This document shows, piece by piece, positions 1 to 64,000 of a DNA stretch of 64,000 nucleotides (position 1 is the stretch's first letter; each line of letters opens with the position of its first letter). The stretch covers positions 52,187,502 to 52,251,501 of the forward strand of contig OZ023214.1 of the NCBI GenBank assembly GCA_963995525.1. Reading direction: 5' to 3'. Below the pieces are notes generated by a model. The model was not told the DNA's origin. It made no database searches and saw only the letters and a list, made by a program, of their open reading frames with translations. The DNA comes from Escarpia spicata (taxonomy: Eukaryota > Annelida > Polychaeta > Sabellida > Siboglinidae). The position numbers were made by a program, and so were the translations under genes.

Positions 1-384
1 ACAGTGAAAGGCATATTACTGCACAATGGAAGGTTTTACATCATCTTTCTTGTATGTATAATCCTGAGCATTGTGAGCCTTCAACATGTTATTGGTAACA
101 TCAGTGAATTCAGTGCAGCTACATCAATGTAACAACAGCACATTTGAGTTTCTAGTCTAAGATTGAGAAGCATTAGTCAGCACCGGGAGTGAGTTGCTAG
201 TTGCTGTCACATGGACAATGCACCACTACTTTACATATATACACGGCTACAAGGAGTAAGACTGGTCTTTGCATCAGGTTCAGCTCCTTGTGACCACTTG
301 ATCAACAGTCACAGAGTCGGCATCACATACAATCAACATCCACCAAACACAGACATCACCCAGACAGACCGATATTCTTCGAGT
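1..384. other. 3' flank of the channel gene
   Basis: I recognise no gene, RNA or repeat here. The open frame at 211-450 has no features of a real protein. Confidence 0.4.
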
Positions 385-1810
385 GGCCTACACGTCACAT
401 GTTGCTGCATTGGGGTAGTGTCACCTATACATCTGGGGCCAGTTTCATGAAGCGGCTAAGAACGTTCTTAACGCTAAGATGATTGTCTTAGTAAATGACA
501 TGATTTTTTCAATATAAGCGAACATAGGAGTTTACGCAAACACGTGATGCTAAGTAATTGCGTAACTTCAAGTACGCTTCATGAAACCGGCCCCAGATGT
601 GCTGTTTACATCGTGTGTCGCTGCATCAGAGATGGTGTCTCCTATGCATCTGACATGTTGTTTGCGTCTTGTCTTGCTGCCTCAGAGATGGTGTCTCCTA
701 TGCATCTGACGTGTTGTTTGCGTCATGTCTTGCTGCTTCAGAGATGGTGTCTCCTATGCATCTGACGTGTTGTTTGCGTCATGTCTTGCTGCATCAGAGA
801 TGGTGTCTCCTATGCATCTGATATGTTGTTTGCGTCATGTCTTGCTGCTTCAGAGATGGTGTCTCCTATGCATCTGACGTGTTGTTTGCATCATGTCTTG
901 CTGCATCAGAGATGGTGTCTCCTATGCATCTGATGTGTTGTTTGCGTCATGTCTTGCTGCATCAGAGATGGTGTCTCCTATGCATCTGACGTGTTGTTTG
1001 CGTCATGTCTTGCTGCATCAGAGATGGTGTCTCCTATGCATCTGACGTGTTGTTTGCGTCATGCCTTGCTGCATCAGAGCTGGTGTCTCCTATGCATCTG
1101 ACGTGTTGTTTGCGTCATGTCTTGCTGCATCAGAGGTGGTGATTCCTATGCATCTGACGTGTTGTTTGCGTCATGTCTTGCTGCCTCAGAGGTGGTGTCT
1201 CCTATGCATCTGACGTGTTGTTTGCGTCATGTCTTGCTGCCTCAGAGGTGGTGTCTCCTATGCATCTGACGTGTTGTTTGCGTCATGTCTTGCTGCCTCA
1301 GAGGTGGTGTCTCCTATGCATCTGACGTGTTGTTTGCATCATGTCTTGCTGCCTCAGAGGTGGTGTCTCCTATGCATCTGACGTGTTGTTTGCGTCATGT
1401 CTTGCTGCCTCAGAGGTGGTGTCTCCTATGCATCTGACGTGTTGTTTGCGTCATGTCTTGCTGCCTCAGAGGTGGTGTCTCCTATGCATCTGACGTGTTG
1501 TTTGCGTCATGTCTTGCTGCCTCAGAGGTGGTGTCTCCTATGCATCTGACGTGTTGTTTGCGTCATGTCTTGCTGCCTCAGAGGTGGTGTCTCCTATGCA
1601 TCTGACGTGTTGTTTGCGTCATGTCTTGCTGCCTCAGAGGTGGTGTCTCCTATGCATCTGACGTGTTGTTTGCGTCATGTCTTGCTGCCTCAGAGGTGGT
1701 GTCTCCTATGCATCTGACGTGTTGTTTGCGTCATGTCTTGCTGCCTCAGAGGTGGTGTCTCCTATGCATCTGACGTGTTGTTTGCGTCATGTCTTGCTGC
1801 CTCAGAGGTG
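385..1810. repeat. 56-bp minisatellite overlapping the terminal exon and 3' UTR
   Basis: About 23 units carrying ctgacgtgttgtttgcgtca and gaggtggtgtctcctatg. Units near exon 24 (1200-1800) are nearly identical; those below 600 are increasingly diverged. The exon-proximal unit contributes the last codons and the stop. A MITE interrupts the distal part. Confidence 0.93.
434..597. mobile_element. Short MITE inserted in a minisatellite unit
   Basis: Ends are inverted copies: acatctggggccagtttcat at the left and its near-perfect complement at the right. The interior is about 110 bp. On both sides the flank resumes the 56-bp repeat, marking insertion into a unit. It has no coding capacity; the superfamily is not determined. 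Confidence 0.75.
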
Positions 1811-1929
1811 GTGTCTCCTGTGCTCTCCCTGTCGATCTTGCGCTGCTCAGTCTCTATGTTCTCCCGAGTGATCTTCTTAGTGCTGAACACACGCACCGCA
1901 CTCACTTCTCCCTGGATAGCAGCTCGCAC
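1762..1929 (-). CDS. CLC exon 24 (terminal, residues 829-883 and stop)
   Basis: Encodes [19 protein letters not shown], completing CBS2, and a tail ending NNTSDA. The stop TAG (1764-1762) lies inside the first unit of the 56-bp minisatellite, so the last 18 residues or so are repeat-derived. Acceptor CTGTAG|GTG. I did not find a polyadenylation signal within the array. Confidence 0.9.
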   Translation of the reverse strand: MRAAIQGEVSAVRVFSTKKITRENIETEQRKIDRESTGDTTSEAARHDANNTSDA

Positions 1930-4900
1930 CTACAGCGGACAGGGCAGAGGAACGTACAGCATTACAACACACACACACGCACGCACACAGACACACATAC
2001 ACACCACATACACACTTCCCACACACATGCACACACCCACAAATGCACACACACATATCACCACCCCCCCACACACACACCCCCCCACACACACACCCCA
2101 CACCACACGCACCACACGCACCACACGCACCACACGCACCACACGCACCACACGCACCACACGCACCACACCACATACACCACACACCACACACGCCCCA
2201 CATGCCACACACACCCCACACGCCACATGCCACACACGCCACACACACCACAAACACCACACACAACACACACACCACACACAGGCACATAAGCACACAC
2301 ACACACACAAACACACCACATACACACTTCCCACACACATGCACACACCCACAAATGCACACACATACCACCTCCCACACACACACCCCACACACCCCAC
2401 ACACCACACGCCACATGCCACACACGCCACACACACCACAAACACCACACACAACACACACAGGCACATAAGCACACACACACCCCACACACCCCACACA
2501 CCACACGCCACACACACCACAAACACCACACACAACACACACAGGCACATAAGCACACACACACCCCACACACCCCACACACCCCACACGCCACACGCCA
2601 CACACGCCACACACACCACACACAACACACACAGGCACATAAGCACACACACACACAAACACACCACGTACACACTTCCCACACACATGCACACACCCAC
2701 AAATGCACACACATACCCCCCCACACACACACCCCACACCACATGCACCACACGCACCACACGCACCACACGCACCACACGCACCACACCACACGCACCA
2801 CACACCACACACGCCCCACATGCCACACACACACCCCACACGCCACACGCCACACGCCACATGCCACACACGCCACACACGCCACACACGCCACAAACAC
2901 CACACACCCCACACACCCCACACACCCCACACACCCCACGCATATCACACAAACCACACACGCGCACCATACACGCGCATACGTCCATGCACGCACACAA
3001 GCACACACACAACATTGAAAGATAAGCACACTGCATCTAAGAGTAGCATACGTAAATACTTGTGCTAACTTCATTACTCTTAGATGCTATTTCAGGTAGC
3101 TTCTATTACACAAATTGATGGAGACATGCACACAGTGCTGCTGACTGTAGAAGGCATTAAGAGAGACTGACCTCCTTGAGTGAGATGATGCCCACGAGAC
3201 GACCCATGTTGGTGACATACGCATGGTGCAGACTGAGCAGGGAGAACAGCGAGTGGACCTGGCAAACATGTCATCACACGTGTCAACTAGATGTCACTGC
3301 ACTTGTGTGTACCTTATAGAGGGATGTGTTGTATATAGCATGTGAATGAGCCATGTGTACTTTATAGAGGGATGTGTTGTATATAGCATGTGAATGAGCC
3401 ATGTGTACCTTATAGAGGGATGTGTTGTATATAGCATGTGAATGAGCCATGTGTACTTTATAGAGGGATGTGTTGTATATAGCATGTGAATGAGCCATGT
3501 GTACCTTATAGAGGGATGTGTTGTATATAGCATGTGAATGAGCCATGTGTACCTTATAGAGGGATGTGTTGTATATAGCATGTGAATGAGTCATGTGTAC
3601 CTTATATAGGGATGTGTTGTATATAGCATGTGAATGAGCCATGTGTACCTTATAGAGGGATGTGTTGTATATAGCATGTGAATGAGCCATGTGTACTTTA
3701 TAGAGGGATGTGTTGTATATAGCATGTGAATGAGCCATGTGTACCTTATAGAGGGATGTGTTGTATATAGCATGTGAATGAGCCATGTGTACCTTATAGA
3801 GGGATGTGTTGTATATAGCATGTGAATGAGCCATGTGTACTTTATAGAGGGATGTGTTGTATATAGCATGTGAATGAGCCATGTGTACCTTATAGAGGGA
3901 TGTGTTGTATATAGCATGTGAATGAGCCATGTGTACCTTATAGAGGGATGTGTTGTATATAGCATGTGAATGAGCCATGTGTACTTTATAGAGGGATGTG
4001 TTGTATATAGCATGTGAATGAGCCATGTGTACCTTATAGAGGGATGTGCGTTCGACCAGCTGGAATGGCGCTGGATCAATGTTACACTTCTCAAACTGCA
4101 CTGGTTGCTTCAGCTGGTACTGAATCCATGCACTCTCCTACAAACAGAAACTGAAAGTGTTATTCTATTTGCCAAGTTACCAAACATTATGCTCAGTAAT
4201 ACAAACAAAAAGTGTGTGTGTCTAAATAGAAGTAGATCTTCATAAAATATGTTCAAACAAAAATTGCCTTCTTGATAGGGAAATTGTTACTTAAAATATA
4301 CTGTGGCTGATGTTAGTTTGAAGTATCCCTACTAGCAATGAACTTGGAAGAACGTAGTAAGCTGGAAGACACAAATAAGGATAGTCTACCTACAGCGATA
4401 CAACTGCTGGGTGGTGACACAATTTAAACATCATCTCAACTTCTCTGGGAAGTATTCAGCCATGCTCAATTACTGCATGAAGATTATTTTGTACGCATAT
4501 ATCCACCACTGTCTACAGCCAGGTACTCATTGATACACCAGAGTGAACTGGAGCAATGTGGAGTGAACACAATTGTCCAAACATAGAACTATGACAAGTA
4601 TCGCTGTCCCCCCTACTATGACCAGTATCATTACTGTCCCCCCTACTATGAACAGTATCGCTAAGAGTGGACAATTTACATTTGATTCAAATGGTAACTA
4701 TTACTGAACATACCATTTCTGGGGTGATATCACCTTCTTTGATTGGAGTCTGAAACAAGGAATAAGAAATTAAGAAAACTGGAAGGAATACATTATACAT
4801 CTATAACACGCCGTATATCAGGGGGCAGGAAACTTTGAATGGGGCCAAACAATTGAGATGGACTAGGTCTGTGGGCAACATGTTTATTTATGAACATTTA

Positions 4901-7900
4901 TTATCATTCACCTAATCTTCATGGAAAATGGTATCATTAAAAATTATTATGTTACGAATGTAATTATATGCTGTCCGTTTAAGTTAAACTCACACATTTT
5001 GGCAGTATAGGCCTATAAGATTAAACATTGGTTTATTGTTATCAATCATTAAAGTGTAATTCTGAGTAGTAGTACCCAGTATTCATGGTCTGTGTTGTTG
5101 ATTAGTGTGCCGTTTGGTTTAGCTGCTGTGCCACTAAGTGCCCCACTTCTAGGTGCTGACTTGTTCTTGTGAGCTTCAGAACTTTGATTTGCAAAGGCTT
5201 TCAAGAGCATAAGCCTTTCCCATCAATGAAACAACTAATTTTGTTGTTTATACCATGGAAGCATGTTGTCATCCTGCGGGTCACATTGTGTACAATCTCG
5301 CTTTTGGTCCGTGAGCCGCATGATATGGCTTTGCGGGCTGCAGTTGGCCCATGGGTCGCAGGTTGCTGACCCCATTATATAGGAATATTTAGTAACAACT
5401 GCTGTGGTATTTCAAAACAGCGACACGATTATAGGAAGAAACATTTTCATGTCATATAACACACAAACCAAAATAACTAAACAATAAATCAATTCACTAG
5501 GTATTTACATAAGCATAATTAGTCTACATTTATTAAGTTAGAAATACATGTTTGTAATGGTATTTAAAAATGTTATAAACTTACCTTTGCTGTGAAATGA
5601 ACCTTTGCTCTATGCTCCAGATCTGCAAGAAGAACAAGTGATTACCTGCACAGCAGTACCTTCTCTACTTACTTAGCAGCCTGCTAAGTAAGTAGTACTG
5701 TACTTAAAGCAGTCTATACTGTACTTAAAGGGAATAAAAACATCTATTGCTTGAATTCATGTTATATTACATCCTGCTATCTATTTCCACGTCCACCAAG
5801 CCAAACAAATAAAAAAAATTCAATGAATTAGAAATTCCACATTTTATGCTGTGCATCCGGACATTTTCGAATATGCATATTTTTGGCACGCTTTTCGGGA
5901 TGCCGAGATGTGACGTCACTTATGACTCAAACTCGCATCAAGCCGACCCTTTCCATGCATTCAGAGCATGTTTACAAGGATAGCTTTTGGGTCGAAACGA
6001 GCTTCAAATTTAGTTATTGTGCGATATTCCGTTGTAATACAAACACTAGTCATCATAGAGGAACAAGCAGTTATCTTACGGTTCCACATGAATTAAATTT
6101 TATTCAAAACAACGAATGCGAATGGGCCTACCAGTCGACTAGGTTTCGCCGAGCTTGGGCTCGTTTTCAGAATAATTATATCGAATGCAACCAATGGGAG
6201 ATAATCTACACCAATAAACATACATAGCAAACATATATTGTATCCAGCTACATAAAGTAATGTGTATAATCTCATAATATCACTAGAATATCGATATATG
6301 AAGGAGTTGTACAATTTATCATAACAACTTAAATCAGTCAGAGAATTTCCGCTGGTCCCGATAGCTCAATTGGTTACTAGTCGTTTATTTTACAATCGGG
6401 CGACGCCGGTTTAATCCTGACAGCATGCAAACCTTTGATTTTCTTTACACTTTTTTTTTTAATCTTTTCACGAAGTAATATAAACAAAATCATTTTATAC
6501 TATAATGCACTGTTTGTAAATAATTTTTATTTTTGTAGTAATTATTTATTCGCCACAAAAATGAAAATATGGTCATTATATAACGATGTTTCTAAATTAT
6601 ATTTATCCAAACAAATGTAATGGATATATAATTTATTAATTGTAAATATATTGTACGGTAATACATTGTAATTATATACATGAAAACAGATTGAGATCTG
6701 TCTTGATAAATACAATTTAGAAACATCATTATATATAATGACCATATTTTCATTTTTGTGGCGAATAAATAATTACTACAAAAATTAAAAAAATATTTAC
6801 AAACAGTGCATTATAGTATAAAATGATTTTGTTTATATTACTTCGTGAAAAGATAAACAAAAAAGTGTAAAGAAAATCAAACGTGTGCTTGCTGTCAGGG
6901 TTGAACCGGCGTCGCCCGATTGTAAAATAAACGACAAGTAACCAACGCGCCTACCCACTGAGCTAGCGAGACCAGCGGAAACTCTGACTGATTTAAGTTG
7001 TTATGATAAATTGTACAACTCCTTCATATATCGATATTCTAGTGATATTATGAGATTATACACGTTACTTTATGTAGCTGGATACAATAGATGTTTGCTA
7101 TGTATATTTATTGGTGTAGATTATCTCCCATTGGTTGCATTCGATATAATTATTCTGAAAACGAGCCCAAGCTCGGCGAAACCTAGTCGACTTGTAGGCC
7201 CATTCGCATTCGTTGTTTTGAATAAAATTCGATTCATGTGGAACCGTAAGATAAATGTTTGTTCCTCTATGATGGCTAGTGTTTGTATTACGTCGGAATA
7301 TTGCACAATAACTCATTCTGACGTTCGTTTTGACCCAAAAGCTATCCTTGTAAACATGCTCTGAATGCATGTAAAGGGTCGGCCTGATGCGAGTGTGTGT
7401 CATAAGTGACGTCACGATACCACGTGATCGTCTAGCTCATTAAAATTTTATTTTCCGCTGGAATCGCTTCACAGATGGGCTTAAAATCGAATTTATACTA
7501 CAAATATATTTTTCTGTATTTGTTTAATGTTGTCAAATGTTACATACAATGTTAAACTTATTTCCTTTAAAGCAGTCTATACTGTACTTAAAGCAGTCTA
7601 TACTGTACATAAAGCAGTCTATACTGTACATAAAGCAGTCTATATTGTACTTAAAGCAGTCTATACTGTACACAAAGTAGTCTATACTGTACACAAAGCA
7701 GTCTATACTGTACTTAAACAGTCTATACTGTACTTAAAGCAGTCTATACTGTACTTAAAGCAGTCTATACTGTACTTGAAGCAGTCTATACTGTACTTAA
7801 AGCAGTCTATACTGTACATAAAGCAGTCTATACTGTACATAAAGCAGTCTATACTGTACTTAAAGCAGTCTATACTGTACACAAAGCAGTCTATACTGTA

Positions 7901-10900
7901 CTTAAAGCAGTCTATACTGTACTTAAAGCAGCCTATACTGTACTTAAAGCAGTCTATACTGTACTTAAAGCAGTCTATACTGTACTTAAAGCAGTCTATA
8001 CTGTACACAAAGCAGTCTATACTGTACTTAAAGCAGTACATACTGTACTTAAAGCAGTCTATACTGTACTTAAAGCAGTCTATACTATACATAAAGCAGT
8101 CTATACTGTACTTAAAAGCAGTCTATACTGTACTTAAAGCAGTGTATATTGTACATAAAGCAGTCTATACTGTACTTAAAGCAGCCTATACTGTACTTAA
8201 AGCAGTCTATACTGTACTTAAAGCAGTCTATACTGTACTTAAAGCAGTCTATACTGTACATAAAGCTGCTACAACATACTTAAGGTTTAACAGAAGTTAA
8301 AGCAGTGTGTCTATACTATACCTAAAGCAATGTACAATTGCTCTGCCAGGAAAGATTCTATGCTACCTGGAGACCGGAGAAGACACTGCTGTACTGAGTG
8401 GTGACTCACCTATGCCACTGGGTGACTTCTTCAAGATAGACCGTGGCTTTGACGGGTTACCTTCCCCTGAGTGATCCTTCAGGTGCTGAATCACACCAAC
8501 AACAGACTCAAATACAACAATGTCATCAACGGAACATTAATATACATCCACACATACACAGTGATTATGCTTAATTACTGCCTCTTGGTGATGTAGTTAA
8601 ATTTGAAACATTACGTAACGAGAGAACAGAGTATACAAAATAACAGTGCTATTATTTCTACAACTAACTCTATAAAACAAAACAACTACACTAATATAAA
8701 TGGGCCAAGAGGCCCTGAAGTTCTTTGGACTAATATGTCTATATGTGACCCCTGACCAAATGAGTGATAAGTCGGAAAAATTGTAACATTGTTTTCTTAC
8801 ATTCTTGTAAAGGTTGGGTAGGGTGCTTTACACGGTTTCAAAAATTATGACTGCTATAAAAATTGGTGAAGTTATGGAGCATTGAACATGGTAGGGGTCA
8901 AAAAGTGAAAATGAAGAAAATGGCTGTTGAAGTTTTACATTATATATGCAAATGGACTGCATGGAAATATTACATGCATGACATTCAAATGTGGCACACA
9001 GTGTGTATGTTATGTTGCAATGATACACTGGAAGTACAAATGTGCTGCTACAAAAACTTATCAAGTTATGCCAGATTATGTCTTTATGTGTAAAACTAAG
9101 TGGGCAGATTATTTGAGAGCAAAAGGTAGACTCAGTGTTTGACATAGTTTAAAACCTACAGGCAACTGTCCAGTTTAACAGGAGTCTATCAAACAATAGT
9201 AGGCACTACCACATGAAATGTCTACGAAAAATTAGAGAAAAAGTTACTGAACAGTTTTTGGAAAAAACAGCCCCACAGAACTAATTATAGTTATTGTTAA
9301 GATGTTTAACCTAGTTCTATTATCTGACATTGTGCCAACAGATTGGTGTATTGGGATCATTAAGCCTATATAATTATTATATAAACATAGCAGCAGACAC
9401 TGGGACAGTGTGACTGCTGCCCGGGTAAATGGATGCAATGGTGCTTTGAAGTTAGTTTGTCTGCCAACTATCCTTTTCACACAACCCTATAGGTTTAGTA
9501 GCTGCCAGCACACTACTGAGCCTAAACTACCAAGCAGGTGTGAAAAACGTAATTAACTGTCCACCAAGCAGTAGCAGAACAGTTTATAATAATAACAATC
9601 CACAAGTTAAGTGGCAGTGATCTTCCTTTTATTATTCATGTGATGTTTATTGTGAGCAGGGCGGACAAATGGTTATCATACGTAGACAGGTACAGAAAGA
9701 AACTGACGTTTTCTATAAAAAGAACACGTTTGCCTATCAATGACATGTATTTCCTATTGTTGCCGTATCTGCCGGGCAGAAACAGTTTCTGCCCGGCATA
9801 AATCAAACAACCCTGTAGGTAATTATTAATCAAATGTTTTTTTGGTAAATCATAGTTACAGATCATTAAGGGTTATGACGGAAGTAAAATGTTGACATGT
9901 TTACTGTTCACTTATTGCACCGCGTCTTGCATTTAGAGGAGTAATTATAATAGAAAATAAAATGTTGTGACACATTAAAAAAAATACATGTATTGATGAG
10001 AAACCGGGAATTACTTTTCTGTGACCTAAGAATAACTACTTTCAATTAACTTTCTGTTTATATAAAACAACTACATCAAAATATATATCCATACAAGACA
10101 CAGACTCCGCATGTGACAGATGTTTTGGGAAGGGGAATAGTGTTCTGTTTCTGGTACAGCAGTGTGTTGACCCAAGCCTCTGCCAGTGACCAATTACAGA
10201 TTAGTCACACTTTCCACCACCAGCCACAGTGACCCAAGTCTCTGCCAGTGACCAATTACAGATTAGTCACACTTTCACCAGCCAGCCACAGTGAGTTGTG
10301 ACAGATGTTGTGGGAAAAGGGATTAGTTGAACAAAAGGACTGGAAGCCTGCTAGATCTGCTGCTACAGTAGACCACTTAGTTAGCAAATTTAGCATTTTA
10401 GGGGACCTTTGGAGCCCTTAGAATGATTCAATCAAATACAAATTTATTGTGTACAGTGGCACTACCACATGAAATGTCTATGCAAAATTAGAGAAAAAGT
10501 TACTAGAGTTTTTGAAAAAATAGTCAAAATGTGAAAATTTACCAGTTTTTGGCCTTTTTGAGGGGGTCATTAGGTGCCCTTAGAATGATTCAATCAAATT
10601 TCTTTTGTACCGTGACACTACCACATGAAATATACATGGCCTGTATATATGCAAAATTAGAGAAAAAGGTGCTGAACGGTTTTTGAAAAAATTGACAAAA
10701 TATTAAATTTTTACCAGTTTTTGGGGTCTTTGGAGGCCCTAGGGAGCCTTTAGAATGATTCAATCAAATACAGATTTCTCGTGCATAGTGGCAGTGCCCT
10801 AAGATATGTCTATGCAAAATTAGAGAAAAAGTTGCTGAACGATTTCTGAGATACAGCAGCTAACGGCAGACGGCAGACGCAAAATGATGGCAATAGTCCC

Positions 10901-13900
10901 TTGGACCTTCGGCCAAAGGACTAAAAAGGTAACTTCTTATATTGCACGGTATCCAGTTCTTAGGACAGCTCAAGGTGCTTTACACTTTATTCCCTAGCAG
11001 ACCTGTTCAATCAAACACCTTCTCTTGGAAGCATTCTACCATGTTGCAATTACTGCCTAAAGACTATTCATATACAACTATCCACCACTGTCTACAGCCA
11101 GGTACTCATTCATACCATTGAGTAAACTGGAGCAATGTGAAGTGAATGAACTTGTCCAAGATTTGAAACAGCAGCAAGAGAATTCAAACATGGAAACTTT
11201 TGATTTGTTGTTCTAACCAATATGCTCCACAAATAACTGCTGAGACATACCTCTTTCTTCCATATCTCAGCCTCCTCCTCCTGTGCATTTGCCTCATCCA
11301 CCATGTATACAGCGAACCTGCCCGGGGAACTTGTCATGGGCTGCTGCAGACGTTCTAGGACTGGCAGCTACAGATACAACAACAGTTGTTACCACTCAAT
11401 GGCTGGCAGCTACAGATACAACAACAGTTGTTACCACTCAATGGCTGGCAGCTACAGATTCAACAACATTTGTTACCATTCAATGGCTGGCAGCTACAGA
11501 TACAAAAACAGTTGTTACCACTCAATGGCTGGCAGCTACAGATACAACAACAGTTGTTACCACTCAATGGCTGGCAGCTACAGATACAACAACAGTTGTT
11601 ACCACTCAATGGCTGGCAGCTACAGATACAACAACAGTTGTTACCACTCAATGGCTGGCAGCTACAGATACAACAACAGTTGTTACCACTCATTGGCTGG
11701 CAGCTACAGATACAACAACTGTTGTTACCACTCAATGGCTGGCAGCTACAGATACAACAATTGTTACCACTCAATGACTGGCAGCTACAGATACAACAAC
11801 AATTGTTACCACTCAATGGCTGGCAGCTACAGATACAACAACAGTTGTTACCACTCAATGGCTGGCAGCTACAGATACAACAACAGTTGTTACCACTCAA
11901 TGACTGGCAGCTACAGATACAACAACAATTGTTACCACTCAATGGCTGGCAGCTACAGATACAACAACACTTGTTACCACTCAATGGCTGGCAGCTACAG
12001 ATACAACAACAGTTGTTACCACTCAATGACTGGCAGCTACAGATTCAACAACATTTGTTACCATTCAATGGCTGGCAGCTACAGATACAACAACAGTTGT
12101 TACCACTCAATGGCTGGCAGCTACAGATACAACAACAGTTGTTACCATTCAATGACTGGCAGCTACAGATACAACAACAGTTGTTACCACTCAATGGCTG
12201 GCAGCTACAGCTACAACAACAGTTGTTACCACTCAATGGCTGGCAGCTACAGATACAACAACAGTTGTTACCACTCAATGACTGACAGCTACAGATTCAA
12301 CAACATTTGTTACCATTCAATGGCTGGCAGCTACAGATACAACAACAGTTGTTACCACTCAATGGCTGGCAGCTACAGATACAACAACAGTTGTTACCAT
12401 TCAATGGCTGGCAGCTACAGATACAACAACAGTTGTTACCACTCAATGGCTGGCAGCTACAGAAACAACAACAGCTGTTACCACTCAATGGCTGGCAGCT
12501 ACAGATACAACAACAGTTGTTACCACTCAATGGCTGGCAGCTACAGATACAACAACAGTTGTTACCACTCAATGGCTGGCAGCTACAGATACAACAACAG
12601 TTGTTACCACTCATTGGCTGGCAGCTACAGATACAACAACAGTTGTTACCACACAATGGCTGGCAGCTACAGATACAACAATTGTTACCACTCAATGACT
12701 GGCAGCTACAGATACAACATCAATTGTTACCACTCAATGGCTGGCAGCTACAGATACAACAACAGTTGTTACCACTCAATGGCTGGCAGCTACAGATACA
12801 ACAACAGTTGTTACCACTCAATGACTGGCAGCTACAGATACAACAACACTTGTTACCACTCAATGGCTGGCAGCTACAGATACAACAACAGTTGTTACCA
12901 CACAATGGCTGGCAGCTACAGATACAACAACAGTTGTTACCACTCAATGGCTGGCAGCTACAGATACAACAGCAGTTGTTACCACTCAATGACTGGCAGC
13001 TACAGATACTTCAACAGTTGTTACCACTCAATGACTGGCAGCTACAGATACAACAACAATTGTTACCACTCAATGGCTGGCAGCTACAGATACAACAACA
13101 GTTGTTACCACTCAATGGCTGGCAGCTACAGATACAACAACAGTTGTTACCACTCAATGGCTGGCAGCTACAGATACAACAGCAGTTGTTACCACTCAAT
13201 GACTGGCAGCTACAGATACAACAGCAGTTGTTACCACTCAATGACTGGCAGCTACAGATACAGCAACAGTTGTTACCACTCAATGACTGGCAGCTACAGA
13301 TACAGCAACAGTTGTTACCACTCAATGACTGGCAGCTACAGATACAACAACAGTTGTTACCACTCAATGACTGGCAGCTACAGATACAACAACAGTTGTT
13401 ACCACTCAATGGCTGGCAGCTACAGATACAACAACAGTTGTTACCACTCAATGGCTCGCAGCTACAGATACAACAACAGTTGTTACCACTCAATGGCTGG
13501 CAGCTACAGATACAACAGCAGTTGTTACCACTCAATGGCTGGCAGCTACAGATACAACAGCAGTTGTTACCACTCAATGACTGGCAGCTACAGATACAAC
13601 AACAGTTGTTACCACTCAATGGCTGGCAGCTACATATACAACAACACTTGTTACCACTCAATGGCTGGCAGCTACAGATACAACAACAGTTGTTACCACT
13701 CAATGGCTGGCAGCTACAGATACAACAACAGTTGTTACCACTCATTGGCTGGCAGCTACAGATACAACAACAGTTGTTACCACTCAATGGCTGGCAGCTA
13801 CAGATACAACAATTGTTACCACTCAATGATTGGCAGCTACAGATACAACAACAGTTGTTACCACTCAATGGCTGGCAGCTACAGATACAACAACAGTTGT

Positions 13901-16900
13901 TACCACTCAATGGCTGGCAGCTACAGATACAACAACAGTTGTTACCATTCAATGGCTGGCAGCTACAGATACAACAACAATTGTTACCACTCAATGGCTG
14001 GCAGCTACAGATACAACAACACTTGTTACCACTCAATGGCTGGCAGCTACAGATACAACAACAGTTGTTACCACTCAATGGCTGGCAGCTACAGATACAA
14101 CAACAGTTGTTACCACTCAATGGCTGGCAGCTACAGATACAACAGCAGTTGTTACCACTCAATGACTGGCAGCTACAGATACTTCAACAGTTGTTACCAC
14201 TCAATGACTGGCAGCTACAGATACAACAACAATTGTTACCACTCAATGGCTGGCAGCTACATATACAACAACAGTTGTTACCACTCAATGGCTGGCAGCT
14301 ACAGATACAACAACAGTTGTTACCACTCAATGGCTGGCAGCTACAGATACAACAGCAGTTGTTACCACTCAATGACTGGCAGCTACAGATACAACAGCAG
14401 TTGTTACCACTCAATGGCTGGCAGCTACAGATACAACAACAGTTGTTACCACTCAATGACTGGCAGCTACAGATACAACAGCAGTTGTTACCATTCAATG
14501 GCTACAGTTGAAGGGTTTCGGGGCATAACTACAGCTACAGACAACAACAGTTGAAAGGTTTCAGGGCAAAATTACAGCTACAGACACAACAGTTGAAAGG
14601 TTTCAGGGCAAAACTACAGCCACACACACACTAACAGTTGAAGGGTTTCAGGACAAAACTACAGCCACACACACAATAACAGTTGAAGGGTTTCAGGGCA
14701 AAACTACAGCCACACACACAATAACAGTTGAAGGGTTTCAGGGCAAAACTACAGCCACACACACAATAACAGTTGAAGGGTTTCAGGGAAAAACTACAGC
14801 CACACACACAATAACAGTTGAAGGGTTTCGGGGCAAAACTACAGCTACAGACACAATAACAGTTGAAGGGTTTCAGGACAAAACTACAGCCACATACACA
14901 ATAACAGTTAAAGGGTTTCAGGGCAAAACTACAGCCACACACACAATAACACTTGAAGGGTTTCAGGGCAAAACTACAGCCACACACACAATAACAGTTG
15001 AAGGGTTTCAGAGAAAAACTACAGCCACACACACAATAACAGTTGAAGGGTTTCAGGGCAAAACTACAGCCACACACACAATAACAGTTGAAGGGTTTCA
15101 GGGAAAAACTACAGCCACACACACAATAACAGTTAGAGTTTCAGAGCAAAACTACAGCCACACACACAATAACAGTTGAAGGGTTTTGGGGCAAAACTAC
15201 AGCCACACACACAATAACAGTTAAAGAGTTTCAGAGCAAAACTACAGCCACACACACAATAACAGTTGAAGGGTTTTGGGGCAAAACTACAGCTACAGAC
15301 ACAATAAGAGTTGAAGGGTTTCAGGGCAAAACTACAGCTATAGAGACAACAATAGTTGAAGGGTTTCAGGACAAAACTACAGCTACACAGACAATAACAG
15401 TTGAAGAGTTTCAGGGCAAAACTACAGCCACACACACAATAACAGTTGAAGGGTTTCAGGGCAAAACTACAGCTATAGAGACAACAACAGTTGAAGGGTT
15501 TTAGGGCAAAACACAACTATAGATACTACAACAGTTGAAGGGTTTCAGAAAATGAAACTACAGCTACAGACACAACAGTTGAATGGTTTCAGTGCAAAAA
15601 TACAGCCATAGACACAATAACAGTTGAGGGGTTTCAGGGCAAAACTACAGCTACAGACACAACAGTAGTTGAAGGGTTTCAGGGCAAAACTACAGCTATA
15701 GAGGCAACAATAGTTGAAGGGTTTCAGGGCAAAACATAGCAATAGACACAACACCAATTTAAGGGTTTCAGGGCAAAACACAGCTATAGATACTACAGCA
15801 GTTTAAGGGTTTCAGGGCAAAACACAGCAATAGACACAACAACAGTTTAAGGGTTTCAGGGCAAAACACAGCTATAGATACTACAGCAGTTTAAGGGTTT
15901 CAGGGCAAAATACAGCAATAGACACAACAACAGTTTAAGGGTTTCAGGGCAAAACACAGATATAGATACTACAGCAGTTTAAGGGTTTCAGGGCAAAATA
16001 CAGATATAGATACTACAACAGTTTAAGGGTTTCAGGGCAAAACACAGCTATAGATACTACAACAGTTTAAAGGTTTCAGGGCAAAACACAGATATAGATA
16101 CTACAACAGTTTAAGGGTTTCAGGGCAAAACACAGCTATAGATACTACAACCATTTAAGGGTTTCAGGGCAAAACACAGATATAGATACTACAACAGTTT
16201 AAGGGTTTCAGGGCAAAACACAGCTATAAATACTACAATAGTTGAAAGTGTCCACAGCAGTACATTATATATCCACTTTGCTGGTTTTGAGATAAACTCA
16301 CTTTTGTGTTTCATCCTCAACGTTTAAGAGGAAACTTGTACATGTTTGAATATATTAAGAATCCCAAATGAAAGAAACTGGTAACAAAGACTGAAATGGT
16401 TATTGCAGATTTATTATCAAAATGCGACATGTTTTTTTGTCAAAATGCAATCACTTGGCACAGCAGGAAGAGCAGCACAGCTGTGCTGATTGGCTGAGAA
16501 GGATATATCGTGTTTCGATTAGCTAGGATTCAACTAGCCAGAAACAGGCTGATATGGCCAGGACATGTGTAAAGAATGAGCTAAGACGGACTGTGAAAAG
16601 GAACAAAAGCAGAAGAGGGCGGCAAACAACAAAGAGGAAGACCAAAGCTGAGATGGAACAACAACATAAAACGGGACCTTGGATGGGCAGACGCGAACAG
16701 CCAGGGATGGAAGGTCATTATTGATGACAGAGAGAGTTAACAAGAAAAGTGGAAGAAACTACCAATTACGTGACATGGACCCCACCCCGCAGGGGAACAA
16801 AAGGACGATGACTTGAGTTGTTTCCTCTAGCAAGGTGTGTGTGCCCGGTATGTGTTCACCTGCAGTGATCCATCAGTGGGTGCGTCCTGTCTCTTGGAGG

Positions 16901-19900
16901 CGGGGGAGGCAGGCAAAACAGCCATTCTCTGCTCCAGTCTCTCCTTTTGTTTGTTGCGGAAGTATGTGAGTTTGTTCTCGCGGGTGAGGGTGTTGTCCAG
17001 CAGTCTCTGTAGCTCCAAACGCTCAATTGACCCCAGCAGGATGCGCGTCTCTGACACACAGTAACAACAAGTCACATGTCTACTAAATTTGACCCCCCCC
17101 CACAGCGAACTGGGTATTAAGTTGACCATCTGCCCGCGAGCCAAAAATAGCTGTCTAGGTCATGTCCCATCAATGTTGTACATCTACACTCTACACGCGA
17201 GCCAAACATAGCTGTCTAGGTCATGTCCCATCAATGTTGTACATCTACACTCTACACGCGAGCCAAACATAGCTGTCTAGGTCATTTCCCATCAATGTTG
17301 TACATCTACACTCTACACGCAAGCCAAACATAGCTGTCTAGGTCATATCCCATCAATGTTGTACATCTACACTCTACATGCGAACCCAACATAGCTGTCT
17401 AGGTCATATCCCATCAATGTTGTACATCTACACTCTACACGCAAGCCAAACATGGCTGTCTAGGTCATATCCCATTAATGTTGTACATCTACACTCTACA
17501 TGCAAGCCAAACATAGCTGTCTAGGTCATGTCCCATCAATGTTGTACATCTATACTCTACACGCGAGCCAAACATAGCTGTCTAGGTCATGTCCCATCAA
17601 TGTTGTACATCTACACTCTACACGCAAGCCAAACATAGCTGTCTAGGTCATGTCCCATCAATGTTGTACATCTACACGCGAGCCAAACATAGCTGTCTAG
17701 GTCATGTCCCATCAATGTTGTAATTTTGGCAGAAATCTCATCATTCAATGTTCAATTTAGTTTCCCAAAAAATCCTTCAAAACTAATAAAATGCATGCAT
17801 TTAAGAAACCATACATTAAAAGCAATAGATAATATTAGTAGCAATGCCTTCGTTTCTCAAAATGTTGCTTTTTTAAGTTTACTTACATTTTAGTAATAAA
17901 TCAAAAACTACTGAAGATATTTCACAAATATGATTATTGAACTAAGTAGTACGTGTAATTCTCTACTCTTTCAGATTACCTACAGTTTTCAAGAATTTGT
18001 ATAAAGAATGCTGTAAAAGTAAGATATAAAATCTGACTAGTCTTAAAATTACAATAAAGTTACACCCATCCAAGTTGTGTAGAGTATACTCCATATTCGT
18101 AAGACCTGCTGTAGAGAGCAGTCATCATGAGCTTACCGTCAGTGTCGACGAGGGGGAAGGTCTTGAAGTCATGAGTATGCAGCACCTGGGTGATCTCCTC
18201 CAGTGTGTTGTAGGATGTCACCACCACCACATCCTTCACCATGATGTCCTCAACAAAGATCCTGTGAGCACTGTCAACACACACAGATACATCAACTCTC
18301 ACTAGCCTATACATACTCAACTCTCATTGTCCTACACGTACTCAACTCTCACTGTCCTATACATACTCAACTCTCATTGTCCTACACGTACTCAACCCTT
18401 ACTGTCCTACACATACTCAACTCTCACTGTCCTACACGTACTCAACCCTTACTGTCCTACACGTACTCAACTCTCAGTCCTACACGTACTCAACTCTCAC
18501 TGTCCTATACATACTCAACTCTCACTGTCCTACACGTTCTCAACTCTCATTGTCCTACACATACTCAACTCTCAGTCCTATACATACTCAACTCTCACTG
18601 TCCTACACGTACTCAACTCTCACTGTCCTATACATACTCAACTCTCACTGTCCTACACGTACTCAACCCTTACTGTCCTACACATACTCAACTCTCACTG
18701 TCCTACACGTACTCAACCCTTACTGTCCTACACGTACTCAACTCTCACTGTCCTACACGTACTCAACTCTCACTGTCCTACACGTACTCAACCCTTACTG
18801 TCCTACACGTACTCAACTCTCACTGTCCTACACGTACTCAACCCTTACTGTCCTACACGTACTCAACTCTCACTGTCCTACACATACTCAACCCTTACTG
18901 TCCTATACGTACTCAACCCTTACTGTCCTACACATACTCAACTCTCACTGTCCTACACGTACTCAACCCTCACTGTCATACACATACTCAACTCTCATTG
19001 TCCTACACGTAATCAACTCTCACTGTCCTACACGTACTCAACTCTCACTGTCCTACACGTACTCAACTCTCACTGTCCTACACGTACTCAACTCTCACTG
19101 TCCTACACGTACTCAACTCTCACTGTCCTACACGTACTCAACCCTCACTGTCCTACACATACTCAACTCTCATTGTCCTACACGTAATCAACTCTCACTG
19201 TCCTACATGTACTCAACTCTCACTGTCCTACACGTACTCAACTCTCACTGTCCTACACGTACTTGTCAAATTTAATCATGTCATTAAATGGATGTCAAAG
19301 GGTCAGTAATTGGTTGATACATCTTAGTGGTATTATAGCAAATTTGGCTTGACTAAAGTCAGTGGATCTTATATCAATGTTACAATTTAGAAGCACACAA
19401 TTGATACAGTTAATGATACTGAATAAACACTGCTGAAGTCAACTAGACAGCTAAAACTCCTGTTAGTCACAGCGAGATATTCTATTTGAATTAGTAATGA
19501 GTAAATAAGCTTTGACAAGCAGAAGCAAATGAAAGCCGAGTGAGCAAGTTGTTATCAAGCTTGGCAATGATCCTGGTAGTGGCAAATATAGTGCGCAGTT
19601 GTGAGACTCACTCCAGAGGAAACAACCGATGTGTCACTCTCTCACTCTCTCGCTCTCTCTCTCTCTCATTCTCTCACTCTGTCGCTCTCTCCGTCTTTCT
19701 CTTTTTCTTTCTCTCACGTTCTCTCTCTCACTCTCTCAATGTCATTCTCTCTCTTTCGCATTCACTCACTCACTCACTCACTCACTCACTCACTCACTCA
19801 CTCACTCACTCACTCACTCACTCACTCACTCACTCACTCACTCACTCACTCACTCACTCACTCACTCACTCACTCACTCACTCACTCACTCACTCACTCT

Positions 19901-22900
19901 CACTGACACTCATTCCAGTGGAAACAACTGATGGTTTTCTCTCGCATGCTTTCAATACATTCAACAAACCAGTTATCGTGGTTTCACAAATCACATGTAC
20001 TTTAGTCCAAACTTTAGAAAGCAATTTGAACATGCATGGTGAAGATACTACAACATCCGTACAACCATTGTTTTTATTTCCTCTTATGCAAACATGAGAT
20101 GACAGAAACACTAATGAATACATATATGCCATGGTTATTCAATGTTTTGGAATATAAGCATGAAACAGTAGGAAGATAGTTTAAAAGTATTTCCTCAGCT
20201 GGTTTGCCCAACAGAAATCTGGTTCTTTTATGTCTAAGTTTGGTGTTTGTTTAAGAAAAACTCCTAATGTCTGTTTAATAATAGAATGCATTTATAAACG
20301 TCAACAGAAATTACGGTTATCACATCTGGTAATTTGCAAAAGCCAATTGGGCAGGCGACATTAGGGCCAGCTGTCACCTGTCACAAAAATTATTTCCAGT
20401 TGTCAATTCTTTTAAATATATTTAAGACAGTCTTTATAATGCTCAGACACATATTTACCGCTTTTTACCCATATTTCTTCATCAAACACATGCTCCATCC
20501 TAAAGACAAATGTCAACACATACTAGTAGCGATGCCTGGGTAAAGGTGATGGAACCTCACCAGAACATTCCTTAAATTAGTTCCTTAGGAGAATGAAATA
20601 AATTACACTTTTCAGGAGTTCACCAAAACTATGTCAAAACAAGTTGTGTAAACACCCAAATAATTTGTAGTGGCTACTAGCTTAATTTTAGGTTTTGACA
20701 AATGAATTTTAAAGGTGATGAGCAGAAAATCAAGCTGAGGAAGTACCTCTAAACAAATAAAACGACAGATCCAAGACAGACACAAACAAACAAGACAGCC
20801 AACAGACACATTGGCACATAAATAAATAATCTACAATAAAGATGTTTACAGTTAGGACTATTCCAGAGACATAACGAGGATTGGAGGCACATGTTAGGAT
20901 ACGCATGAAACACATTAATGATTATAAATAATAACAGTTAGTCCATGAACATTCTAGACCCATTCAGTGTTATACTATTAAGAACTGTGTCTCCTGCCCC
21001 CTATATATTTATATCTGGAATGATCCTCACCATAACAACAAAACAAAACGTGAAACAGAGTAAACCCCCATTCTGATGGATTCAGTGAGGATTCAAATCA
21101 TGTGATGCACAACACATCCAATGTGTGACTTAAACAAAGTTTTATCAAGACCAGAGACACATTTTGACGTAGTGATACACTTTCAAGTTTTGCACAACTG
21201 GTGTATTTGAATCTCCTGAAGTCCAACAAAATGAGGTGTCACTGAACATAACAAATGATAGATAACATCCAATCACTATATTGTATAATATATGCAACAC
21301 AATCAAAGACGATAATAGCATATAATGAAATAGAAAAATCAAAGAGACGGTGTAGTATCTGTAGTAGCAGTGACATTTGTAACAAGTGACTCCACTTGAC
21401 AGGAGACACTCAGCAGTAAGTATTTTTCACAGCAGTAAGTACTTTTCACTGTGGAAGTCATTACATCATTAGTAGAATGTTCAAGAAACATTTCAAAACA
21501 CAATGTGTGAAACTCTTTGAAAGTTAAGTATGTACACTGTCAGTGTTGGTAAATCTTAACATCGGATTCTTCAACAACACCCCCAAACCCGCCCCAGCAC
21601 CATGTGGTTATGACAGATTGTTTAGGTAAATCTTGACATTTATAAAACTGGATTCTTCATCATCACCCAACATCACATGATTATGACAGACATGGTGATT
21701 GCAACCAACATGCATTGCTGACAAATGATGCAACAACCTAATTGCCTAAGTCTCGCAGTGGTGGTGGTAATCCCATGATGCACCAGGAGTGGTGACTTAT
21801 ACCTAAGAGAAAGAAAGGTTGTGACTTGTGTTGGTGTTGTGCCGTTCTGCCCTGTCTGACCCTATCATCTGTTGGTGGCTAAGTTCAGAGGCATTATTGA
21901 AAGCAGAAAATGAAATAGACCGGAAAGTATAGTAAGAAAAGTGTAACATAAATACATACTTAACAGTGGTCTCATTTATAAAGTCTGGTAAATATGGAAG
22001 CTTCTTGATTTGAATGATACTATCATAGAAGGATGGCTGCAGTGTTTGTGTTACCATATTCGAGAACAGCACAGCAACCTGCAAAGCAACAAAACACAGG
22101 GGATATTATTTCAAGGTCGACATTGCTACTTGTCCCAGCAATGTCAGCCTTGAACATTCACATTGTGAATGTACAGCACAAACAAACTGTTTGTTGACAC
22201 ACGTCATGTGACATGTGTCATGCGACACAGCCATGAACAATATTTCATGGGCCATATCCACTGAATGTGCACGATACACCAGCGAACCAAATAAGTGGAT
22301 GGCAAAAAGACAGAAGAATAGAGGTGGGAAGATTGAGAGGGGAAGGCTGAGGAGAAGGGGTCAGGGAAAGCAGACAACTACGTATATGAAGGTTGTTTTG
22401 AACAGTATGCTTGACCTGGTGCCGTTTAAACGTGGATGAAAACTGGCCTGCAGAAAACTCCAATGAACATATGGGATACTACTTTATGGGGCATTGTCGT
22501 CAGGCTATTAGAGGGTTCAGCTGGTCATCATCTGGTAGTCTTGGGGCTTGTTTAGGGGTGTCATATGTACCTGCATGTTTTATGTCTATTTTCAAACATT
22601 ACATATACACCTATATATGCTTATTAAAATAAGAAACACAATACAAAAGCTTGTAAAAGGTATATTATCTATGTATATATTAATATGCTAACATTAGTTC
22701 ATCTCCCCATGGTGCCAAGGTGCACTCACCTCTGTCTTCATTCACTCCCCTAGACCTTTAGCCTCTCATCTATCAACTGGTGAGGTATTTCACAGAACAC
22801 AGCAATCATTATTTGTTTACATGTGTTTTATGTGCAAATGTTTTGTGGACGGCCTTTCTCTTACTTGAGACAGTAGAGTGGTGATCAATTAACCAGATGG

Positions 22901-25900
22901 TTCCAAGTTAGAGAGAGCCAAATTTTCCTGGGTTGAGTTTGCCTGACCTGAGTGAAGTTATCTTTGTTGAGTTAGCCAGTCAAGTTATTCTGTGTTGAGT
23001 TAGTCTGAGTCATGTTATCCTGACTTCAGTTAACCAGAGTCAAGTTATCCTGGGATGTGTTAGCCAGAGTCAAGTCATGTTATTCTGGGTTGAGTTAGCC
23101 AGAGTCAAATTACCCTGGGATGAGTTACCTTGAGTCAAGTTATCCTGGGTTGAGTTAGAGTCAAGTTATCCTGGGTTGAGTTACCTTGAGTCAAGTTACC
23201 CTGGGAAGAGTTAGCCAGAGTCGTTATCCTGGTTTGAGTAAAGTTATCCTGGATTGTTTTGGCCTGGGTCAAGTTATCCTGACTTGAGTTTGCCAGAGGC
23301 AAGTTATCATGGGTTGTGTTAGCCATAGTCAAGTTATCCTAGGTGGAGTTAAGGTATCCTGAGTTGAGTTAGTCTGGGTTAAGTTATCCTTGGTTGAGTT
23401 AGTCAGAGACAAATTATGTTGGTTTGAGTTAACCAGGGTCAAGTTATCCAAGGTTGAGTTACAGTTAAGCAGTGTTCACGCTGATGCCATTTTTCACGTT
23501 TCGCTGTGTTCCTTCGACAGACTTCTATGGTTCTTCAAAGTTATTTCTAGTCCCACGGTAGACAGGTCACTTACAAAGAGGGTAAGGGAGAGTGGGGAGG
23601 GAAGAATTGGTGATAAAAGTACTTACAAACAAGCCAAGTTTGTATAACTGAGGCACATTCATATGTCATTTTGAAAAATATAATTACAGGTGTATATTGA
23701 AATAAAAAACACTTCAAATGTTAAAATCCATTTACCGTCTGTTTCCACACATTTCCAGGAATTAATCTACAACCCTTCAGTAGCACCTTTATTTTTTCAA
23801 AATTCCTTTTGCTTTAAAGGTTCTTACCAGTTTTAGAGTTAGACAGAAGTATATCGAGTGTTCATAAAGTTACATGTATTTTCTGGACTGTCGATCAGTT
23901 GGGGATGTTTTAAACTTGTATTAATGCGAAAAAATAAAAATTTGTAATCATGACAAATTCTTTTATGTATACTCGGGGATATCGTCTTCTTCATTCATGC
24001 ACCACATGAAGGATTGTTTTTTTGTAAATATAATAACCAAAAATCAGAGACATTGTTGACAAAAACAAAATGAAAATGTCATTAAATTGTTGTTTCACTT
24101 GTTATCATTATTAATAACTGACTGAAAACTGCCATAAATATCCATAATGATAATCCAACAGAACAAATGCAAAGAAGAACCAAGGCAAATAAAAATAATG
24201 ATAAGCTTTTTTCAAAATGAAATATAAAAACACCTTTGTTATATACACCCAACACATAGAACAAGAGGAAGAAACCAACTAGTCATCAGCCTGTAGCAAG
24301 GCCATCAGTACTATGTTAAGGCCATCAGTACTATGACAAGGCCATCAGTACTATGGCACGGCCATCAGTACTATGGTAAGGCCGTCAGTACTATGACAAG
24401 GCCATCAGTATTATGGCAAGGTCGTCAGTACTACGGCAAGGCCATCAGTACTATGGCAAGGCCATCAGTACTATGGCAAGGTCATCAGTACTATGGCAAG
24501 GCAATCAGAACAATGGCAAGGCCATCAGTACTATGGCAAGGCCATCAGTACTATGGCAAGGCCATCAGTACTATGGCAAGGCCATCAGTACTATGGCAAC
24601 GCAATCAGAACTATGGAAAGGTAATCAGTACTATGGTAAGGCCGTCAGTACTATGACAAGGCCATCAGTATTATGGCAAGGTCGTCAGTACTACGGCAAG
24701 GCCATCAGTACTATGGCAAGGCCATCAGTACTATGGCAAGGTCATCAGTACTATGGCAAGGCAATCAGAACAATGGCAAGGCCATCAGTACTATGGCAAG
24801 GCCATCAGTACTATGGCAAGGCCATCAGTACTATGGCAACGCAATCAGAACTATGGAAAGGTAATCAGTACTATGGTAAGGCCATCAGTACTATGACAAG
24901 GCCATCAGTATTATGGCAAGGTCGTCAGTACTACGGCAAGGCCATCAGTACTATGGCAAGGCCATCAGTACTATGGCAAGGTCATCAGTACTATGGCAAG
25001 GCAATCAGAATGGCAAGGCCATCAGTACTATGGCAAGGCCATCAGTTCTATGGCAAGGCCATCAGTACTATGGCAAGGCCATCAGTACTATGGCAATGCA
25101 ATCAGAACTATGGAAAGGTAATCAGTACTATGGCAAGGCCATCAATACTATGGCTAGGCCATCAGTACTATGGCAAGGCCATCAGTACTATGGCAAGGCC
25201 ATCAGTACTATGGCAAGGCCATCAGTACTATGGCAAGGTAATGCTGTCACAAGGTCATCAGTACTGTGGCAATGTCATTAGTGCTATGGTAAGTCAATCG
25301 GTACCATGACAAGACTATCAGTATACCATGACATCAGTGCTACTGATCATCAGCAATATAGTGAAGCCATCAGCACAACTGTACGGTCTCCAATGCTATG
25401 GCAAAGTCATCAGTGCTATGGCAAGGCCATCAGCACTATGGCAAAGCCATCAACACTATGATACAGTGACTATTGTAAGGTCATCAGCACTATGACAAGG
25501 CCATCAGCACTACAGCAAGGCCATCAGTGCTATGGCAAGGCCATCAGTGCTATGGCAAGGCCTTCAGCACTATAGCTAAGCAAATCAGCTGTCTGTAGTA
25601 ACAGCGTAAAACATCATGTGTTTGTAGGAATAACAGTGCGCACTAAACAGTGAGGGTGCAAGATACGTGTGCCATGTAACAGTGCGCACTAAACAGTGAG
25701 GGTGCAAGATACATTTGCCATGTAACATAGTGTTGGCAGTGATAGTGTATGCTATACTTAAGTGACATCTGTTACTTATGTGGTTAGTGTTAGTGCATTC
25801 TACCTAGTGCTAGTACACTCCCGACTCGGTCAGACACTGGCTAGGCAGTGAGGAGTGCAACTTGTTGTTTCACCTTTGATGATGACACTGTGCTTACTGC

Positions 25901-28900
25901 ATTCTGGGTAATCTCATTTTAGTTTCAATCTGGACAATTAAATGCAAAATGGTAATGAGCATTTGAGTACACAATGTAATGTGTGTTTTTACCAAGACCT
26001 ATAAGCACAAAAACTGGTATCTCTGGCATACAACAGTCATCAGTTGCAGTGGCATGTACAAGACAATTGAAGAATCCGGTGTTTTCAAGTATACCACTCC
26101 AGACACAGCTCGCTTGGCCCAGCTCTTACAAGGGCCACTGAGTAGGATACCACTCCAGACACAGCTCGCTTGGCCCAGCTCTTACAAGGGCCACTGAGTA
26201 GGATACCACTCCAGACACAGCTCGCTTGGCCCAGCTCTTACAAGGGCCACTGAGTAGGATACCACTCCAGACACAGCTCGCTTGGCCCAGCTCTTACAAG
26301 GGCCACTGAGTAGGATACCACTCCAGACACAGCTCGCTTGGCCCAGCTCTTACAAGGGCCACTGAGTAGGATACCACTCCAGACACAGCTCGCTTGGCCC
26401 AGCTCTTACAAGGGCCACTGAGTAGGATACCACTCCAGACACAGCTCGCTTGGCCCAGCTCTTACAAGGGCCACTGAGTAGGATACCACTCCAGACACAG
26501 CTCGCTTGGCCCAGCTCTTACAAGGGCCACTGAGTAGTATACCACTCCAGACACAGCTCGCTTGGCCCAGCTCTTACAAGGGCCACTGAGTAGTATACCA
26601 CTCCAGACACAGCTCGCTTGGCCCAGCTCTTACAAGGGCCACTGAGTAGTATACCACTCCAGACACAGCTCGCTTGGCCCAGCTCTTACAAGGGCCACTG
26701 AGTAGTATACCACTCCAGACACAGCTCGCTTGGCCCAGCTCTTACAAGGGCCACTGAGTAGTATACCACTCCAGACACAGCTCGCTTGGCCCAGCTCTTA
26801 CAAGGGCCACTGAGTAGTATACCACTCCAGACACAGCTCGCTTGGCCCAGCTCTTACAAGGGCCACTGAGTAGTATACCACTCCAGACACAGCTCGCTTG
26901 GCCCAGCTCTTACAAGGGCCACTCAGTAGGATACCACTCCAGACACAGCTCGCTTGGCCCAGCTCTTACAAGGGCCACTGAGTAGTATACCACTCCAGAC
27001 ACAGCTCGCTTGGCCCAGCTCTTACAAGGGCCACTGAGTAGGATACCACTCCAGACACAGCTCGCTTGGCCCAGCTCTTACAAGGGCCACTGAGTAGGAT
27101 ACCACTCCAGACACAGCTCGCTTGGCCCAGCTCTTACAAGGGCCACTGAGTAGGATACCACTCCAGACACAGCTCGCTTGGCCCAGCTCTTACAAGGGCC
27201 ACTGAGTAGGATACCACTCCAGACACAGCTCGCTTGGCCCAGCTCTTACAAGGGCCACTCAGTAGGATACCACTCCAGACACAGCTCGCTTGGCCCAGCT
27301 CTTACAAGGGCCAATCAGTAGATTGCTCTACTACAGTTTACTGTTATTGACACATAATGAACAATTCTGGTAAATACACTTTATCCACAGAATTATCAAG
27401 TGTCCTTTCTTGCCAAGTTAGTGTTTCAGAACAGAGTCATGACTTAACTAATTGAACCAAATTGGTCCAAGCGATGCACTTGCCTTGGCACTTTCTGATC
27501 CAAGCAGTACAACATTCCTTCGACAGTTGTTGATATTCTTGAATTTGTTCATATCAAATGACTTTGTGAATCAACTGAATAGTTGAATATTATGCATTTC
27601 CAAGGAAGTACAGCACAATTTTACTGTACTAAATCATCTGCAAAATAAACGTTTGAATTATCTTTAAGGCCAGACACGGCAGGTAGATAGGATTATTTTT
27701 TAATTTGTGCAAATTGTTCATTTATTTCTGCCCAAAGTATGGAATGGATCATACTGAGTAAAATATATGTTGAACTTTTTTGGCCAGACTCCCCTTTTTT
27801 ATGGTAACAAACAAAATGGCCGCCATTTCGAGCCAACATTAGCAAATTTGGAAACACTGCCATTCTTTTTTAAGTAAATATATAATTATAATTCTTACAA
27901 ATCCATGTTCTGTACACATTCTACTGTGAAATGATCAGAGCAATTTTCCATGTTTTGTTTTTATTTTTTGTAAAGTGCGAGAAAAAAAATTGTTTTTTGG
28001 CAACGACTATGCTTATATCAACTATTGATGATTTGTTAAAGGTGTCTGATTATTTCACACAACAAAATCTGCTGGATGCAACACTGAAAACCTTATTTGT
28101 ATAGCATAATTACTTCCAAATATATCCGGTTTCCAAATGCAGAACTTTGAGAATTTTTTGCGAGAAAATGGCCATCAAAGATTACATAATGGATTTAATT
28201 GACTGATATTGATATGCTTGATCCATGACTAAAACTCACTTAGAGGTATGTAATTGTCACAGACGTGAACTTTGTTGATAGGATGCATACAAAGGTATCA
28301 TAATCTGGCAGAATACCATTTTGAATATTTTTGGTAAAAAAAACACCATTTCACCTGGGGTGTATGGCTTTAACCCATGACAAATTGCAAGACATCCCAT
28401 GCCCCCTACACAGTGACCCCTACAAGGTAATGCCGCCTATCAGTACATTACCATGTACTACGTTTTACATGTGATTATTTGTTTCTAAACTGGAACAACG
28501 AAACTAAGCTAATTGCACGGTGGGCTGCAAATAGGAAAGCATTTTGAAAGACTGAAATAAAATAATCCAAGCCACAATCACCACATGCAAGTTTAGAAAC
28601 TGAAAACATGAAAAATCATAAAATCAAAACAAACCACCACCAAGAGAACATTTCTGAAAACAGATTTGCTGCGAGAAAACATGCAAAAGCACAGGATGAA
28701 GACAATGTACTAGAAGAAAATGCTAATTAGCAAAACTGAAAAGAAACTGAAACACACTAAGAGGAAGAGAAACTGAAAGAGAAACTATAAGAGTAATGTC
28801 ACGCACCGACCCATTCACGACTTATTAGGCGATACAACAGCTCATGAAGCAAGGGCACAGGTCAGGTGTTACTGCCAAGTTCTACAAAAGCACCACAAAA

Positions 28901-31900
28901 CAAACTGCCTCCAACCAAATGAACACAGACATTTCATGCAGGAAACTTGTATTGTTACGTGTGAGATATAATTCAGGAAGAGTGAGAATAAGTCATCCCA
29001 TTTGTCTCCCCTATAAATTCTTACATTTTATTCCCCTACAGCCTCAATTGGCTCACACTACCCATGCAAAAATGGAAAATTGAATCATTAGCTTTTCAAA
29101 ATGTGTTATAAAAGGAAGATACATATTTCTGTATATCTTCTGTTTCATTTGTTACCTTTCCTGCATGAAATGTTGTACTGCCATTTGTATGCATTGTTAG
29201 TAAAGCCATTTACACCAGCACCCCAGGCTTCATAATATGAAGTCAAGCTGCACCAGTATTAAAGGCTACTCTATGCCACCCTACAGACACACAGAGGGGT
29301 GTGGGTAAATGACAACAGCAAGGTGACAGACATACACAATGTTACGACACAAACACACAGTGGGCAAACAAACTTCAGAATAATTCCTCTGTCAACTGAT
29401 TAAGAAATGTGGTATGCATACCGTGCGATAGTTTCACGAGGCGTGGCATCAACACAAGGCAGTGAAAAACTGTTCCTCCACACAAAACACTTTGTGTATT
29501 TTATGCAAACAGTTTGGTGCACAATGTGACACACAGCAGATATTGAACAACAGAGGAGAGAAGTTTATTGAAAAAACCTGCTGTAGGAAGGCAGAAAAGA
29601 AATCAATTTTCCACAGGACCCACTGATGACAGAAAGAATAGCATCCAGTGTAACCTTGGTGAATGAAAGCAGGAGTAGCATCTTTGAGTGCAAGCAGATG
29701 GCACGCAGCCAACATCATCAAACATCTGGTGAGAGGTCAGAGGAACTATTTTGTGAAGGTGTGTCACTTGAGGCATCCCAAAGACAACATCAAGATGTGG
29801 GCATTAGGGAAGACACAATGCACAGATGACAAGGGAGAAGTGTATTACTTGATGAAGAGCTTCGTGTTAAGGAGGGTCTCTGGTAGATAAGGCAGTCGTT
29901 TGATCTGGATGATCATGTCATAGAAGGAAGGCTGAAGTGACGCCGCAACACCATTCGCTATCATTACGGAGATCTGGACAGAAGAACACAGTACATGGCT
30001 TACTGCGGAACATCTGGACAGAAGAATACAGTACACGCCTTACTATGGGACATCTGTACAGAAGAACACAGTACACGGCTTACTGTGGGACATCAGGACA
30101 GAAGAACACAGTACACGGTTTACTGCGGGACATCTGGACAGAAGAACACAGTACACGCCTTACTGTGGGACATCTGGACAGAAGAACACAGTACACGCCT
30201 TACTGCGGGACATCTGGACAAAAGAACACAGTACACGCCTTACTGTGGGACATCTGGACAGAAGAACACAGTACACGGCTTACTGTGGGACATCTGGACA
30301 GAAGAACACAGTACACGCCTTACTGCGGGACATCTGGACAGAAGAACACAGTACACGCCTTACTGTGGGACATCTGGACAGAAGAACACAGTACACGGCT
30401 TACTGTGGGACATCTGGACAGAAGAACACAGTACACGCCTTACTGTGGGACATCTGGACAGAAGAACACAGTACACGCCTTACTGTGGGACATCTGGACA
30501 GAAGAACACAGTACACGCCTTACTGCGGGACATCTGGACAGAAGAACACAGTACACGCCTTACTGTGGGACATCTGGACAGAAGAACACAGTACACGCCT
30601 TACTGCGGGACATCTGGACAGAAGAACACAGTACACGCCTTACTGTGGGACATCTGGACAGAAGAACACAGTACACGGCTTACTGTGGGACATCTGGACA
30701 GAAGAACACAGTACACGCCTTACTGCGGGACATCTGGACAGAAGAACACAGTACACGCCTTACTGTGGGACATCTGGACAGAAGAACACAGTACACGCCT
30801 TACTGCGGGACATCTGGACAGAAGAACACAGTACACGCCTTACTGCGGGACATCTGGACAGAAGAACACAGTACACGGCTTACTGTGGGACATCTGGACA
30901 GAAGAACACAGTACACGCCTTACTGTGGGACATCTGGACAGAAGAACACAGTACACGCCTTACTGTGGGACATCTGGACAGAAGAACACAGTACACGGCT
31001 TACTGTGGGACATCTGGACAGAAGAACACAGTACACGGCTTACTGTGGGACATCTGGACAGAAGAACACAGTACACGGCTTACTGTGGGACATCTGGACA
31101 GAAGAACACAGTACACGCCTTACTGTGGGACATCTGGACAGAAGAACACAGTACACGCCTTACTGTGGGACATCTGGACAGAAGAACACAGTACACGGCT
31201 TACTGTGGGACATCTGGACAGAAGAACACAGTACACGGCTTACTGTGGGACATCTGGACAGAAGAACACAGTACACGCCTTACTGTGGGACATCTGGACA
31301 GAAGAACACAGTACACGCCTTACTGCGGGACATCTGGACAGAAGAACACAGTACACGGCTTACTGTGGGACATCTGGACAGAAGAACACAGTACACGGCT
31401 TACTGTGGGACATCTGGACAGAAGAACACAGTACACGGCTTACTGTGGGACATCTGGACAGAAGAACACAGTACACGGCTTACTGTGGGACATCTGGACA
31501 GAAGAACACAGTATACGGCTTACTGTTATACGGCTTACTGTGGGACATCTGGACAGAATAACACAGTACACGGTTTACTGTGGGACATCTGGACAGAAGA
31601 ACACAGTATATGGCTTACTGCGGGACATCTGGACAGAAGAACACAGTACTAGAACACATGTACTGCAGGATGACAGCTGGACAAAAAAGTCTTACAGTGA
31701 AAATCTACAACTTTAACACGGTCAAATGCACAATGTGCCACAAAATGTATCAAGTTCACTTTTTTTTTTCAATGTAAAGGTCTCAAAGCAGATATTTATG
31801 AAGTGTGCGTAACAAATGATATATTTACCGTTATAAAATTATGATATTTTAAACAAAATGCATGTCAACGATTGTTGTATTGTGTGTGATGGCTATTATT

Positions 31901-34900
31901 ACTAGTGTTGAGTTGTTAAGTCTAGTTAATGTTGAGTTCTAGCCACATCAGAATAAAATACCTAACACACTGCAACCCACTTAGTGGGTGATGAGGGGTG
32001 GTATTCACTTTACCCTGGCAACACCCGCACCCAATCACTTTGTCACGTGTGGTTAGAAATGCAAAACATTCACAATGCCTTGCTTTTATAATGTCAGTAA
32101 CTGTCACTACTAAACTAGTTTGTAGTCATAATCTGGCATGTGAAACATACATTATATATACAACTAGATATGTATATATATATACACTGTAGAAATGGGG
32201 TAGGGACGGGAAGAGAGTGCAAGAGATAGGAGGTGTGGAGATGGCGACTTATATTGCCAGGAAAAAAGGTCATGAAAATGATGTCGAGCCACGTGTATGA
32301 GTTATACACTGAAGTTATTACAGGCATGAAATAAAGTTTGACATACAATACATTAAGTAATAAAGTATTATTATATAACACATATATACACATATATACA
32401 TAACATTTATCAACTGAGTAGTGCATATTTACTTATTAAATTAACTTAATACATTTTGAAATGAGCTATTCTTATGATGAAACACTGCTCCAGCTGCCTA
32501 TTAACATTCCTTTAACACAATGCTATAAACTTGGTTTATTATATCAATGCAGACACAACCAAACAATACAGTTACTCTTAAAGAAATCAGATTTGGAAAC
32601 TTTTATTATCCTGAAAAATACAGACTAATCTCACATTAATCCTTAATAATTATCTACCTAAAAAAAATGTGTTCTAATTATTATAATATTGAATATTTGC
32701 AGCAAAAGACTGAAGTAAAAGTGAAAGTTGGACTTACCACACATGGAAGTATATGAGCTATCTGACCTGTCAGTTCAAAGACGATGACCGCTGTTGAGAT
32801 GGTGTGGGTGACACTGCCGGACAGTGCGGCCGCACCAACAATAGCATAGCCGCCTGGGACAATCGTCTGACCTCCAATGCCCCGTGGGAACCAGACCGCC
32901 ATACATTCGCCCATCAACCGGCCAAACGCAGCACCTACAAGCACAGGGAACTTGTCATTCTCTTTGTGACATACACACCTGTACAAAATGCAAACACATC
33001 AACTAGTTGATATATTTGCAGTTCACAAGCAAATGAAAGACTCCATGGTGATAACACAAACTGATGTATTCATAACAAAAGAATAACATTATTTCAGAGG
33101 AACGTTGTATTCACTGCAACGCCATGAATTAATTCCTTCATTTTATGTGTCTCTGGCACATTCTATATACCCCTGTATTCTAATAGGCAATTTAGTTACA
33201 AGTGTTAACACTTCAAAATTATGGTTGAAATGTACGACAGTAGCTGGGTATACATAGTTGATTTCTCTTACACTAAATGTGCAAATATAGACTCTGTTTC
33301 TCAGTATCCTTTTACTTCATAAAGACATGCAGTACTGTTTCTTTATACTGTTTACGTTTTATAACATGTTCGTCATGTGTGTCAATGTCACATATGCTTC
33401 AGGATTATTACTGAATCAGTAATTCCCTTACCTACACACCTGCAACATCCAGCGGACCCAATGCAGACATATTACTGAATATCACAAAGTCTGTTTGATA
33501 TGTTACAACTGTCACAAACAGCATTGGTGGTGTCACAAACATGGCAATAGAAAATGAGAGATGACCTATAAGCTAGTGGGATACACACCGATGGTAAAAA
33601 TAGGCATGAAGACGCCAGATGGTACAGGCAGTGCCGTCGCCATGGCAGCACCCAGAAACTGAAAGCAATAACATTCTCTATGAAATATAAAGCAGCTGTT
33701 AAATATACCAAAAGTGGCATCACACGTACACACCTAGATGAGCTGAAACAACTCTCGATAAACCAATGGTGTAGTGAGTGTTGTTGGCGCCTGGGTGCAA
33801 AACATCATTTAGCTCCACCAACCCCACCCTAATACATCCTTCCGACACCAACCCCACCCTAATACATCCTTCCGACACCAACCCCACCCTAATACATCCT
33901 TCCGACACCAATTTCACAACTACTTGCAAAGTTTAATGTAGTACGCTATTGCAAATAATGATGACCACCAAAAGTAAAGTTGACACTGCATGTCGAGGAG
34001 GCTGCACCACCCTCGCTTCACCACATTCTATCTCATATGAACTGTGAACTGTTCAAGGTAAAATAAATAATAAATCCCCTCAAAATGAACATATTTACAA
34101 AGACAAACAACTATATTCACACTTAGGGTAACTTAACATCAAGACCACATTTCTCATTTTGATTACTGTAAACTGGTAAATAACTTGCTCAACGTTAATC
34201 AAGTTCTTCAGTCACCCTATGTATACTGAGGAGGGCAAAATCATTAAGATGATCTTCTTCCAAAGATGCTCACAGATACAAAGATTTTTAACACAACTCA
34301 TCCGCATGACAATGAACACAACTCACCCTTGTGTCAATGAACCCAACTCACCCTCATGACAATGAACACAATTCACCCTTGTGACAATGAACACAACTCA
34401 CCCTTGTGTCAGTGAACCCAAATCACCCTCGTGACAACCCTTGTGACAATGAACACAATTCACCCTTGTGTCAATTAACCTAACTCACCCTCATGACAAT
34501 GAACACAATTCACCCTTGTGACAATGAACACAAATCACCCTCATGACAAACCTTGTGACAATGAACACAATTCACCCTTGTCACAATGACCACAATTAAC
34601 CCTCATGACAATGAACACAACTCACCCTTGTGACAATGAACCCAACTCACCCTCGTGACAATGAACACAATTCACCCTCGTGACAATGAACACAACTCAC
34701 CTTTGTGACAATGAACACAACTGACCCTCATGACAATGAACACAACTCATCCTTGTGACAATGAACCCAACTCACCCTCATGACAATGAACACAACTCAC
34801 CCTCGTGACAATTAACCCAACTCACCCTCATGACAATGATCACAATTCACCCTCATGACAATGAACACAACTCACCCTCGTGACAATGAAAACAATTCAC

Positions 34901-37900
34901 CTTCATGACAATGAACACAACTCACCCTCGTGACAATGAAAACAATTCACCTTCATGACAATGAACACAACTCACTCTCATGACAATGACCATAACTTAC
35001 CCTCATGACAATGACCACAACTCACCCTCATGGCAGTGAACTTACCCTCATGACAATGAAGCAGATAAGAGTAAGGAAGATGTTGTTGGTAGGCCCGGCC
35101 CAGCGCTGCAATATCTCTTTCTCATTGACATTGAGATACACCGTCGGGTCTGACCACGTCACGTTGGTGAACAACTCATCAAGGGCCTCGCCATTGGTCA
35201 ACTGAAGTTATGTGATTCATGACCTCAGTCAGAGACAGTCCAGTTCAGCCTAGTTCATTTATTACATCTCTCAATCATCTGCACCAGAGGCTGTTTTACA
35301 TGCACTCACATGCATACAAAACAATAAACAAACAAACAAACAAACAAATACATAATTACCAAATTTAAACTTAATATTAACAAATACTTTTATGTGAGTG
35401 ATGACTAAGCTATAAAATAATTTATTATATATAATAATTATATTCAATAAAAATGTAACTTGCTATAGAAAACAATAAAACTAACAACTGTACATCAAAG
35501 CAGTGTTCAACATAAGTGCGGGCCTTCGCTATTATCTATTATCCTGTGTATACTATTTGAAATATGTCACATTCAATTTTAACGGTTCGTTGGTGAAAAT
35601 TCAAATTGCCAGCAATGCTTTGGACTTATAATATATATATATATATATATATACACTAGAATAACTATTTTTAAGGTATAACATAATTAAAATGACGGCA
35701 GCGATTTGACTGCTGGGATTGCTGGGCCTTCAAATCTTTATGTCGGCCCCACAATATTTTGAGGTTACAGGCCCGGTTGGCCTTTGACATTTTGAGCCTT
35801 ATGTCGAACACTGCATCAAAGTAGAATATATATATATACATATATATATATACATATTTACATATATACAGTGTCCATACAAGACACGTGGCACCACCTA
35901 CCCGCCCTGCATTGAACTGCCCCAGTCCGCCGGGGTAGTTCACTGTTGCAATGAGAAACATCACCGATGCTGGGAAGATGAAACGACTGGAGAAACACAA
36001 CACCACATGACACTGTTAGTTTTGTTTGTTGAAGAATCTCACCATCAGTCACTTCAGGCCATGCAATTATTGATGTCAGTGTTACATCATAGAGCATTTA
36101 AGAAGCTACACTTTATACAAAATGCTAAGTTCCTGTTAAACTCTATTATTGCCCTATATAGCTGATGCAGGAGGAGAGGAGGAGGAGGGAAGAAGGAGGG
36201 AAGGATGAGGGAAGGAGAAGAGGAGGAAGGAAGGAGAAGAGGAGGAGGGGAGGAGGAGAGGAGGAGGGGAGGAGGGGAGGAGGAGAGGAGGAGGAGCGAA
36301 GGAGGAGGGAAGAAGGAGGGAAGGATGGGGAAAGATAAGGGAAGGAGAAGGGAAGGAGAAGAGAAGGAGGAGGGAAGGAGAAGAGTAGGAGGAGGGAAGG
36401 AGGAGGGAAGGAGGAGAGAAGGAGGAGGGAAAGAGAAGAGAAGGGGGAGGGAAGGAGAAGGGAAGGAGGAGAGAAGGTGTAGGGAAGGAGGAGGGACGGA
36501 GGAGAGAAGGAGGAGGGAATGAGGAGGGAAGGAAACAGAGAACTTGCTTCTTCTGCAGGAAAGCCTTTAGTTTCTTCTGGCTTCGGATGAACGTCACAAA
36601 CTTGCGGTGCGTGTACACAAAGAGAGCGCCAGCGAAGCCACACGCAATACTGCAAGCAAACACCAACACTTGACAATAACATGAGTAGTGGATAATACTG
36701 CCAACAAACACCAATACTTGACAACAACATGAGTAGTAGATAATACTGCCAGCAAACACCAACACTTGACAACAACATGAGTAGTGGATAATACTGCCAA
36801 CAAACACCAACACTTGACAACAACATGAGTAGTGGATAATACTGCCAGCAAACACCAATACTTGACAACAACATGAGTAGTGGATAATACTGCAAGCAAA
36901 CACCAACACTTGACAACAACATGAGTAGTGGATAATAATGCCAGCAAACACCAATACTTGACAACAACATGAGTAGTGGATAATACTGCCAGCAAACACC
37001 AATACTTGACAACAACATGAGTAGTGGATAATAATGCCAGCAAACACCAATACTTGACAACAACATGAGTAGTGGATAATAATGCCAGCAAACACCAATA
37101 CTTGACAACAACATGAGTAGTGGATAATAATGCCAGCAAACACCAATACTTGACAACAACATGAGTAGTGGATAATAATGCCAGCAAACATCAATACTTG
37201 AGCAACAAAACAAGTAGTGGAAATTACTGCAGGTAAATATAAATAAATTACAGGTGTAGTGGAAAATAATACAAACACAAATATTGGATAATAATGAAAG
37301 CAATCACAAACAGTGAACAATATTGCATGTTAACACAAACAGTGAACAATTAAGATTGAGGAGGTATGCAGTGATATGCACTAAACACTATACAGTAGTG
37401 GTGACTCAGTGACTCAGTGAAGCCCGCACTTACCCAATGACACCAAAGGCAATCAGCTCTACAACATCAAATGGAAATTCCTGTCGTAGATTTGTCTTGA
37501 ACAGTGCTGTGATCGTCTCTGAAAGGAAACAGCCACATTGAACTACTCAGGTAAAATAGGGCGTGAATTCATAATAGCATCAGTGCATAAATACCCTCTA
37601 ATAAACCACTAAAAGGCTAAGTTTTTATACAGTGCAGTATCCAGTCCTCGGGACTGCTCAAAGCGCATTACACTTTACTCCCTGGCAGACCTGTTCAATC
37701 GAACACCATCTCGACTTCTCTGGGAAGCATCCAGCCACGCTGCAATTAATGCGCAAAGACTATTCATACACAAATATCCACCACTTGCCCAAGGTTCGAC
37801 ACCGCAGCACAGGATTCGAACCCGGGTTCTCTCAGTCGAGAATTTGAAGCTCTAGCTACTACACCACTGGTGTCTATACACTGGTCCTGCCATATTGAAA

Positions 37901-40900
37901 TGACTACAGTGCAAGTTAAGACGGCCAAACTTTTTCGTACATACCTTCACGACTGAAGATGATCGCAAGAATTCTGAAGACGAGGGCGCCACATACAGCT
38001 GAGTAGAATCCTCGCCAATAGTTGCGCACCGCAAAGTAGCTTGCTGTTACCTCAATGCTGAACAACACACCTGGCAAACAAACACACCAGTCTCAACACA
38101 CTGTTATCACAAATAAATGCATCAATCTAAACACATTTGTTGATGAATCCTGAAAATTATGTTAATATCAGCAACAAATATACATAAGACGGAATGGCTG
38201 AGAGCGTCACATGTGCTGCAGCCAGTTTATAAGCTTGATGGTTCTGGTTCATAGGCAACCAGCATCCAAAAGTCGGTGGTGTGTCTGTTTCATCACAATG
38301 GCGCTGTCTGTAATATCCTAATATCCTTAAGACATTAACATGATGTGGAAAAAACTTATGTTTCTGAAAACAGTAAATTTAAAATGTTGGTATTTATTAA
38401 ACAGCAAGCTAGTCGCTGTTGTCCCAAGGGATTCACCTCCGATGGGTGCAGCGAATGTACACGCGACCCCAACCGCACAAGCAGCTGCTAACATCTCATT
38501 GGTCCGTGATTCATTCTACAACACACGTATTACACAGTTTCAAACTGAGGCTTAACACTTTTACATGCACAAAATAATATATATTAACACTTTTACATGC
38601 AATATACATTAACACTGTTACATGCAACATATTTTAACACTTACACGCATTATACATTCGTCTCATTTTCTATCAATGTGCCTTTGTTTTGCAGCTTTGT
38701 TTAAACAACCATTAGTTACCTTAATCAGATTAACTACTACTAAATGGTAACACAATAGCAGTCAATGTTTCAAGTAGGCAACTTAAAGCTGCTGAAACGT
38801 TACTAAGATAAATCATATTGACAGTTTGTTGAACATCTTTAGAACGTGACGTTTAGTGTATTGATTTAAGCCATTTAACGTACTAAATGGTTTTTCTTGG
38901 CCAAAATTACATACAACACAAAAATAATAAATTATTTATTCAATCAGCAAGATAGTTTTGTGAAGACCAAACAAAATGGTTTGTTTTCAGACGAATCCAA
39001 TATCTCAATGCAGCAGGTTTGCTGATTACATGCCTGCATTAAGAATACAGTGTTGACATGATACTGAACAATAGTGGACTGACCTCATAGATGCCAGTCA
39101 CAGAAGTGATGAATTTACTCAGAAGAGTTGCTGTGATGCTGGCAACATGCACAAATGGACCCTGTAATAACAACATCAATATACCACGTGGTAAACAACA
39201 GTTACAAGATATATACAATTTTAGTAGCAGGTAAATTTATCTATCTTTGTAAATTTAATAACAATATTTGCGCAGAAATATCTGCAGGGCTAGCAACATA
39301 AAAAAAACAATGTATAACTGAATAAGTTTAGAGTTTCATGCACACATATAGCAAACACATGTGATGAGTTGGCACCAATCTTAAGACCCTCAAATCTGAA
39401 AGAAGAAAATTGCATGTGTACGTGATTTTAATCAAGTGAAAACATTTGCAACAGCAGAGTTATACTAAAGACTGAGTCTGTTTGCATGGTATGCAGGTAA
39501 CTCCTTAGTTTCACACGTTTTTAAGAAGGAATACATCTTGCCTCTTTGCCAATGGGCAGGCCACACCCTAGCGATGTACACAGTCCAATGATCTTGGCTA
39601 TGAGAGTGCGCAGTGTGAGGTATTCCTTGAGCACAACACCTCGCAGGATCGTCTTCATCTCAGGGATACCAGAGCCTGGCAGCACAAACAAATCAAACAG
39701 CAATGATTCAATTAATAATATTATATAATATGTTATGAATCTACGTTTAATTAATATGTGCTATTTTTGAAGTTCACATTTCTCTCTCATAGATGACATT
39801 TTGTTGAAACACTGACATTTCATCCAATACTGTCTATGATTTTATAATCTTAAAGGTTGGCAAATTACTCCAGAACAAGATACTCTAAAAAGTGTCCTAC
39901 AAGCTACATGACCCTACACCCTCTGAACCTGCTAACAACATCTGGGACTGAAAGCAATAACTTACCTATTGCATTAGGTCCGACGAGATGAACAAAGCCA
40001 GAGGAGAAACAGATGAGTACAATGGGAAATAATATCCATAGCACGAACTGTAAGACTGGCATACCCTCCGATGAGTCATATAGCCACTTCCTCGCTGAAA
40101 CACAACAACCAATAGAGTCAATATCCACAGCAGGAACTGTAAGACTGGCATACCCTCTGATGAGTCATATAGCCACTTCCTCGCTGAAACACAACAACCA
40201 ATAGAGTCAATATCCACAGCAGGAACTGTAAGACTGGCATACCCTCCGATGAGTCATACAGCCACTTCCTCGCTGAAACACAACAACCAATAGAGTCAAT
40301 ATCCACAGCAGGAACTGTCAGTCTGGCATACCCTCCGATGAGTCATACAGCCACTTCCTCGCTGAAACACAACAACCAATAGAGTCAATATCCACAGCAG
40401 GAACTGTCAGTCTGGCATACCCTCCGATGAGTCATACAGCCACTTCCTCACTGAAACACAACAACCAGTAGAGTAAATATCCACAGCAGGAACTGTAAGA
40501 CTGGCATACCCTCCGATGAGTCATACAGCCACTTCCTCACTGAAACACAACAACCAGTAGAGTCAATATCCACAGCAGGAACTGTAAGACTGGCATACCC
40601 TCCGATGAGTCATACAGCCACTTCCTCGCTGAAACACAACAACCAATAGAGTCAGAAACAAGAAGAACCAACAAACAACAAGAGCCAAAAACAACATGAG
40701 CCAAAAACAATAAGAGCCAATTATAAGACATCAACTTCAGTGGAACACCATGGCGCATTGGCTAGCACGTTGACTAGAGACTGTCAATCAAGAGAACCTG
40801 GGTTCGAATCCTGTGCTGCGGTGTCGAACATTGGGCAAGTTCGTTCACTCTATGTTGCTCCAGTTCACTCAGCTGTATGAATGAATACCTGGCTGTAGAC

Positions 40901-43900
40901 AGTGGTGGATATTTGCTTACAAATAGACTCTGTGCATTAATTATAGTATGGCTGAATGCTTCCCAACCCCAGAAATGTCAAGATGGTGTTTAATTGAACA
41001 GATCTGCCAGGGAGTAAAGTGTAAAGCACTTTGAGCAGTCCTGAGGACTTTTACTTTTTTGCAGACTCTGTAACTTGTTAACAATAACACACAAGATATT
41101 TCCTTAAACATACAGCATCACTGAGACAGTGCGGTCTCTACCATATCTTCATACATGGATGATAACTTGTTAACATACAAGATAATAACTTGTTAACACA
41201 CAAGATATCTCCTTAAACATACAGCATCACTGAGACAGTGAGCTCCTTACCATATCTTCATACATGGATGATAACTTGTTAACATACAAGATGATAACTT
41301 GTTAACACACAAGATATCTTCTTAAACACAGAGCATCACTGAGACAGTGAGCTCCTTACCATATTCGCATACATGGATGATAACTTGTTAACACACAAGA
41401 TGATAACTTGTTAACACACAAGATATCTCCTTAAACATACAGCATCACTGAGACAGTGAGCTTCTTACCATATCCGCATACATGGATGATAATTTGTTAA
41501 CATACAAGATGATAACTTGTTAATACACAAGATATCTTCTTAAACATACAGCATCACTGAGACAGTGAGCTCCTTACCATATCTTCATACATGGATGATA
41601 ACTTGTTAACATACAAGATAATAACTTGTTAACACACAATATATCTTCTTAAACATACAGCATCACTGAGACAGTGAGCTCCTTACCATATCTTCATACA
41701 TGGATGATAACTTGTTAACATACAAGATAATAACTTGTTAACACACAAGATATCTTCTTAAACATACAGCATCACTGAGACAGTGAGCTCCTTACCATAT
41801 CTGCATACATGGATGATAACTTGTTAACATACAAGATAATAACTTGTTAACACACAAGATATCTTCTTAAACATACAGCATCACTGAGACAGTGAGCTCC
41901 TTACCATATCTTCATACATGGATGATAACTTGTTAACATACAAGATAATAACTTGTTAACACACAATATATCTTCTTAAACATACAGCATCACTGAGACA
42001 GTGAGCTCCTTACCATATCTTCATACATGGATGATAACTTGTTAACATACAAGATAATAACTTGTTAACACACAAAATATCTTCTTAAACATACAGCATC
42101 ACTGAGACAGTGAGCTCCTTACCATATCTGCATACATGGATGATAACTTGTTAACATACAAGATAATAACTTGTTAACACACAATATATCTTCTTAAACA
42201 TACAGCATCACTGAGACAGTGAGCTCCTTACCATATCTTCATACATGGATGATAACTTGTTAACATACAAGATAATAACTTGTTAACACACAAGATATCT
42301 TCTTAAACATACAGCATCACTGAGACAGTGAGCTCCTTACCATATCTTCATACATGGATGATAACTTGTTAACATACAAGATAATAACTTGTTAACACAC
42401 AAGATATCTTCTTAAACATACAGCATCACTGAGACAGTGAGCTCCTTACCATATCCGCATACATGGATGATAACTTGTTAACATACAAGATAATAACTTG
42501 TTAACACACAAGATATCTTCTTAAACATACAGCATCACTGAGACAGTGAGCTCCTTACCATATCCGCATACATGGATGATAACTTGTTAACATACAAGAT
42601 AATAACTTGTTAACATACAAGATCTCTCCTTAAACATACAGCATCACTGAGACAGTGAGCTACTTACCATATTCGCATACATGGATGATAACTTGTTAAC
42701 ACACAAGATAATAACTTGTTAACACACAAGATCTCTCCTTAAACATACAGCATCACTGAGACAGTGAGCTACTTACCATATTCACACTTGTGGATGATAA
42801 AGTCCATGACGTAACTGAGGAGTGCCATGATGACGCCAAGGATGGTCAGAAATATCCAGTCTTCTCCAACTTTGGATATAACAATGTTGTGAAACGATCG
42901 ACAACATTCTGAAAGAATAAGGGGAATTATAATAATCCCCGACAATTTAAACTTTTGTTTGTGTCAATGCACTTTGTGAAATCTATTGTTATACAATGAT
43001 ATGATATAAAGGAGAGGATTATTTGCAAAATATCCATCCAGAAACAACAGTTTTATTGTTTGAATTATAAAATATAATTTATCTAATTTTTCCCATTCTC
43101 CTTACATGCCAATGATGCCATACACTGTGATATACTGCCTATACATTAATATTTATATTATAAAACAATACAGTTCTCGGTCTGTTTGTCTGTCTGTGGA
43201 CCCATATCTCTGTCACTTTTGCATATATGGGGCAGAAATATTGTATGTGAGGCAGAAATATTCTATGTTATCTGACAGGCACATATGGGTGGTTCGCAGA
43301 TTTAGATTTTTTTAAATTCATCTTGGCAGAAAGCTGTACTATAATTGATAAATATTATGTTTGAAGAATGTTACTAACGTTGTATGGTCTTTGTACGACT
43401 GGTGTGGTGAGCGTAAAGTCCTTTTGGGATGTCTTCTTTCTTTGACTGGCGAAGTAGCTGTTTCACTTGCATAGACAGGTCGCGGCTGTACTGGCCGTAC
43501 ATCTGTAACAAGACAATCTTACTCAGGTGTTTTACTTGCATAGACAGGTCGCGGCTGTACTGGCCGTACACCTGTAACAAGACAATCTTACTCAGGTGTT
43601 TCACTTGCATAGACAGGTCACGGCTGTACTGGCCGTACACCTGTAACAAGGCAATCTTACTCAGGTGTTTCACTTGCATAGACAGGTCGCGGCTGTACTG
43701 GCCGTACACTTGTAACAAGGCAATCTTACTCAGGTGTTTCACTTGCATAGACAGGTCGCGGCTGTACTGGCCGTACACCTGTAACAAGGCAATCTTACTC
43801 AGGTGTTTCACTTGCATAGACAGGTCACGGCTGTACTGGCCGTACACCTGTAACAAGGCAATCTTACTCAGGTGTTTCACTTGCATAGACAGGTCGCGGC

Positions 43901-46900
43901 TGTACTGGCTGTACACCTGTAACAAGGCAATCTTACTCAGGTGTTTCACTTGCATAGACAGGTCACGGCTGTACTGGCCGTACACCTGTAACAAGGCAAT
44001 CTTACTCAGGTGTTTCACTTGCATAGACAGGTCGCGGCTGTACTTACATCTGTAACAGGACAGTTGTACTCATAATAATAATAATTAAAGTGTTAGATCA
44101 ATGCTGTCTGTTCTGTAAACCAGAATTAGCATTCAGAAGGGGTAATTATTAACAATCATTTTACTGAATCAGTGATTTCAAGCATCTTAGAGAATGGGCA
44201 GAACATCAAAGGGCATTGCAGAAACTCACTGACAATCACGACTGCCAATATAGCATGTTTAGAACCTGAATGTTCACATGGGTCGTCCATACAGCATGCC
44301 ATGCCTAGGTGGGTGGGGACATTGGGGGTCACCAGGTTAGTGTTACAAAGTGATACATGAGAGTGTGAGAATATCCGAGGAAGCGTTACACAATGATTAA
44401 TTATATTAGTTATTATATAGATGTACTTTATTGTATGTGTGATTTATGAGTCAACACAGTTACGCAACAAGTTAAAAACAAAATTGATGTCTCTATAAAA
44501 TATAATAGATGGAAGGTCTTTCTCAAAACAATCGTAAATATAGGGGGGTGTACCGGCCGGCATTGTGAAGTGTTACAAGGGGGTGAGTGGTTCTCAACAA
44601 GTCCCAATTTAGTGTTACATACTACATGGGTGGCTCCTAAATTTGGAACATTCTGCTGTCGAAATATTTAAATTGTGTACATTGTTTCATGAGCACTAAG
44701 TAAATATAATTTGGAGACGAGTATGTTTTCAACATATATTTATTGTAGTATTAAGAACATCATAATTTGTTTAATGTGTCCCAAATAGACAGCCTATGTT
44801 GAATAATTATTTTGCAAGGCATAACAATACCCCATAACACGACACCAACACCACTGCAGACATTATGTGAAATCATGGCATCTACCTTAAGTAGTTCCCA
44901 GACATTGAAAAGTATTTAAATAAAAATGCAAATACTTTTGACATTTCAAATGCAAATTCAAATACATTTTGTTTGTGTCAAATGCAAGTACTTTTCAAAA
45001 GTATTTCAAATACTTTTCAAATACTTTTTTAATTCTCTTGACATCCATAATTAAGGGAGTTCATTGAGTCAATAATACCATGCTATAATTGGTCACACAT
45101 TGTTAAATTTTCCCCCTGTGACAGGTTAATCCTGTTTTCCATTTCCTGTGCCCACTGGTGCACTAAACTATGACACTGTATTCCAATAAAATTAGATCAG
45201 GCCACCCACTGTTAATTAAAGGCTTATGCCTCGGTGATCACATAAGTAACATGAGTGACCTGTATCAACTGCCTGGACCAAGCAACAATTTCATTAAGCA
45301 CAGCGGTGATAACAATTTTCACTGACAGAATTAAATGCTATAAGTATTAGAAAAGTATCTGAAAAGTATTTGATTTTTCAAAATACTTTTTAAATATATT
45401 TAAATGCAAATACTTTTGGCTCCACATTTTCAAATGCAAATACTGGATCAGTCGCATTTAAATGCATTTTAATGCATTTGCCCCCATGTCTGGTAGTACA
45501 TTGTGTTAGAGTGAGAACTTGTTACATATTATTTGTATACATATATATATATATTGTGAACCAATCGAAAAATGGGCACAGTTGTCAGGTTATACCTACA
45601 AAGTCACTGTTGATCAAATGTTGTATAAATTAAACCACTACCCATAAAACAGTATTTGGTTTCTCTTAGTAATCATTTAGGTGAATTTATTTCTTTGTTT
45701 CTACAACTTTAGTTGCCACCACCTAATGTAAGACTTGTAACTCAACTGTCATCTAAACAAATAATTGAAGACAGTATCTAAGCTCTAATTTAAGACTTGT
45801 AACTTAACTGTCATCTAAACAAATAATTGAAGACAGTATCTAAGCTCTAATTTAAGACTTGTAACTTAACTGTCATCTAAACAAATAATTGAAGACAGTA
45901 TCTAAGCTCTAATTTAAGACCTGTAACTCAACTGTCATCTAAACAAATAATTGAAGACAGTATCTAAGTTGAAATTAAAAAGCAGACTGGTCCGAGAGGC
46001 TGATAAGTCTAACAGTAACAACTGTTTCCAAGTAAAGCATGGTGAAGTGGCATAATCAAATTTATAAAAACATAATAGGACTGACTGAAATTGAGTGTGA
46101 AAACAGCGAATTCTTCCTATTGTCCTTGAATGATCTAAATTCAGCCTTAAAAAGTTCAAAAGGCATAATTAGATCGATGTCACTGCGACATCACTGATGA
46201 GGGCATCTATTTTACACAAATACTAATTGTCTGGATAAACCTAACTTTATTCAGTACCCCTTATAAGATATAGTCTAACTAAAATGTCAAAGGTAAACAA
46301 GCAAAGAAGAATAAACTCTAAAAGTAGAGAGGTCAAAGGTGTCACGTGACTCATTGGACAGAGCGCCTAATTCTACCAACTTGTTAAAACATCATACTAT
46401 CTCACTTGATAGGCTAAACTGTTACATAAAACTTACACTGTATAAAAACAGAATAAAAAGTTCACATAGGAATTTGTTTTAATTTATTGCCATGATAGTT
46501 GTTATCGAGACATTAACAAGCGAAGTTGACATTTCGATGAAAATTATGTTATGTCTCCACAGGCGCCTAACTCGGCCATCTTCGGCCGCCACCGGGTGTT
46601 TACAAATTCATTTCCGCACACTCCCACTTCACATAAAATTCCGCCAATCAGACAGTTTGTAAGAGGAGATGTTCGGCTTCAATCTGACTTTGCTACCGTT
46701 TCTATGCATCAGACGATGGTGAATCACCAACAATTTGAAGTTTTCAAAGTTAATTATTTTAAAGAATTTGAAGATAGACAAAAATAGTAGGAATCTATGT
46801 AGTTTCTGTGATATTAAATCTTTCTAAATATATTTGTTTTCAGTACCATGTTATATACAACAGCACGCAGATTTGGCATCAAAGTGATGCACCCTCTGAT

Positions 46901-49900
46901 TAAAAGTGCCAGGCCATTTTGCAGATGAGAATACAAATTACCATGTCAATCTCGCAGCACAGCACATGCACTAGGATCTGTGTAGCTGTGATTTTGTGTT
47001 AATTTAAATTATATTTCTTTGACGTTGTGTCATTAATATTTCTGTTATAAGAATTCAAAACGTAAATTAAGTGTAAATTAAAGTGCTGTATTCTGTCCCA
47101 ATTGGTGAAAATAAATGGTCTTGTTTTTGGTTTTAAAAATAGTCTATGTCAATAACATTAAATTTAATCATTAGATTATTTATGCTTTCTTCATTTGACT
47201 CTATATATTGTTTATCACTAAGTCTAAGACCACACACGTCATTTTATAAATTGTAAGTAAACATAATTGTTATTGGAAATATCGCCATCTGTATTTGGAT
47301 CATTGCAATATCAATATAAGGTGTTTAACAAGATTTAACAAGATTGCCATCCAGAAAATTAACTCTAGATGGCAGGTGGACAAGGAAGCCTTTTGGCTTA
47401 TCGAGAGTCCAATACGTTTTATCTACGTGTATCCCGCCCTTTTAAGGCATGTGTCGATTTTATTTTTAAACATATTCATGCTACTAGCACCAACACAATC
47501 AGGAGATAATCTGTTCCATTCATTTACAGTCCTTTGTGAGAATGAGAACTTTCTTATATCCAATCTACTCTGCTCCTTTGCTAATGTAACTTCATGTCCT
47601 CTAGTCCTTTTATCTTTCTTAACTGAGAAAAAAATGTTTCTATCAATATTTTCATAACCCTTCAATAATTTAAACATTTCTATCTGATCTCCTCTCAATC
47701 TCCTGGTCTCTAGTGTTGTTAAATCACATTTTTTAAAGCATATTTCGTAACTAAGATCCTTCAGTTTTGGTATCATTTTAGTTGCTCTCCTCTGCACTCT
47801 TTCTAGCATATCTATGCCCTTCCTGCGATATCTATGGCCTCCATGCTTGTATACAACATTCTAAATGAGGCCGAATTATTCTTAGTGTTGTGTTGATCTC
47901 TATCTAAAATTTTGATTTTATTCAAGAAAAAAATGCATAATTAATTAACTCAAATGCACAGTACACTTATATTTTCTATGCAATATATTTTTGTATGCAG
48001 TTTTTTCTCCAATATAGTCACTTTTTTTAATTTGTTAACAGGTTCATTAAAACAGGACACAGCTAGGTCATGTGATTAGAATTACCTTGGCACATATTCT
48101 AAATTGATTGGTTTAACTGAAGATGCCTTGCTATGAGGAACAATTCTGTCTGTTGATGATGGATTATTAAATAACAGTGTTTTATTTGAAGTATATGCCT
48201 ACTGTGAGAAAAAAACAACTGCTTATGGATTTTGAGATTGACCAATCCTTTTGTTTTGATGCACCTCTAAGCTTGGTTTCCAAAGATTTAAGCGCAATAG
48301 AAGTATATTATTATTATTAATATATATATCATTATTTACGGATGTGATATATATATATATATAAATTATATAATATATATGTATAATATATAGGTATACA
48401 TGTAATATATATATATATATTACATGTATATCTATATATTATACATATATATATTATATCATTTATATACAGTGTATATATATCACATACGTCAACAATT
48501 ATATATATTACATAATTTAAAAATATATATATATATATGTATATATATATAAACAAGATTTAACAGGACTGTCACCCAGATAATTTACTCCAGATGGCAT
48601 GTGAACAAGTAAGCCTATATATACATATATATATATATATATAGTACATGAATACACCGGACCCCATCACATATTATATTAATAATATATATGAGCCTCC
48701 TGCTCTGCCTCTCTCCAATCTGAGGTAGCCCTGAACAAATAAAAAAATAATCATCAATTATGAAAATAAGTTTAAAATACAATGAACATATATTTACCTA
48801 ATAATGGATATTGTCATGAGTGTTGTGTTAATTGTGAAAATGTTTAGTAAGCAATACAACTATACCATCATAACAAAATGCATGACAAAAGGCAATTAAT
48901 TAAAAAATTATATATCACTTAACTATGACCATACAGTTTACAATGAGTATACAATCTGCCAAATTTGATGGCACTGTGTTAAGTATTTTATGAGTAATTA
49001 AAAAAAAATAGTTTCAATTATCTAGAAAAATTACCAGAAATTTCCGATTTTGGTGCCGTTTGCTCCTAGCATTAACCATTTCAGTATGATAGGCCGGATT
49101 ACTGGCCACGTGGTCTGTGACACTACAGTATACAGTACGACAGGCCGTTTTTTTGGCATTGACGATGTCTGCTATTCATTTCAAGATTTTTGTATAACTG
49201 TCTACAAAAATCTTCAAGAGTGATAATGGCGGGCGATATTAGTTATGATAGCGATGGTGATTTGCGATGTAATAGCTTAGTTAGACAGATTGTTTTATAG
49301 TTTGAATGATGTATTGATCGGAATAACGTTTTACAGACGTTATCTACGGCGGAAAGCCTGAAACTAACAGCAGCAGCAGTATATTCGATCATTACGGTAA
49401 TGATGAATGATGTAATTATCAAATTCTGGTTATCATGACTACAAAATTTTCATATGTCTGAGACTTAACTTGTTTTATTTATCGATTATTATACTTTCAG
49501 AAAATTTTCTATTAGTCAAATGTATTGTATTTGTAGTTGCTGAAATCTTAATTTGAAGTGAGGCAATCGATGTTTATATGAAGTCACTGGGAATGCAGTA
49601 TTCAGTGAGCACAGCGTCTGGGGGCTGTAGACGTAGTACTGAAATGGTTATGCTTATATATGCCTTATAAATAGAACCTGTCCAACAAAAACACCACATT
49701 TTTTAGTACTCAAATGACTATAGCTTCACTTCTATCAAAGCGATGTTAACAATTCCAAAAGCATATATCACTGTATTAAACGAAGTATCCAATGATATAT
49801 GCTAAAGGTTTGTACGTCAACAAATACATTTTCTCTTAACCTCCCTACTAAAAGTCACAACTGGTGCCCGATCACCCCTCCCCGCGACATTGACGATGGC

Positions 49901-50077
49901 GAAGTAACCGTTTTAAGGCGTTTACGTCCGGTAACAAGGTGTCGCTGTTATGTGTATAGATTAAAACCCGCATTAGCTAAAGCTTACAAGAGTTTCGTCC
50001 AATTCCCATGTTTGTTGTCGGTCTGGAAGTGAAAGATGTTGGCGACTTTTCTCTTCTGTTGTGGTTCCGGCCGCCAT
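1762..50077 (-). CDS. CLC-2-type voltage-gated chloride channel, whole gene (24 coding exons plus alternative 15b)
   Basis: The spliced product is a dimeric plasma-membrane chloride channel of the CLC-1/CLC-2 (ClC-a) branch. Joining exons 1-24 at the boundaries listed below gives 2652 nt, an uninterrupted 884 codons including the stop. Visible marks are GSGIPE at residues 159-164, GKEGP at 201-205 with the gating glutamate E203, GVFMP at 455-459, the pore tyrosine Y547 in PSFYD, CBS1 around 573-640 and CBS2 around 783-840. The gating glutamate marks a CLC; its identity as a channel rather than an exchanger rests on the resemblance to CLC-1/2 (a valine, not the proton glutamate, occurs in intracellular exchangers' equivalent position, which I did not align). 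Length is close to that of vertebrate CLC-2 (about 900). Introns are swollen by minisatellites, several starting exactly at splice junctions. Introns 5 and 10 use GC donors. Confidence 0.95.
1964..3015. repeat. CA/TG-rich simple repeat filling intron 23
   Basis: Compound (CA)n, CACACC and CACACG microsatellite with a higher-order organisation. The block acacttcccacacacatgca recurs at about 2004, 2324 and 2674. In the transcript sense it is TG-rich and ends about 35 bp before the exon 24 acceptor. Cys/Val or His/Thr-rich open frames here are artefacts. Confidence 0.95.
3172..3258 (-). CDS. CLC exon 23 (residues 800-828, CBS2)
   Basis: Encodes [20 protein letters not shown] then LVGIISLKE, the core beta strands of CBS2. 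Acceptor TTGCCAG|GTC, donor GAG|GTCAGT, both phase 0. Confidence 0.97.
3303..4040. repeat. 48-bp minisatellite amplifying the exon 22 donor (16 copies)
   Basis: Exact 48-bp spacing places exon-end copies at 3313 plus 48k up to the real one at 4033. Eleven copies have AAG|GTACAC and five (3361, 3457, 3697, 3841, 3985) have AAA|GTACAC. The array is open in the exon frame, reading [16 protein letters not shown] per unit. Confidence 0.97.
4033..4137 (-). CDS. CLC exon 22 (residues 765-799, start of CBS2)
   Basis: Encodes [18 protein letters not shown] then [17 protein letters not shown], where [13 protein letters not shown] is the CBS2 signature of CLC-1/2. Acceptor TTTGTAG|GAG; donor TATAAG|GTACAC, phase 0. 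This donor and the TSLYK codons are repeated 15 more times downstream at an exact 48-bp period, all in frame. Confidence 0.97.
4425..4585 (-). mobile_element. SINE fragment (same family as 40745)
   Basis: Matches the body of the SINE at 40745-41052 in reverse orientation, including the block around ccaccactgtctacagccag. The tRNA-like head is missing. Confidence 0.7.
4714..4749 (-). CDS. CLC exon 21 (36-bp microexon, residues 753-764)
   Basis: Encodes [12 protein letters not shown] between TTTCAG|ACT and ATG|GTATGT. Both ends are phase 0, so it could be skipped without a frameshift. The EGDITPEM segment recalls the acidic stretch preceding CBS2 in CLC-2. Confidence 0.8.
4819..5375. mobile_element. 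hAT-like MITE remnant (intron 20)
   Basis: Starts cagggggcaggaaac; the right end ggttgctgacccc is roughly its complement. The CAGGGGTC-CAACC type terminus is typical of hAT (Charlie-like) elements. No transposase remains and the target duplication is uncertain. Confidence 0.5.
5585..5622 (-). CDS. CLC exon 20 (38-bp microexon, residues 740-752)
   Basis: Encodes [13 protein letters not shown] between CTTGCAG|AT and AAG|GTAAGT. Only 38 bp long, but phase 1 in and phase 0 out fit both neighbours exactly. A 31-nt near-perfect palindrome lies about 42 bp upstream of the acceptor. Confidence 0.82.
5665..5695. repeat. 31-nt perfect palindrome near microexon 20
   Basis: Arms of 15 bp (ctacttacttagcag and its complement) around one central base. 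In the transcript it contains a consensus-like GTAAGT donor and a TAGCAG acceptor-like string, about 42 bp before the exon 20 acceptor. Confidence 0.85.
6353..6425 (+). other. tRNA-like sequence in left foldback arm (decayed)
   Basis: Contains an A-box-like tagctcaattgg and a decayed B-box ggtttaatcctg. It is the mirror of the better-preserved copy at 6893-6975. Not a functional tRNA gene on this evidence. Confidence 0.6.
6893..6975 (-). other. tRNA-like sequence in right foldback arm
   Basis: On the minus strand, ggtctcgctagctcagtggg gives a good A box and ggttcaaccctg a B box, spaced as in a tRNA gene with an extra internal stretch. Probably a tRNA-derived promoter captured in the element. 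The long spacing and lack of a clean cloverleaf argue against a true tRNA. Confidence 0.6.
7567..8272. repeat. 21-bp minisatellite (about 33 units), intron 19
   Basis: Unit aaagcagtctatactgtact with ttaaag/cataaag/cacaaag junction variants. It continues on the far side of the foldback element at 5696-5731, so the array predates that insertion. Confidence 0.95.
8410..8506 (-). CDS. CLC exon 19 (residues 708-740, inter-CBS linker)
   Basis: Encodes [20 protein letters not shown] then [11 protein letters not shown]. The basic [11 protein letters not shown] stretch resembles the KPALKRGPS-type segment in the CLC-2 linker. Acceptor TTTGAG|TCT is a weaker GAG site; donor ATAG|GTGAGT, phase 1. Confidence 0.85.
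8507..9769. other. Intron 18, proximal part
   Basis: AT-rich intron. About 9195-9250 holds one diverged copy of the repeat described at 10418-10910 (cactaccacatgaaatgtct). Otherwise nothing recognised. Confidence 0.5.
9770..9798. repeat. 29-nt palindrome
   Basis: gccgggcagaaac and its exact complement around one base, plus a closing T-A pair. It can form a GC-rich hairpin. Confidence 0.85.
10113..10320. repeat. Short tandem duplication (about 63 bp, two copies)
   Basis: The block ctctgccagtgaccaattac occurs at about 10178 and 10240, each followed by a copy of agattagtcacactttc. Confidence 0.8.
10418..10910. repeat. Tandem dispersed repeat, about 165-bp period, three copies
   Basis: Each copy has ccttagaatgattcaatcaa, cactaccacatgaaat and aaaattagagaaaaagttgc. 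A further copy lies near 9200. The end (cggcagacgg... cttcggccaaaggacta) looks like a high-copy dispersed repeat; family unknown to me. Confidence 0.75.
10935..11160 (-). mobile_element. SINE copy, 5'-truncated
   Basis: Reverse-oriented copy of the 40745 SINE body, with ctcaaggtgctttacacttt at one end and ggtactcattcataccattg at the other. No tRNA head. Confidence 0.75.
11251..11343 (-). CDS. CLC exon 18 (residues 677-707, inter-CBS linker)
   Basis: Encodes [20 protein letters not shown] then a glutamate-rich stretch ending EIWKKE. Acceptor CTGCAG|CAG is a tandem NAGNAG site, so one glutamine is optional. Donor GAG|GTATGT. The linker is poorly conserved; the call rests on splice sites, phase and position. 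Confidence 0.82.
11362..14508. repeat. 42-bp minisatellite (about 75 units) next to exon 18 acceptor
   Basis: Unit built on ggcagctacagatacaacaa plus cagttgttaccactcaatgg. The array starts about 20 bp from the exon 18 acceptor. In the transcript each unit has a TTGTTGTATCTGTAG acceptor-like tract. A unit of 14 codons keeps frames open on both strands (over 1000 codons), which is an artefact. Confidence 0.97.
14509..16245. repeat. 45-bp then 37/38-bp related minisatellite
   Basis: Units share gaagggtttcagggcaaaac followed by tacagccacacacaca (proximal) or acagctatagatactacaac (distal). It abuts the 42-bp array, with which it shares the acagttg core, suggesting stepwise remodelling of one array. 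Confidence 0.93.
16540..16805 (+). pseudogene. LINE reverse transcriptase C-terminal remnant
   Basis: With one frameshift it reads [20 protein letters not shown], then [11 protein letters not shown], the basic and tryptophan-rich tail typical of non-LTR retrotransposon ORF2 ends. A similar tail occurs on the minus strand at 51890-52270. Confidence 0.6.
16860..17050 (-). CDS. CLC exon 17 (residues 613-676, CBS1 end and linker)
   Basis: Encodes [18 protein letters not shown], completing CBS1, followed by a charged linker with [10 protein letters not shown] and [10 protein letters not shown]. Acceptor TGTCAG|AG, donor CTGCAG|GTGAAC, phase 0. A 61-bp array begins about 80 bp upstream of the acceptor. 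Confidence 0.95.
17130..17722. repeat. 61-bp minisatellite (about 9-10 units) near exon 17 acceptor
   Basis: Unit contains tagctgtctaggtcatgtcc and catcaatgttgtacatctac. It lies about 80 bp upstream of the acceptor in transcript sense and does not include the junction. Confidence 0.95.
17723..18136. other. Intron 16 remainder
   Basis: AT-rich; nothing recognised. Confidence 0.5.
18137..18261 (-). CDS. CLC exon 16 (residues 571-613, CBS1 first half)
   Basis: Encodes [19 protein letters not shown] and [13 protein letters not shown]. EDIMVxDV...FPLVD is the start of the first CBS domain. Acceptor TCACAG|GAT, donor GACG|GTAAGC, phase 1. Confidence 0.97.
18300..19263. repeat. 25/26-bp minisatellite (about 38 units) near exon 16 acceptor
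   Basis: Unit actctcactgtcctacacgta. Variants cccttactg, gtcctatac and a gap form (tcagtcc) recur. It begins within about 40 bp of the exon 16 acceptor. In transcript sense each unit holds GGACAGTGAGAG, with both acceptor-like and donor-like strings. Confidence 0.95.
19628..19900. repeat. CT-rich tract and (CTCA)n tetranucleotide repeat
   Basis: Irregular CT-rich sequence to about 19760, then about 34 perfect CTCA units to 19897. Confidence 0.95.
19901..21959. other. Intron between exons 15b and 16
   Basis: AT-rich unique-looking sequence. No exon, RNA or element recognised. Confidence 0.5.
21960..22078 (-). CDS. CLC exon 15b (alternative; replaces 15a)
   Basis: Encodes [20 protein letters not shown], then [12 protein letters not shown] and FINETTVK. 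Twenty of the first 32 residues match 15a, the tyrosine falls at the same position, and the exon is two codons shorter. Acceptor TTTGCAG|GTT phase 0, donor TAA|GTATGT phase 2, the same phases as 15a. Using both or neither would shift the frame, so the two must be mutually exclusive. Confidence 0.95.
22079..22880. other. Intronic sequence upstream of exon 15b
   Basis: Nothing recognised; short open frames lack family features. Confidence 0.45.
22885..23470. repeat. Degenerate repeat of about 20-30 bp
   Basis: Many imperfect units of the type gttgagttagccagagtcaa and gttatcctggg. Older and more diverged than the other arrays. Confidence 0.85.
24300..25580. repeat. 20-bp minisatellite with higher-order structure
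   Basis: Unit aaggccatcagtactatggc, about 60 copies. A marker variant (gtcgtcagtactacggcaag) recurs at about 24420, 24680 and 24920, giving 240-260-bp higher-order units. Copies beyond 25240 are diverged. Confidence 0.95.
25625..25730. repeat. Two-copy direct repeat
   Basis: cagtgcgcactaaacagtga followed by gggtgcaagatac occurs twice about 53 bp apart. Confidence 0.8.
26085..27320. repeat. 56-bp minisatellite (about 22 units), highly homogeneous
   Basis: Unit contains ccactccagacacagctcgc and ttacaagggccactgagtag. Copies differ mainly at one base (aggatacc or agtatacc), arranged in runs, which implies very recent expansion. Confidence 0.97.
27321..29848. other. Intron between exons 15a and 15b, remainder
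   Basis: AT-rich; no exon or element recognised. The 29449-29890 open frames lie on the exon 15a flank and have no support. Confidence 0.45.
29849..29973 (-). CDS. CLC exon 15a (alternative; residues 530-571)
   Basis: Encodes [19 protein letters not shown], then [12 protein letters not shown] and [10 protein letters not shown]. Carries the central pore tyrosine (Y547) and the helix leading to the first CBS domain. Acceptor CTGTCCAG|ATC phase 0, donor CAA|GTAATA phase 2. The acceptor is amplified in the 40-bp array immediately upstream (29974-31655). A diverged copy, 15b, lies 7.8 kb downstream in the transcript. Confidence 0.95.
29974..31655. repeat. 40-bp minisatellite amplifying the exon 15a acceptor (about 42 units)
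   Basis: Unit cttactgtgggacatctgga plus cagaagaacacagtacacgg. In transcript sense every unit repeats TTCTTCTGTCCAG|ATGTCC, the real acceptor context being TTCTTCTGTCCAG|ATCTCC. Each also carries CCCACA|GTAAGG, a donor-like site 10 nt later. Confidence 0.97.
31656..32737. other. Intron 14 remainder
   Basis: AT-rich with a short TA tract near 32170. Nothing else recognised. Confidence 0.5.
32738..32934 (-). CDS. CLC exon 14 (residues 464-529)
   Basis: Encodes [42 protein letters not shown] and AHILPCV, conserved helices O-P and the start of Q. Donor GTG|GTAAGT in phase 0, compatible with either 15a or 15b. Confidence 0.98.
32935..33588. other. Intron 13
   Basis: Nothing recognised. Confidence 0.5.
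33589..33658 (-). CDS. CLC exon 13 (residues 441-464, GVFMP filter motif)
   Basis: Encodes [20 protein letters not shown]. The GxFxP motif at 455-459 is the third anion-binding segment of the pore. Acceptor TTTCAG|TTT, donor ATCG|GTGTGT, phase 1. Confidence 0.98.
33810..33913. repeat. 30-bp tandem repeat, three copies
   Basis: accaaccccaccctaataca plus tccttccgac, three near-identical units. Confidence 0.92.
34300..35045. repeat. About 26-bp minisatellite amplifying the exon 12 donor
   Basis: Unit actcaccctcgtgacaatga plus acacaa, about 25 copies. In transcript sense each unit reads CATTGTCATGAGG|GTGAGT, copying the real exon end CATTGTCATGAGG|GTAAGT. In-frame stops follow quickly, so use of a copy would truncate the protein. 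Confidence 0.93.
35046..35201 (-). CDS. CLC exon 12 (residues 389-440)
   Basis: Encodes [13 protein letters not shown], a loop with candidate N-glycosylation sequon NVT, then [14 protein letters not shown]. Acceptor CTTCAG|TTG; donor ATGAGG|GTAAGT. The donor is repeated through a 26-bp-type array downstream in the intron (34300-35045). Confidence 0.97.
35202..35901. other. Intron 11
   Basis: AT-rich with (CAAA)n near 35325 and TA tracts at 35628-35655 and 35825-35870. Nothing else recognised. Confidence 0.6.
35902..35986 (-). CDS. CLC exon 11 (residues 360-388)
   Basis: Encodes [20 protein letters not shown] and ends FNAGR. Acceptor TCTCCAG|TCG in phase 2, donor CGG|GTAGGT in phase 0. Confidence 0.97.
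36165..36537. repeat. Purine-rich GGA/GAA tract (polypyrimidine in transcript)
   Basis: About 370 bp of almost pure A/G on the plus strand, beginning just after the exon 10 GC donor in transcript sense. Long mirror-like purine tracts can form triplex DNA. Confidence 0.93.
36548..36649 (-). CDS. CLC exon 10 (residues 326-360; GC donor)
   Basis: Encodes [19 protein letters not shown] and ends KAFLQK. Exon 11 starts in phase 2, so the donor must be AGAA|GCAAGT, a GC donor with otherwise perfect consensus. The nearby GTTCTC would break the frame. The acceptor TTGCAG|TATT is the seed of a 48-bp array upstream (36650-37200). Confidence 0.95.
36650..37200. repeat. 48-bp minisatellite amplifying the exon 10 acceptor (about 11 units)
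   Basis: Unit caaacaccaatacttgacaa plus caacatgagtagtggataat. In transcript sense each unit carries GTGTTTGCTGGCAG|TATT, copying the real GTGTTTGCTTGCAG|TATT. In the exon frame the array is open, about 16 residues per unit including [16 protein letters not shown]. Confidence 0.95.
37434..37518 (-). CDS. CLC exon 9 (residues 298-326)
   Basis: Encodes ETITALFKT...[15 protein letters not shown], the extracellular loop and start of the next helix. Acceptor TTTCAG|AG, donor TTGG|GTAAGT, phase 2. Confidence 0.97.
37630..37872 (-). mobile_element. tRNA-derived SINE copy
   Basis: Reverse of the 40745 element. Has the tRNA-like head with B box ggttcgaatcc on the minus strand, the caccgcagcacaggattcga junction and a body ending near gtatccagtcctcgggactg. 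Confidence 0.8.
37945..38070 (-). CDS. CLC exon 8 (residues 256-298)
   Basis: Encodes [19 protein letters not shown] followed by a hydrophobic segment and [25 protein letters not shown] is a strongly conserved CLC block. Acceptor GCCAG|GTG, donor GAAG|GTATGT, phase 1. Confidence 0.98.
38437..38515 (-). CDS. CLC exon 7 (residues 230-256)
   Basis: Encodes [17 protein letters not shown] and FAAPIGG, the conserved re-entrant region before GVLFSIEV. Donor GGAG|GTGAAT, phase 1. Confidence 0.98.
38516..39083. other. Intron 6
   Basis: Short repeated motif ttaacacttttacatgca near 38545-38650. Otherwise nothing recognised. Confidence 0.5.
39084..39161 (-). CDS. CLC exon 6 (residues 204-229, GPFVH helix)
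   Basis: Acceptor ATTACAG|GGT, donor GAG|GTCAGT, both phase 0. Encodes GPFVHVASI through GIYE, the helix immediately after the gating glutamate. Flanked by unremarkable AT-rich intron. Confidence 0.98.
39162..39541. other. Intron 5 (GC-AG)
   Basis: Starts GCAAGA and ends TTACAG in transcript sense. No element recognised. Confidence 0.85.
39542..39675 (-). CDS. CLC exon 5 (residues 159-203, GSGIPE filter motif; GC donor)
   Basis: Encodes [20 protein letters not shown] and ends PIGKE, so E203 is the gating glutamate. The only donor giving GKE|GPFVH is GAG|GCAAGA, a GC-AG intron. The pore filter serine S160 lies at the 5' end of the exon. Confidence 0.98.
39966..40094 (-). CDS. CLC exon 4 (residues 116-159, helix C)
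   Basis: Acceptor GTTTCAG|CGAGG, donor ATAG|GTAAGT in phase 1. Contains [20 protein letters not shown] and ends GPNAIG, running into GSGIPE in exon 5. Its acceptor and 5' half are repeated six more times upstream at an 89-bp period. Confidence 0.97.
   Translation of the reverse strand, partial: RGSGYMTHRRVCQSYSSCYGYYFPLYSSVSPLALFISSDLMQ
40095..40640. repeat. 89-bp minisatellite amplifying the exon 4 acceptor (6 extra copies)
   Basis: Copies of the acceptor lie at 40180, 40269, 40358, 40447, 40536 and 40625, an exact 89-bp period from the real one at 40091. Each carries TGTGTTTCAG plus about 60 bp of the exon 4 start ([16 protein letters not shown]). Two copies have CTCACTG, changing the first exon bases. 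Confidence 0.96.
40745..41052 (+). mobile_element. tRNA-derived SINE, nearly complete
   Basis: tRNA-like head with B box ggttcgaatcc at 40801-40811 and A-box-like tggcgcattgg near 40750. The body contains tacctggctgtagacagtgg and the tail agcactttgagcagtcctga. Related copies lie at 4425, 10935 and 37630. Confidence 0.85.
41050..42776. repeat. 109-bp minisatellite amplifying the exon 3 donor (about 15 extra copies)
   Basis: The donor recurs at an exact 109-bp step from 41247 to 42664 before the real one, with a degenerate copy near 41138. In transcript sense units read ATCATCCATGTATG...ATATG|GTAAG, copying the real ATCATCCACAAGTG...ATATG|GTAAG. Units also carry two aacttgttaaca blocks. Confidence 0.96.
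42777..42908 (-). CDS. CLC exon 3 (residues 72-116, first membrane helix)
   Basis: Acceptor TTTCAG|AA; donor TATG|GTAAGT, phase 1. Encodes [19 protein letters not shown], the helix B signature of CLC channels (GEDWIF...MALxS). Its donor is the seed of a 109-bp array occupying 41050-42776. Confidence 0.97.
43379..43502 (-). CDS. CLC exon 2 (residues 31-72, cytosolic N-terminus)
   Basis: Begins at TTACAG|ATG with [14 protein letters not shown] and ends KTIQ with donor C|GTTAGT in phase 1. The MYGxY...DL segment is characteristic of CLC-1/2 N-termini. Its acceptor and first 50 or so bases are repeated upstream in a 69-bp array at 43503-44050. Confidence 0.93.
43503..44060. repeat. 69-bp minisatellite amplifying the exon 2 acceptor (8 extra copies)
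   Basis: Each unit repeats CTTGTTACAG|GTGTACGGCC and the following exon 2 bases. In the exon frame each reads [20 protein letters not shown] plus three residues, open throughout. Units also contain CTGA|GTAAGA, a donor-like site absent from the real exon. Confidence 0.96.
44061..44898. other. Intron 1, proximal part
   Basis: AT-rich; nothing recognised. Confidence 0.45.
44899..45492. mobile_element. hAT-like MITE (594 bp)
   Basis: Terminal inverted repeats cagacattg / caatgtctg-like (right end catgtctg). Flanking 8-bp duplications gtagttcc and gtagtaca match at 5 of 8 bases. The interior is dominated by palindromic caaatacttttcaaaagtat motifs. No transposase. Confidence 0.75.
45727..45970. 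repeat. 62-bp tandem repeat, four copies
   Basis: Unit contains ttgtaacttaactgtcatct and aattgaagacagtatctaag. Confidence 0.93.
45971..47290. other. Intron 1, middle part
   Basis: No gene supported. The 78-codon frame at 46551 has no recognisable domain. Confidence 0.4.
47300..47860 (-). pseudogene. CR1-like LINE ORF2 3' end
   Basis: The minus frame 47809-47423 reads [46 protein letters not shown] and [12 protein letters not shown]. This block is the well-known C-terminus of CR1/L2-type reverse transcriptase ORFs. The frame is intact over 128 codons but the 5' part is missing, typical of a 5'-truncated insertion. Confidence 0.9.
48330..48660. repeat. TA-rich microsatellite region and second LINE 3' tail
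   Basis: Irregular (TA)n surrounds about 48550-48620, which matches the 3' UTR of the CR1-like copy at 47330-47400 (taacaagatttaacaagatt type). It is therefore a second, nearly fully truncated insertion. Confidence 0.75.
48661..49987. other. Intron 1, distal part
   Basis: AT-rich; nothing recognised apart from the start of intron 1 at 49987. Confidence 0.45.
49988..50077 (-). CDS. CLC exon 1 (start codon; residues 1-30)
   Basis: The ATG lies at 50077-50075 with G at -3 and G at +4, a good initiation context. The exon encodes a hydrophilic cytosolic N-terminus beginning [10 protein letters not shown] and ending WELDETL. It is followed by a consensus donor CTT|GTAAGC in phase 0. Joined to exon 2 it reads [13 protein letters not shown], matching the CLC-2 N-terminal pattern of an acidic segment followed by TLMYG. 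That junction and the phase agreement are why I accept this small exon 6.5 kb upstream of exon 2. The 5' UTR and transcription start are not resolved. Confidence 0.85.
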
Positions 50078-50440
50078 TGCTGCTGATCCGGATCGTTCCC
50101 CTTTCAGTAGAGTCGCAACTGTTAATATTCTCCCCCGTTTATTTAGTGCTCATTCGACCGTAATGTTTACCTCACCTTGAGTTTTATGTTAGTCTAAATT
50201 TAATGGTTGTCTTTGTTATACGTTTCACCTGGTGTATTTTACGACAAACTTATATGATTTTTATATAAACAAATATAAAGGTGCCCTAGCTACTAATTTT
50301 AGCCGTAAATACTATTAATAAATTTAATTTAATTGCACGTTTTTATTTATATTTGTTCACTGTTTATTATGTTTCAAAACAAAGATCTTTGTCTAGAGTA
50401 AACCTTAGCTTGCTTCGTCTTCTTTGTATTCTTTCTAGCT
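50078..50440 (-). promoter_or_regulatory. Presumed 5' UTR and promoter region of the channel
   Basis: Sequence directly upstream of the exon 1 start codon, with GC-rich ccggatc and ggccgcc blocks beside the ATG. No TATA box or initiator could be assigned. The call is positional only. Confidence 0.4.
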
Positions 50441-50442
50441 TA

Positions 50443-50510
50443 CATGTGTGCGTGTGCGTGTGCGTGTGCGTGTGCGTGTGCGTGTGCGTGTGCGTGTGCG
50501 TGTGCGTATA

Positions 50511-50574
<64 letters not shown>

Positions 50575-50640
50575 CATATATATATATATATATATGCGTG
50601 TGCGTATTCGTGAACATGTACGTATGTGTGTGTGTGTGTG
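50443..50640. repeat. Compound (TGCG)n-(TA)n-(TG)n microsatellite
   Basis: tgtgcg hexamer-like repeats, then about 90 bp of TA with cata interruptions, then TG. Located 370-560 bp upstream of the start codon. Nearby open frames are artefacts. Confidence 0.95.
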
Positions 50641-50988
50641 TTTGTGTGTTAAACACGCGCAAGCACGCACGTTATCGTCTTGTGTAATATTTTAATACAA
50701 ATTAACGAGCTAGGCCTACTGATTTGCGTCGAATCAAATCGAACAGCTGACCGGGTCGAAACCGTACATTTAATTTAAATGAAGTTGGTATTTGTTGTAT
50801 TTGTTGAACATCATTATTATAACAGGTGCACCCCATATAACATAATTATAGTTCGATGTGACAAAACTATTTCGTGCAGCAAATACAAACAAATTAAAAT
50901 ATATTCGTTAAATAGTAGGTCCCTTATATGTACAAACTATTCGATCAACTTTATTTCTGCAAATATACCAAAAATAGGTTGTACGTAC

Positions 50989-51057
50989 GGTGTCATCGTT
51001 GTTCGTGAGGTGATACACGTATGCGTCCGTTCGCCACATTTTAGGCAACGACGCCAT
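50989..51057 (-). CDS. Possible alternative first exon (23 codons)
   Basis: ATG in a good context (GCATGG) starts MASLPKMWRTDAYVYHLTNN, ending DDT before ACC|GTACGT in phase 0, the phase needed to join channel exon 2. Nothing else ties it to the channel. It may be a chance open frame or part of another gene; the frame stays open upstream to 51132. Confidence 0.25.
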
Positions 51058-51888
51058 GCTTCGTTGCTCGACTGCAACACGCGGCGTCAAACGAGTGGAA
51101 TACGACCTTGTGTAGGCGTCTTCGATATTCACTTCACATCAGAGAAATGAATTCACCGGAGTCATCTGAATCTGAAACCGGCATGAAGTAAAAAGTTAGC
51201 TCAATTTATGCGCATTGCTTTCGAAAAATTGCATACACATGCCCGTATACTGGGGCGCCAAGAGTGCGTACGAGGCAAACCAGTCCCACTTGGAAGAAAC
51301 TTGTTGTGTTTGATTTTAATTTGTGACGAAAACAAATTGGAATGATGTATAGCACTACCCCCTCAAATGCGAAGAAAAATCGTAAACATTACAGCCCCCC
51401 CCCCCATTTCGAAAGGCTCCTCCTCAAATTGTGTGATAGGTGGATGTTGGAAACGTGCAATCACAGGCCGAAAACGTACCCTAAAAATCAACCATGCTAC
51501 CCAGGTAAAAAAATTGACTGGACCAATGATGGCTGCAAAAAAACATGATTGGGCCAACGATTGCTATCATGCATAGGTATAACTGTCATTTTAGGCTTAT
51601 AACCTCCAGTGCAAACACAATGAAAGAATACACTAATTTACAAGAAACTAATAAAATTAATTATTACGTTGAACGCATGTGCTTACAGTAATTCTGACTG
51701 CGACACGTTATGGTTTCCATATTAAAAATAAGACTTTCTGCAACGGTTAACACATTTGCAATTGCAAATATGATACGAGGTCACACTTACTTAGACGTTG
51801 GAGAAAGGCCGCAATGGTGTCATTTGCCAACTTTGAACAGTGCTCAATGATAATCTTTCCTATTATCGTTTACATTCTTCAGACCATA
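51058..51888. other. Upstream flank
   Basis: Moderately GC-rich in part, with a 13-bp C run near 51396. Open frames on both strands at 51342-51576 have no recognisable family. Confidence 0.4.
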
Positions 51889-51889
51889 C

Positions 51890-52275
51890 CACTTTCTTCC
51901 CCTTGTTCCCTTGCGGGGGTGGGGCCACACCACTTGATACCTTCTTCCTTTTTGCTTATTAGGCCTAATGTTCTCTCTCTTTCCCTGTCGTCTGCAATGG
52001 TCTTCCATTCTTGGTTGCTCACACCTGCCTTCCCAAGAAACTGCTTCATGCTGTCAATCCACTCTCAGTGTTGTTCTTCCTCTTCGTCATCCTCCTCCCC
52101 CAGTATGTGCTCGTTCATTCGTTTCACATGTCCTGCCCATCTCAATCTGCTTCGATCCAACTACTTTAATTTTATATGTTTTTATGCCAATATTTTCTCT
52201 AATTCCTATATTTTCTTTCTATCTTTTCGGGTTACCTTGCTTGCGCTTCTGACCCTGTTTTTCTGCTACAGATAG
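51890..52275 (-). pseudogene. LINE reverse transcriptase C-terminal remnant
   Basis: The minus strand reads RLRWAGHVKRMNE, then WIDSMKQFLG and NQEWKTIADDRERE, with stops. LRWxGHVxRM followed by DRxxW is the conserved C-terminal block of non-LTR ORF2 proteins. The 16540 fragment has a similar tail. Confidence 0.75.
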
Positions 52276-53000
52276 CTTCTCCTCCTATCTCGCCATCGGT
52301 GCATCACGCAGGATTCCAACACCTATTAGAAAGGCTTGTGAGCGCCAATGACCCCCAGAGCTATAGCGTCCGGAGTCTTGTATCCCTGGTAGGGTCACCT
52401 ATGGCGCTGCAGGTCCGAGGTAAGGGGCCCGACTAACAGCGATCTAGCCACAACGGCGGAACAGGTGGAAGTGGACACACTCTGTTCCAACGGCTGTGAC
52501 GGACGATGGGTGCATCAGGAGAGGAGCCTCCGGTCGTCGTGGCTTACCATGCCACCGGGTCACAGAGGTCTTCTTGTGAAGATTGTGCGGATGGCGTTGG
52601 CGCCTCGACATCCCCACACTAAACAACATCACGCTAAAAGTCCACCAACAAAGTCCTGCGGCGATGGACGAGTGGCAACGGGAGAGGACTATGAAATCTA
52701 GAAGTCCTTAGTTACGGATTTACACACAGGCGACGGGTGTATGATGGTCGTTTAGCACTTGGGATGGGACATGTTTTTCCATTGAACGTATTCAGTTTGC
52801 TGGTTTGCGGGTGTTTAGCCTTATATGTCTGTTGAAAATATGCGACTTTGCTTCTTTTAGTGGCATTTCGTCTTGTATGTATGTTGTTTCGTGTTTCATA
52901 TCTATTGAACGTTAGCTTTTTCTAGATGTTTGTTTTATGAACGTGCTGACTTTGGACCCCTTGTGCATAAATTGTATAGTCTTACCCATCATTCATGTCA
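52276..53000. other. Unassigned, GC-richer segment
   Basis: Probably transposon-derived, perhaps LINE untranslated sequence, because it abuts a LINE remnant. No protein is readable and no ends are defined. Confidence 0.35.
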
Positions 53001-53004
53001 TAGC

Positions 53005-53210
53005 CTGATCCCATAAGTCTATCATAGGTGCAATACCCAGGATGTAACCTTTTCCGTTCTGAATTCCCCACGCCTCCGTTACTTCATCATCCACGTGCAC
53101 GCACATACACATTTAGCACCCACAAGTCTACCATAGGCGCACCTAGTGGACAGGGTGTAACTTTTTTTCGTCTGAATTCCCCACGCAATTACCGTTCCTT
53201 TGTCCATCAT
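53005..53210. repeat. Two-copy direct repeat (about 110 bp)
   Basis: tctgaattccccacgc occurs at about 53057 and 53172, each preceded by aagtctaycatagg and a gtaac-t-t block. Confidence 0.8.
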
Positions 53211-53459
53211 ATCATCTTCACGTACGTCTGACATGTCACGTTCGTACAAGCGCACTTACTGGCCACGCCCACACCTACCATTCATTGGTTCCTTCATTCC
53301 CGTGTTCGCGCTTGTTTACATGTCCACACACGCATGAATACATGTCCACTCACGCATTGTTACATAGACGCATGCACGGGACCGTGTTCCTTCATTTGTA
53401 GACGTGACTTCCGTCATGAATATAAGGTAGTTACCTTCGTCATCGCTTAAACGTTCTGA

Positions 53460-54660
53460 GACAAGTGATGGAGAAAACGACTATACGAGTTGGTGAGCCA
53501 GTGTTATAGAGTCGGAGATATGATGGATATGGCTATACGGTTTGGTGGTTCAGCTTCTTTCCTGTCGAATTTTTACCCATACCGAGTCGAAGCGTACGGT
53601 CAGGTGTTTAAATAGTTGATCACGCTTATCAGTATAGAAAGGCGACGTTTAATGAAGACGCCGAATGCGCGGACAGTATCAAAGAGGCAAAGTCAGCGTA
53701 TATTGCGAAATGAAGAAATAGGGCTACAAGGAAGACGAGAAGAGCATCCATGTCGACTGTATGCAGAACTTTTTGATGACAAAGTTCACAACCTCGAATG
53801 AGTTGAGAAAACTAGGGTTTGCTGGCTACTTGAAACGTTGAACTGGTGGAGAGGGTAACGTCGAAAGAAGGTTTTCTGGGGAGTCGGCTACGGTGGTAAA
53901 AAAAGGTCGAAACACGCTCAGAAATGTATTGATGGAGGTGCGTGATAAATGCAGACGATAAAACGGGGTTACGTACCTCGCGCGCGCTAGTCGCCGATAT
54001 GGATATGTCGTTGAAGCATCCTTTTATGTGTATTGTAGCTGGTCCTACGGGGTGTGGTAACATGGTGGATCTCGTGAACGACGCCCTGAGAAAAAGGAAG
54101 ATGACTACACCCGTGGTGGTGGGAAGCGTTCGTGCATCATATGAGACGTCTGGACATCCTTATGGAACTCCTCGGCAACGTCACTCTCGGTCGTCTGTGG
54201 GAAGACTATTAAAGAGAGGTGAACCGCTCGACGGGTTTATAGGACGCTATGAAGCGGGGTCGAGAGGTAGTCGTTGTAGCAGCAGCAGTCGGGTTCTTTT
54301 TATACGATATTATACAATTTGCTAGGAGGTCACCCTCCTCCTCCTGGTGTCGCACGCAACGACACGCCATGGAAGGTCGACAACGCAACGTACTAAACTG
54401 CATTCGTCCCGAAACACGTGGGGAGTACGTTACAACGGCGTCGACGCCTTGCACCGAACGACCCTACTACCGAAACGAGCGTTCTCGGAGCAGGATACCA
54501 TTGGCAAGGTATCATCATCGATCGAGCCGATGGCACAGTGGTCAACACCCGTAAGCTCAGACCGCTGGCGTTGTGGTAGTCACCCGTAAGCTCACGACCT
54601 CTAGAGCTGTGGTAAAACACCCTCAAGTGACGTCATTATCGTTATCCGCGTGTATCTTTG
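53460..54660 (+). pseudogene. Degenerate P-loop protein region (unclassified element)
   Basis: The frame 53942-54325 contains HPFMCIVAGPTGCGN (P-loop-like bases 54041-54061). The Walker A pattern GPTGCGK has its lysine replaced by asparagine, and the downstream sequence is broken. Similar FxxxVAGPTGxGKT segments occur in NTPases of large DNA transposons and related virus-like elements in invertebrates; this is from memory. An AATAAA-type signal lies at 54664. Frames at 53616 and 54249 are unassigned. Confidence 0.35.
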
Positions 54661-54769
54661 CTCAATAAAATACGTGTGCACTTGTATACTACCATGTTTT
54701 GTTCGTTTTTTTATACACATATATCCAAAAAGAGGCGATCATTAGCCGTCCACCGGCCCGTCCTACCCT

Positions 54770-54826
54770 TACACACGCACACGCACACGCACACGCACAC
54801 GCACACGCACACGCACACGCACACGC
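54770..54826. repeat. (CACACG)n hexanucleotide repeat
   Basis: About nine acgcac units in a row. Confidence 0.95.
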
Positions 54827-55029
54827 TAAGAGACGGTCATTTACCATCCCACCCGTCCTACCCACGAGGCTCCTTTGAAGATCTTGTTCCAGGAACAGAC
54901 CCGTTACTTATCAGAAGGCGTGAAAAAAGAACCTGGAAATATTTGACCAATGAGGTGTTGTTGTTTTCTTGTGTCAGTGCGGCGAGTAGTGTTTTGCTTT
55001 AGGGGTAATGTAGGTGATGACGTGGTGAT

Positions 55030-57540
55030 CGTGTGAGCGCGGTGCATGCCGGGAGGTTGTTGGACATGGTTGAGGGGGAAATAATGTGGAATGTACGCAA
55101 CCTGATGGACAGCCCTAACAGTAACCGCCCTGAACGCAGGACTGCCATCGTTGCCAGAAAACTTGCAAGGTATGGCATTGACATCGCTGCCTTGAGTGAA
55201 ACACGTTTTCCCGAAGAAGGGCAGCTCAGAGAAGATGGCGGTGGCTACGCCTTCTTCTGGAAAGGAAAACAAACCAATGACCGTCAAATACACGGAGTCG
55301 GCTTTGCCATCAACTATTAGATCGTCAGCCAGTTGACAGAACCCCCTGTTAGTGTCAACGAACGCCACATGACTCTACGGGTATGTCTAAACAGCAATCA
55401 ACTAGCTACCATCATCAGCGTCTATGCTCTAACACTTGATGCTGAGGGTGACATCACGGAGCATTTCTACTCCCAGCAAATTTTAACCACCATCCCCACG
55501 GAAGACAAGCTCATCATACAGGGGATTTTAATGCCAGAGTAGCCTGTGACTCTAGGCTGTGGAATAACACCATCGGCAAGGAAGATGTTGGAAAGACTAA
55601 CTCGTATGCTATCCTCCTGTTAAGCAAGTGCGCAGAACATGACCTTATAATCACTATCACCCTTTTCAATGGAAGAACATGTACAATATGACATGGATGC
55701 ACCCGCGATCCAAACATTGGCACCTCTTGGATTATGTTGTTGTTCGCGCTCGTGACCAAAAAAGATGCTCGCATTACATGGGCCAGGCGTGGATATGTTG
55801 CCTACTCAACGGACCATCGCCTTGTGTGACCAATCATGAACATTTACATTGCTTCGAAATATCGTAGACGTTCAAAGTCCAGCAACAAGAAGTTCATCAT
55901 CAAAGCCCCCCAAGATCCAAACAAAAGAACAGCATTCCAGGAGTGTCTTTCCACTCTACAAAAAAGGGATATAAACCAGACTGTGGGAACTACTGAGGGA
56001 TTGCCCTACTCTCCATTGCTGGAAAGACACTCATCCGCGTTCTTGTGAATCGTTTACTCCCACTGACCGAAGATATACTCCCTGAAACCCAGTGTGGCTT
56101 TAGACCATATCGAGGAACCACCGATATGACTTTTGTGGTCCGACAAATTCAGGAGAAATGATTTAACCAACGCCTTCGACTCTATCAATCGTGAAGCTCT
56201 TTGGAAAGTATTGTCCATGTTTAGGTGCCCTGCCAACTTCGTCACCATCCTGAGACTTCTCCATGACAACATGAGCGCAACCGTCCTCTTCAATGGGACT
56301 AAAACGGAACCTTTCGCCATCCGAACAGGGGTCAAGCAACGATGCGTTATCGCACCGACCCTTTTCACTGTCTACCTATGTGCCATCCTTTTCTCGTTCG
56401 TGACCGTCTTCCTTATGGCGTTGGGCTTGACAATCGGCTTGATGGGAGGCTATTCAACTTGAGTCGTCTCAATGCCAAGAGAAAAGTATGCTGATGACTG
56501 TGTCACCCTTGCCCACTCTGCAGAAGAGCTTCAGACTTGCCTAGACATCTTTACGAAAGCCTATCAAAGTCTAGGACTTTCCATCAATATCAGAAAAACT
56601 TAGGTTATCCACCAACCCACTCCAGGTAACAATTAAGGAACTCCCGGAATCAGAGTATTGAAGGAATCCTAGAAGTTGTTTAACCATTTCCCGTAATTAG
56701 GGAGTCACCTCTCCCAGAAGCAGAAATTCAGCACTGAATCTGCTGTGCCAGCACATCCTTCAGTAAATTGCGCCATCGAGTCTTCGATGGCCACAATCTC
56801 AAGACAGAAACAAAACGGTTTGTGTTACCACTCTACTCTACGGGAGCGAGGCTTGGGTCACATATCGTTGTTACCTGACGACCCTGGAGAAATTCCATCA
56901 GCGATGCATCAGGAATATTCTTTACATTCGGTGGGAAGACCGCTGCATCAACGCCAGCCTCCTCACTGATGCGATGACAACTAGTATTGAGACAGAATCA
57001 GCTCCGCTGTATTGGCCAATGTGTCAGAATGCTAGACTTTCGCCTCCCCCGACAAACACTGTTTTCCGAGCTGACCCTTGTTCCAGAATACGCGGTGGCC
57101 AGAGGAAGAGATTAAAAGTTACAACGAAATATTACATGAAGAAAGGCCAAATCAACATCAACACTTGGGAGGACTTGGCTGCGGACCGTCTAATATGGCG
57201 CCGCAACATCCACCATGCAACGGTCCAATTTGAGACCAATCTATTACCATACGAGGCGGAGTAGCGGCAGAGGAAAAAGGAGAGGGACATGTTTCAACAT
57301 CTACAATCTCCCTTCCACCCGGAACTCCTTGCAGACACTGCAGCAAAGTCTGCAATTCGAGAATCTGGTCCCTGCGTCACATCAGGACCCGCAACCGACC
57401 CCTGTGGACGCCATCCTCGTTTCGAGGGACCGCTGATGATGACGAATGCCTTTCACCCCATCCACGCTGCCGCACCTGCTTGCAACCTCCTCTGTACCTC
57501 CTTAGTGCTTCCTCCATCTTCACACTGAAGACAATGCGCT
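55030..57540 (+). pseudogene. Non-LTR retrotransposon A (APE endonuclease and RT), broken
   Basis: Endonuclease start at 55083: WNVRNLMDSPNSNRPERRTA, IAALSETRFPEEGQL, HGVGFAIN, then after a stop GDFNARV (about 55524). RT pieces follow: IAGKTLIRVLVNRLLP, ETQCGFRPYRGTTDM, LTNAFDSINREALWKV and YADDCVTLAHSAEEL (near 56490). C-terminal GSEAWVTY, WEDLAADRLIWRR and a CxxC...HxxxH zinc-finger remnant end the element near 57400. Sequence between the endonuclease and RT (about 55870-55950) is deleted. Many frameshifts and stops. It resembles the LINE type often annotated as craniofacial development protein 2-like. Confidence 0.88.
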
Positions 57541-57790
57541 CGAGTAAACAAAGCTGTTTACTTGTTTAATGGTCTTTCCATCAATGACTGCATGCAGATC
57601 TGCCTCCTGTTGACACATCCACATTAATCATTCTCCATAGTCATTCGGAGGCTATATATTCTAAAAGTATTACTCCATTCTTGCAATGGTTTTTGTAGTT
57701 CCTCTTTTTATCAGCCACCACTGTTAGGTTGTCTGGATACAATATCTTCTTAAGTTCTTCCTTAAGTTCTTCATATTTCATCAAGGTAAT
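57541..57790. other. Spacer between LINE remnants
   Basis: Nothing recognised. Confidence 0.4.
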
Positions 57791-58290
57791 GAAAAGCTGG
57801 TGACTCAATACACTTCCCGGTATGAGTCATACTTCCACTCCAAAATTGTTCAGAATGTTTCTCCTTCGACTCTCACCAGTGCTGTTGTCTCCTTGTACAA
57901 TACCTCCACCATTCTGATCTCTGCTTCTCCACCCTCCATCCATCTCATGACTGCAAATGCAAGTTCTCTCGGCACGGTGTCAAATGCCTTTTCCAGATCG
58001 ACAAAACCGAATGCTAAATCCTTTTAAAATTCTCTACTCTTCTCAATAATTTGTCTGATGGTAAACAATATATCGCCTGCTCCTTTCCCTTTTCTCAATC
58101 CCAGCTGATTCTCAGCATAGTATCCACTATACTCAGTTTAGGATTTGGCTCAGTAATGTGATGCCTATGTATCTCCATGGGTCATGGATGTTCCCTTTCC
58201 CTTTCCCTCTCTATATTGGCACAATTACCCCAATTTGCCACTCTGCTGGTATCTCCTGCTGTGTAACTCACTTTACACCGCCTTATCAAC
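57790..58290 (-). pseudogene. LINE reverse transcriptase fragment, minus strand
   Basis: In the minus strand, WQIGVIVPIYRGKGKGNIHD-like sequence (about 58250-58190) is followed by FGFVDLEKAFDTVPRELAF and RWMEGGEAEIRMVEVLY (58010-57900). Block order is that of an RT domain, with stops and frameshifts. Opposite in orientation to the LINEs on both sides. Confidence 0.82.
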
Positions 58291-58929
58291 CACATGATAT
58301 AGTGAAATTTTGCTTTGCCATGGTAGTGACATTGGACACCTTGCGGCCCCAGGCGAATGTGCTAGGGATCTCGGAACAGGTTAGAGTCTTATTAAAGATG
58401 TGGTGTGCAGGGCCCACCAGCGTGTGGAGACCTCCCGATGCTGCACTATTCCAGCAGATTCCCGGAAATCCAGGGAGTCTACTAGTTTTTTTTGGAAAAA
58501 GTAAAATTGTCTAGATTTTCGTTGAAAATATCTAACAACACTCGACGTGTTCGAGTCTTCGAGTCATCGAGATAGCGAACCGCTGAATTTCCGGCGAAAA
58601 ATCTCTAACGGCAACCCCCCTCTCAACCCTCCCCCCCCCCCCCCATCTTCCGATATCAATCAAGATCCGAGACAGTGCGGTGCAGGAAGTATACTGAACG
58701 GCTGATTAATCTTCCGGATTTCCAATAAGAATTAGCATGTATACAACCCCAACTACGAACAAACAGTACTGGGTACATCACGCTCATTTGGCACTAGGCA
58801 GGTGATCTAGGAGAAAGAAAACCGCACAAGTATGTCACTTTTTCAGCCAGCGCAGCACCTCTGAGTGATATGATGTCCCAAATCACGTGATAGCAGAGGT
58901 AATGTTGAACGAGACGATTATTACATCCG
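58291..58929. other. Spacer with poly-C run
   Basis: A 14-base or longer C run near 58628. Nothing else recognised. Confidence 0.5.
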
Positions 58930-61690
58930 GTTTAACCGACTCGCCGTCTACCTTTTCTGCGGCGAGAAGACAGCGAAGACCAAGGGAGTCGTTGGTCTGG
59001 CAGAGATCCAGATGTGAAGTCCAACTAGGCAGTCTGATTTCATGGGAACGATGAGGGTGGATTTATGCTACTGCACACAGGGGAAGATTGAAGAAGCAAT
59101 GGAGTTGGCATCATTGTATCAGAAGAGATAAATAAGAAGGTGGTCAGAGAGGAGAGGTGGAAGGTGTGCATAATGGTGGCATAGCTGATGGTTTGGAAAA
59201 AAATATGGTGTGTGTTATGTCGGTGAACGAGGCTACGAGCCACAGACAGGAAGGGTGGTGACAAAGATAGATGAGTTGGTGATACTTTGGGGAGGGTGAT
59301 AGGATTGGTTGAACTGTAGGTGATATCGTGTAGGTAAAGGTGAAGAATGAAGCGTGGGTAGGTACCCTGATAGAGTTAGCGTCAAGAAATAGTTTAGCAA
59401 TGGCTAATTATTTCTTCCATAAGCGGGAGTGCCACAATATTACATACAGAAGTGGACAACACGAGACGGAATTAGATCTGCTGGTAGTCCGGAAACAACA
59501 ACTGTATACAACGACTGCAAACCTGTGGCTGGAGAGCATATCACGACAGAGCGTAAGCCAGTAGTGTCCGGTGTGCATGCGCAGAAGAAGAAACAAACTA
59601 AGACCGCGTGTCGCAGGACTATTGGGTGGTGGCGGTGCAAAGAGGACGTCGCTGCTGAATTGGGCTGAGTTGGTAGTTTGGAGGATGAATGGAAAAAGAT
59701 CAAAGATGCGTTTGTGGAAGCTGCAGAGGAACTGTGTGGGAAAACACCGGGAAGGAGTGGAATGTCAAAGAGTAGTAATCAAGGATGATGGACAAACGAA
59801 GTTGCAAAGGCAGTATTCGAAAAGAAGGAAGCCTGGAAAGAAATATAAAAAACAAGGACACAGGAACATCAATCGGATGCAAGGATGATACACACATATT
59901 GGCAGAAGAAGAAAACAGCAAACAAATTTGTCGATAAGGCGAGGGGATATATGGAAGCAGACTTATATGGCTAGCTAGATGAGGATAGTGGCAAGAAGAT
60001 GATATACAAAATGGCCCGGGACAACAGGGACAACAATAGAATTGGTGTGAAGGGAGGGACGATGATCAAGGACAGAAATTTGAAGGTAGTGACAAAACAA
60101 GGGGCAATTCTGAAGGGCGGGGAAAATTACACCAGTGAGCTACTGAACCAGGGAGGAAATAAGACGACCTGGAACTACCATCGTATGTAGAGGAGGAAGT
60201 GGAGGGAGTTGATATAGAAATGGAAAAGTGGATGAAAGAGGTGAAGAAGAGGAGAGCACGTGGTATCGATGATATGAAGATGAGATTGTCAGTCAGTTGG
60301 ACAAAGAGGCTGTTGAATACGTGTATGGGGAACATACTAAAGGAATGGCGGACAGAACTAATTGTTCTAATGTGGAAGAGAAAGGGAGCTACGCAAAACA
60401 CAGGGAAATGCAGGGGCATCACACTTCTAAAGGATTCGAAAGAGAGTAAAGCAAAAATTGGGTGAGGAACAACAGTGACTGAGAAATGCAGTGGGACGAT
60501 GGGTGGGATGTTTGCATTTAGACAGCTGATTGGAAATGCACGGGAGAATAGCAGTGGGATTTGTGGACCTGGAGAAGACCTATGACAGAGCCCAAGAGAG
60601 ATTGTGATGGCAACATTGAGATTGGGAGTGCCAAAAGCAGAGCCAGGATGATGGAAGCAATGCATAAGAGAACAAAAGGAAGAGCTGTGGTTAGATCTGG
60701 GATGTCGGAAGAATTTTCAATTAGCATCGGCTCAAAGCAAGAAAGTGCCCTCAGGCCTTTATTGTTTACCATGGTGATGGAACTAATCAGCAGGAAGATC
60801 AGCGCAAAGGATTTGTTCCTCTCAGTAAGATGATGTATGGCATCGTATGGAGGTGATGTGGCCATGATAGAAGAGACAAATTAAGAACTACAAGAAAGAT
60901 TTGAGGAATGGAACGGGGTGTTCAAAATGCATGGACCGACAATGAGTCTGGAGAAGACAGAATTTATGTAGGTTGGACATTAAAGAGGAGTTGAGCATCA
61001 AGTTGGATGGGAAGGAAATCAAGCAAGTGGAAGGCTTTATGTACCTTGGAGGAATGAGTGGGGAGATTGGGCGTAGGAATGGGTGCAGAGGTTGGGCGTA
61101 GGAATTGGGGCGGAGGTTGAGCGTCAGAGTGCGATGTCGAATATAAGCAGGAGCGAATGCTTGGAGAAACGTAGAGAGAGTTATGGTGGATAGCGTAATT
61201 TCAAATAAGCTAAAAGGGAAAGTTTTGAGAGCATGTAATACACTGGCATACCATTCCGGTGTGGTCTAGATGGAGTGGCGCTAAAAGAACAACAACAACA
61301 GATGTTGCAAGTTTGTGAGAACAACTGGGTTCGAGGAATCACAAGAACAAAGAGGGTGGACAGAAAAAAGGATGACCGACCTGAGGAAAGAGTTTGGGAT
61401 TGAATGTTAAAATAAGCCAGATGAGATGGGCAGGCCACTAGGCAAGGATGGATGCAGGCAAACTTACAAAGAGATCAGAGGCGGAACAATACCAAGGACG
61501 CAGGAGAAGGGATGGCCATAATTGAGATGGGAGGAATGTGTGAGGAGGGACATGAGACGAGCGGGTGGGGATGAAATAGAGAGAGAGAGAGAGGAGGCTG
61601 CTGACAGGAAGCTACGGAGAAAACGAACAGGACGAGTGGTTTAACAATACTATACCTGACCTCACCCATGTACAGGGAACAAGGAGGACG
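58930..61690 (+). pseudogene. Non-LTR retrotransposon B (APE endonuclease and RT), broken
   Basis: Endonuclease traces: GVGIIVSEEINKKVVREERW (about 59105) and ITYRSGQHETELDLLVVRKQ (59430-59490). RT: KWMKEVKKRRARGIDDMK (60215), GFVDLEKTYDRA (about 60555), LFTMVMELISRKIS (60765) and a YADD-region trace. C-terminal: ELSIKLDGKEIKQVEGFMYLGG (61000-61050, frame-shifted), MRWAGH (61420) and tail DLTHVQGTRRTNT (61660). More decayed than LINE A; family similar in type but a different copy class. Confidence 0.85.
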
Positions 61691-63500
61691 AACACATGAC
61701 TAAGCAAGGCCACTAAGCAAAAGGGGGTGTCCCGATAAGTTACGTTTCGTTATCGAAATTGCAAAAAATGCCATAAAAGAACATAGTATTGGGCATTTCC
61801 ATTGTAAAAAGGACACAATGTTAATTTCCTTTCAGTTCTAAAAAGGGCAACCCATTGGATATGTCCCAAAATGGCATTTTGTTGGCACAAAAGCAAATTA
61901 TTCAAACATTTTCTCAAGCTTGCACTTTTAAAGGTGACTAGAAAAGAAGATTGTGTGTTTCTAGCGGAGTGCGTAAACTTCAGTTCCAGTACGGAAATGA
62001 CTTCCACATCTTATAAATGTTTCTGATTTTGTGAACAAGATGTTTACCGAAACAAAATAAACCACCATAAATATAATTATGATTTCTTAATTATCATTCT
62101 TGAGAGACATCAGTTGTATCTAACGTACAAACTATTTACATCATTGAAGAGAATATCAGTCTCTGTGGAACTTGTTTTACTAATGCAATGTCAGACAGAA
62201 CAATACCTTTCATATAGTATACACTAATGCAATTCTGCCAAACGAACTACACTTTCATACAATATGGTTGGCCATATGTTCAATGTTTACGGTGCGGGAA
62301 ACAAAATTGCCTCAGCGGAGGGGTACGTGCGCCCCCATTGCACCCTCTCATATCACACGGGCCTGCACTGGGCTACTCCGACTGCACTGCGGGAGACAGT
62401 ACTACATTTACACTCGCATACCCATGTTACATGCTCAATAAAAATATCTGGAATGGCAAGAATTTTTTAACAAATACTCGCCCACTCCCTGTATACGATG
62501 GTTCAATTGTTTACATTGTTGTTTCTGCCTTCAGACTAGCGTTCTGGATAGTCGGGCCTCACGTCTCACATCTTTCAAAAGATTTGTTACGCCGCAGACT
62601 TCTCCCTTTTCGAAAAACCAATCCGCGTAGTTTGTTTAGATACGATATATGCACTACTGATGGCGTTTCGTTATGATTTACCAAACTTACATTACATCAC
62701 CTTTAGGTACGTACTGGACGATCTGGTGACGATACAATTCAATAAACGTGCGCACTTCGTGAGAGCCGCGTTTTCCACTAACATTTCAGGGCAATAACTT
62801 TGTGTCAAGCGTTTGGTTCTTACAACGGCCACTTTTGATGATTAGCTGACATGAATATTGCTGTAAATGTCTTAGTTCCACAAAATGTAGACAGTCATGG
62901 GAACATGGAACTCAAAAACGTTACTGACCCGGCGGAAAAATAGGTGGTCAGTACCACCGGGTTAGCGTATAGTTCAAATACTACTATAACCCCACCTTCG
63001 CCTGGAAATGTAGACGAGCTAAGTGTAATACCAATGCACATTTTTGGTGGTAGCTTTTTTAGCTCTTGGTGCCCCTTTCAAACATTATCATATCCGACTT
63101 AATTGACGTCTCCAAGTGTGTATGACCTGATGATGATTGTACTATCGGCAAACCAAAACACGATCCAACATGGAACGATAGATTCTACGCTTACCACGTT
63201 GCACCATGCCAAGCTGGCCATTGGTACTTGACTATCCCCTGTATTCCACCCTGACAACAAGATAGGTGTAGAAGACTGATTTGCAGAGAACGATGCATGG
63301 GTGCATGTTATCCCACGTTTCACTGACGCAAGCTAAAATCTTGGTCAAATTTCATTGATACCAGGACCATTGATCCATTGAACGCGTTGTGTACCTCCAG
63401 TTCTCCAGGCATCGGCAAAGGACAATGACACAATGACTTCCATAATCAATCCCGTCGTTAACGTGTATGTAATTAGCTGTGTTACTGCAAGTGTTATACG
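61691..63500. other. No supported gene
   Basis: The 149-codon frame at 62227 and others have no recognisable domain. Probably decayed repeats or intergenic DNA. Confidence 0.4.
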
Positions 63501-63589
63501 GATAGACTTTGTATTTGACACCTAAACCAAACAGTTAAAGAAACAGTCAGAGATAATGAATTGTCAAAGAACAGGCGAATACGCAAATT

Positions 63590-63930
63590 AATTCAACGAA
63601 GTTGATGTCCCGTTGCCTAAAGTGTGGAGTCCATTCATGTCCCAAGATGAAAACAAGCCTGACCTGGCTCACTTTCTCATCCGTTACAGGATGGAGCACG
63701 GTAAGCACCCGCCTGATGGATGTGAACTCGTCGTGGGTGGGGGATTTCAAGACAACAAAAGCGCTAAATCAACTGTTAGAGATGTTGTGCATTTCACTGA
63801 GGAAGCAGACACGCGCCTCATATATCACGTACGTGAAGCAGTGCCAACAGGACAGTGCCAACAGGACAGTGGTCGTGTACATAGACACATGCGTTCTCCT
63901 CTTGATTTAAAACAAGCAAGCATTTGAAGT
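63590..63930 (+). pseudogene. Fragment of a transposon-associated protein (EEADTRL family)
   Basis: The frame from 63613 reads KVWSPFMSQDENKPDLAHFL, then ELVVGGGF, VHFTEEADTRLIYHVREAV, and in another frame VVVYIDTCVLLLI. Marine invertebrate genomes hold many proteins with this order (W..F......K..LA.FL, EEADTRL, DTDVLLL), usually in repeats; function unknown to me. A short cagtgccaacaggacagtg duplication shifts the frame, and the second acidic motif reads DTCV instead of DTDV. Confidence 0.55.
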
Positions 63931-64000
63931 TTGGATGGTGAGTGGCGCAGCTCAGCAAAAGAAATGTTACTTGTTTGTCAGGTTACCACTAAACATTCAT

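Follow-up and report, generated by a model that had tools for sequence, protein, structure and literature searches.

Why should tandem repeat arrays sit at one exon–intron junction after another in a single channel gene, and what kind of process would place them there? The question is raised by a stretch of 64,000 nucleotides from Escarpia spicata (hereafter the window), in which an intact gene lies on the minus strand. Judged from near full-length similarity and the channel domain, its predicted product is a ClC-2-type chloride channel: human ClC-2 (7xf5) aligns to residues 30–813 of the 854-amino-acid model (E 2.5e-240), and the voltage-gated chloride channel domain PF00654 is matched twice within the window. 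Among the 120 protein matches listed of 7057, the top one is from Ridgeia piscesae (96% identity) and the best Branchiostoma proteins reach 51–52% identity; a cephalochordate (amphioxus) origin of the DNA is ruled out, since the closest listed orthologue belongs to a siboglinid-type annelid. The gene and the exons referred to below, which were placed by the spliced frame unless another basis is given, are as follows.

1762..50077, minus strand: ClC-2-type chloride channel gene, coding exons 1–24 and alternative exon 15b; open spliced frame, 854 aa from exon 2
49988..50077, minus strand: exon 1 (ATG ... CTT|GTAAGC), from tblastn with the N-terminus of Ridgeia P0001 (E 1e-14) and from the sequence
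43379–43502, minus strand: exon 2
42777–42908, minus strand: exon 3
39966–40094, minus strand: exon 4
36548–36649, minus strand: exon 10
35046–35201, minus strand: exon 12
29849–29973, minus strand: exon 15a
21960..22078, minus strand: exon 15b, alternative to 15a and in the same phase, its edges without a spanning array
11251–11367, minus strand: exon 18
4033–4137, minus strand: exon 22
1762–1929, minus strand: coding part of exon 24

Eight minisatellites straddle splice junctions of this gene, that is to say, 8 of its 47 junctions lie inside arrays, with units of 25–109 bp. Each array is named by the site it contains (A for acceptor, D for donor) and the number of the exon; a ninth array carries the stop codon and no splice junction.

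43459..44044, minus strand: array A2, 69-bp unit, 8.5 copies, 44 exonic bases
41085..42781, minus strand: array D3, 109-bp unit, 15.6 copies, 5 exonic bases
40031..40654, minus strand: array A4, 89-bp unit, 7 copies, 64 exonic bases
36646..37230, minus strand: array A10, 48-bp unit, 12.2 copies, 4 exonic bases; AG lost in 5 of 11 extra copies
34290..35060, minus strand: array D12, 25-bp unit, about 27 copies, 15 exonic bases
29968..31649, minus strand: array A15a, 40-bp unit, about 42 copies, 6 exonic bases
11361..14503, minus strand: array A18, 42-bp unit, 75 copies, 7 exonic bases
3306..4048, minus strand: array D22, 48-bp unit, 15.5 copies, 16 exonic bases; reading frame open throughout
599..1823, minus strand: stop-codon array, 56-bp unit, 21.9 copies, with the last 62 coding bases including the stop, continuing downstream

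The initial annotation of the window had named seven junction arrays, and all seven were found at the junctions named, with the unit sizes given except that the D12 unit is 25 bp rather than about 26; the list had overlooked A18, the array of 75 copies. It had described the arrays as starting at exon boundaries: they do lie at the junctions, but they straddle the edges and reach 4–64 bases into the exon. The further statement that every unit repeats the real donor or acceptor applies to 185 of the 194 extra splice-site copies in the ClC-2 arrays, in which AG or GT is intact, and fails in the other nine, five of them at A10. The end of exon 24 does lie in an array (56 bp, some 22 copies), but what this array holds is the stop codon, not a splice junction. 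Altogether, about 41% of the gene is tandem array: its 41873 bases shrink to 24585 once each array is collapsed to one unit.

Since all copy numbers come from one assembly, false tandem copies at exon edges might have been generated during assembly. Against such an artefact, the copies deviate from their array consensus at about 1–10% of positions, the contig is a chromosome-scale one of 61 Mb, and the same anatomy recurs at independent loci on other contigs, which leaves this explanation very improbable.

The eight ClC-2 units are unrelated to one another, and the junction is all that the arrays have in common, as had been proposed. When 15 units were compared (8 from ClC-2 and 7 from paralogues), the sole match was a stretch of 10 bases shared by one unit from ClC-2 and one from a paralogue. 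A search with the units through the seven gene sequences and the loci from L053 onward gave 264 matches in their own arrays and 2 elsewhere, both of 17–18 bases and both from a single unit of paralogue p5; a dispersed or introner-like origin is thus unsupported, the units being confined, apart from these two matches in the searched sequence, to their own arrays.

Junction arrays like those of ClC-2 recur in its paralogues, and at least one myosin gene has one too. Large ones occur in paralogues p1, p2 (two), p4 and p5, at loci on other contigs, and a myosin donor lies in an array of 21 copies of a 52-bp unit. Moreover, a 49-bp array (L069/L074) encodes TKALYTRLFDFLVS ahead of GTAAG, which we take to be a myosin motif, and this array is probably a myosin junction array as well. 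Where the sequence match stops, none of 19 myosin exons shows an evident array, these being match ends and not splice-site models. Two candidates were set aside: the tandem P-loop exons of myosin (C6, L075), which look repeat-like in the match table and are really two alternative exons without an array, and a chaperonin open frame (C13, L076), which consists of two ordinary exons, also without an array.

Whether junctions carry more arrays than expected was judged against two nulls, arrays being collapsed to one unit before seed placement. In null 1, seeds fall at random and exonic arrays are purged, so that tolerance of junction arrays is built in; in null 2, placement is within introns. In ClC-2, 8 of 27 arrays span a junction against 2.19 expected under null 1 (P 8e-4), and 8 of 14 large arrays do so against 1.32 (P 1e-5); the within-intron null gives P values of 0.008 to 7e-5. 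Because the window was picked for its junction arrays and the six other ClC genes were not, the fair test is that on the six paralogues. In these, with exon models that are similarity-based and incomplete, 8 of 44 arrays span a junction against 3.22 expected under null 1 (P 0.012), and 5 of 13 large arrays against 1.33 (P 0.006); the paralogue-only P values range over 0.006–0.017 (null 1) and 0.003–0.018 (within-intron null). In the pooled set of large arrays, 13 of 27 span a junction, 2.64 (null 1) or 3.95 (within-intron null) being expected. The initial annotation called for a genome-wide comparison of array ends with splice sites; the part of it made here covers the seven ClC genes, which show the excess at junctions, together with some loci for myosin and chaperonin.

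It could be argued that there is no junction bias at all: births would be random, exonic ones would be purged, straddlers would survive by virtue of one working copy, and ClC-2 would represent the extreme tail. The exonic overlap does vary as widely as random seeds would make it, the window was selected for its extremeness, arrays fill a large share of the gene, and in paralogue p6 none of 7 arrays spans a junction. However, this account is null 1 itself, which the six unselected paralogues exceed both for all arrays and for large ones, and the within-intron null is exceeded too, so that we regard it as unlikely.

A second possibility is that births are random and junction arrays persist longer, since deletions running into the exon are purged. 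The excess would then be explained without any birth bias, and the density of ClC-2 arrays is also high just inside the introns. Arrays retained in this way should be older and more degenerate, but the spanning group shows no greater degeneracy (median match 93.5, against 89 for intronic arrays, P 0.20, n = 12 and 21), and retention appears still less probable than unbiased birth. Neither age by this measure nor length (P 0.47) differs significantly between the two groups, so that these comparisons do not tell birth from retention; we infer that the excess reflects birth.

On balance we favour, with some confidence, the reading that the junction arrays are 'mirages', born at or near exon edges more often than elsewhere and grown into the intron, with the exon-proximal site in use. 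A minisatellite would be born by tandem duplication of a short segment straddling an exon–intron junction, in a genome where minisatellite formation is presumably very active, and such births (or fixations) would favour exon edges and their surroundings over intron interiors. In keeping with this, the density of non-spanning arrays in the pooled genes declines away from the junction, from 0.93 per kb (0–50 bp) through about 0.7 per kb (50–200 bp) to 0.32–0.43 per kb (beyond 200 bp), but in the paralogues alone the intronic zone of 0–50 bp is unenriched, with a single array in 6400 bases. Once born, an array would grow intron-ward and be homogenised like other minisatellites, while the exon-proximal copy would retain the coding sequence and serve as the splice site, the remaining copies leaving with the intron.

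As for which copy is used, the predicted Ridgeia protein passes junctions A2, D3, A4, A10 and D12 without an insert, which hints at exon-proximal use. The real splice sites outscore the mean of their copies (Wilcoxon P 0.012 for ClC-2 and P 0.037 for 15 arrays); the matrix used to score ClC-2 came from paralogue sites, and those sites had been selected with a ClC-2 matrix. The real site lies below the mean of the copies in 4 of 15 arrays (A4, p1, p2 D1 and p2 A10) and equals it in one. When the exon frame is extended into the array, a stop is met within 0–24 codons in 5 of the 8 ClC-2 arrays. The sites used thus appear to be the exon-proximal copies, the arrays being removed with the intron.

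The initial annotation had posed the choice as one between favoured junction-centred duplication and redundant splice sites that are tolerated or selected; the former gains from an excess over a null that allows for tolerance, and selection is unsupported. Selected redundancy would mean that extra sites act as landing pads, raising splicing efficiency or making alternative isoforms. The dinucleotides are indeed intact in 258 of 273 extra sites across the 15 arrays of ClC-2 and its paralogues, and three (A2, A10, D22) of the four ClC-2 arrays with three-divisible units are open in frame throughout. Yet in the 13 of 15 arrays compared the extra sites do not look constrained, splice dinucleotides being mismatched in 11 of 528 bases (2.1%), not significantly less than the 414 of 13351 other bases (3.1%; Fisher P 0.24); AG is gone from nearly half of the extra acceptors at exon 10; only 4 of the 8 ClC-2 units have a length that is a multiple of three, which is no clear bias towards frame preservation; and the insert-free Ridgeia prediction also points, if faintly, the other way. 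We therefore consider such selection improbable. A mini-exon model, in which each unit holds the complementary splice site, proved weak (nine shuffle tests, nominal P values 0.04 to 0.53), although acceptor units may, on slight indications, also hold a donor-like site.

The mirages named in the initial annotation are indeed published. It has been reported, in the portions of the papers available, that amphioxus mirages occur in Adh3, troponin C, the globins BflGb6 and BflGb9 and PGBD5, and that they leave splicing undisturbed (PMC3087553, PMC3902484). Like them (units there are of 10 to about 160 bp), the arrays here consist of boundary-spanning tandem units at both donors and acceptors: the boundary lies inside the unit, many but not all AG/GT are kept, five acceptors and three donors are involved, and the units are local junction sequence. 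In contrast to what those portions describe, the host is an annelid and not amphioxus, eight junctions are affected in one gene rather than one boundary per globin gene or the 5′ and 3′ sites of PGBD5, copies reach 75 rather than the 3–6 of BflGb6, and a statistical excess is tested. Splice sites are likewise copied by tandem duplication when introns are created from AG/GT proto-splice sites (Rogers; Gao and Lynch; Zhuo et al.; cited in PMC3087553); in contrast to that process, the arrays here sit in introns between conserved exons and no new intron is seen. Intron 1 of an earthworm metallothionein gene contains a minisatellite, also of high copy number and in an annelid intron, for which, unlike here, the accessible text of the report does not place a splice junction inside the array (PMC12783039). 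A literature search, with most subscription papers outside its reach, found no annelid mirage, mirages being there a feature of amphioxus.

Occurring in an annelid at measurable excess, mirages become a candidate for a general kind of DNA duplication centred on junctions and for a process that lengthens introns. It is conceivable, though rather doubtful, that wherever animals form tandem repeats actively, exon–intron junctions are a general mutational hot spot at which minisatellites are born, tied to transcription, splicing or the chromatin of exon edges; mirages would then have arisen independently in chordates and annelids and would contribute to the growth of introns and the turnover of splice sites. 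For splice-site choice, every array offers a natural experiment, in which as many as 75 near-identical acceptors would compete and the copy adjoining the exon seems to yield the conserved protein. Finally, such arrays may disrupt gene annotation, for the match to the predicted Ridgeia protein ends after exon 14, and the next exon here, 15a, is the one with the 40-bp array.

The minus strand of the window carries a ClC-2-type chloride channel gene, whose exons 2–24, including the alternative exons 15a and 15b, were modelled using conserved peptides together with splice signals. When joined, they give an open frame of 854 residues with 15a and 852 residues with 15b, and the modelled introns are GT-AG, except for the GC donors at exons 5 and 10. 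Human ClC-2 (7xf5) aligns with the protein of this gene over residues 30–813 (E 2.5e-240). Among the best 120 of 7057 matches, the first is Ridgeia piscesae NP493_1244g00035 (96% identity over 59% of the query), the second is from Capitella (57%), and those of Branchiostoma reach 51–52% at best. By these matches the animal is closely related to vestimentiferan tubeworms (Siboglinidae, Annelida). Exons 15a and 15b are alternative forms of one channel segment with equal phase on either side, and they look mutually exclusive.

50077–49988, minus strand: ClC-2 exon 1, located through the Ridgeia protein and ending CTT/GTAAGC
29849–29973, minus strand: exon 15a, with an array at its acceptor
21960–22078, minus strand: exon 15b, without an acceptor array

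When the arrays called with Tandem Repeats Finder were compared with the modelled exons, eight were found to span splice junctions, namely the acceptors of exons 2, 4, 10, 15a and 18 and the donors of exons 3, 12 and 22. All seven junction arrays of the initial annotation are present; the additional one, at the acceptor of exon 18, has a 42-bp unit and, in this one assembly, 75 copies over 3.1 kb. The exon 24 end lies in an array that contains the last 62 coding bases, including the stop codon, and extends downstream. In each junction unit the exonic part is the 4–64 bases adjoining the splice site, so that, as counted in a single assembly, the eight arrays hold 194 site copies beyond the real (exon-proximal) sites, 185 of them with the dinucleotide intact; over all ClC genes, 15 arrays hold 273 extra copies in the same assembly, 258 of them intact. 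It had also been claimed that the arrays share no unit sequence, and this stands: the sole similarity among the 15 units is 10 bases common to one ClC-2 unit and one paralogue unit. At 11361–16224 two distinct high-copy arrays (42 bp × 75 and 45 bp × 39) abut in one intron, with the boundary at 14503/14504.

A duplication straddling a junction can be tolerated, since one of its copies remains beside the exon, and one within an exon cannot; therefore some junction arrays are expected anyway. In the first null model, arrays were collapsed to one unit and unit-length seeds were placed anywhere in the collapsed gene, discarding those entirely within an exon or engulfing one. In the ClC-2 gene, which had been chosen for its arrays, 8 of 27 arrays span a junction against 2.19 expected (P 8e-4), and 8 of 14 large arrays against 1.32 (P 1e-5). 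Because of that choice, six other ClC loci of the same genome were also tested, with exons found by a ClC-2 protein profile and by comparison among the paralogues (the models being incomplete) and splice sites picked with a ClC-2-trained matrix, giving 71 exons and 142 junctions. Here the spanning arrays numbered 8/44 at the loosest threshold (3.22 expected, P 0.012), 7/25 at the second (2.38, P 0.007), 5/16 at the third (1.63, P 0.017) and 5/13 among large arrays (1.33, P 0.006); some weak cases with roughly two to three copies, from paralogues p2, p3 and p5, are lost at stricter thresholds and the excess persists. Paralogue p6 has none among seven arrays at the loosest threshold. In the second null model, with every array confined to its own intron, 13 of 27 pooled large arrays span a junction against 3.95 expected, and over four thresholds P ranges from 0.008 to 7e-5 for ClC-2 and 0.003–0.018 for the paralogues. 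Junction-spanning arrays thus exceed both nulls in ClC-2 and its paralogues, seven ClC genes in all; beyond these, the genome sample comprised a few other loci.

For myosin, 20 loci were drawn from 78 matches, and in 19 the match was flanked within the locus; no clear array at an exon edge was found in these 19, the edges being match ends that may differ from the true splice sites. An AT-rich 13-bp repeat intrudes two bases into the match at L058, and a 9-bp repeat stops 58 bases ahead of the match at L062. Arrays built of exon sequence occur at one myosin locus and probably at a second. At one (L070 + L073), an exon, presumably the P-loop exon, ends SNPIME/GTATGA, and 21 copies of a 52-bp unit bearing this end run on into the intron; at the other (L069/L074), a 49-bp array resembles a myosin exon end, then GTAAG. 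A chaperonin locus with two of 46 matches had no array. In a myosin gene at L075 (contig C6), two alternative P-loop exons (SGESGAGKTENTKKV...) are separated by about 0.7 kb. Several myosin matches on contigs C3 (55.5–56.5 Mb), C238, C580 and C659 score equally or nearly so, which hints at gene copies of recent origin or at unplaced haplotigs.

Non-spanning arrays were binned by collapsed distance to the closest junction, excluding p5 introns above 6 kb. The pooled density per kb is 0.93 at 0–50 bp, 0.71 at 50–100, 0.70 at 100–200, 0.32 at 200–400, 0.39 at 400–800 and 0.43 beyond, and therefore the pooled distribution is centred on exon edges. Its precise shape may differ between ClC-2, to which the 0–50 bp peak is due (3.12 per kb), and the paralogues, with only one array in the 6400 bases of that zone. 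One paralogue intron is filled by an 8.6-kb array (L049-L050, p5 coordinates 12538–21118) that stops about 45 bases short of an exon and, in the one assembly, can be read as about 62 copies of 138 bp or 93 of 92 bp; we take this paralogue to be ClC-3-like.

Reading the exon frame into the array meets a stop within 0–24 codons in five of eight cases (acceptors 4, 15a and 18, donors 3 and 12), the units at acceptors 4 and 15a additionally shifting the frame; at acceptors 2 and 10 and donor 22 the frame is open across the whole array. The predicted protein of Ridgeia, a species that may itself lack the arrays, is insert-free at acceptors 2, 4 and 10 and donors 3 and 12. Real sites tend to outscore the average of their own copies (ClC-2, P 0.012; all 15 arrays, P 0.037), the ClC-2 matrix being derived from paralogue sites themselves initially selected with a ClC-2 matrix; the real site falls below the mean at ClC-2 acceptor 4, in p1, and at donor 1 and acceptor 10 of p2, and equals it in one array. 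The frame stops, the insert-free protein and the higher scores bear on which site is used; on the simplest interpretation it would be the exon-proximal one, with the array removed along with the intron. Selection for redundant splice sites, which had been raised as an explanation, finds no support, since constraint on the extra copies was not detectable: across 13 of the 15 arrays, mismatches affect 11 of 528 dinucleotide bases and 414 of 13351 other bases, not a significant difference (Fisher P 0.24), and AG is lost in 5 of the 11 extra copies at exon 10. Between 12 spanning and 21 non-spanning arrays there is no clear difference in homogeneity (P 0.20) or length (P 0.47), and therefore frequent birth is not separable from long retention.

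The amphioxus mirages named in the initial annotation, minisatellites over exon–intron boundaries, are indeed in print. PMC3087553 reports them in Adh3 and the globins BflGb6 and BflGb9, at 5′ and 3′ boundaries alike and with splicing regular according to its authors; PMC3902484 reports them in PGBD5 and also names Adh and troponin C. The ClC-2 arrays, likewise tandem over boundaries at both donors and acceptors, match those described there. The differences are the phylum, here Annelida, the eight junctions within one tubeworm gene, set against the cases in these texts, and copy numbers that, in one assembly, are far above the 3–6 given for BflGb6. No annelid mirage was recognised, by title or passage, in the literature searched, which includes few subscription papers: the main text of the Ridgeia genome paper lacks "minisatellite" and "satellite", its tandem-repeat and intron passages being silent on mirages, and the Paraescarpia genome paper lacks "tandem repeat", "intron" and "satellite".

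Other elements also occur in the window. A foldback element lies in intron 19/20 (5910–7415), with 434-nt arms that are 95% complementary and two more nested arm pairs. Open stretches are located at 47423–47860, 55000–57300 and 59000–61600, which by eye resemble decayed LINE reverse-transcriptase sequence.
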